Made by a program: the position numbers and the translations under genes | Assembly: GCA_023150295.1 (NCBI GenBank) | Contig: JAKLLE010000033.1 | Coordinates: 1-38,043 of the forward strand | From: Giesbergeria sp. | Lineage (GTDB): Bacteria > Pseudomonadota > Gammaproteobacteria > Burkholderiales > Burkholderiaceae_C | Length of the DNA stretch: 38,043 nt | Direction: 5' to 3' | In this document: piece by piece, positions 1 through 38,043 of the stretch | How positions within the stretch are numbered: the stretch's first letter is position 1 | Layout of the letters: each line of letters starts with the position of its first letter | The notes under the pieces: model-generated | The model's input: the letters and a program-made list of their open reading frames with translations, nothing else | Databases searched by the model: none | What the model was told of the DNA's origin: nothing

Positions 1-132
1 CGGCTCACGATTTACGCTCCGCGCTTCCTTCCCACACTCGGTCGCCCTCATGCAGTTGCGCTTCACTTTGCTCACTGTGACCAGCTTGCAGCGGGACTTG
101 CACCCGCAGGTGTGCGCCCATGCTGGGCGCAC
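1..132 (-). mobile_element. 5' end of a probable group II intron (continues off the left edge)
   Basis: Read on the minus strand from 132, the sequence starts GTGCG, the group II intron 5' consensus. It immediately folds into a perfect 10-bp hairpin (111-120 with 124-133) and then contains a GGGTGCAAGTCCC motif (around 90-105), which I recognise from the first domain of bacterial group II introns. The proposed 5' splice site lies only a few bases after the U-run of the porin terminator, the insertion habit of bacterial class C group II introns. No reverse transcriptase is visible because the element would extend left of the window. The assignment rests on recalled motifs and on placement. An unrelated structured 3' region is the alternative. 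Confidence 0.6.
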
Positions 133-135
133 ATG

Positions 136-162
136 AAAAAGCCAGCCCGAAGGCTGGCTTTT
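136..162 (-). terminator. Rho-independent terminator of the porin gene
   Basis: The minus strand shows a 7-bp stem GCCAGCC/GGCTGGC (141-147 with 152-158) closed by a TTCG tetraloop. It is followed by five T residues (complement of 136-140). It lies about 40 bases after the porin stop codon. The complementary A/T run on the other side could let it act weakly in both directions. Confidence 0.85.
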
Positions 163-198
163 GATTCCTTTGGAACGCTGGCTCAGGCCAGCAGACCA

Positions 199-1158
199 TT
201 AGAAGTTGTGGCGAACGCCCAGGCCGAGGTGGTTCTTGGCACCGGTTGCGAAACCGCCGGCTGCAGCGCCGTTGGCATCGCCGTCCTTGTAGTAGGCAGC
301 GTATGCGAAGGTGCGCTTGGACAGGGCGTACTTGCCTTCCAGCACGAAGTCGGTGTTCTTCATGCCGGTGCCGTTTTCACGAGCGATGTCCAGGGTCACA
401 GCGAAAGCACCCAGGGGAACGGATGCACCGATCGAGAAGCCCTTGGAAGGACCGCCGTTGTTCTGGATGGAGCCAGCAACCTTGACCATACCGAAGTCAT
501 ACGAAGCGCCCAGGGCCATGTTGCCCTTGAAATCATTCGTCTTGTTGTACGACAGAGCAGCAGCCAGAGGGCCGTTTGCGTAGATGGCGTTCAGGTCATA
601 CTTGGCATTGCCAGCTGCATTGCCGCCGGTGAAGACGTTGTCGGGCTTCATGACGTAGCCCAGCGTAGCGCTGAAACCGCCCATGTTGGGGGTGGTGTAC
701 TGGAACAGGCTGCTGCTACGGGGGCCTTCGCCGGTGAAGCCGAATTGGCTACCCACGGCAGAGTAGTTGGCCGTGCCGGTCAGTTCCCAGGCAGCAACGC
801 CGTAGAAGCTGGGGTTCAGGCTACGACCCATTTGGAAGCGGCCGAAACCACCTTGCAGAGCCAGCCAAGCAGCGCGGCTCCACATCTGGCCACCGCTCAG
901 GTTGCCAGCGCCGTTTTCCATGTTCAGGCCGTGCTCGAAGTTGAACGAAGCCTTCAGGCCACCGCCGAGGTCTTCCACACCACGCACGCCCAGACGGCTG
1001 GTACCGTTATTCATAACGCCAGAGCCGGACATTTGAGCGGAGATGCCATTGGACTTAACCAAGCCCAGGTCAGCCACGCCGTACAGGGTGACGGAAGATT
1101 GAGCCATGGCAGCGCCGGAAGCAGCCAGCACGGCCAGGGCGATCAGGGATTTTTTCAT
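199..1158 (-). CDS. Gram-negative porin, outer-membrane general diffusion channel
   Basis: The 319-aa product starts with a classic Sec signal peptide (MKKSLIALAVLAASGAAMAQ) and continues SSVTLYGVADLGL, the first beta strand of the trimeric Porin_4 family of Burkholderiales. It ends in ...GVRHNF, with the C-terminal phenylalanine used by the BAM machinery. Glycine- and aromatic-rich alternating strands fill the whole length, as expected for a 16-stranded barrel. The family forms passive channels for small hydrophilic solutes in the outer membrane. The start is supported by TTGGAG about 11 bases upstream. The gene stands alone, with its own terminator. Its exact selectivity cannot be told from the sequence. 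Confidence 0.94.
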   Translation of the reverse strand: MKKSLIALAVLAASGAAMAQSSVTLYGVADLGLVKSNGISAQMSGSGVMNNGTSRLGVRGVEDLGGGLKASFNFEHGLNMENGAGNLSGGQMWSRAAWLALQGGFGRFQMGRSLNPSFYGVAAWELTGTANYSAVGSQFGFTGEGPRSSSLFQYTTPNMGGFSATLGYVMKPDNVFTGGNAAGNAKYDLNAIYANGPLAAALSYNKTNDFKGNMALGASYDFGMVKVAGSIQNNGGPSKGFSIGASVPLGAFAVTLDIARENGTGMKNTDFVLEGKYALSKRTFAYAAYYKDGDANGAAAGGFATGAKNHLGLGVRHNF

Positions 1159-1481
1159 TGCGAGTTACTCCAAGGTTAAACATAGGGCGCCGGTACGGGG
1201 GGTCTGGGGTTGGTTTGCACCTTGGCAATCCCGCCGGTTCCCCGGGCCAACCTCCTGGTGGGGAAGTTGTAGCTATTGCACCAGACGTCGGCGGGTTTCG
1301 CAAAGAAAATCACCGACAAGCTGTCCTAAAAAGGGTTTTCGTTGCCCTACTGCAACACCTCCGCTTCAGCTTGCACAATGGCCTCTGCGGGCAGAACGCC
1401 GCTTCGCCACGCAAGCTGCGGTTTGTTGTTTTTTGTATCAAGATGCAAGATGTGTTGTAAAAAGTTCAGGAATTCCCTCCC
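1159..1481. promoter_or_regulatory. Divergent intergenic region between porin and coq7 with a candidate porin promoter
   Basis: This 323-bp gap separates the divergent porin and coq7 genes and contains no gene I can support. On the minus strand a possible sigma-70 promoter is TTGCGA (1298-1303) and TGCAAT (1275-1280) with a 17-base spacer. It would give a porin leader of more than 100 bases. On the plus strand the AT-rich stretch around 1422-1465 is the likely coq7 promoter zone, but no clear -35/-10 pair stands out. The coq7 ribosome binding region is weak (CCCTCCC just before the ATG). Confidence 0.3.
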
Positions 1482-2099
1482 ATGGATCGCTTGTTGATTG
1501 CCTTGGACACCAGCTTGCGCACCCTTTGGGCGCCCGCGAGGGCCGTGCAGCCCTCCCCTGCACTGGATGCGGCAGACAGCCCTCTGGCGGCGGCAGACCG
1601 GCAGCTCTCGGTGGCGCTGATGCGTGTGAACCATGTGGGCGAGGTCTGTGCGCAGGCGCTGTACACCGGTCAGGCTGCAGTCACGCGTGACGAAACCCTG
1701 CGCCAGCAGATGCTGGAAGCCGCCCGCGAGGAAACCGACCACCTGGCCTGGACGCAGGATCGCATCCGCGCCCTGGGCGGACGCGAGAGCCTGCTCAACC
1801 CGCTGTGGTTTGCGGGCGCCTTCGGCCTGGGGGTGCTGGCCGCCAGCGTCAGCGACAAGGTGAGCCTGGGCTTTGTGGCCGAAACAGAGGATCAGGTGGC
1901 CGCTCACCTGGACAGCCACCTGCAGCGGCTGCCCGCCCAGGACACCCGCTCACGCACCATTGTGGCGCGCATGAAGGCCGACGAAGAACGCCACGCCGCC
2001 TGGGCACGTCGCGCCGGTGCTGCGGAGCTGCCCGCCCCGGCGCGCTGGCTGATGCGCGCGGCGGCCAAGATGATGACCACCACAGCGCACCATATTTGA
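1482..2099 (+). CDS. coq7: 3-demethoxyubiquinol 3-hydroxylase Coq7 (ubiquinone biosynthesis)
   Basis: The 205-aa protein is of the Coq7/CAT5 ferritin-like family. These enzymes hydroxylate the demethoxyubiquinone ring in the penultimate step of aerobic ubiquinone synthesis at the inner membrane. All six expected di-iron ligands are visible: E54 in NHVGE, E84 and H87 in EETDH, E136 in ETEDQ, and E168 and H171 in DEERH. The length fits the bacterial family. Many beta- and gammaproteobacteria use this enzyme in place of UbiF. It stands alone and ends one base before the stop codon of the convergent OsmC-family gene. No unusual residues were seen. Confidence 0.95.
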
Positions 2100-2100
2100 C

Positions 2101-2550
2101 TCAAGCTTCCATCACATCGAAGCTGGTGACGATCTCGGCGGTTTTCCCCAGCATGATGCTGGCGGAACAGTATTTCTCATGGCTCAGGGCGATCGCACGC
2201 TCCACCGCCGTGGCCGGAATGCCCTTGCCGGTGACCGTGAAGTGCATGTGGATGCGTGTAAAGACCTTGGGGTCGGTGCTGGCACGATCGGCCGAGAGCT
2301 TGACGCTGCAGCCGCGTACATCGTGCCGACCACGGCGCAGGATCAGCACCACGTCGTAGGCGGTGCATCCGCCCGTACCGGCCAACAGGGTCTCCATGGG
2401 CCGGGGGGCCAGGTTCTGCCCGCCCATGGCTGGCTGGGCGTCGTCGGGTGCGCCGTCCATGGCCAGGACATGGCCGCTGCCGGTTTCGGCCACAAAACCC
2501 ATGCCGGAACGGGTGCCCGCGGCGCCGGTCCAGCTCACTGTGCATTCCAT
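2101..2550 (-). CDS. OsmC/Ohr-superfamily protein (YhfA-like subgroup)
   Basis: The open frame reaches back to 2688, but the ATG at 2550 is chosen because AGGAG lies six bases upstream. It yields a 149-aa protein starting MECTVSW, the usual length. The OsmC fold is recognised by the GGCTAYDVVLIL helix carrying the first conserved cysteine and by HEKYCSASIML carrying the second. OsmC-family members reduce organic hydroperoxides with this cysteine pair. The YhfA-like branch to which this looks closest is poorly characterised, so the substrate is open. Genes of this type are often near coq7 in Comamonadaceae, as far as I recall. The two genes converge here with a one-base gap. Confidence 0.85.
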   Translation of the reverse strand: MECTVSWTGAAGTRSGMGFVAETGSGHVLAMDGAPDDAQPAMGGQNLAPRPMETLLAGTGGCTAYDVVLILRRGRHDVRGCSVKLSADRASTDPKVFTRIHMHFTVTGKGIPATAVERAIALSHEKYCSASIMLGKTAEIVTSFDVMEA

Positions 2551-2636
2551 TGTTTCTCCTGTGCGGTGTTGTCGCCGCAAATGTAACAGCCACCAAAAAC
2601 CAGCACCGCGCATGCTGCAATGCAGCAGACTTGCGC

Positions 2637-2737
2637 TACACTGACGCCATGCGCTGCCCTTGGGCGGTGCGCCGATTGTCTCCTCCACCTCCCCTGGTGG
2701 ATTCCACCCCGGGCCTTACCGCCTGGGGTTTTTTTTT
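2637..2737 (+). promoter_or_regulatory. ilvA leader: possible promoter and terminator-like hairpin
   Basis: Upstream of ilvA a TACACT hexamer (2637-2642) could be a -10 element, with only a weak -35. Between it and the gene lies a GC-rich hairpin (2707-2714 with 2721-2728, one G-T pair) followed by nine T residues (2729-2737). This is a textbook intrinsic terminator on the plus strand, 65 bases before the ilvA ATG. No gene on this strand needs terminating here, because the nearest plus-strand gene, coq7, ends at 2099 beyond a minus-strand gene. It may therefore be an attenuator. I see no leader peptide with runs of Ile, Val or Leu codons. Confidence 0.45.
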
Positions 2738-2802
2738 GGTGCAAGCGCCTATGATGGGTGCCCCGCCCTGCACCTGTCCTGGCGGAACTGTTTTTTTCTG
2801 CC

Positions 2803-4365
2803 ATGAACCAGCCCCTGACCCCCCTGGATTACCTCAAGAAGATCCTGACCGCGCGCGTCTACGACGTGGCGGTCGAATCCGCCCTGGAGCCCGCCCGCAA
2901 CCTGAGCCGCCGCCTGCACAACAAGGTGCTGCTCAAACGCGAGGACCAGCAGCCCGTGTTCAGCTTCAAGCTGCGCGGCGCGTACAACAAGATGGCGCAG
3001 TTGGCGCCCGAACAGTTGCAGCGCGGCGTGATCTGCGCCTCGGCAGGCAACCACGCCCAGGGCGTGGCCATGAGCGCGCACAGGCTGGGCACGCGCGCCG
3101 TGATCGTGATGCCCACCACCACGCCTGCCGTCAAGATCGACGCCGTGCGCGCCCTGGGCGGCGAGGTGGTGCTGCACGGCGACAGCTATTCCGACGCCTA
3201 CGGCCACGCCGTGGAATTGCAGCAGGCCCAGGGCCTGACCTTTGTGCACCCCTTTGACGACCCGGACGTGATTGCAGGCCAGGGCACGATTGCCATGGAA
3301 ATCCTGCGCCAGTTGCAACCCCTGGGCAGCACGCGCCTGGATGCGGTGTTTGTGGCCATTGGCGGCGGCGGGCTGATCAGCGGCGTGGCCAACTACATCA
3401 AGGCCGTGCGGCCCGAGGTGAAGGTCATTGGCGTGCAGATGAACGACTCCGACGCCATGATGCAGTCGGTGCAGGCGGGCGAGCGCGTTCAGCTCGCCGA
3501 TGTGGGGCTGTTCTCCGACGGCACGGCCGTCAAGCTGGTGGGCGAGGAGACCTTCCGCATCGCCAGCAACCTGGTGGACGAGTTCGTGACCGTGGACACC
3601 GACGCGGTGTGCGCTGCCATCAAGGACATCTTTGTGGACACGCGCAGCATCGTCGAGCCCGCTGGCGCGTTGGCCGTAGCCGCCATCAAGCAGTACGTGG
3701 CCACGCACAAGACCAAGGGCGAGACCTACGCTGCCATCCTGTGCGGTGCCAACATGAACTTCGACCGCCTGCGCTTTGTGGCCGAGCGCGCCGAGGTCGG
3801 CGAGGAGCGCGAGGCGCTGCTGGCCGTCTCCATCCCCGAGGAGCGCGGGAGCTTTCGCCGCTTTTGCGAGGTGATCGGCAGCCTGCCCGGCGGGCCGCGC
3901 AACGTGACCGAGTTCAACTACCGCATCAGCGACAGCGCACGCGCCCACGTGTTTGTGGGCCTCACGGCGCACGGCAAGGGCGAGTCGGAAAAGATTGCCA
4001 AGAACTTTGCGCGCCAGGGCTTCGAGGCGCTGGACCTTACCCACGACGAGCTGGCCAAGGAGCATTTGCGCCACCTGGTGGGCGGGCGCTCGGCGCTGGC
4101 GCAGGACGAGCGGCTGCTGCGCTTCGTCTTTCCGGAGCGGCCCGGCGCGCTGCTCAAGTTTTTGAGCCTGATGCAGCCGAGCTGGAACATCTCGCTGTTC
4201 CACTACCGCAACCAGGGCGCAGACTACGGCCGCATCCTCGTGGGCCTGCAGGTGCCTGCGGGCGATGCGCAGGCGTTCGAGGCGTTTCTGGCCACCCTGG
4301 GCTACCCCTATGTGGAAGAAACCCAGAACCCAGCCTACCGCCTGTTCCTGCAAGCCAATTCTTGA
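2803..4365 (+). CDS. ilvA: Biosynthetic L-threonine ammonia-lyase (threonine dehydratase)
   Basis: The 520-aa enzyme deaminates threonine to 2-oxobutanoate, the first committed step of isoleucine synthesis, in the cytoplasm with PLP. The PLP lysine is K56 in FSFKLRGAY, and the phosphate-binding glycine loop reads IGGGGLISG. The C-terminal third (from about residue 330) carries two ACT-like regulatory domains, as in the isoleucine-inhibited long form; the catabolic TdcB type lacks them. The ATG at 2803 gives the family N-terminus (LDYLKKILTARVYDVA). A GTG at 2758 is in frame but has no ribosome binding site. The stop is followed directly by a palindromic repeat that fills the gap to cobS. Confidence 0.95.
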   Translation: MNQPLTPLDYLKKILTARVYDVAVESALEPARNLSRRLHNKVLLKREDQQPVFSFKLRGAYNKMAQLAPEQLQRGVICASAGNHAQGVAMSAHRLGTRAVIVMPTTTPAVKIDAVRALGGEVVLHGDSYSDAYGHAVELQQAQGLTFVHPFDDPDVIAGQGTIAMEILRQLQPLGSTRLDAVFVAIGGGGLISGVANYIKAVRPEVKVIGVQMNDSDAMMQSVQAGERVQLADVGLFSDGTAVKLVGEETFRIASNLVDEFVTVDTDAVCAAIKDIFVDTRSIVEPAGALAVAAIKQYVATHKTKGETYAAILCGANMNFDRLRFVAERAEVGEEREALLAVSIPEERGSFRRFCEVIGSLPGGPRNVTEFNYRISDSARAHVFVGLTAHGKGESEKIAKNFARQGFEALDLTHDELAKEHLRHLVGGRSALAQDERLLRFVFPERPGALLKFLSLMQPSWNISLFHYRNQGADYGRILVGLQVPAGDAQAFEAFLATLGYPYVEETQNPAYRLFLQANS

Positions 4366-4370
4366 TGAAA

Positions 4371-4421
4371 TATGGCTCTAACGCTTATTTTTAGGGCGCT
4401 AACAGCTATTGTTTTTGTAGC
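4371..4421 (+). repeat. Family-A double-palindrome repeat, copy 1 (between ilvA and cobS)
   Basis: This copy has the family layout GGCTCTAACGCTTAT, a short spacer, GGGCGCTAACAGCTAT, then TGTTTTTGTAGCA. Two small inverted repeats are expected in the family, a GCGCTTAT/AAGCGC hairpin and a GCTAT/ATAGC hairpin; here both are partly decayed. It occupies nearly the whole gap between the ilvA stop and the cobS start and runs directly into the cobS ATG. Confidence 0.8.
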
Positions 4422-5237
4422 ATGACACAAGCCCTGCGCCACTACCTGCTGGCCGTGCAGTTCTTTACCCGCATTCCCATCACGGGGCGGCTGGCACAGT
4501 GGGTGGGGTACAGCCCGGCCATGCTGCGCGCCAGCAGCGCGCATTTTCCGGGCGTGGGCTGGCTGGTGGCGGCGGTGGCGGTGGCCTGCCATGCCGCCCT
4601 GATGACCGGGCTGGGCACCGGCCCCCTGGTGCCCTGGGTGGCGGCGGTGTTCAGCACCCTGGCCACCGTGCTGCTGACCGGGGGCTTCCACGAAGACGGC
4701 CTGGCCGACGTGGCCGACGGCCTGGGCGGCAGTGCCGAGCGCGAGCGCGCGCTGGACATCATGAAGGACTCCCGCATCGGCGCCTACGGTGCCATGGCTC
4801 TGGTGCTGGCGCTGCTGGCCAAAACCAGCCTGTTGGCGCACCTGGGCACGCAGGGCATGGCACCGGTGCTGACAGCGCTGGTGGGCGGGCATGTGCTCTC
4901 GCGCTTCTGGCCGCTGCTCATCATCCGCGGCCTGCCCCATGTGGGTGACACGGCGCGCTCCAAGAGCAAACCGTTGGCGGACCAGATCACGCTACCCGCG
5001 CTGGGCGCTGGATTTTTGTGGTGTTTTTTGCCTCTATCGCTTATCTGGCAAGCGCAAGGCGCTCTGTTTTTTATAGCATCCGTCAGCCTGAGCGCACTCG
5101 CCGCCGCCTGGATGGCGCGCTGGTTTGCGCAGCGCTTGCAGGGTTTTACTGGCGACTGCCTGGGCGCCACGCAGCAGGTGAGCGAAATCGGCTTCTACCT
5201 GGGCGCAGCGCTGGCGCTGGGGCCTGCCCTGGCATGA
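4422..5237 (+). CDS. cobS: Adenosylcobinamide-GDP ribazoletransferase (cobalamin-5'-phosphate synthase)
   Basis: The 271-aa integral membrane protein joins adenosylcobinamide-GDP to alpha-ribazole (or its phosphate) in nucleotide-loop assembly of vitamin B12. The N-terminus (LRHYLLAVQFFTRIPI), the FPGVGWLVAA segment and GGFHEDGLADVADGLGG with DSRIGAYG are hallmark motifs. The acidic residues of the middle motif bind the metal. Multiple hydrophobic helices follow. The gene overlaps cobC by 4 bases, so the two are co-transcribed. Residues about 201-219 are encoded by a copy of the family-A repeat (5026-5078), which reads as LPLSLIWQAQGALFFIA and fits a hydrophobic segment. No ribosome binding site is evident because a repeat copy abuts the ATG. 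Confidence 0.95.
   Translation: MTQALRHYLLAVQFFTRIPITGRLAQWVGYSPAMLRASSAHFPGVGWLVAAVAVACHAALMTGLGTGPLVPWVAAVFSTLATVLLTGGFHEDGLADVADGLGGSAERERALDIMKDSRIGAYGAMALVLALLAKTSLLAHLGTQGMAPVLTALVGGHVLSRFWPLLIIRGLPHVGDTARSKSKPLADQITLPALGAGFLWCFLPLSLIWQAQGALFFIASVSLSALAAAWMARWFAQRLQGFTGDCLGATQQVSEIGFYLGAALALGPALA
5026..5078 (+). repeat. Family-A repeat, copy 2 (inside cobS)
   Basis: This is a full-length copy (TGCCTCTATCGCTTAT, CTGGC, AAGCGCAAGGCGCT, CTGTTTTTTATAGCA), in frame within cobS. It has the same orientation as all the other copies in the window. The 3' hairpin is altered (GCTCT in place of GCTAT). Confidence 0.8.
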
Positions 5238-5809
5238 GCCCCCGGCTCTGGCTGGTGCGCCATGCGCCCCCGCTGGCAGCACAGGGGCTGTGCTACGGGC
5301 GGCTGAATCTGCCCGCCGACGCGCAGGCCACACGGGACAGCGCGCGTGCGCTGGCAGAGGCACTGCCCCAGCGTGTGCTCGCATGGCACTCACCGCTACA
5401 AAGATGCGAGCAGCTCGCGCACACCCTGCAAGCGCTGCGGCCTGATTTGGCACCCAAACCCGATGCCCGCCTGCAGGAGCTGGACTTCGGCACCTGGGAA
5501 GGCCAGGCCTGGAGCGCCCTGCCCCGCACCGACATCGATGCCTGGACAACAGACTTTGCCCAACACCGACCTGGTGGCGGCGAGAACCTGGCCACCATGG
5601 TGCAGCGCGTGCGCGCCGCCCTGCAGGATGCCCGTCAGCAGGCCCTGCAGAGTCAAAGTGACGTGCTCTGGGTCAGCCACGCAGGCGTCGCGCGCTGCGT
5701 GCAATGGCTGCTGCAGCACCCCAGCGGCCCGCTACCCCAGGCCCACGAGTGGCCCAAAGAAGCGCCGGCTTTTGGGCGCTGGGTGTGCGTGCCCTTGCCG
5801 CCTACTTGA
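5234..5809 (+). CDS. cobC: Histidine phosphatase, probable alpha-ribazole(-5'-phosphate) phosphatase
   Basis: The ATG at 5234 overlaps the cobS stop (ATGA) and gives a 191-aa protein starting [16 protein letters not shown] is the phosphohistidine motif of the phosphoglycerate mutase-like superfamily (RHG in most members). The second catalytic region ([12 protein letters not shown]) and the second histidine (VSHAGVARC) are both present. Next to cobS, the expected job is to remove the 5'-phosphate from alpha-ribazole phosphate or adenosylcobalamin phosphate, completing the lower loop. The frame extends upstream to 5018, but that part overlaps cobS in another frame. Its last 8 bases overlap the convergent chemoreceptor gene. 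Confidence 0.88.
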
Positions 5810-7424
5810 GCCGCAAAGCGCCTTTGGCTCGCGCCAGCGGTGCAGGCGACGCCGAACGCTGTCTGGGTGTCGCCACTGGAGCCGCGTAGCCGGCTGCGGC
5901 GCCCCCGCGCAGCTTGAACTGGCTGGCCGCACGCAACAGGCCGCTGGCCTGTTCGCGCAGGGACTCCGAGGCAGCGGCCGACTCTTCCACCAAAGCTGCG
6001 TTCTGCTGGGTCATCTGGTCGAGCTGGCGCACGGCCTGGCTGACCTGTTCGATGTTGTCACGCTGCTCGGCAGACGACGCGGTGATCTCGCCAATGATGT
6101 CGGACACGCGGCGCACGCTGTCCACGATCTCGGTCATGGTCTGCCCGGCCTGCCCCACCAGAGCGGAGCCAGCCTCGACGCGTTCCACACTGGATCCGAT
6201 CAGTGCCTTGATTTCCTTGGCGGCTTCGGCACTGCGCCCGGCCAGGGAGCGCACCTCGCTGGCCACCACGGCAAAGCCCCGGCCCTGCTCACCGGCACGT
6301 GCGGCCTCCACGGCGGCATTGAGCGCCAGGATGTTGGTCTGGAAGGCGATGCCGTCGATCACGCCGGTGATGTCGGCAATCTTGCGCGAGCTGGTGGTGA
6401 TCTGATCCATGGTGCTGACGACCTGCGCCACCACCTGCCCGCCGCGCCCGGCCACCTGCGCAGCCGAGACCGCAAAGTCGCTGGCGTGGCGCGACGATTC
6501 GGCGCTGTGCTGCACGGTGCTGGTGAGCGTTTCCATGGACGAAGAGGTTTCTTCCAGGTTGGCCGCCGTCTGCTCGGTGCGCTGGCTCAGGTCCTGGTTG
6601 CCGTTGGCGATTTCACTGCTGGCGGTGGAGATGTTGCCCGCTGCCTCCTGCACCTGGCGCACCAGGTCGCGCAGCGCATCCTGCATGCGCGCCATGGTCG
6701 ACACCAGTTGGCCCACCTCGTCCTGCTGCTGGGTGTGCACGTCTTCGGTCAGGTCACCAGCGGCAATGCGCTCGGCCAGGCGGCTTGCGTCGCCCAGCGA
6801 CTGGGTGATGGAACGCACGCTGAAGTAGGTGAGCGGAATCAGCACCGCCAGCCCCAGCACCAGCCCCACACCGATGAGCACGGCCATGGAGGCGGTGCGT
6901 GTCTCGACACCGGCACGGGCCTCGTCCATCTGGCTGCGCGCGCTGGCGGCCAGGTCGCCCAGCAGCTTGTCGGCCTCGTCGGTGTGCTTGCGCAGGCGGT
7001 TGGCATAGGCACCGCCGCCTGCACCATCGAGCTGTGCGTTTTCGATCTGCTGGAAGATGGGGTTGATGCCCGTGTCGTACTGTTGCAGTTCTTCCAGGGC
7101 TTTGTCGATGGTGCCGGTGAACTGCGCGTCCTGCGCCTGGCGCTGGCGTACCTCGCCCAAATCCTTGCGCAGCTTGCCCATGGCCGCTGCCCAGTCTTCG
7201 CGCAGCTTGGCCACTTCCACCGTGTTGTTGAAGTTGATGATGATGTCCTTCTCGACCCGGCGAGCATCGCCCAGGCGGGTGCGCAGGTCGGACATGTCCG
7301 TGAGCGTCTGCACCCGCAGCGAGAACAGCTCCTGCAAGGTGCCCCGCGTGCGGTCCAGCGCCACATAGCCCATGGCGCCAATCACCACCAGCAGCACCAG
7401 TGCGAACCCCGTGCCGAAGTACAA
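5802..7424 (-). CDS. Methyl-accepting chemotaxis protein; the 5' end is interrupted by a TGA
   Basis: The readable 540 residues begin with a membrane helix (about 4-22). A four-helix-bundle periplasmic sensor (about 25-178), a second membrane helix (about 180-200) and a HAMP domain follow. The signalling coiled coil has the conserved hairpin tip [16 protein letters not shown]. No C-terminal receptor pentapeptide is seen. The family would place this protein in polar arrays with CheA and CheW; the ligand is unknown. The only sensible start is ATG at 7460 (AAGGG upstream), giving MNLLG, then TGA (7443-7445), then [12 protein letters not shown] in the same frame. Position 7424 is merely the first alternative TTG after that stop. 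The gene is therefore a recent pseudogene, a reinitiating gene, or carries a sequencing error. Confidence 0.75.
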
Positions 7425-7442
7425 ACGCGCACGGATCGAGAG

Positions 7443-7445
7443 TCA
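7443..7445 (-). other. In-frame TGA at codon 6 of the chemoreceptor gene
   Basis: From ATG 7458-7460 the minus strand reads ATG AAT CTG CTT GGC TGA CTC TCG ATC CGT GCG. Codons after the TGA continue the basic pre-helix segment typical of this receptor type ([10 protein letters not shown]). A single change from CGA (Arg) or TGG (Trp) would create it. Confidence 0.85.
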
Positions 7446-7490
7446 GCCAAGCAGATTCATGGCACCCTTTCCATCAAAACCATCAAGCAC

Positions 7491-7518
7491 GGCAAGGCGC
7501 CTTCTGCAGCGCCTTGCC
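7491..7518 (-). terminator. Hairpin downstream of thiC, possible weak terminator
   Basis: A perfect 9-bp stem (GGCAAGGCG 7491-7499 with CGCCTTGCC 7510-7518) has a 10-base loop. It lies about 90 bases after the thiC stop and about 30 bases before the chemoreceptor ATG. There is no T-run after it on the minus strand, so an intrinsic terminator is only a possibility. Confidence 0.35.
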
Positions 7519-7605
7519 CCTCCCGCAGCCTTGTGGGCTACCTTTGCTTGCAACATAGCCTAGTGGAATGTCCGGCGTCACAGGGTTATCGCGGCTGGCG
7601 GCAGG

Positions 7606-9731
<2,126 letters not shown>

Positions 9732-9735
9732 CGCG

Positions 9736-9765
9736 AGTATAGGGCAGGCGGAGAATCTGCGTCAG
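9736..9765 (-). promoter_or_regulatory. Sigma-70-like promoter of thiC
   Basis: CTGACG (complement of 9760-9765) and TATACT (complement of 9736-9741) are separated by 18 bases, directly upstream of the TPP aptamer. The -35 overlaps the stop codon of the small membrane protein upstream. Confidence 0.55.
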
Positions 9766-9938
9766 ATGCCGCGTTCGAGGATCAGCACGGCGAAGAAAAC
9801 GCCGGCCGCAATCATCGTCCACTTGAGAACGACAAAACCCAGGCGCTTGTAGCGCGCCTGTCCCGTGCCAGCATAAAAAGCAAAGCACAGCGCCGCCACG
9901 AACAGCAGCAGCATGACGAGCCAGCGGAACAGCAGCAT
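9762..9938 (-). CDS. Small two-helix membrane protein, 58 aa, function unknown
   Basis: The ATG at 9938 opens a 58-codon frame, MLLFRWLVMLLLFVAALCFA, a short basic turn (GQARYKRLGF), then WTMIAAGVFFAVLILERGI. An AAGG motif sits about seven bases upstream. Two hydrophobic helices flanking a positively charged loop predict an inner-membrane protein with both ends on the same side. I do not recognise a named family, though small hypothetical proteins of this pattern are common beside lpxC or thiC in Burkholderiales. The gene lies between the thiC promoter and a family-B repeat element. Confidence 0.7.
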   Translation of the reverse strand: MLLFRWLVMLLLFVAALCFAFYAGTGQARYKRLGFVVLKWTMIAAGVFFAVLILERGI

Positions 9939-10002
9939 GCGCCTTATTCCCCGTGCAATGTTGCGCCGAGGGCGATTGTCACTGGCGCACTCCAGACCAG
10001 CG

Positions 10003-10105
10003 GCCGCCGCGCAAGGGCCGCCCCGCCGCGCTGGCGGCGTCCCCCTTCCCGCATCGCGCAGCGAGGCGAGAGAAGGGGGAAGGCGCGCAGCGTCACAGGG
10101 GGTTG
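10003..10105 (-). repeat. Family-B three-hairpin element, copy 1 (downstream of lpxC)
   Basis: Hairpin 1 is GCCGCC-GCGC (10003-10012) with GCGC-T-GGCGGC (10028-10038) around a conserved 15-base loop. Hairpin 2 is CCCCCTTC (10041-10048) with GAAGGGGG (10072-10079). Hairpin 3 is GGCGC-GCA-GCGTC (10082-10094). It ends a few bases from the lpxC stop, so it would be in the 3' end of that transcript. Confidence 0.85.
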
Positions 10106-10112
10106 TTTCATG

Positions 10113-11036
10113 TCACCAGGCGCGCGCGGGTTGCGCGAAGCCGGTGGGAGCGAGGCGCTCGTTGTCGAAAGTGACGATCTCCCAGGCCTCCGGGTGCGCC
10201 TCCAGCTCCCGCAACAGCAGGTTGTTGAGCGCGTGACCTGAGCGGAAGGCGCTGTAGGCTGCCAGCAAAGGCTTGCCGACGAGGTACAGATCCCCCATGG
10301 CATCGAGGATCTTGTGCTTGACGAATTCATCGTCGTAGCGCAAACCGTCGGCGTTGAGCACCTTGTAGTCGTCCATGACGATGGCGTTGTCCAGCCCACC
10401 GCCCAGGGCCAGGCCACTGGCACGCATCATCTCCACGTCCTTGGTGAAGCCGAAGGTGCGCGCGCGGGCGATGTCGCGGCTGTAGCTGCCCGTTCCCAGG
10501 TCGAACTCGAAGCACTGCCCGGTGGAATCCACCGCCGGGTGCGCAAAGTCGATCTCGAAGCGCAGCTTGAAGCCATGGTAGGGATCGAGCCGCGCCCACT
10601 TGGCCTGCGCGCCCTCACCCTGGCGCACTTCCACCGGCTGCTTGACGCGAATGAAGCGCCGCGGCGCGTTCTGCAAGGCAATGCCTGCGCTCTGCAACAG
10701 GAACACAAACGAGGCCGAGGAGCCGTCGAGAATGGGCACTTCTTCGGCGGTGATGTCCACATACAGGTTGTCCACGCCCAGACCAGCGCAGGCCGACATG
10801 AGGTGCTCTACCGTGTGCACCCGCGCGTCACCCACCGAGATGGTCGATGCCATGCGGGTATCTGTCACCGCCAGGGTGGACACTGGAATATCCACCGGCT
10901 CGGGCAGATCAATGCGCCGAAACACGATGCCGGTGTCGGGCTGCGCAGGGCGCAGGGTCAACTCCACGCGCTGGCCGCTGTGCAGGCCCACGCCCACCGC
11001 GCGGGTGAGGGACTTGAGGGTACGTTGCGCAAGCAT
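10113..11036 (-). CDS. lpxC: UDP-3-O-acyl-N-acetylglucosamine deacetylase LpxC
   Basis: The 307-aa zinc amidase catalyses the committed step of lipid A synthesis in the cytoplasm. The zinc ligands are visible as H78 in HTVEH, H241 in VKHKILD and D245 in the same helix. The general acid/base histidine is H268 (SGHALNN). The length matches the family (305 in E. coli). It is the last gene of the dcw cluster, after ftsZ, as is usual in beta- and gammaproteobacteria. A 218-bp gap containing a family-B element separates it from ftsZ, so it may also have a separate promoter. In E. coli the protein level is set by proteolysis; nothing here shows that directly. Confidence 0.98.
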
Positions 11037-11144
11037 CCCGCGATTTTAGTGCGGCTGGCCCTCGGTCGCAGCACCATCTGGGCTATGGCCTTGATAGAAA
11101 ACGAGTTCCACTGGCGTCCGAAGAGGGCGCGGCCCCCACCAGCA

Positions 11145-11247
11145 GACACCGCGCAAGGGCCGCCCCGCCGCGCTGGTGTCGTCCCCCTTCCCGCATCGCG
11201 CAGCGAGGCGAGAGAAGGGGGAAGGCGCGCAGCGCCACAGGGGGTTG
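11145..11247 (-). repeat. Family-B three-hairpin element, copy 2 (between ftsZ and lpxC)
   Basis: Hairpin 1 has arms GACACC/GGTGTC (11145-11150, 11175-11180) around the same inner GCGC stem and loop as copy 1. Hairpin 2 is CCCCCTTC/GAAGGGGG. Hairpin 3 is GGCGC-GCA-GCGCC (11224-11236). It starts about seven bases beyond the ftsZ stop. The outer arm differs from copy 1 but still pairs perfectly. Confidence 0.85.
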
Positions 11248-11254
11248 CTCCCTG

Positions 11255-12487
11255 TCAATCTGCCTGCTTGCGCAGGAAGGCCGGGATCTCCAGATCGTCC
11301 ATGCCGCCAGACACCAGCGCATCGACCCGCGCCGCGGCCTGCGTGCGGTTGGTGCGCCACACACTGGGCACCGCCATGTTGCCGTAGTCGGCGCCGCCAG
11401 CGGGAGCCGCCATGCCAGAAGCCATGCCCCCAGCGGCCATGCCGTTGCCCACCATGGGGTACGCCATGTTGTCGGTACCGGTGCGCAGGCCGCCCTGGAC
11501 CACCGAAATGGGCTGGCGCCGCGCGTTGGCACGGGACAGGCCCGTGGCCACCACCGTGACGCGCAGTTCGTCACCCAGGCTGTCGTCGTAGGCAGCACCG
11601 TAGATGACATGTGCATCGGGCGATGCGTAGGCGTTGATGGTGCTCATGGCCAGGCGCGATTCGGACAGCTTGAGGCTGCCACGCGCCGCCGTGACCAACA
11701 CCAGCACGCCCTTGGCGCCGGAGAGGTCGATGCCTTCGAGCAGCGGGCAGGCCACGGCCTGCTCGGCGGCGATGCGTGCGCGGTCCGGCCCGCTGGCGGT
11801 GGCCGTGCCCATCATGGCCTTGCCGGGTTCGCCCATCACGGTGCGCACGTCTTCAAAGTCCACGTTCACATGGCCGTACTCGTTGATGATCTCGGCAATG
11901 CCGCCCACGGCGTTTTTGAGCACGTCGTTGGCGTGGGCAAAGGCTTCGTCCTGGGTGATGTCGTCACCCAGCACTTCCAACAGCTTCTCGTTGAGCACCA
12001 CGATCAGCGAATCGACATTGGCTTCCAGTTCAGCCAGGCCGTTGTCGGCGTTTTGCATGCGGCGGCCACCTTCCCAGTCGAAAGGCTTGGTCACCACGCC
12101 CACGGTGAGGATACCCATCTCCTTGGCCACACGCGCGATCACCGGGGCCGCGCCCGTACCCGTGCCGCCGCCCATACCGGCGGTGATGAAAAGCATGTGC
12201 GCGCCTTCAATGGCTGCGCGGATTTCCGCTTCGGCTGCCTCAGCGGCTTCGCGGGCCTTCTCGGGCTTGCTGCCTGCACCCAGGCCCGTGCCACCGAGCT
12301 GAACCACACGGTGCGCCGTGCTGCGCGCCAGGGCCTGTGCATCGGTGTTGGCGCTGATGAACTCCACGCCCTGCACGCTGCGCGCAATCATGTGCTCAAC
12401 GGCATTGCCACCGCCGCCGCCCACGCCGATCACCTTGATCTGGGTGCCCTGGTTGAAGTCTTCGGCTTCGATCATTTCAATGGTCAT
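11255..12487 (-). CDS. ftsZ: Cell division GTPase FtsZ
   Basis: The 410-aa tubulin homologue polymerises into the Z-ring at midcell. The N-terminal GTPase domain carries the glycine-rich VIGVGGGGGNAV and the tubulin signature GGGTGTG (residues 106-112). A variable alanine/glycine/methionine-rich linker (about 325-390) is followed by the conserved tail DDLEIPAFLRKQ, which binds FtsA and ZipA. AGGAG lies upstream of the ATG. It follows ftsA after 164 bases, a gap that may hold an extra promoter. The start and length are standard for the family. Confidence 0.98.
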   Translation of the reverse strand: MTIEMIEAEDFNQGTQIKVIGVGGGGGNAVEHMIARSVQGVEFISANTDAQALARSTAHRVVQLGGTGLGAGSKPEKAREAAEAAEAEIRAAIEGAHMLFITAGMGGGTGTGAAPVIARVAKEMGILTVGVVTKPFDWEGGRRMQNADNGLAELEANVDSLIVVLNEKLLEVLGDDITQDEAFAHANDVLKNAVGGIAEIINEYGHVNVDFEDVRTVMGEPGKAMMGTATASGPDRARIAAEQAVACPLLEGIDLSGAKGVLVLVTAARGSLKLSESRLAMSTINAYASPDAHVIYGAAYDDSLGDELRVTVVATGLSRANARRQPISVVQGGLRTGTDNMAYPMVGNGMAAGGMASGMAAPAGGADYGNMAVPSVWRTNRTQAAARVDALVSGGMDDLEIPAFLRKQAD

Positions 12488-12651
12488 CTTGCAGCTCCTC
12501 TTTCATCAATTCTCAAATGGGGTTCAGGTTCTTGTCTGGAAACGGTGTCAATCTCGGAGACTCGCGGGCGGTGGCGGTCCAGCACTGCGCCAGCGCCCGC
12601 GCAGTCTTCGTTGCGGGCTGGCCCGCGAAAGCCACAAGGGAAAGTTCATGG
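12488..12651 (-). promoter_or_regulatory. ftsA-ftsZ spacer with a possible ftsZ promoter
   Basis: On the minus strand a perfect TTGACA (complement of 12546-12551) occurs about 60 bases before the ftsZ ATG, but no good -10 lies 16-18 bases further on. A GCCCGC/GCGGGC hairpin is present around 12594-12617. This is the largest gap inside the division part of the cluster apart from those holding mobile repeats. Confidence 0.3.
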
Positions 12652-13881
12652 TCAGAAGTTCCCCACGATGAAGTCCTTGAGTCGGCCAAAGACCGACTGC
12701 ACGGCGCCGCCCTTGTGCGCCACCTTGAAGCCCCGTAGCCGGGCCAGGCGAGCCTCTTCGAGCAGGCCCATGACCGTGGCGGCGCGCGGCTGGGCCACCA
12801 TGTCGGCCAGCGCGCTCGAATACTTCGGAATGCCCCGGCGCACCGGCTTGAGGAAGATGTCTTCGCCCAGTTCCACCATGCCCGGCATGACCACGCTGCC
12901 GCCGGTGAGCACGATGCCCGAGGACAGCACTTCCTCGTAGCCCGACTCACGGATGACCTGCTGCACGAGCGAGAAGATTTCCTCGACGCGCGGCTCGATC
13001 ACACCCGCCAGCGCCTGCTTGCTGAGCATGCGCGGCCCCCGGTCGCCCAGGCCCGGCACCTCGACCTGCGCCTCGGGATCGGCCAGCAATTGCTTGGCAA
13101 ACCCGCTTTCGACCTTGATGTCCTCGGCGTCCTTGGTGGGGGTGCGCAGTGCCATCGCAATGTCGCTGGTGATGAGGTCACCCGCGATCGGAATGACGGC
13201 CGTGTGGCGGATTGCGCCACCGGTGAAGATGGCCACATCCGTGGTACCCGCACCAATGTCCACCAATGCCACGCCCAGTTCGCGCTCGTCGTCCGTCAGC
13301 ACGGCCTGGCTGCTGGCCAGCGGGTTTAGCAGCAGTTGCTCCACTTCCAGCCCACAGCGGCGCACGCACTTGATGATGTTCTCGGCCGCGCTTTGCGCGC
13401 CGGTCACGATGTGTACCTTGGCTTCGAGGCGAATGCCGCTCATGCCGATGGGCTCCTTCACGTCCTGCCCATCGATGACGAACTCCTGCGGCTCCACCAG
13501 CAGCAATCGCTGGTCGCTGGAAATGTTGATGGCCTTGGCCGTCTCCACCACGCGCGCGACATCGGCAGCGGTGACTTCCTTGTCCTTGACGGCCACCATG
13601 CCGCTGGAATTGATGCCCCGGATATGGCTGCCCGTGATGCCGGTATAGACCCGCTGGATCTTGCAGTCGGCCATCAGCTCGGCCTCTTTCAGCGCCTGCT
13701 GGATGCTTTGCACCGTGGCGTCGATATTGACCACCACGCCACGCTTGAGGCCGTTGCTCGGTGCCACACCCAGGCCTGCCAGCTTGAGCTCGCCGCCGGG
13801 CAGCACCTCGGCCACCACGGCCATGATCTTGGCCGTGCCGATGTCCAGCCCTACCACCACATCTTTGTATTCTCTTGCCAT
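12652..13881 (-). CDS. ftsA: Cell division protein FtsA (actin-like membrane tether)
   Basis: The 409-aa ATP-binding protein anchors FtsZ filaments to the membrane and recruits later divisome proteins. The actin-type phosphate loop is seen in VGLDIGTAKIMAVV (about residues 9-22) and the second ATP motif in VDIGAGTTDVAIF. The SHI region of the 1C domain follows the first. The C-terminus (SVFGRLKDFIVGNF) is the amphipathic membrane-targeting helix. The length fits (420 in E. coli). It follows ftsQ after 34 bases and is part of the same minus-strand operon. Confidence 0.98.
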   Translation of the reverse strand: MAREYKDVVVGLDIGTAKIMAVVAEVLPGGELKLAGLGVAPSNGLKRGVVVNIDATVQSIQQALKEAELMADCKIQRVYTGITGSHIRGINSSGMVAVKDKEVTAADVARVVETAKAINISSDQRLLLVEPQEFVIDGQDVKEPIGMSGIRLEAKVHIVTGAQSAAENIIKCVRRCGLEVEQLLLNPLASSQAVLTDDERELGVALVDIGAGTTDVAIFTGGAIRHTAVIPIAGDLITSDIAMALRTPTKDAEDIKVESGFAKQLLADPEAQVEVPGLGDRGPRMLSKQALAGVIEPRVEEIFSLVQQVIRESGYEEVLSSGIVLTGGSVVMPGMVELGEDIFLKPVRRGIPKYSSALADMVAQPRAATVMGLLEEARLARLRGFKVAHKGGAVQSVFGRLKDFIVGNF

Positions 13882-13915
13882 ATGCGTCTTGTGCCTTTTG
13901 TTCTGAGCGTGCCTG

Positions 13916-14713
13916 TCAGCGGCGCACGGTTGCGCCCTGCTGCCCCTCCAGCACCGTGGTCACCCCGCGCAGGCGCAGCGCGTAGCCGCTGCTGTGGCGC
14001 AGGTCTGCCGATTCCAGCGCGTCCGCGCGGCGCCCGTACTTGCCCGCCACCTGGGTGAGCGTGCGCACGAAGCGCTGCAGGCGCAGGGCCAGCTCTTCAT
14101 CGCTGCCTGCACCCAATTCGATCTCGGCCCCGCTGTCCAGCACCATGCGCCAGCTCCCCCGGCGGTTGAACTCCAGCACCTGGATGTCCCAGTCGAGTGG
14201 CTCCACGATGTGCTGCAGCTTGGCGTGCATTTGCAGCATCTGCGCCGAAGCCCCCTCGGGCCCGGCCAGGCGTGGCAACAGGTCGTATTCGGGATCGTCG
14301 GCGCTAGCATCGAACACCTCGCCGAAGTCATTCACCATCGTGGTGCTCGACTCCGCACCCCAGTGGGCGACGGGCCGGTGCTCTTCCAGCAGCACGCGCA
14401 GCGTTCCGGGGTACTGGCGCTGCACCTGTGCCTTGCGCACCCAGGGCACCTGCTCAAAGGCGGCGCGGGCAGCCTGCAGGTTGAGCGTGAAGAAATTGCC
14501 TGTCAGGCGAGGTGCCACGTTGGCCCGCAGGGTCACGGCGCTGTGGTGCGCCACATCGCCCTCCACCACCAGCCGCGTGATGGCAAAGGCGGGCAGGCGC
14601 ATGAGCCAACCCGCCAAGGCTGCCAGCACCAGGGCGGCGCAGCCCATGAACAGGGCCGTGGCGGTCCAGTTCATGAGGCGCACGTCCAGCGGTGCGGGCA
14701 GGGTTTGGTTCAC
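13916..14713 (-). CDS. ftsQ: Cell division protein FtsQ
   Basis: The 265-aa bitopic membrane protein belongs to the FtsQ-FtsL-FtsB subcomplex. The start is the GTG at 14713, overlapping the ddl stop (GTGA), because a strong AGGAGG lies just upstream. The frame could extend to 14770, but that part lies within ddl. A single membrane helix (about residues 18-40) is followed by a POTRA domain ([18 protein letters not shown]) and the beta domain. The family role is to link FtsA/FtsK to FtsI/FtsW in the periplasm. Confidence 0.95.
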
Positions 14714-15717
14714 GCCTGAACCTCCTGCGACGGCGAGTCGAGCGCGGCGCTGGCCAGAAGGCGCAGGCACAGGTCTTCATAGCTGATGCCTGCGGCGCGC
14801 GCCGACATGGGCACCAGCGAGTGGCCGGTCATCCCCGGCGAGGTGTTCATCTCCAGCAGGAAGGGCTTGCGGTCGCTGGCACGCACCATCAGGTCGGCGC
14901 GCCCCCAGCCGCGGCAACCCAGCGCACGGTAGGCGGCCAGCACGATGCGCTGGATCTCGCGTTCCTCGGCCTCGGGCAGCCCACTGGGACACTGGTATTT
15001 CACGTCGTCGGTGAAGTACTTGTTCTGGTAGTCGTACGCGCCGTCCGGCGCATTGATGCGTATCACCGGCAGCGCCGCGGCATCTGCGCCCTGGCCCAGC
15101 ACCGGGCAGGTGACTTCCTCACCTTCGATGAATTCTTCGCACAGCACGTCGGGGTCGTAACGTGCCGAAAGCTGCACAGCGTCCTGCATGTCCGAATACC
15201 CCTGCACCTTGGTCACGCCGATGGACGAACCCTCGCGCGGCGGCTTGACGATCAGCGGCAGACCCAGCTCATCGGGCACAGTACGCACGGTCTCGCGGTT
15301 CTGGCGCTCGGGCGCCAGCCAGACGTAGCGTGGCGTGGGCAGGCCCTCGGCCAGCCAGACGCGCTTGGTCATCACCTTGTCCATGGCGATGCTGGACGCC
15401 ATGACGCCTGAGCCGGTGTAGGGAAGGCCCAGCAACTCCAGCGCGCCCTGCACCGAGCCGTCTTCCCCATGCCGCCCGTGCAGCGCGATGAAGCAGCGCG
15501 CATAGCCAGCGCGCTTGAGTTCGCACAGTTCGGTGTGCGCAGGATCAAAGGCGTGGGCGTCCACACCGCGCGCGCGCAGCGCCTGCAGCACGCCCGCACC
15601 GGACATGAGCGAGACCTCGCGCTCGGCCGAGGTGCCGCCCATGAGCACGGCCACCTTGCCCAGCGCGGCCGGGGTGGGCAGAAGCTGCCCGGTGGTCTTG
15701 GCATCCAATGCGGTCAT
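14710..15717 (-). CDS. ddl: D-alanine--D-alanine ligase
   Basis: The 335-aa ATP-grasp enzyme makes D-Ala-D-Ala for addition by MurF. The N-terminal [17 protein letters not shown] motif, the ATP-grasp segment [14 protein letters not shown] and the metal-binding region [16 protein letters not shown] are complete. The placement between murC and ftsQ is that of ddlB. It overlaps murC by 4 bases (ATGA) and ftsQ by 4 bases. The length is slightly above that of E. coli DdlB because of an N-terminal extension of about 20 residues and a short tail. A second ddl elsewhere cannot be excluded. Confidence 0.97.
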
Positions 15718-17147
15718 TGCGCTTTCTCCTCCTGCCCTCTTTGCTCTGTATTTGATAGCAACTCAACCAGTCTGCCCGGCATGTTTCCGATGGAGCCTGC
15801 GCCCATGCACAGCACCACATCGCCGTCCTGCGCCATGGCTGCGATGGCCTGGGGCAGATCGGCCACGTCCTCCACGAACACGGGCTCCACACGCCCTGCC
15901 ACGCGCAGCGCGCGCGCCAACGACCGGCCATCGGCCGCCACCACCGGCGCCTCGCCTGCGGCATAGACTTCGGTCAGCAGCACGGCATCGGCGCTACCGA
16001 TGACCTTGACGAAGTCCTCGAAGCAGTCGCGTGTGCGCGTGTAGCGGTGCGGCTGAAAGGCCAGCACCAGGCGCCGACCGGCAAAGGCACCGCGCGCAGC
16101 CGCCAGCGTGGCCGCCATTTCCACAGGGTGGTGGCCGTAGTCATCGATCACGGTGAAGCGCCCGCCATCCTTGGCGGGCAGGTCGCCATAGCCCTGAAAG
16201 CGCCGCCCGACGCCCCGGAAGCTGGCCAACGCACGCAGCACGGCCTCGTCGGGAATGTTCAGCTCCACCGCCACGGCAATGGCCGACAGGGCGTTGAGCA
16301 CGTTGTGCTCGCCCGCCAGGTTGAGCACCACCTCCAGGTCGGGCAGCGTCACGCCATTGCGGCGCTGCACGGTGAAGTGCATCTGCGCCCCCACAGCCCG
16401 CACGTTGACGGCGCGCACCTGCGCGTCCTCCGAAAAACCGTAGCTGGTGATGGGGCAGGACACCTCGGGCACGATCTCGCGCACCGCCGGGTTGTCGATG
16501 CACAGAATGGCCGTGCCGTAGAACGGCATGCGGTGCAGGAAATCGACAAAGGCCTTTTTGAGCCGCGCGAAGTCGTGGCCGTAGGTCTCCATGTGGTCGG
16601 CGTCGATGTTGGTCACGACGGCCATCACGGGCAGCAGGTTGAGGAACGAGGCGTCGGATTCGTCAGCCTCGACCACGATGTAGTCGCCGCTGCCCAGCTT
16701 GGCGTTGGCCCCGGCACTGTTCAGGCGCCCGCCGATGACGAACGTGGGATCCAGTTCCCCCTCGGCCAGCACGCTGGTGACCAGGCTGGTGGTGGTGGTC
16801 TTGCCATGCGTGCCTGCAATGGCAATGCCGCGCTTGAGGCGCATGAGCTCGGCCAGCATGAGCGCCCTCGGCACCACGGGGATTTTCTTTTCGCGCGCGG
16901 CCAGCACCTCGGGGTTGTCGCTTTTGACAGCGGTGGAGGTGACCACCGCATCCGCTCCGACAATGTGCGCTGCCGCATGTCCCACAAAGGTCTGCATGCC
17001 CAGGCCCTGCAGGCGGCGCAGGGTGGCACTGTCGGACAGATCCGAGCCCGAAATGCGGTAGCCGAGGTTGAACAGCACCTCGGCAATGCCGCTCATGCCC
17101 GAGCCACCGATGCCGACGAAATGGATGTGGCGGATAGCGTGTTTCAT
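15714..17147 (-). CDS. murC: UDP-N-acetylmuramate--L-alanine ligase MurC
   Basis: The 477-aa Mur ligase adds L-Ala to UDP-MurNAc. The Rossmann motif [16 protein letters not shown] lies near the N-terminus, and the P-loop GTHGKTTTT begins near residue 115. The central and C-terminal ligase domains are complete. The last 13 codons ([10 protein letters not shown]...) resemble a truncated family-A repeat rather than a standard MurC tail. It overlaps ddl by 4 bases. On the murG side the normal 4-base overlap has been replaced by a 266-bp palindromic element, yet the start ATG remains intact. Confidence 0.97.
15741..15760 (+). repeat. Partial family-A repeat at the 3' end of murC
   Basis: TTGCTCTGTATTTGATAGCA matches the last 20 bases of the family-A repeat (compare copy 3, CGCTCCGTATTTTGTAGCA). 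The GCGCTTAT hairpin half is absent. It encodes LLSNTEQ in MurC, close to MLQNTER encoded by copy 3 in MurG. Confidence 0.5.
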
Positions 17148-17148
17148 A

Positions 17149-17414
17149 GAGCCTGTCCAAAGTCTTTTCGCGGCGCCCGCAAGGCAGCAAGAAGCCGCAA
17201 TCTAGGCGCGTACCGCAGCCCATGCTGGTGGCCTGGGCAAGGTGCGCAACGACGAGTGCGGCTTCTTGCTGCCTTGCCCGAAGGGTTGCCCCGCAAAGGC
17301 AGCGCCTGCGGTGTTGCCCATCCTCGCCGCACACCAGTGCGGCTTGCGGCGGGCGCCTTGCATCCGCTGCCTTTGCGGGGCAACGGGCACCACGAAAAGA
17401 CTTTGGACAGGCTC
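17149..17414. mobile_element. MITE-like palindromic element at the murG/murC junction
   Basis: Perfect 22-bp terminal inverted repeats (17149-17170, GAGCCTGTCCAAAGTCTTTT..., with 17393-17414) bound a 266-bp element. Inside are further nested inverted repeats. One is GCAAGGCAGCAAGAAGCCGCA near 17180-17199 with its complement at 17258-17278, and the other is GTTGCCCCGCAAAGGCAGCG near 17285-17304 with its complement near 17366-17385. No credible transposase frame exists inside, which fits a non-autonomous element. On the minus strand ATGA precedes the left end and follows the right end, so the murG stop and the murC start were both kept. The parental transposon family is not identified. Confidence 0.8.
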
Positions 17415-18474
17415 ATGCGAGCTCCTCACACGCGGTCACCACCTCACGGGTGGCGTTGATCTTTTGCATTGTTTTGGCCTTCAGCGCCCGTTCCATAAGC
17501 GCTGTACGCTCCGTATTTTGTAGCATTTCGGCCAAGTTTTGGGGAGAAAGATCGCGTTGTTGCACCAACCATCCACCCCCGGCCTGCACCAGGAACTGCG
17601 CGTTGGTGGTCTGGTGGTCGTCCACCGCCGCTGGAAACGGCACAAACACGGCGGCAGCGCCCACAGCGGCGATCTCGGTGACCGTGCTGGCCCCCGCGCG
17701 GCAGACGATGATGTCGGCTTGCGCGAACGCGCTGGCCGTGTCTTCGATGAAGGGCGTCAGCTCGGCCTGCACACCGGCGGCCTCGTAGTTGGCACGCAGT
17801 TGCTCGATCTGCGCCGCGCCGCTCTGGTGTGTGACCACAGGGCGCCGGTCCGGCGGGATGAGCGCCAAGGCCTGGGGCACGATGTCGTTGAGCGCACGCG
17901 CCCCCAGACTGCCACCCACCACCAGCAGGCGCAGCGGCCCACTGCGGCCTGCAAAACGCGCGGTGGGGTCCGCCTGCTCTGTGAAGGGTTTGCGCAGCGG
18001 GTTGCCCACCCACTGGCCTTTCTTGAGCACCTCCGGAAAGGCCGTGAACACCCGGTCGGCCACGCCCGCCAACACCTTGTTGGCCATGCCCGCCACCGAG
18101 TTCTGCTCGTGCAGCACCAACGGTTTGCCCGCCAGCACCGCCATCATGCCGCCCGGAAAGCTGATGTAGCCGCCCAGGCCCACCACCACATCCGGCTGCA
18201 CCCGGCGCACCACGCACCAGGCCTGCCAGAAGGCACGCAGCAGCCGCAAGGGCAGCAGCGCCAGCGTGGCCAGCCCCTTGCCGCGCACGCCTGAAAAGTC
18301 GATGGTTTCCAGCGCAAAACCGTGCGCCGGAACGATGCGCGCCTCCATGCTGCCGGGCGCACCCAGCCAGTGCACACGCCAACCGCGTGCACGCAGTTCC
18401 TCGGCCACAGCCAGACCGGGGAAGATGTGGCCGCCGGTGCCTCCGGCCATGATGAGGGCGGTCTTGGCGCTCAT
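17413..18474 (-). CDS. murG: UDP-GlcNAc:lipid I N-acetylglucosaminyltransferase MurG
   Basis: The 353-aa peripheral membrane GT28 enzyme converts lipid I to lipid II on the cytoplasmic face. The N-terminal [15 protein letters not shown] loop, the [13 protein letters not shown] segment and the donor-binding [12 protein letters not shown] motif are all present. It overlaps ftsW by 4 bases at its start. Residues about 317-334 ([17 protein letters not shown]), in the last helix, are encoded by a family-A repeat. Its stop codon lies at the end of the MITE-like element that separates it from murC. Confidence 0.97.
17473..17525 (+). repeat. Family-A repeat, copy 3 (inside murG)
   Basis: TGGCCTTCAGCGCCCGT, TCCAT, AAGCGCTGTACGCTCCGTATTTTGTAGCA follows the family layout with several substitutions. 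It lies on the strand opposite to murG and is read without frame disruption near the C-terminus. Confidence 0.75.
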
Positions 18475-19751
18475 ACACGCCCTCCTCTCATCAAGAGCTT
18501 GTTCTCGTAATCAACCCGCAACACCACGGCCAGCGCCACCAGGTTCATCAGGATGGCCGAGCCGCCATAGCTCATGAGCGGCAACGTCAGGCCCTTGGTG
18601 GGCAAGGCGCCCAGGTTGACGCCCATGTTGATGAAGGCCTGGAAGCCGATCCAGATGGCCACGCCCTGCGCCACCAGGCCTGCGAACACGCGGTCCAGCG
18701 CGATGGCCTGGCGGCCGATGTGCATGATGCGCCGCGTCATCCAGAGGAAGGCCACGATGAGCACCAGCACGCCCACCAGACCAAACTCCTCGCCGATCAC
18801 CGCCAGAAGGAAGTCGGTATGCGCTTCGGGCAGCCAGTGGAGCTTTTCCACGCTGCCACCCAGGCCCACGCCAAACACTTCGCCGCGGCCAAAGGCGATC
18901 AGTGCATGCGAGAGTTGGTAGCCCTTGCCCAGCGCGTGCTGCTCGCTGAAGGGGTCCAGGTAGGCAAACACACGCTCGCGCCGCCAGGGCGAGCTGACGA
19001 TCATCAGCGCAAATGCCGCCACCAAAATGGCCGCGATGAGGAAGAACATGCGTGCATTCACGCCGCCCAGGAACAGAATGCCCATGGCGATGACAGCCAC
19101 CACCATGAAGGCGCCCATGTCGGGTTCGGCCAGCAACAAGACCCCCACCACGGCCACTGCGGCGCCCATGGGCAGCACGGCGCGGAAGAAGCGCTCCTTC
19201 ACATCCATCTTGCGCACCATGTAATCGGCGGCGTAGATGAGCACGGCGAACTTGGCCAGCTCCGAGGGCTGAAAGCCGATGGGCCCCAAGGACAGCCAGC
19301 GCCGCGCACCGTTGACGACCTTGCCGATGCCTGGCAACAGCACGGCGGCCAGCAGCAGCAGCGACAGGGCAAACAACCAGGGCGCCACACGCTCCCACAC
19401 CCGCATGGGCACCTGGAACGCCAGCAGCGCCGCCACGAACCCCATCACCAGATAGAACGCGTGGCGCGTGAGGAAGTGGGTGGGCGCGTAGTTGGCAAAG
19501 CGTGGGTTGCCCGGCAGCGCGATGGAGGCCGAATACACCATCACCAAGCCCCAGGACAACAGCGCCACCACCGCCCAGAGCAAGGCCTGGTCAAAACCCA
19601 GCACGCTGGCAGGGGTGGCCGTGGTCTGGCGGTACTCGGTACCGCCGACGCGCACGGGCAGCACATCGGCCGCCTGGCTGCGCGCGCTGCCCAGCCACTG
19701 CGTCATGCGCTGCCATGGATTGCTTGGGGTGCGTGTGGCCGCGCCGCTCAT
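18471..19751 (-). CDS. ftsW: Septal peptidoglycan glycosyltransferase FtsW (SEDS family)
   Basis: The 426-aa polytopic protein polymerises lipid II at the septum together with FtsI. SEDS motifs are seen in order: [23 protein letters not shown], then AEPDMGAF with the catalytic aspartate, then [28 protein letters not shown] and [13 protein letters not shown]. About 50 residues of non-membrane N-terminus precede the first helix, somewhat longer than usual. It overlaps murG and murD by 4 bases each. Confidence 0.97.
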
Positions 19752-21616
19752 ACCCCGCCTCCCAAATCCTGGCCTGCGTCTTGCGCCAAGGCCTGTACGG
19801 TGTCGACAAACACCTGCGCGCGGTGCGCATAGTCGCGGAACATGTCCAGGCTGGCACAGGCGGGCGACAGCAGCACGGCGTCACCCGCATGGGCGCGTTG
19901 TGCGGCCCAGTGCACGGCCTCGGGCAGCGTGGCGCAGTCGTGCAAGGCGATGCCGGTGTCCTGCAGCGCTGTGCGAATGGCCGGAGCATCGCGACCGATC
20001 AGCACCGCCGCGCGGGCATAGCGCGCCATGGGCGCGGCCAGCGGGCTGAAGTCCTGGCCCTTGCCGTCGCCACCCAGGATGACGACCAGGCGCCGGTCGG
20101 GCCCCAGCCCATTGAGGGCGGCCACCGTGGCACCCACATTGGTGCCCTTGCTGTCGTCGAAGAATTCGACCTCATGCACCGTGCCCACCGACTCGACCCG
20201 GTGCGGCTCGCCCCGGTATTCGCGCAGGCCATACAGCATGGCCGAGAGCGGGCAACCCGCTGCCTGCGCCAGCGCCAGTGCCGCCAGGGCATTGGTGGCG
20301 TTGTGGCGACCGCGGATGCGCAAGGCGTCGGCGGGCATCAGGCGCTGGATGTGCAGCTCCTCCTCGGCGTTCTTGCTGCGGCGCAGGGTTTCGTCGGCCT
20401 CTTGCGCGCGCACCAGCCAGGCCATGCCGTTGACGACCTCGATACCGAAATCGCCCGGCCGCTGCGGCATGTCTGCGCCAAAGGTCACATGGGCGCGGTG
20501 CTGCGGCTTCTGCAACTTGACCTTGACCGGCGGTGGCAGCATGTGCATGACCAGCGCGTCGTCGCGGTTGAGCACCATCAGCGCCTGCTCGCCAAAGATG
20601 CGCGCCTTGGCGGCCGCGTAGGCGGCCATGTCGCCGTGCCAGTCCAGGTGGTCCTGCGTGACGTTGAGCACCGCTGCGGCCGTGGGCTCGAAGCCGCGCA
20701 CGCCGTCCAGCTGAAAGCTCGACAGCTCCAGCACCCAGGCCTCAGGCAACTGACCGGCGTCGATGCGCTCGGCCAGGGTGTCCAGCAGCGTGGGGCCGAT
20801 GTTGCCTGCCACCGCCACCGACTTGCCCGCGTGCGCCACCAGCTTGCCGGTGAGCGAGGTCACCGTGGTCTTGCCGTTGGTGCCGGTGATGGCCAGCACG
20901 GCAGGCGCGTAGCCATGGGCCGCACGCAGCGCGAGCAAGGCCGCAGAATACAGGTCAATTTCGCTTCCAACGCTTATTCCACGGGCGCCAGCAGCTATAA
21001 AAACAGGAGCAATCACTTGCGGAGCCAGGCCGGGCGAGCGATACACCGCGCTGAAGTTCGCACCGTCGAGCAAGCTCGCATCAAAGGCTCCTGCCACAAA
21101 ACGCACCTGGGGCAGCTCGGCGCGCAATTGCGCCAGCTGCGGCGGTGCCTCGCGCGTGTCGGCCACCGTCACCTGGGCACCGCAGCGCGCACACCAGCGC
21201 GCCATGGCCAGGCCCGATGCGCCCAAGCCCAGCACCAGCACCTCCTGGTCCTGCAGGGGCTTGCTGCCCTCCAGGGGCCAGCCTGCGGGTACGGGGTCGG
21301 GTGCGGCGGGCGGCTCCTCGGCGGTGGGTTCGGGTGCCGCGGATTCGACGGCCTCGGCGCCCGGGTCGGACACCGGGGTCTCGGCAAAGATGCGCGCCAC
21401 AAAAGCCGCGGCCTCGCGCGCGGCGTCCAGGGTTTGGGGCAGCTCGTGCTGGGGCGCCGGGGCCACCACCGCGGGCGCAGCGCCACTGCTCCCCAGATCC
21501 GCTGCAGCGGACTCAGCAGGCATGGCCGGTGCGCCAGCCTCATCTTCCGCAGGCTGGGGCAGCGCCAAGGGCGTGCCTTCGGCGGTGGGGGGGAGGTGCT
21601 CGTCCAGCGGGTTCAT
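19748..21616 (-). CDS. murD: UDP-N-acetylmuramoyl-L-alanine--D-glutamate ligase MurD, with a long N-terminal extension
   Basis: The 622-aa Mur ligase adds D-Glu to UDP-MurNAc-L-Ala. The start ATG (21616) overlaps the mraY stop; the frame extends upstream only through mraY. The enzyme core starts near residue 121 ([15 protein letters not shown]), with the P-loop [10 protein letters not shown] and the C-terminal [13 protein letters not shown]. The first ~120 residues are rich in Ala, Pro and Glu and look disordered, so the protein is far longer than E. coli MurD (438). Residues about 202-219 ([17 protein letters not shown]), where the first domain ends, come from a family-A repeat. Confidence 0.96.
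20958..21011 (+). repeat. Family-A repeat, copy 4 (inside murD)
   Basis: TTTCGCTTCCAACGCTTAT, TCCAC, GGGCGCCAGCAGCTATAAAAACAGGAGCA is a full copy in the family orientation. Its 3' end (AAACAGGAGCA) is shared with copy 7 in rlmI rather than with the TTTGATAGCA variant. It is read in the same frame as copy 7. Confidence 0.78.
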
Positions 21617-22791
21617 CGCAGCTTCAGGGTGGACAGGCCGATGAGGCACAGCAGCATGGTGATGATCCAGAAACGCACGACCACCTGCGTCTCCTTCCAG
21701 CCGCTCTTCTCGAAATGGTGGTGCAGCGGCGCCATCTTGAGCAGACGCCGGCCTTCGCCGTACTTGCGCTTGGTGTACTTGAACCAGCTCACCTGCAGCA
21801 TGACCGACAGCGCCTCGACCACAAAGATGCCGCCCATGATGGCCAGCACGATTTCCTGGCGCACGATGACGGCAATGGTGCCCAGGGCACCGCCCAGCGC
21901 CAGCGCGCCCACATCGCCCATGAACACCTGGGCCGGGTGGGTGTTGAACCACAGGAAGGCCAGGCCCGCACCCGCCATGGCGGCACAGAAGATGAGCAGC
22001 TCACCCGCACCCGGAATGTGCGGGAAGAACAGGTACTTGGAATACACCGAGCTACCCGCCACGTAGGCAAAAACGCCCAGCGCCGAGCCCACCATGACCA
22101 CCGGCATGATGGCCAGGCCGTCCAGGCCGTCCGTCAGGTTGACCGCGTTGCTGGAACCCACGATCACCAGGTAGGTAAGGATGACGAAGCCCAGCACGCC
22201 CAGCGGGTAGCTCACTTCCTTGAAGAACGGCACCAACAGGCCCGCCTTGGGCGGCAAGCTGACATCAAAACCCGAACTGACCCACGTGAAGAACAGCTCC
22301 AGCACCTTGAGGTTGGAGCTTTCGGAAATGCTGAACACCAGGTACAGCGCCGCCGCCAGCCCGATGAGCGACTGCCACAGGTACTTCTCGCGCGAAGGCA
22401 TGCCGTTGGGGTCTTTGTAGACCACCTTGCGCCAGTCGTCGGCCCAGCCGATGGCACCAAAACCCAGCGTGACGATGAGCACGATCCACACAAAGCGGTT
22501 GGACAGATCGGCCCACAGCAGGGTGGCAATGGCAATGGCCAGCAGGATCAGCACTCCGCCCATGGTGGGCGTGCCGCTTTTGACATGGTGCGTTTCCATG
22601 CCGTTGGTGCGGATGGGCTGGCCGATCTTCAGTGCCGTCAGGCGCCGGATCACCGCAGGCCCTGCGAGCAGGCCGATGAGCAGCGCCGTCATCGCACCCA
22701 GCACGGCACGCAGCGTGAGGTACTGGAACACGCGCAAAAAGCCCAGCTCGGGCGACAGGCCTTGCAGCCATTGGGCCAGCCACATCAGCAT
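21613..22791 (-). CDS. mraY: Phospho-N-acetylmuramoyl-pentapeptide transferase MraY
   Basis: The 392-aa ten-helix membrane enzyme transfers phospho-MurNAc-pentapeptide to undecaprenyl phosphate, making lipid I. Signature segments are [22 protein letters not shown] with the aspartate pair, [27 protein letters not shown] and [15 protein letters not shown] with the histidine triad. The length is above that of E. coli MraY (360) because of two longer loops (around residues 170-205), as in other betaproteobacteria. It starts 18 bases after murF and overlaps murD by 4 bases. Confidence 0.98.
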
Positions 22792-22809
22792 GGTGCACCT
22801 CGACCGGTT

Positions 22810-24231
22810 TCAATGCGTCGTGCCATGGTCGGCCTCCTGCGCCGCAGCGGCGGCTTGCGCGGTGGAGGTCAATGCCTCCACCACCTGTTCCATCTTCATG
22901 AATCGCGATCCCTTCACCAGCACGCTGCCCACCTCGGGCAGCGCCTGCCGCACCGCTGCCAACAGCGATGCCATGTCGTCAAAATGCGTGGCCGCGCCAA
23001 AGGCCTGCGCGGTGTACCGCGACAGCGTGCCCAGCGCGTACAGCCGCTCGATGCCGCGTGCACGCGCATGGGCCCCGGCCTCGGCGTGAAACTGCGGCCC
23101 CTGGTCGCCCACCTCGCCCATATCGCCCAGCACCAGCAGGCGCGGCGCGGGCAGTTCGGCCAGCACCTCGATGGCGGCGTGCATGGAGTCCGGGTTGGCG
23201 TTGTAGCTGTCGTCCACCACGGTGACGGTGCGCTCGCCGCTACGCACACCCAGCGCACGCGAACGGCCCTTGACCGGCGCGAACGCGCTCAGGCCGCGCG
23301 CGATGGCGTCCAATGGCACGCCCGCCGCCAATGCACAGGCTGCGGCAGCCTGGGCGTTGGTCACGTTGTGGCGGCCCGCAATGTGCAGCGCACATTCCAG
23401 CTGCCCTTGCGGCGTGGCCAGGGTGACCTGCCAGGCGCCGCCCTGCCACTGGGCCTGTGTGCAGCGCACATCGGCCTGCGCACCGCCAAAGGTGATGCAG
23501 CGCCGCCCCGCCGCCAGGCCCTGCCACAGCGCGGTGTAGGCATCGCCCGCCGGAAACACGGCCACGCCGTCTTCGGGCAGCGCGGCCAGCACCGAGCCGT
23601 TTTCTTCGGCCACGGCCTGCACGGTGTGCATGAATTCCAGGTGCTCGCGCTGCGCGTTGTTCACCAGGGCCACGGTGGGCTGGGCGATGCGTGCCAGCAG
23701 GGCGATCTCGCCGGGGTGGTTCATGCCCAGCTCGACCACGCCCACGCGGTGCGAGGCGTTCAGGCGCAGCAGGGTTTGCGGCACGCCGATGGCGTTGTTG
23801 AGGTTGCCGCGCGTGGCAAACGCGGCATCCTGCGCGTGCGCCTGCAGGATGGCGGCAATCATCTGCGTGACCGTGGTCTTGCCATTGCTGCCGGTTACCG
23901 CGATCAGGGGCAGGTTGAACTGCGCACGCCACGCAGCAGCCAGGTGGCCCAGGGCCTGCAGGCTGTCGGGCACTTCGATGCCCGGCAGCCCGGCGGCCTG
24001 CAGGCCGCGCTCGGCCAGGGCGGCCACAGCGCCGCTGGCGCGGGCCTGGGCCAGAAAGTCGTGTGCGTCAAAGCGCTCACCGCGCAGGGCCACGAACAGA
24101 TCGCCCGGCTGCAGCGTGCGCGTGTCGGTGTGCACGCGGGCCAGGGGCGTGGCGCCATCTCCCACCAGGCGTGCACGCGGCTCGCGTGACTGGATCCAGG
24201 CGAAAACCTGCTGCAAGGTCATGCCCATCAT
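22810..24231 (-). CDS. murF: UDP-MurNAc-tripeptide--D-alanyl-D-alanine ligase MurF
   Basis: The 473-aa Mur ligase adds the D-Ala-D-Ala dipeptide made by Ddl. The ATG at 24231 overlaps the murE stop (ATGA) and is followed closely by two further ATGs. The frame runs on to 24870, but only within murE. A MurF-type N-terminal domain (SREPRARLVGDGATPLARVHTDTR), the P-loop GSNGKTTVTQM and the VVDDSYNANPDSM motif, which is typical of MurF, are present. Confidence 0.97.
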   Translation of the reverse strand: MMGMTLQQVFAWIQSREPRARLVGDGATPLARVHTDTRTLQPGDLFVALRGERFDAHDFLAQARASGAVAALAERGLQAAGLPGIEVPDSLQALGHLAAAWRAQFNLPLIAVTGSNGKTTVTQMIAAILQAHAQDAAFATRGNLNNAIGVPQTLLRLNASHRVGVVELGMNHPGEIALLARIAQPTVALVNNAQREHLEFMHTVQAVAEENGSVLAALPEDGVAVFPAGDAYTALWQGLAAGRRCITFGGAQADVRCTQAQWQGGAWQVTLATPQGQLECALHIAGRHNVTNAQAAAACALAAGVPLDAIARGLSAFAPVKGRSRALGVRSGERTVTVVDDSYNANPDSMHAAIEVLAELPAPRLLVLGDMGEVGDQGPQFHAEAGAHARARGIERLYALGTLSRYTAQAFGAATHFDDMASLLAAVRQALPEVGSVLVKGSRFMKMEQVVEALTSTAQAAAAAQEADHGTTH

Positions 24232-25718
24232 GGGGTGCCTCCTCGGCGCTGGAGTGCTGCGATGGCTTGTGCCATGTCCGAGAATGGCTGTCGCACGCCC
24301 GCCGTTTCCTGATAGTCCTCGTGGCCCTTGCCTGCGATGAGCACCACATCGCGCGCATCGGCCTCTTGCAGGGCCAAACCGATGGCGGCAGCGCGGTCCG
24401 GTTCGGCGCGCACGGTTTCCCCGGCAATGGTGCCCAGCAGGATCTGGTGCAGGATGTCGGCAGGCCGCTCGCTGCGCGGGTTGTCGCTGGTCACCACGAC
24501 CCAGTCGGCGTGGCGCTGCGCAATGCCGCCCATCAGCGGGCGCTTGCCCGCGTCGCGGTCGCCGCCGCAGCCAAACACGCACCAGAGCTGGCCGCCACGC
24601 TCTTGCGCCAACGGTCGCAGGGCTTGCAGGGCCTGCTGCAGGGCGTCGGGGGTGTGGGCGTAGTCCACGGCCACCAGCGGTTGGCCGGACTGCACGATGC
24701 GCTCCATGCGGCCCGGCACGGGCTGCAACTGTTCGCAGGCACGCACGGCCTGCTCCAAGGGCACGCCCAGGGCGCGCTGCGCGGCAATCACGCCCAGCAG
24801 GTTGGAGACGTTGTAGCTGCCAATCACCTGCGTTTGCAGCATCAGGCTGCGTTCCCCTTCGCGCACACAAAAACGCAGGCCGCCCTCACCCAGCGTGACC
24901 TCGGTGGCGCTCAGGCGGGCGGCCGTGTGCTGCGAGAGGCTCCACAGGTTGATGCCACGCCCCTGCAAGGCTGCATGCAGGGCGGCACCCTGGGGGTCGT
25001 CGATGTTGATGGCAGCGGCACGCAGGCCAGGCCAGTCGAACAGCGCGGCCTTGGCCTGCCAGTAGGCCTCCATGCTGGCGTGATAGTCCAGGTGGTCTTG
25101 CGTGAAGTTGGTGAACACCGCCACGGGAATGCGCGTGCCCACCAGCCGGTGCTCGGCCAGGCCGATGGAGGAGGCCTCGATGGCGCACGAGCGCGCACCG
25201 GCATCGGCAAACTGCCGGAAGGAGCGCTGCAGCAGCACAGGGTCCGGCGTGGTCATGCCCGTGGACTCCAGGCGCCCGGCAAGCCCCACACCCAAAGTAC
25301 CCACCAGGGCACATGGGCCAAGCGCTGAATGCTCCTGATTCGATAGTGCCTGCGCCAACCACCAGGTGGTGCTGGTCTTGCCGTTGGTGCCCGTGACGGC
25401 CACCACCTCCAGCGCCTGGCTGGGCTGGCCGAACCAGGCGGCAGCGATGTCGCCGGTGGCCTGCTTGAGGCGGGGCAGCGCGGCGATGTCGTCGCCCGCA
25501 AAGGCGAAGGGCAGCACGCCCTCATGCTCGACCAGGCAGGCCGTGGCGCCGCGCACCAGGGCGTCGCGCACATGGGCACGGCCGTCGGTGGCTGCGCCGG
25601 GCCATGCGATGAAGCCATCCCCCGGCGCGATGCGGCGGCTGTCGGTGTGCAGCGTGCCGGTGACGCGCGCGCGCAGCCACTGCACGGCCTCGTGGAAATC
25701 GGTCAGGGTGCGGATCAC
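24228..25718 (-). CDS. murE: UDP-MurNAc-L-Ala-D-Glu--meso-diaminopimelate ligase MurE
   Basis: The 496-aa Mur ligase adds meso-diaminopimelate to the UDP-MurNAc dipeptide. The motif SDNPRSE in the C-terminal domain is the DNPR signature of meso-DAP (not lysine) enzymes, as expected for a Gram-negative cell. The P-loop is GTNGKTSTTWW. Residues about 124-134 (LSNQEHSALGP), just after the P-loop helix, look like a decayed family-A repeat. It overlaps ftsI and murF by 4 bases each. Confidence 0.97.
   Translation of the reverse strand: MIRTLTDFHEAVQWLRARVTGTLHTDSRRIAPGDGFIAWPGAATDGRAHVRDALVRGATACLVEHEGVLPFAFAGDDIAALPRLKQATGDIAAAWFGQPSQALEVVAVTGTNGKTSTTWWLAQALSNQEHSALGPCALVGTLGVGLAGRLESTGMTTPDPVLLQRSFRQFADAGARSCAIEASSIGLAEHRLVGTRIPVAVFTNFTQDHLDYHASMEAYWQAKAALFDWPGLRAAAINIDDPQGAALHAALQGRGINLWSLSQHTAARLSATEVTLGEGGLRFCVREGERSLMLQTQVIGSYNVSNLLGVIAAQRALGVPLEQAVRACEQLQPVPGRMERIVQSGQPLVAVDYAHTPDALQQALQALRPLAQERGGQLWCVFGCGGDRDAGKRPLMGGIAQRHADWVVVTSDNPRSERPADILHQILLGTIAGETVRAEPDRAAAIGLALQEADARDVVLIAGKGHEDYQETAGVRQPFSDMAQAIAALQRRGGTP
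25318..25349 (+). repeat. Partial family-A repeat inside murE
   Basis: CCAAGCGCTGAATGCTCCTGATTCGATAGTG lines up with the 3' two-thirds of copy 3 (AAGCGCTGTACGCTCCGTATTTTGTAGCA). The encoded peptide SNQEHSAL parallels QNTERTAL in MurG. The 5' part is not recognisable. Confidence 0.5.
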
Positions 25719-27460
25719 AGCGGCTCCTCCACCACCTCGGCCACGATCTGCGGCTTGACGTCCATGTCGGGCTGCACGCCCATCATGCGCAGCGTCTGCT
25801 GCACCACTTCGCTGAACACGGGTGCTGCCACCGCACCGCCGTAGTACACGCCGTTGCTGGGCTCATCGATCATCACCGCGACGATGATGCGTGGCCGGTC
25901 GATGGGTGCCATGCCGGTGAACCAGGCACGGTACTTGTTGGTGGCGTAGCTCTTGCCCACCTGCTTGCGCGCGGTACCCGACTTGCCGCCCACGGAGTAG
26001 CCCAGGGTCTGCGCCTTCTGGCCCGTGCCACCTGGGCCCGCGGCCATCTGCAGCATCTTGCGCACGGCGTCGGCCGTCTTGGGCGAGAACACGGGCACGC
26101 CCACGACCGGTTCGCTGCTCTTGAGCATGGTGGCCGGGATGATCTGCCCCTGGTGCGCAAACACGGTGTAGGAACGCGCCATCTGGAACAGGCTGGCCGA
26201 GAGACCATAGCCATAGGACATGGTGGCCTGCTCGATGGGGCGCCAGGTCTTGTACGGGCGCAGGCGACCGCTCACCACGCCGGGGAACCCGAGCTGGGGT
26301 TTTTGCCCGAAACCGGCGGCCGAGAAGGTTTCCCACATCTCGCGCGCGGGCATCTGCATGGCGATCTTGGTGGTGCCCACGTTGCTGGACTTCTGGATCA
26401 CACCCTCCACGGTGAGTGCGCCGTAGTTGTGCGTGTCCGAAATGGTCGATCCGGTGATGGTCAGACGCCCTGGCGAGGTATCGATGACCGTCTGGGGCCG
26501 CACGCGCCCGGTCTCCAGTGCCAGCGCAATGGTGAAGGGCTTCATGGTCGAGCCGGGCTCGAAGGTGTCGGTCAGCGCGCGGTTGCGCAGCTGCTCGCCC
26601 GAGAGGTTCTGGCGCTTGTCGGGAGCGTAGCTGGGGTAGTTGGCCAGGGCCAGCACCTCGCCCGTCACGGCATCGAGCACCACCACGCTGCCCCCCTTGG
26701 CCTTGTGCGCCTGCACCTGGTCGCGCAGCTTCTGGTAAGCAAAGAATTGAACTTTGCTGTCGATGGACAACTGCATGTCGCGCCCATCGACCGGCGGGCT
26801 GATCTCTCCCACGCCATCGACCACGCGGCCCAGGCGGTCCTTGATCACGCGGCGTGAGCCCGGCTTGCCGGCCAGCAGGTCATTGAAGGCCAGCTCCATG
26901 CCCTCCTGGCCCTTGTCCTCGACGTTGGTGAAGCCCACCACATGGGCTGCGGCCTCGCCCTCGGGGTACTCGCGCTTGTATTCCTTGCGCAGGTAGATGC
27001 CCTTGATGCCCATGCCCACGATCTGCTGGCCCAGGTCCCAGTCGAGCTGGCGCTTGATCCAGACGAAGGTCTTGTCCTCGTCGGCCAGCTTGCCCATCAG
27101 GTCCTTGAGCGGCATGCCCATGAGCCGGGCGAGTTCCTTGAGCTTGGCGCGCACCTGGGGATCGTCGTGCGCAACGTCCTCGGGAATGGCCCAGATGCTG
27201 GCCGCAGGCACGCTGGAGGCCAGGATGAGACCATTGCGATCCAGGATGCGCCCCCGGTTGGCGGGCAGCTCCAGCGTCCGCGCAAAGCGCACCTCGCCCT
27301 GGCGCTGGAAGAATTCGTTGCCTACCACCTGCACGTAGGCCGCGCGCAGGCCCAGGCCCACAAAGCCCAGGGCGATCATGCCCACGATGAACTTGCTGCG
27401 CCAGACCGGCGTCTTGCTGGCCAGCAGCGGGCTGGTGGCGTACAACACACTGCGGCTCAT
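25715..27460 (-). CDS. ftsI: Septal peptidoglycan D,D-transpeptidase FtsI (PBP3)
   Basis: The 581-aa class B penicillin-binding protein crosslinks septal peptidoglycan with FtsW. One N-terminal membrane helix (about 24-46) precedes the pedestal domain (RGRILDRNG). The transpeptidase motifs are all present: STMK with catalytic S304, SSN at 358-360, and KSGT at 493-496. It overlaps ftsL and murE by 4 bases each. The length matches E. coli FtsI (588). No lipobox is present. Confidence 0.98.
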   Translation of the reverse strand: MSRSVLYATSPLLASKTPVWRSKFIVGMIALGFVGLGLRAAYVQVVGNEFFQRQGEVRFARTLELPANRGRILDRNGLILASSVPAASIWAIPEDVAHDDPQVRAKLKELARLMGMPLKDLMGKLADEDKTFVWIKRQLDWDLGQQIVGMGIKGIYLRKEYKREYPEGEAAAHVVGFTNVEDKGQEGMELAFNDLLAGKPGSRRVIKDRLGRVVDGVGEISPPVDGRDMQLSIDSKVQFFAYQKLRDQVQAHKAKGGSVVVLDAVTGEVLALANYPSYAPDKRQNLSGEQLRNRALTDTFEPGSTMKPFTIALALETGRVRPQTVIDTSPGRLTITGSTISDTHNYGALTVEGVIQKSSNVGTTKIAMQMPAREMWETFSAAGFGQKPQLGFPGVVSGRLRPYKTWRPIEQATMSYGYGLSASLFQMARSYTVFAHQGQIIPATMLKSSEPVVGVPVFSPKTADAVRKMLQMAAGPGGTGQKAQTLGYSVGGKSGTARKQVGKSYATNKYRAWFTGMAPIDRPRIIVAVMIDEPSNGVYYGGAVAAPVFSEVVQQTLRMMGVQPDMDVKPQIVAEVVEEPL

Positions 27461-27753
27461 CGCTGCACCTCGGATGCGGCCGGTGTGGGCAGGGGATTCA
27501 CCACGTACTGCGTGATGGCCGGCGTGGCCGTGCGCATCTGCAGGCGCGCACGCGCAAGCTGCTCCACCCGCAGCGGCGTGGCCTGGGCGCGCTTTTCCAC
27601 CTGCAGACGCTGCTGCTCGGTTTCCAGGCGCCGCGCCTCGGCGTTGGCGCGGTCCAGCTCGGTGTAAAGCTGGCGCGATGCGTACTGCGTGTGCACCAGG
27701 TACAGCGCACTGGCAATCACCGCGAGCAGCAGGGCGATGTTCAGGCGCGTCAT
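27457..27753 (-). CDS. ftsL: Cell division protein FtsL
   Basis: The 98-aa bitopic protein has a membrane helix at about residues 4-20 ([17 protein letters not shown]). A coiled-coil region follows ([19 protein letters not shown]). FtsL pairs with FtsB and FtsQ in the divisome and activates FtsWI. The sequence is poorly conserved in general, and the call depends strongly on size, topology and position between rsmH and ftsI, with 4-base overlaps on both sides. Confidence 0.93.
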
Positions 27754-28679
27754 GCCGGCACCTCGGTACGCTCGGCCACGCGCATCACGGCGCTGCGCGC
27801 GCGCGGGTTGGCCGCCACCTCGGCGGCACCGGGCTTGATGCGCGCCAGCGCCTTGAGCCGCATGGGCTGCGGCGCGGCAAAGGGGGCACGGCGGTCGTAC
27901 ACCTCCTTGGAGTGCTGCGCGATGAACTGCTTGACGATGCGGTCCTCCAGCGAGTGGAAGCTGATGACCACCAGCCTGCCACCCGGTTGCAACACCGACA
28001 GGCTGGCCTCTAGCGCCTGTTGCAACTCTTCAAGCTCGGCGTTGATGAAAATCCGAAGAGCTTGAAATGTGCGCGTTGCAGGGTTCTGGCCCGGCTCGCG
28101 GGTTTTGACCGCGCCAGCCACGAGGTCGGCCAGTTCTGCGGTGGATGCAACAGGACCCCGTTCCTGCCGCCGAGCAACAATCGCCTTTGCAATGGGGCCA
28201 GCAAACCGTTCTTCACCGTATTCACGTATCACCTCCGCAATCTGCCCTACTTCGGCACTGGCCAGCCACTCGGCCACGCTTTGTCCGCGCGTGGTGTCCA
28301 TGCGCATGTCCAGCGGGCCATCGAAACGGAAACTGAAACCCCGTTCGGGGGTATCGATCTGAGGCGAACTCACGCCGAGGTCCATCAGCACGCCAGCGGC
28401 GCTGCCGACCGGGAGGTCGGCCAGATGGCGAAAACCTTCATGCCGAATGGAAAAACGCGCATCCTGGATGCGCGCTGCTTCTTGGATGGCTTCGGGGTCC
28501 TTGTCGAAGGCCAGCAGACGCCCCTGGGGCGAGAGCCGTGAGAGGATGCGCCGCGAATGCCCTCCGCGCCCGAAAGTGGCATCGACCCACTGGCCCGCAG
28601 GCGCGTCGCCCGCGCCCGCCAGGAGCGCATCGACCGCTTCGTCCAGCAGTACGGTGGTGTGTGCAGCCGTGGTGGTCAA
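27750..28679 (-). CDS. rsmH: 16S rRNA (cytosine-1402-N4)-methyltransferase RsmH
   Basis: The 309-aa SAM-dependent enzyme (MraW) methylates C1402 of 16S rRNA in the decoding site. The start is taken as TTG at 28679 because GAGG lies about ten bases upstream and the protein then begins [19 protein letters not shown], the family N-terminus. An ATG further up would run into mraZ. Motifs are [13 protein letters not shown] for SAM binding, FDKDPEA, and [27 protein letters not shown] lies near the C-terminus. The stretch 28020-28330 uses visibly fewer G/C third positions than its surroundings. Confidence 0.95.
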
Positions 28680-28686
28680 GCGCGCC

Positions 28687-29115
28687 TCAGAAAGAGAAGT
28701 CCTTGAACACATCGGGCATGTCGCCCTGCATGGCCTGCGCCTCCTTGGCGTCATAAGTGGCCTTGTCCCACAGCTCGAAGTGCTCGCCCATGCCCAGCAG
28801 CATGGCGTCCTTGGTGATGCCCGCGGCTTGGCGCAGTTCGGGCGAGATGAGCACGCGGCCGGTGGCGTCCATGTCCACGTCCATGGCGTTGCCCAGGAAG
28901 ATGCGCTTCCACCACTGGGCCGACATGGGCAGCGCCGCAATGCGCTCGCGGAACTTCTCCCACTCGGGGCGCGGAAACACCATGAGGCAGCCGTGCGGAT
29001 GCTTGGTGATGGTGAGCTGGCCGGCGGCGGTGGCGCTCAGGACGTCACGGTGCCGGGTCGGCACAGAAAGCCGACCCTTCGCATCCAGACTGAGCGAAGA
29101 CGCCCCTTGAAACAC
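28687..29115 (-). CDS. mraZ: Transcriptional regulator MraZ
   Basis: The 142-aa AbrB-fold protein represses the dcw cluster by binding direct repeats at its own promoter. Two copies of the swapped-hairpin domain are seen: [23 protein letters not shown], and later [17 protein letters not shown]. The start is the GTG at 29115, preceded by AAGGGG; the frame extends to 29187, but that adds residues absent from the family. Matching operator repeats lie upstream. The gene leads the cluster, 7 bases before rsmH. Confidence 0.95.
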
Positions 29116-29173
29116 TGCACCGACCCCTTGCTGTTGATTGAATCCATTGCCGACTTGCCACAGACCGGAAATG

Positions 29174-29233
29174 GCACTTTTCACCACCTAATTGCACTTT
29201 TTTGCACTGTAGCAGGAAAAGCAGTGTTCGCAA
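29174..29233 (-). promoter_or_regulatory. mra promoter with four MraZ operator repeats
   Basis: On the minus strand, AGTGC (29204-29208), AGTGC (29194-29198), GGTGG (29184-29188) and AGTGC (29174-29178) recur at exactly 10-bp spacing. That is the arrangement of known MraZ boxes, where short G-rich direct repeats have a 10-bp period. A promoter TTGCGA (complement of 29228-29233), 16-base spacer, TACAGT (complement of 29206-29211) overlaps the first repeat, which suits autorepression. Confidence 0.75.
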
Positions 29234-29397
29234 CAGGGTTTGCAACAACTTCTTGCAATGAAATCAAGGACTTAGGCGCTGTTTTGCATGTGCATGTCAG
29301 GCAAAAAACCTTTTACACAAAGCAGTTAGACGCGCCAATGAAAGTAACACCTGAGGCATGTGGACAGTCTGCCTTTTTGCAGCATTCCAAAGACAGA
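29234..29397. other. AT-richer spacer between the hslU terminator and the mra promoter
   Basis: No gene is supported here. The sequence is noticeably less GC-rich than its surroundings (for example 29260-29340), consistent with an upstream promoter region for the mra cluster. I see no clear repeat or attachment site in it. Confidence 0.4.
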
Positions 29398-29429
29398 GGC
29401 CGCCCGCTCCCCCAGAGGAACGGGCGGCC
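29398..29429 (-). terminator. Terminator-like hairpin after hslU
   Basis: A 9-bp stem (GGCCGCCCG 29398-29406 with CGGGCGGCC 29421-29429) follows the hslU stop by about 15 bases. The downstream minus-strand sequence TCTGTCTTT is only moderately T-rich. It probably insulates the mra cluster from hslVU transcription. Confidence 0.65.
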
Positions 29430-29444
29430 CGCACCGTCATGATC

Positions 29445-30767
29445 TTACAAAATGAAGCGCGAAAGGTCTTCGTCCTGCGACAGCGCCTGCAGGCGCGCAT
29501 CGACGTAGGCTGCGTCGATGACCACCGTCTGGCCCGCTCGGTGCGCGGCGTCAAAGCTCACCTCGTCGAGCAAACGCTCCATCACCGTGGACAGGCGGCG
29601 CGCGCCGATGTTCTCGGTGCGTTCGTTGACCTCGAAGGCAATGTGCGCCAGGCGGGTGATGCCTTCGGGCGTGAACTCCAGCGCCACGCCCTCGGTGGCC
29701 AGCAGCGCCTGGTACTGGCGCACCAGCGAGGCGTGCGTCTGCGTGAGGATGGCTTCAAAGTCCTGCACCGAAAGCGAGTCGAGCTCCACGCGGATCGGAA
29801 AGCGCCCCTGCAACTCGGGAATCAGGTCGCTGGGCTTGGCCAGGTGGAAAGCTCCGGAGGCAATGAACAGGATATGGTCGGTCTTGACCATGCCGTACTT
29901 GGTGTGCACCGTGGTGCCCTCCACCAGCGGCAGCAGGTCGCGCTGCACGCCCTGGCGTGACACATCGGCGCCGCTGCTCTCCTGGCGCGCGGCCACCTTG
30001 TCGATCTCGTCGATGAACACGATGCCGTTCTGCTCGGCGCTGAGCAGGGCGCGCTGCTTGATCTCTTCCTCGTTGACCAGCTTGGCCGCCTCTTCCTCGA
30101 CGAGCTGGCGCCGGGCTTCGGCAATGCTGAGCTTGCGCGTCTTGCGCTTGCCCTGCCCGATCTGGCTGAACATGCCGCGCAACTGCTCGGCCATGTCCTC
30201 CATGCCTGCGGGGCCCATGATTTCGAGCTGTGGGCGGGCCTCGGCCAGGTCGATCTCGATTTCCTTGTCGTCGAGTTGGCCCTCGCGCAGCTTCTTGCGG
30301 AACACCTGGCGTGCGGTGCTGTCGGGCGGCGGCTCGCTGCCGGGCGTGCGCGCCACGGGGATGAGCACGTCCAGGATGCGCTCCTCGGCCGCGTCTTCGG
30401 CGCGCGTGCGCACCTGGCGTGTCTGTACCTCGCGCTCCTGCTTGACGGCCACTTCCATCAGGTCGCGGATGATGGTGTCCACGTCCTTGCCCACATAGCC
30501 CACCTCGGTGAACTTGGTGGCTTCGACCTTGATGAAGGGCGCATCGGCCAGGCGCGCCAGGCGGCGCGCGATTTCGGTCTTGCCCACGCCCGTGGGGCCG
30601 ATCATGAGGATGTTCTTGGGCGTGATCTCGTGGCGCAGCGGCTCCTGCACCTGCTGGCGGCGCCAGCGGTTGCGCAGCGCAATGGCCACGGCCCGCTTGG
30701 CCTTGGACTGGCCGACGATGTGGCGGTCCAGCTCGGAGACGATTTCCTGGGGGGTCATGGAAGACAT
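29445..30767 (-). CDS. hslU: ATP-dependent protease ATPase subunit HslU
   Basis: The 440-aa AAA+ unfoldase feeds substrates to the HslV peptidase. Walker A is GPTGVGKT (residues 57-64), Walker B is [10 protein letters not shown], and the I-domain insertion lies between them (about 110-240). The C-terminus LSRFIL is the tail that docks into HslV. The ATG at 30767 is preferred to an upstream TTG, although the ribosome binding site (GGAA) is weak. A family-A repeat lies in the 84-bp gap behind hslV. Confidence 0.97.
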
Positions 30768-30788
30768 GGAGAGAAATTCCAATCAAAT

Positions 30789-30839
30789 CGGCACATAGCG
30801 CTTATAGAATAAGCGCAAACAGCTATTATTTTGATAGCA
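30789..30839 (+). repeat. Family-A repeat, copy 5 (between hslV and hslU)
   Basis: CGGCACATAGCGCTTAT, AGAAT, AAGCGCAAACAGCTATTATTTTGATAGCA is the best-preserved copy. GCGCTTAT pairs with ATAAGCGC, and GCTAT pairs with ATAGC. It fills most of the gap between hslV and hslU. Confidence 0.88.
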
Positions 30840-30851
30840 AACGAAATTCCC

Positions 30852-31415
30852 TTAAAGGGTTTCAATCGTGTGGTGCATGTTGGTGTAGATGCACAGCTCA
30901 CCGGCAATGGCCAGGGATTTGCGCACGATGTCTTCAGCGCCCAGTTCGGTGTTGGTCAGCAGCGCCTTGGCGGCCGAATGGGCATAGGCCCCACCCGAGC
31001 CGATGGCCACGATGCCTTGTTCGGGCTCCAGCACATCGCCGTTGCCGGTGATGATGAGGGAGGCCTCGCGGTCGGCCACGGCGAGCATGGCCTCCAGACG
31101 GCGCAGCACGCGGTCGGTGCGCCAGTCCTTGGTCAGCTCGATGGCGGCGCGCACCAGGTGGCCCTGGTGCTTGTCCAGCTTGGCTTCAAAGCGTTCGAAC
31201 AGCGTGAAGGCGTCGGCCGTGGCGCCGGCAAAGCCCGCCAGCACCTTGCCATGGTGCAGCTTGCGCACCTTGCGCGCCGTGCCCTTGACGACGATATTGC
31301 CCAGCGTGACCTGGCCGTCGCCGCCAATGGCCACCTGCACGCCCTGCGGGGTTTGGCGGCGCACGCTGAGGATGGTGGTTCCGTGGAACACCGGGGATTC
31401 GTTGGATGCGGTCAT
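30852..31415 (-). CDS. hslV: ATP-dependent protease peptidase subunit HslV
   Basis: The 187-aa threonine peptidase forms the double hexamer of the HslUV protease. The start at 31415 gives [12 protein letters not shown] before TTILSVRR. Cleavage after HG would expose T13 as the N-terminal nucleophile. E. coli HslV carries only Met there, while a short propeptide is common in betaproteobacteria. The GDGQVTLGN and [17 protein letters not shown] motifs are standard. It is transcribed ahead of hslU. Confidence 0.96.
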
Positions 31416-31504
31416 AGGGCGCTTAGGTGGGGGCGCCCACCGCCATTGCAAGTCTGTGCTCCATTGCTCCTCGCGCTACCCACCCTGTCACTCCCCAAGC
31501 CAGG

Positions 31505-31606
31505 GCTCCCGCGCAAGGGCCGCCCCGCCGCGCTGGGAGCGTCCCCCCTCCGCAAGCGAAGCGAAGCAGAGAGGGGGGAAGGCCCGCAGGGCCTCAGGGG
31601 GGAGCA
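31505..31606 (-). repeat. Family-B three-hairpin element, copy 3 (between the STAS-like gene and hslV)
   Basis: Hairpin 1 arms are GCTCCC/GGGAGC (31505-31510, 31535-31540). Hairpin 2 is CCCCCCTC/GAGGGGGG (31543-31550, 31571-31578). Hairpin 3 is GGCCC-GCA-GGGCC (31581-31593). All three stems differ from copies 1 and 2 with the pairing kept. It begins two bases after the stop of the STAS-like gene. Confidence 0.85.
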
Positions 31607-31608
31607 AG

Positions 31609-33354
31609 CTAATTTTTTCGCGGCAGCACCCAGGCATGCTCGTTGACACCGAGCACATTGAACAGCACGGCCACCAGGCGGTGCAGGTTGTGGAACTGCA
31701 CTTCGCGCCCCTGGGCCTGCTGCTGGGCCGCCCAGTTAAGCACCGAGCCCGCAGCGGTGAAGTCAATGCGGATGAGCTTGTCGCACGGGATGGCCAGCGG
31801 CTGGCCCGCAGGCACATGGTCCTGCATGCCTTCGAGCAGGTGGGTGGCGTCGCCCTCGATGTGGCCGGTGAGCCCGGCCAGCGCAGGCACCGAATCGCCA
31901 AAACCCGTGAGCGGTGCCGGGGTGGTGCTGTCTTTCCAGTGCGGCCGCGCAACCAGGTCCTGGGCCGGGGCAGGCGCAGGAGCGGCTTCGGGGGTGGAAT
32001 CGTCGCTGTAGCCGCACAGAGGGTTGGCCCAGGAAGGCGGCGACACTTCGTAGGTGACGCAGTAATCCAAGGCCACCATTTCGAACTCGTCGGCCTGGCC
32101 CATGAAGCGCAGCACCGCCATGCGCAGGCGCCACCATTCGGGGTCGGTCTCGCGGTCACCCGACTGGGTGCGCTCCTGCAGCAAGGTCAGCAGCGCTTGC
32201 GAGCCCGTGAACACAAACTGCCCCTTCATGTCCGCCCAGCGGGTGAACTCGTTGGCCAATGCGGTCAGCGCCGCGTCTTCAATGGACTTGAGCCGCGTCC
32301 AGGTCAGCGTCCAGGGCGAGGCCGAGCGATTGATGGATGCCTGCAGCGCAGCCACCGACTGCAGCGTCATGGCGGCTGGTGCGTTCCAGCTGAATTCACG
32401 CTGGGGCACTGCGGTGGCCTCTGCCTTCACGGCAGCCTGCAGGCCCAATTGTTCGGGGATGGAGAACCACAGCGGCGCAGAGCGCGCAAAGCGCCCGGCA
32501 AAGTCGATGGCCAACGCATCAAAACGGTCTTGCTGGCCTGTGGCGCGGTACAGGTCGAACAGCGTCATCCAGATCTCGAACTGGGCATCGGCTTCGTCGG
32601 CGCTGTGGCGCTCCAGCACCTCCAGCAGGCCTGCCTCTGCGCCCGCGTAATCGCCGTTGGCAAAGCGGATGGCGGCTTCTTCGAGGTCGGGTTCGTGCAC
32701 GAATTTCTCCAAGGCCGGTGCGGCCGGTGGTGCCGAGGTACCTGCCCCTCCCATGTTCCATGTGGCCGCATCGGGCTCCTCCTGCGGCAGGGAGGTTTCC
32801 TGTGCGGCCAGGCTATCGCCCGCAAACAGCGGCTCGGGCGCCGTGCGTGCGGGAGGGGTGGGTTGCAGAGCCAGGGGAGCCGTCGGGGCGTAGGCATTGG
32901 GGTGGGCCGGAATGGTGGGCGCGTCTGCCAGGGCAGCGCCCGCTTGCGCAGGGGCCGCACCTTCCGGGTTGTCACCCGCCTGTTTGCTCTTCCACCACTG
33001 CATGGACATCTGCGCCTCGATCTCGTCGATCTTCTTGATCGTGACGGCACGCTCGCCGGGCGAGGTGAGGCTGCTCTGGAAGAACGAGGGTCGGGCCGCC
33101 GGGTCGGCCGTGCGCTGGCCGCTCAGGGCGTCGCGCTGGCGCAGTTTGCGCAGTTGATCGAACTCACGGCGGCGCACAAAGTCGTTGCGCCGCTTGCGCT
33201 CGATCATCTCCTTGAGCATTTGCTTGCTGTACTGGCTCTCCTTGTCGTCCTGGATGGAATCCAGCTCCGACCAGTTGACCGTGGGGTTGCGCACGAAACG
33301 CACCACCTTGGACAGGAGGCCACCGCCGGAGGAGGGGTTGTCTTCCTTGCTCAT
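31609..33354 (-). CDS. Protein of unknown function with TPR-like middle and STAS-like C-terminal domain
   Basis: The ATG at 33354 gives 581 residues; the frame opens at a TTG (33378) without support. In order I see a charged, Arg/Lys-rich helical N-terminus (about 25-110, MLKEMIERKRRNDFVRRREF) and an Ala/Pro-rich linker (about 120-220). A helical repeat follows (about 225-300, AAIRFANGDYAGAEAGLLEVLE, resembling TPRs of the FimV type). The C-terminus (about 490-581) has the pattern of an MlaB/STAS domain, ending IDFTAAGSVLNWA and FNVLGVNEHAWVL. No signal peptide or membrane helix is seen, so it is likely cytoplasmic. It lies between dksA and hslV, all on the minus strand. I know of no experimental function. 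Confidence 0.8.
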   Translation of the reverse strand: MSKEDNPSSGGGLLSKVVRFVRNPTVNWSELDSIQDDKESQYSKQMLKEMIERKRRNDFVRRREFDQLRKLRQRDALSGQRTADPAARPSFFQSSLTSPGERAVTIKKIDEIEAQMSMQWWKSKQAGDNPEGAAPAQAGAALADAPTIPAHPNAYAPTAPLALQPTPPARTAPEPLFAGDSLAAQETSLPQEEPDAATWNMGGAGTSAPPAAPALEKFVHEPDLEEAAIRFANGDYAGAEAGLLEVLERHSADEADAQFEIWMTLFDLYRATGQQDRFDALAIDFAGRFARSAPLWFSIPEQLGLQAAVKAEATAVPQREFSWNAPAAMTLQSVAALQASINRSASPWTLTWTRLKSIEDAALTALANEFTRWADMKGQFVFTGSQALLTLLQERTQSGDRETDPEWWRLRMAVLRFMGQADEFEMVALDYCVTYEVSPPSWANPLCGYSDDSTPEAAPAPAPAQDLVARPHWKDSTTPAPLTGFGDSVPALAGLTGHIEGDATHLLEGMQDHVPAGQPLAIPCDKLIRIDFTAAGSVLNWAAQQQAQGREVQFHNLHRLVAVLFNVLGVNEHAWVLPRKN

Positions 33355-33399
33355 GATGGCTTGCGTACTGCGCGGCAAAGGCTCAAAGGGAGTTCCCCG

Positions 33400-34113
33400 T
33401 CAATCACCAAACATCTTTTGCTTGAGCTCGCGGCGCTGTTGCGCTTCCAGCGAGAGCGTGGCCGTGGGTCGGGCCAGCAGGCGGCCCACGCCAATGGGTT
33501 CGCCGGTTTCGTCGCAGTAACCGTAGTCGCCAGCGTCGATGCGCGAGATGGACTGCTCGATCTTCTTGAGCAACTTGCGCTCGCGGTCACGCGTGCGCAG
33601 CTCCAGGGCGTGTTCTTCTTCGATGGTGGCTCGGTCTGCCGGGTCGGGCACGACCACGGTGTCCTCACGCAGATGCTCGGTGGTTTCACCTGCGTTGTTG
33701 TGCATGTCCTGCTTGAGTTGCACCAGCTTGTGGCGGAAGTAGGCCATCTGGACGTCGTTCATGTACTCGCTGTCGGGCATGGCGAGGATGTCGGCGTCGG
33801 TCAGTTCCTCCAAGGGCTTGGTCTTCCAGTGGTTGGCCAGCTTGGGGTCCTTTTTAGGAGCCGCAGCACGCGGGGCTTGCAGGGTGGTGGGCATGGTATT
33901 CGTGTAACTCGCTTTGGCAGCCGTCGAAGCGACGGACTGCTGAATGGATGGTACGGTCAATTGGGCCAGGCGGGAAGAAGGCCGAGCACTGCGCACGGGC
34001 AAGCCGTCAGGCGACGCTGGAGCCGCCTTGGCGCTGACTTTGGCCGGGGCCGGTGAGGCCGCGGTGGAAGACGCCTTTGCAGGTGCCTTGGGTTTGCTGG
34101 GTGCAGCGTTCAC
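33400..34113 (-). CDS. dksA: RNA polymerase-binding transcription factor DksA, zinc-ligand-poor form with N-terminal extension
   Basis: The 237-aa product contains the DksA coiled coil with tip motif DPADRA (D157, D160, A162) and LELRTRDRERKLLKKIE. Such proteins act in the RNA polymerase secondary channel with ppGpp. Of the four zinc cysteines of E. coli DksA only C200 remains; the other positions are T203, S221 and A224. The start is GTG at 34113, supported by AGGAG nine bases upstream. It adds about 80 Ala/Pro/Lys-rich residues before the conserved core. A TATACAAT motif near 34211-34219 (minus) may be its -10. A COG0523 GTPase gene lies immediately upstream. Confidence 0.92.
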   Translation of the reverse strand: MNAAPSKPKAPAKASSTAASPAPAKVSAKAAPASPDGLPVRSARPSSRLAQLTVPSIQQSVASTAAKASYTNTMPTTLQAPRAAAPKKDPKLANHWKTKPLEELTDADILAMPDSEYMNDVQMAYFRHKLVQLKQDMHNNAGETTEHLREDTVVVPDPADRATIEEEHALELRTRDRERKLLKKIEQSISRIDAGDYGYCDETGEPIGVGRLLARPTATLSLEAQQRRELKQKMFGD

Positions 34114-34277
34114 GTCCTGTCTCCTCGCGGTACGGGCTTCCCGCTGCGATGGCGGTGAAGCGCCACCTGCGGGAGGTTTGATCGTAGTATGCCCTTGGCT
34201 TTACCGGGGCGCGATTGTATAGGCACAGCCTTGCCCGGGCGCAGGCGTTGTGCATTCCCCACACCGCAGGTGCAGCA

Positions 34278-35378
34278 TCAGCCCACCAGGCACTGGTCCA
34301 GCCCCTGCTCCAGGATGTCGCGCGGCAGCTCGATGCCGATGAACACCATCTTGCTCTGGCGCTTCTCGCCCTCGGCCCACTGCGGCCCCAGGTCGCTGCC
34401 CATGAGCTGGTGCACGCCCTGGAAGATGACCTTGCGCTCGGTGCCCTTCATGTGCAGCACACCCTTGTAGCGCAGCATGCGCGGGCCGTAGATGTTGACG
34501 ATGGCGCCCAAAAAATCCTCCAGCTTGGCCGGATCGAACGCACGCTCGGCGCGGTAGACAAAACTCTTGACGTCATCGTCATGGTGGTGGTGGCGCCCCT
34601 TCTGGTGCGAGGGGTGGTTGCAGGGCTCGCCGGGCGCATGGTCGTGGTGATGGTGGTGCCCATGGTCATGGCCGTGTTCGCACTTCCCGTGGTCATGGTC
34701 GCAGTGGCTGTGGTCGTCCTCGTCCTTAAGGAAGTCGGGGTCGATGTCCAGCTTGGCGTTGAGGTTGAAGCCACGCAGGTCCAGCACCTCAGTGAGGGGC
34801 ACCTCGCCGAAGTGCACCGCCTTGATCGGCGCGCGCGGGTTCATGTGCTTGAGGCGGTGGGTGAGCGCATCGACGTCGTCTGCACTGACCAGGTCGGTCT
34901 TGGACAGGAAGATCTGGTCAGCAAAGCCCACCTGGCGGCGTGCCTCCTGGCGGTCGTCGAGCTGCTGCTGGGCATGCTTGGCATCCACCAGGGTAAGGAT
35001 GGAGTCCACCAGGTAGGTTTCGGCGATCTCGTCGTCCATGAAGAAGGTCTGCACCACCGGGCCGGGGTCGGCCAGGCCCGTGGTCTCGATGACCACGCGG
35101 TCAAAGGCCAACATGCCCTTGCGGCGCTTGGCGGCCAGCAGTTGCAGGGTTTCACGCAGGTCTTCGCGGATGGTGCAGCAGATGCAGCCGTTGCTCATCT
35201 GCACGATCTGTTCCTCGCTGTCGGTCACGAGGATGTCGTTGTCGATGTTCTCCTCGCCGAACTCGTTTTCGATGACGGCGATCTTCTGGCCGTGGACTTC
35301 GGACAGCACGCGCTTGAGCAAGGTGGTCTTGCCCGAGCCCAGGAAGCCGGTGAGGATGGTGACGGGGATGAGGGACAT
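34278..35378 (-). CDS. COG0523/CobW-family metallochaperone-type GTPase
   Basis: The 366-aa G3E GTPase starts MSLIPVTILTGFLGSGKTTLL, with the Walker A motif at 11-18. C65-I-C67-C68 (GCICC) is the family metal site, SKTD is the guanine-specificity motif, and the CobW C-terminal domain is present (about 280-360). A very His/Asp-rich loop (about 228-275) will bind metals such as zinc. Family members deliver zinc or other metals to client proteins, some under Zur control; others serve cobalamin synthesis. The metal here is not determined, and no Zur box was seen upstream. An in-frame extension to 35465 lacks support. Confidence 0.92.
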   Translation of the reverse strand: MSLIPVTILTGFLGSGKTTLLKRVLSEVHGQKIAVIENEFGEENIDNDILVTDSEEQIVQMSNGCICCTIREDLRETLQLLAAKRRKGMLAFDRVVIETTGLADPGPVVQTFFMDDEIAETYLVDSILTLVDAKHAQQQLDDRQEARRQVGFADQIFLSKTDLVSADDVDALTHRLKHMNPRAPIKAVHFGEVPLTEVLDLRGFNLNAKLDIDPDFLKDEDDHSHCDHDHGKCEHGHDHGHHHHHDHAPGEPCNHPSHQKGRHHHHDDDVKSFVYRAERAFDPAKLEDFLGAIVNIYGPRMLRYKGVLHMKGTERKVIFQGVHQLMGSDLGPQWAEGEKRQSKMVFIGIELPRDILEQGLDQCLVG

Positions 35379-35433
35379 GGGGAGCCTTGGGGGAAAAACG
35401 GGGGGGAACCCAAAAACTGTAGCCGAGCTGTCA

Positions 35434-35453
35434 AGCCCCTGCGCGCAGGGGCT
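35434..35453. repeat. 20-bp perfect palindrome upstream of the COG0523 gene
   Basis: AGCCCCTGCGCGCAGGGGCT is a perfect inverted repeat lying between the rlmI end and the COG0523 start. It has no adjacent T-run, so it could be a terminator stem without a tail or an operator. On the minus strand it is followed directly by TTGACA, a possible -35 element. Confidence 0.5.
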
Positions 35454-35472
35454 GCATGGTTTCAAGGCATTT

Positions 35473-35524
35473 TTGGCCTCTGGCGCTTATGCAGCAAGCG
35501 CAAGTAGCTATTATTTTTATAGCA
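35473..35524 (+). repeat. Family-A repeat, copy 6 (after rlmI)
   Basis: TTGGCCTCTGGCGCTTAT, GCAGC, AAGCGCAAGTAGCTATTATTTTTATAGCA is a well-preserved copy ending a few bases from the rlmI stop codon. Both small hairpins can form. Confidence 0.88.
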
Positions 35525-35532
35525 CTCGACCT

Positions 35533-36753
35533 TTACTTGCGCATCACGGCCAGGCCCTTGAGGTATTCCCCTTCGGGGAATTCCAGCGTCATGGGATGGT
35601 CGGGCGCCCCACCCAGGCGCTCCAGGATGTAGCCATCCACCCCGGCATCGGCCCCGGCCGAGGCGACGATCTTGTGAAACAGGTCGGCGCTGATGCCGCC
35701 CGAGCACGAGAAGGTGTAAAGCACCCCGCCGGGCTCCAGCAGCTGCAGCGCCAGGCGGTTGATGTCCTTGTAGGCGCGTGCGGCGCGCTCGGCGTGCGCG
35801 GCGGTGGGGGCAAACTTGGGCGGGTCGAGCACGATGGCGTCAAAAGTGCGCCCCTCCTTGAGGAACTGGCGCAGCGAGGCGTTCACGTCGGCATCGAGGA
35901 AGGTGGCACGCGCGGCGTCAAAGCCGTTGAGCGCGACATGCGCGCGGGCGCGCTCCAGCGCCGGGCCCGAGGAGTCGATCGACGTTACCTCGCCATCCTC
36001 CACGCCCGCCGCGCGCTGGCCCGCCAGCGCCGCTACCGAAAAGCCCCCGGTATAGCAGTAGCAGTTGAGCACGCGGCGCAGGTGCAGGCGCTGCACACAG
36101 TCGGCAAAGCGCTTGCGGCTGTCGCGTTGGTCCAGGTAAAAGCCGGTCTTGTGGCCCTCGGCGATGTTGAGCGTCAGGCGCCACTGGTGCTCGTGGATCT
36201 CCAGCTCCAGCGGCGGCGACTCGCCACCCTCCGCCGGGCCGCCACGCAGCCAGCCCGTGCTGCTCTCCAACCCTTCGAGCTGGCGCACGCTGGCGTCCGA
36301 GCGCTCGTACAGGCGCACCAGGCCCGTGGCCTGCAAGAGCGCATCGGCCAGCACACCCTTCCAGCGCTCCGTGCCCGCGCTGGTGAACTGCGCCACCAGC
36401 GTGTCGCCATAGCGGTCCACGATGAGGCCGGGCAGACCATCCGATTCGCCGTGCACCAGGCGCACGCCGTTGCTTTGTATGTCAAATCGGCCTCTGGCGC
36501 TTATTGCACGAGCGCAAGCAGCTATGAAAAAAGGAGCATCAATACGCTGCGCTTCGTCAAAACTCCACACCCGCGCGCGGATGCGCGAACTCGGGCTGAA
36601 CGCCGCCCAGGCCAGAAACTGGCCCTCGTGCGACTCCACGCGCACCGTCTCGCCGCTGTCACCCCCGCCCTTGGCGATGGCGCTTTCAAAGATCCAGGGG
36701 TGGCGACGCTGCAGCGAGCGCTCTTTGCCGGGTCGAAGTCGAATCGTTTTCAT
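35533..36753 (-). CDS. rlmI: 23S rRNA (cytosine-1962-C5)-methyltransferase RlmI
   Basis: The 406-aa enzyme has an N-terminal PUA domain (LRPGKERSLQRRHPWIFESAI) and a C-terminal SAM-binding Rossmann domain. The SAM-binding motif is NCYCYTGGFSVAAL. IVLDPPKFAP and TFSCSGGI, the latter with the likely catalytic cysteine, follow. It matches the COG1092 family. Residues about 72-90 (PFFIAACARAISARGRFDI), between the PUA and middle domains, are encoded by a family-A repeat. It lies 26 bases after xerC on the same strand. Confidence 0.93.
   Translation of the reverse strand: MKTIRLRPGKERSLQRRHPWIFESAIAKGGGDSGETVRVESHEGQFLAWAAFSPSSRIRARVWSFDEAQRIDAPFFIAACARAISARGRFDIQSNGVRLVHGESDGLPGLIVDRYGDTLVAQFTSAGTERWKGVLADALLQATGLVRLYERSDASVRQLEGLESSTGWLRGGPAEGGESPPLELEIHEHQWRLTLNIAEGHKTGFYLDQRDSRKRFADCVQRLHLRRVLNCYCYTGGFSVAALAGQRAAGVEDGEVTSIDSSGPALERARAHVALNGFDAARATFLDADVNASLRQFLKEGRTFDAIVLDPPKFAPTAAHAERAARAYKDINRLALQLLEPGGVLYTFSCSGGISADLFHKIVASAGADAGVDGYILERLGGAPDHPMTLEFPEGEYLKGLAVMRK
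36487..36538 (+). repeat. Family-A repeat, copy 7 (inside rlmI)
   Basis: TCGGCCTCTGGCGCTTAT, TGCAC, GAGCGCAAGCAGCTATGAAAAAAGGAGCA is a full copy in the family orientation. Its first 19 bases are almost identical to copy 6, which lies about 1 kb away. It is read on the minus strand in the same frame as copy 4 in murD. Confidence 0.82.
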
Positions 36754-36779
36754 GGCCGGAATTGTCGCCTGCCCCTGGA

Positions 36780-37730
36780 CTACTTGCGCCGCGCCCGCGG
36801 GTGCGCCTGGTCGTACACCTTGGCCAGGTGCTGGTAGTCTAGCCGGGTATAGACCTGCGTGGTGGTGATGCTGGCGTGGCCCAGCAACTCTTGCACGGCA
36901 CGCAGGTCGCCGCTGCTTTGCAGCAGGTGGCTGGCAAAGGAGTGGCGCAGCATGTGCGGGTGCACCGGCGTGCTCAACCCGGCGCGTTGGCTGCGCTGAC
37001 GCAGGCGCAGCCAGATGGACTGGGCCGACAGGCGCGTACCGCGCTGGCCCAGGAACAGCGCGGCGTCCAGCCGGCCGGGCGCAAACGGCGTGGCGCGCTG
37101 CGCCAGCCAGGCCTGCAGCGCCTGCACCGCCGCCGTGCCCAGGGGCAGGCTGCGGCGCTTGCTGCCCTTGCCGCGCACATGCACTTCGGCGGCCTGCAGG
37201 TCGATCCAGCCGCGCCCCAGGCGCTCGGTGTCGGGGCCGGGGGCCACGTCCAGGCCTTCGAGTTCGCCCACGCGCAGCCCGCAGCCGTACAGCAGTTCGA
37301 CCATGGCGGCATCGCGCGCCTCCAGCCAGGGGTCGGCGCCGTCTTCGGCATGTTCGGCCAGACGCACAGCATCATCCACGCCCAGTGCCTTGGGCAAGGG
37401 CTTGGGGGCCTTGGGCGCACGCACGCCCTGCACGGGGTTGTGCTCGGTCAGCCCCTGGCGCGCGGCCCACAGGTAAAAGCCGCGCCAGCCCGAGAGGATG
37501 AGCGCTATGCCGCGCCCGCTGCGCCCGCCTGCATGCATCTGCGCCACGGCGCGGCGGATGTGCGCGGTCTGCAGCTGCAACAGCGGCAAACCGACCTGTT
37601 CGCCCACCTGCTGCAGGCGCTGCAGATCCAACGTGTAGAGGGTGACGGTGCGCGCGGCCAGGCGCTTTTCCACGCGCACATGCTCCAGGTAGCGCAGGGC
37701 TTCGGGGGGCAGTGGCGCGAGGGCGGTCAT
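36780..37730 (-). CDS. xerC: Tyrosine recombinase XerC
   Basis: The 316-aa recombinase resolves chromosome dimers at dif with XerD. All catalytic residues are in place: R153 (CGLRVGEL), K188 (GKGSKRR), H259 and R262 (HMLRHSF), H285 (LLGHASI) and Y294 (VYTRLD). The N-terminal SAM-like DNA-binding domain spans about residues 8-95. The length is normal for XerC. XerC is favoured over XerD or a phage integrase by general similarity (CGLRVGEL...HMLRHSFASHLLQSSGDLR) and by the absence of phage genes. Upstream lies a family-B repeat instead of the usual operon partner. Confidence 0.92.
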   Translation of the reverse strand: MTALAPLPPEALRYLEHVRVEKRLAARTVTLYTLDLQRLQQVGEQVGLPLLQLQTAHIRRAVAQMHAGGRSGRGIALILSGWRGFYLWAARQGLTEHNPVQGVRAPKAPKPLPKALGVDDAVRLAEHAEDGADPWLEARDAAMVELLYGCGLRVGELEGLDVAPGPDTERLGRGWIDLQAAEVHVRGKGSKRRSLPLGTAAVQALQAWLAQRATPFAPGRLDAALFLGQRGTRLSAQSIWLRLRQRSQRAGLSTPVHPHMLRHSFASHLLQSSGDLRAVQELLGHASITTTQVYTRLDYQHLAKVYDQAHPRARRK

Positions 37731-37812
37731 ACTTTGTCCGTCAGTGGGGTCTTCGCTCGACCACGCCGGGCATTGTCAACAGCCTGCGATACGGCCGCTG
37801 CCCAAGCCAGCA

Positions 37813-37908
37813 GCCACCGCGCAAGGGCCGCCCCGCCGCGCTGGTGGCGTCCCCCTGCCCGCAACGCGCAGCGGTGCGAGAGCGGGGGGAAGCGGCGCAG
37901 CCGCTCAG
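37813..37908 (-). repeat. Family-B three-hairpin element, copy 4 (between xerC and the IS110-family transposase)
   Basis: Hairpin 1 arms are GCCACC/GGTGGC (37813-37818, 37843-37848). Hairpin 2 is CCCCCTGC/GCGGGGGG with one wobble (37851-37858, 37882-37889). Hairpin 3 is AGCGGC-GCA-GCCGCT (37891-37905). Similarity to the other copies stops abruptly after CTCAG at 37908, where the others continue with a G-run. Confidence 0.85.
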
Positions 37909-37935
37909 CAACTGTGTTCAAAGTCAAGCGCTTTT

Positions 37936-38043
37936 TCATGCAGTGCTTGCCTGTGGACAACGTTGCTCCCACGCAGTGTTCGATTTGATCACTGCGTTGA
38001 GAATCGAGAGAATTTTGCGCATGCAAGCCACCAGCGCAACCTT
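37936..38043 (-). CDS. C-terminal end of an IS110-family transposase (partial, runs off the right edge)
   Basis: Thirty-five codons are open on the minus strand from the window edge to TGA at 37936-37938. They read KVALVACMRKILSILNAVIK and then SNTAWEQ. The segment ALVACMRKLL-ILNA--- is the well-conserved C-terminal end of IS110/IS1111 (DEDD, serine-motif) transposases. The catalytic regions lie outside the window. Only 27 bases separate the stop from the family-B element, which may contain or abut the insertion site. Whether the transposase is intact cannot be judged. Confidence 0.8.
   Translation of the reverse strand, partial: KVALVACMRKILSILNAVIKSNTAWEQRCPQASTA

What the first reader, a model, noticed from the sequence alone, without database searches (positions are those of the whole stretch)
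10003..37908. Four ~100-bp elements with three covarying hairpins (family B)
Copies at 10003, 11145, 31505 and 37813 conserve the loop AAGGGCCGCCCCGCC and the GCA loop, while all three stems change in compensatory fashion. Stem 1 is GCCGCC/GGCGGC, GACACC/GGTGTC, GCTCCC/GGGAGC or GCCACC/GGTGGC. Stem 2 is CCCCCTTC/GAAGGGGG, CCCCCCTC/GAGGGGGG or CCCCCTGC/GCGGGGGG. Stem 3 is GGCGC/GCGTC, GGCGC/GCGCC, GGCCC/GGGCC or AGCGGC/GCCGCT. Such covariation implies a selected structure, either an RNA or a single-stranded DNA mobile element. Copies 1-3 lie within 10 bases of a stop codon.
Basis: partly seen in the sequence, partly recalled or inferred. Interest (0 to 1): 0.8.

Follow-up and report, generated by a model that had tools for sequence, protein, structure and literature searches.

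The report
Hairpin repeats hugging bacterial stop codons
About a hundred copies of a short hairpin-rich DNA repeat sit in one fixed direction just after the stop codons of genes in this bacterium, and comparison with a close relative suggests that copies replace one another, so it looks like a new kind of REP-type repeat rather than a dedicated RNA gene.

Summary
The four copies are real and belong to a genome-wide family. The exact 15-base loop occurs 64 times (reversed control 0), and a covariance model finds 99 matches at 98 places. Pairing changes are mostly two-sided (190 cells, 71 in shuffles). The element is longer than reported (about 120 bp, some 170 bp with its tail) and polar. In 83 of 99 matches a coding stop codon lies -14 to +16 nt from its start on one strand, in 5 of 99 on the other; 42 of 3000 random points pass. 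Named carriers are mainly Comamonadaceae. Presence and sequence vary between close relatives: at 8 of 23 shared sites the relative's copy is closer to another copy in our genome than to its counterpart, and 25 of 28 paired two-sided changes fall there. G·U does not exceed A·C on the gene strand. So the covariation does not by itself show selection for RNA structure. An IS110-type insertion sequence sits in the element in 6 of 6 cases. Best reading: a new, large, polar REP-like repeat family in 3' UTRs; mobiliser and function unknown.

The parts
9982..10104 (-). Element copy 1, downstream of lpxC (gene strand is minus)
   Evidence: R1 match 125.8 bits; lpxC (PF03331) stop 8 nt upstream; of 10 parsed loci (own and 9 relatives) the own genome and G023 carry it after lpxC, 8 relatives do not (read by eye)
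10003..10038 (-). Hairpin H1 of copy 1: arms 10003-10012 and 10028-10038, conserved loop 10013-10027
   Evidence: sequence; helix 4: 98.8% of cells paired, 5 of 10 pairs with two-sided changes
10041..10079 (-). Hairpin H2 of copy 1 with inner stem and internal loop
   Evidence: sequence; helices 2 and 3
10082..10094 (-). Hairpin H3 of copy 1 (GCA/TGC loop)
   Evidence: sequence; helix 1
10113..10115 (-). Stop codon of lpxC next to copy 1
   Evidence: ORF table
11124..11246 (-). Element copy 2, between ftsZ and lpxC
   Evidence: R1 match 125.0 bits; ftsZ by PF00091 and PF12327; the copy at the same site in G023 is 75% identical although upstream and downstream flanks are 97%
31485..31603 (-). 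Element copy 3, 5 nt after the stop of the ORF 31609-33378 (a STAS-domain protein)
   Evidence: R1 match 106.8 bits; STAS_2 hit; inner H2 hairpin differs as a block in G023 while H3, outer H2 and H1 stems are the same
37792..37914 (-). Element copy 4, its gene-side end joined to an insertion sequence
   Evidence: R1 match 108.7 bits; IS joint
37915..38043 (-). 3' end of an insertion sequence of IS110 type, running off the contig end
   Evidence: 5 copies in own genome, all joined to an element; 95% identical tail in G013 belongs to a full IS whose protein hits PF01548 and PF02371; the 34-35 aa tail itself hits no Pfam family

Best explanation
It is a non-autonomous, multi-hairpin, REP-like repeat family of Comamonadaceae chromosomes. 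SHOWN: about a hundred copies in one genome; one orientation, most copies starting within about 16 nt of the upstream gene's stop codon; presence and sequence differ between close relatives; copies or single hairpins differ in blocks at the same site, often resembling another copy of the family more; an IS110-type IS is found only inside it in the copies seen. INFERRED: copies arise by insertion at gene 3' ends with help of an enzyme encoded elsewhere, and are rewritten by recombination or template switching between copies, which keeps stems paired without compensatory point mutations at each locus. INFERRED: when transcribed, the hairpins form a structured 3' UTR touching the terminating ribosome, acting as a 3'-end block or mRNA stabiliser and perhaps slowing termination, as reported for E. 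coli REPs within 15 nt of a stop codon.
For: 64 exact cores, reversed control 0; 99 model matches. Stop codon within -14..16 nt: 83 of 99 in own genome against 5 of 99 on the other side and 42 of 3000 random points; 77 of 89 in named or other-genus loci (12 of 101 matches dropped for short flank). At 20 convergent gene pairs the gene-strand side is nearer in 19. Presence variation after lpxC and ftsZ and two sites empty in G023. Paralog closer than ortholog at 8 of 23 sites, one of them through a deletion in our copy. IS110-type IS in the element 6 of 6. One copy as blastn query: no phage record, 2 of 72,556 plasmid records. REPs close to ORF ends and as IS110 targets are known.
Against: No mobilising enzyme was found. 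A rough look for a target duplication on 14 copies with a pattern-matched tail gave nothing, and the ends are not exactly known. Tags, size and dimer layout of classical REPs are not met. The fixed orientation is unexplained by random insertion alone. Folding energies of the four copies are mostly not better than shuffled (z -0.84, -3.56, -1.09, -0.13). At 12 of 23 shared sites the copy is simply conserved, so turnover is not universal. 16 of 99 own and 12 of 89 other matches are not stop-adjacent by this test. No expression data were available.
Confidence: 0.6

Rival explanations
1. A cis-acting structured RNA (3' UTR terminator, attenuator or stability element) kept by selection on the gene-strand RNA at each locus; spread is secondary.
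For: One orientation and tight spacing to the stop codon; strong two-sided covariation; conserved loop.
Against: G·U on the gene strand does not exceed A·C: 22 vs 54 (21 vs 33 without one column) in A2, 32 vs 64 (31 vs 39) in A3. At 12 near-identical orthologous sites 9 of 12 paired-position changes leave one copy unpaired. Presence after lpxC and ftsZ varies among relatives. No terminator-like site at copies 1 and 2 (0 found, shuffles 1.0).
Confidence: 0.22
2. A single-strand DNA transposon remnant (REP/RAYT or IS200/IS605 type) moved by a Y1 transposase that recognises the hairpins.
For: Palindromes with a conserved bulge in H1 and internal loop in H2; a Y1 gene in 112 of 150 family genomes, own included; empty sites.
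Against: The Y1 gene has one match in the genome and no element near it; G003 has 71 exact cores and no Y1 match (70 contigs, 99% complete); GTAG in 3 of 52 copies, no inverted pairs within 600 bp except one overlapping double match.
Confidence: 0.12
3. Covariation by perfect-palindrome correction (template switching in DNA) in a neutral repeat with no function at all; location reflects only where insertions are harmless.
For: No excess of G·U over A·C; block differences at shared sites; patchy distribution.
Against: Neutral landing does not explain one orientation (83 against 5 of 99) or 19 of 20 at convergent pairs.
Confidence: 0.06

Closest known systems
REP sequences of E. coli and tagged (GTAG/CGTC) REPs of other bacteria
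   Same: Palindromic, intergenic, many copies, close to the 3' ends of ORFs, may supply a stop codon, targets of IS110-family ISs (PMC3733652 abstract, passages and sections 15 and part of 17; PMC1525189 passages; PMC12306157 passages).
   Different: About 120 bp or more with three or more hairpins instead of 20-40 bp with one; no unpaired GTAG or CGTC tag; one fixed orientation to the upstream gene; no inverted dimers.
BRE, Beta-proteobacterial repeat element (Hot et al. 2011, PMC3110155; passages and section 14 seen)
   Same: GC-rich repeat of about 90 bp in Betaproteobacteria including Comamonadaceae; chromosomal, mostly intergenic, presumed mobile.
   Different: BRE counts in two Acidovorax genomes are 1 and 4, it occurs in Bordetella and in tandem arrays, and the words 'stop codon' do not occur in that paper. 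Its sequence is not in the text held, so identity could not be tested; the two could be related.
MITEs such as Correia/NEMIS elements (features recalled)
   Same: Short non-autonomous repeats that read as RNA hairpins.
   Different: No terminal inverted repeat or target duplication was apparent in a rough test of 14 copies.

Membership tests
GTAG/CGTC-tagged REP | Unpaired GTAG or CGTC at one end of a single stem of 5-13 bp | tested here: not met
   GTAG in 3 of 52 copies; CGTC in 41 of 52, but it lies between H1 and H2 and its last C opens the C-run that pairs in H2; first pairs are C-G and the inner part is not a 4-5 base loop
GTAG/CGTC-tagged REP | Size 20-40 bp | tested here: not met
   Model of 122 positions; tail of about 40 more bases in some copies
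GTAG/CGTC-tagged REP | Located next to ORF 3' ends | tested here: met
   83 of 99 in own genome; 77 of 89 in other loci
REPIN / REP with RAYT | RAYT gene flanked by copies, inverted dimers | tested here: not met
   Y1 gene at C78:22382-22663 has no exact core within L006 and the nearest model match on that contig ends at 9484; no inverted pair within 600 bp except one overlapping double match
REP-like IS target | An IS110-family IS inserts at a fixed place in the repeat | tested here: met
   5 of 5 own copies join at the first C-run (one, C128, in a long variant that the model did not list) and 1 in G013 at the second; own IS assigned by 95% identity of its 129-base tail
MITE | Terminal inverted repeats and target duplication | tested here: inconclusive
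   14 copies with pattern-matched tail: mean shared k-mer of flanks 3.79 against 3.91 shuffled; inverted 4.07 without a control; exact ends not known
BRE | Sequence similarity to the Bordetella repeat | not testable with these tools
   Sequence is only in figure and supplement of PMC3110155, which are not held
Known RNA family | Rfam match at gathering score | tested here: not met
   Window scan: only RF02278 and RF00059, not at the copies
Intrinsic terminator | GC-rich stem followed by a T-run | tested here: not met
   Copies 1 and 2 only: 0 terminator-like sites in 9900-11350, shuffles mean 1.0; some other copies have a weak hairpin followed by TTTC or TTTT further 3' (by eye)

The most novel reading that the evidence does not exclude
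A mobile 3'-UTR module that is inserted specifically at translation stop codons in one orientation by an undescribed RNA- or transcription-coupled mechanism, replacing the old stop and installing its own, with hairpins exchanged as cassettes between copies.
Probability: 0.12. Interest if true: 0.8.

Novelty: new variant of a known kind. Interest (0 to 1): 0.5.

Why it matters
It gives a natural set of about a hundred oriented, mostly stop-adjacent hairpin elements in one genome, with empty and swapped sites in close relatives. That makes two open REP questions testable: why such repeats sit next to stop codons, and how families without a linked transposase spread. It also warns that two-sided covariation among paralogous repeats can come from copy replacement and need not mean selection on RNA.

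Tried and rejected
Intrinsic terminator: 0 terminator-like sites around copies 1 and 2. Known RNA: no Rfam hit at the copies. RAYT-driven: one Y1 match without elements nearby; none in G003. Integron attC-like site: considered because of the stop-adjacent orientation, rejected by eye, not computed. Target duplication: nothing in a rough test of 14 copies. Phage or plasmid cargo: 0 phage records, 2 plasmid records, 7 viral contigs with the 19-base core (the viral contigs were not read). A Pfam scan of the 34-35 aa IS tail gave nothing and the own assembly has no PF02371 match; the IS type was settled from a relative's full copy. Literature: no held paper has the 13-base loop string in its main text; searches gave no description that I could tie to this repeat, BRE (PMC3110155) being the only candidate. 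Novelty rests on those searches of open-licence papers only; for most listed papers I saw the listing only. Liang 2015 is not held and is known here through passages of PMC12306157.

Full report
WHAT WAS CLAIMED AND WHETHER IT IS THERE. The four copies are present at the stated places. They read as plus-strand elements, but the neighbouring genes run on the minus strand, so the gene-strand ('sense') element is the reverse complement: a C-run (CCCCCTG), hairpin H3, hairpin H2, hairpin H1 with the loop GGCGGGGCGGCCCTT, then CTGG. The exact 15-base loop occurs 64 times in the 3.69 Mb genome; the reversed pattern occurs 0 times. From the 64, 52 copies of one layout were aligned; 9 had no recognised end, window copy 4 among them, and 3 were long variants. 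Copies 1 and 2 follow lpxC and ftsZ, copy 3 a STAS-domain gene.

COVARIATION. With 31 pairs, 94.9% of cells are standard pairs. There are 190 cells with two-sided changes (shuffles 70.7, none of 500 as high), and sliding the 3' partners by 1-3 columns leaves at most 62% paired; the number of further pair types is no higher than in shuffles. The strongest pair is CG 20, AT 17, GC 13 of 52. RNAalifold agrees on H3, H1 and part of H2. The energies of the four copies are mostly not special for such GC-rich DNA (z -0.84, -3.56, -1.09, -0.13).

CENSUS. A covariance model finds 99 matches at 98 places in the own genome; one is a reverse-strand double (only 150 candidates were scored, so this is a lower bound). 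In a family sample it finds 41 of 150 genomes, own included, and 35 of 141 genera, again lower bounds because 23 candidates per genome were scored. The exact loop is in 22 of 60 genomes searched, own included, all in the same family. Single 19-base hits in Nocardiopsis and in Elusimicrobiota and Planctomycetes bins look like chance or contamination; the two Elusimicrobiota loci gave no model match, the other two were not tested. With one copy as query, no phage record and 2 of 72,556 plasmid records match. Seven viral contigs hold the 19-base core (not read).

POLARITY. Genes were called with a simple codon score trained on the same loci, not taken from an annotation. A coding stop codon lies -14 to +16 nt from the element start on the sense side in 83 of 99 matches and on the other side in 5 of 99, one of these being the reverse-strand double; 42 of 3000 random points pass the same test. 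Stops used are TGA 59, TAA 13, TAG 11. At 20 convergent gene pairs the sense-side gene is nearer in 19. In named and other-genus loci, 77 of 89 matches behave the same; 12 of 101 were dropped for short upstream sequence. Some misses have a visible cause: insertion sequences, contig ends or long variants.

TRUE EXTENT. Homology runs past H1 into CTGGCCTGGGCCGCGCC(A/G)G TTTCATGCG and, in 14 copies that my pattern recognised, to about AATGGATMAC, some 40 bases after the model end. The 5' side often reads like TGARRTGRARCA before the C-run, so the stop may be the element's own in some copies (read by eye). Variants exist: a long H2/H3 region of nested C/G-run hairpins, and a module in which GGGCAAAGCCC replaces the H1 loop.

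TURNOVER. After lpxC, 2 of 10 parsed genomes (own and G023) carry the element and 8 do not, including G003 whose LpxC is 98% identical; in the empty ones the stop is TAG or TAA, in the occupied ones TGA. After ftsZ, 6 of 10 carry it (20 of 30 loci were not parsed). In 400 kb of G023, 32 of 99 upstream flanks had a hit; 25 sites were aligned: 12 elements are at least 94% identical, 10 are 51-91%, one differs by a deletion, and two sites hold other DNA in G023. Two further sites are empty in G023, and at a third (C112) about 1 kb of other DNA lies there; the rest were partial or doubtful hits. At 8 of 23 sites the G023 copy is closer to another copy of our genome than to its counterpart; one of the eight is due to the deletion. 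Window copies 2 and 3 are among the eight. In copy 3 the inner H2 hairpin is exchanged while the H3, outer H2 and H1 stems are the same.

WHAT THE COVARIATION MEANS. Of 28 two-sided changes with pairing kept between the two genomes, 25 fall at the eight sites just named. At the 12 near-identical sites the paired positions show 9 changes that leave one copy unpaired, 2 one-sided with pairing kept, 1 two-sided. At the other 11 there are 27 two-sided with pairing kept, 6 two-sided unpaired, 22 one-sided that leave one unpaired and 5 one-sided kept (summed). If the gene-strand RNA were selected, G·U should outnumber A·C (my expectation). It does not: 22 against 54 in A2 (21 against 33 without one column) and 32 against 64 in A3 (31 against 39 without that column). 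So stems look renewed by copy replacement or DNA-level correction. This does not exclude an RNA role in young copies.

ENZYMES AND PARASITES. One Y1 (RAYT-like) gene exists, with no element near it. G003 has 71 exact cores and no Y1 match, so this enzyme is not needed to keep the family, although past use is possible. All 5 copies of an IS tail in the own genome join an element at the first C-run; one of these elements (C128) is a long variant that the model did not list. Of 60 genomes searched, one other, G013, has the tail (95% identical). There the IS splits the second C-run, and its protein matches PF01548 and PF02371, the IS110 family. REPs are known IS110 targets (PMC1525189, passages).

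COMPARISON. Known REPs lie within about 20 bp of ORF 3' ends and can give the stop codon (PMC3733652, section 15). E. coli REPs within 15 nt of a stop are reported to stall ribosomes (as cited in PMC12306157, passages). The present family works like a REP in place and as IS target, but fails the tag, size and dimer features. That paper takes frequent GT pairing in its REPs as a sign of transcription; no such excess was found here. BRE (PMC3110155, section 14) is the nearest named betaproteobacterial repeat and could not be compared by sequence.

VERDICT. A real, ordinary-in-kind but unusual repeat family: large, multi-hairpin, strongly oriented and partly swapped between close genomes. Mobiliser and effect on expression are not shown.

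Noticed in passing
window 37915-38043 and C43, C116, C128, C136 contig ends; L269: An IS110-type IS whose every copy seen (6 of 6) lies inside this repeat family; its transposase is not found in the own assembly (PF02371).
   Followed up: yes
L045, L051, L020, L041, L049, L256: Long variants in which H2/H3 is replaced by nested CCCCTCTCCCC/GGGGAGAGGGG hairpins; at one site the short and long forms face each other in G000 and G023 (site 42).
   Followed up: partly
L087, L094, L057:200-307, L070, L077, L088, L081: Copies that keep the gene-side half but carry another loop module (such as GGGCAAAGCCCGTTCCACGG) in place of H1.
   Followed up: no
L006: A single Y1 (RAYT-like) gene next to an ORF that looks like glutamate synthase (recalled, no call); Y1 matches in 112 of 150 family genomes, own included.
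   Followed up: partly
L041, L009, L263 flanks: Another intergenic palindrome (like AGCGCTTATCC.TCAAGCGCT) near a few copies.
   Followed up: no
window 9615-9734 (-): TPP riboswitch (RF00059).
   Followed up: no
window 2677-2736 (+): Betaproteobacteria toxic small RNA (RF02278).
   Followed up: no
G195:C1 3628273-3628687: Three copies in direct tandem about 147 bp apart, like variable-number repeats.
   Followed up: no
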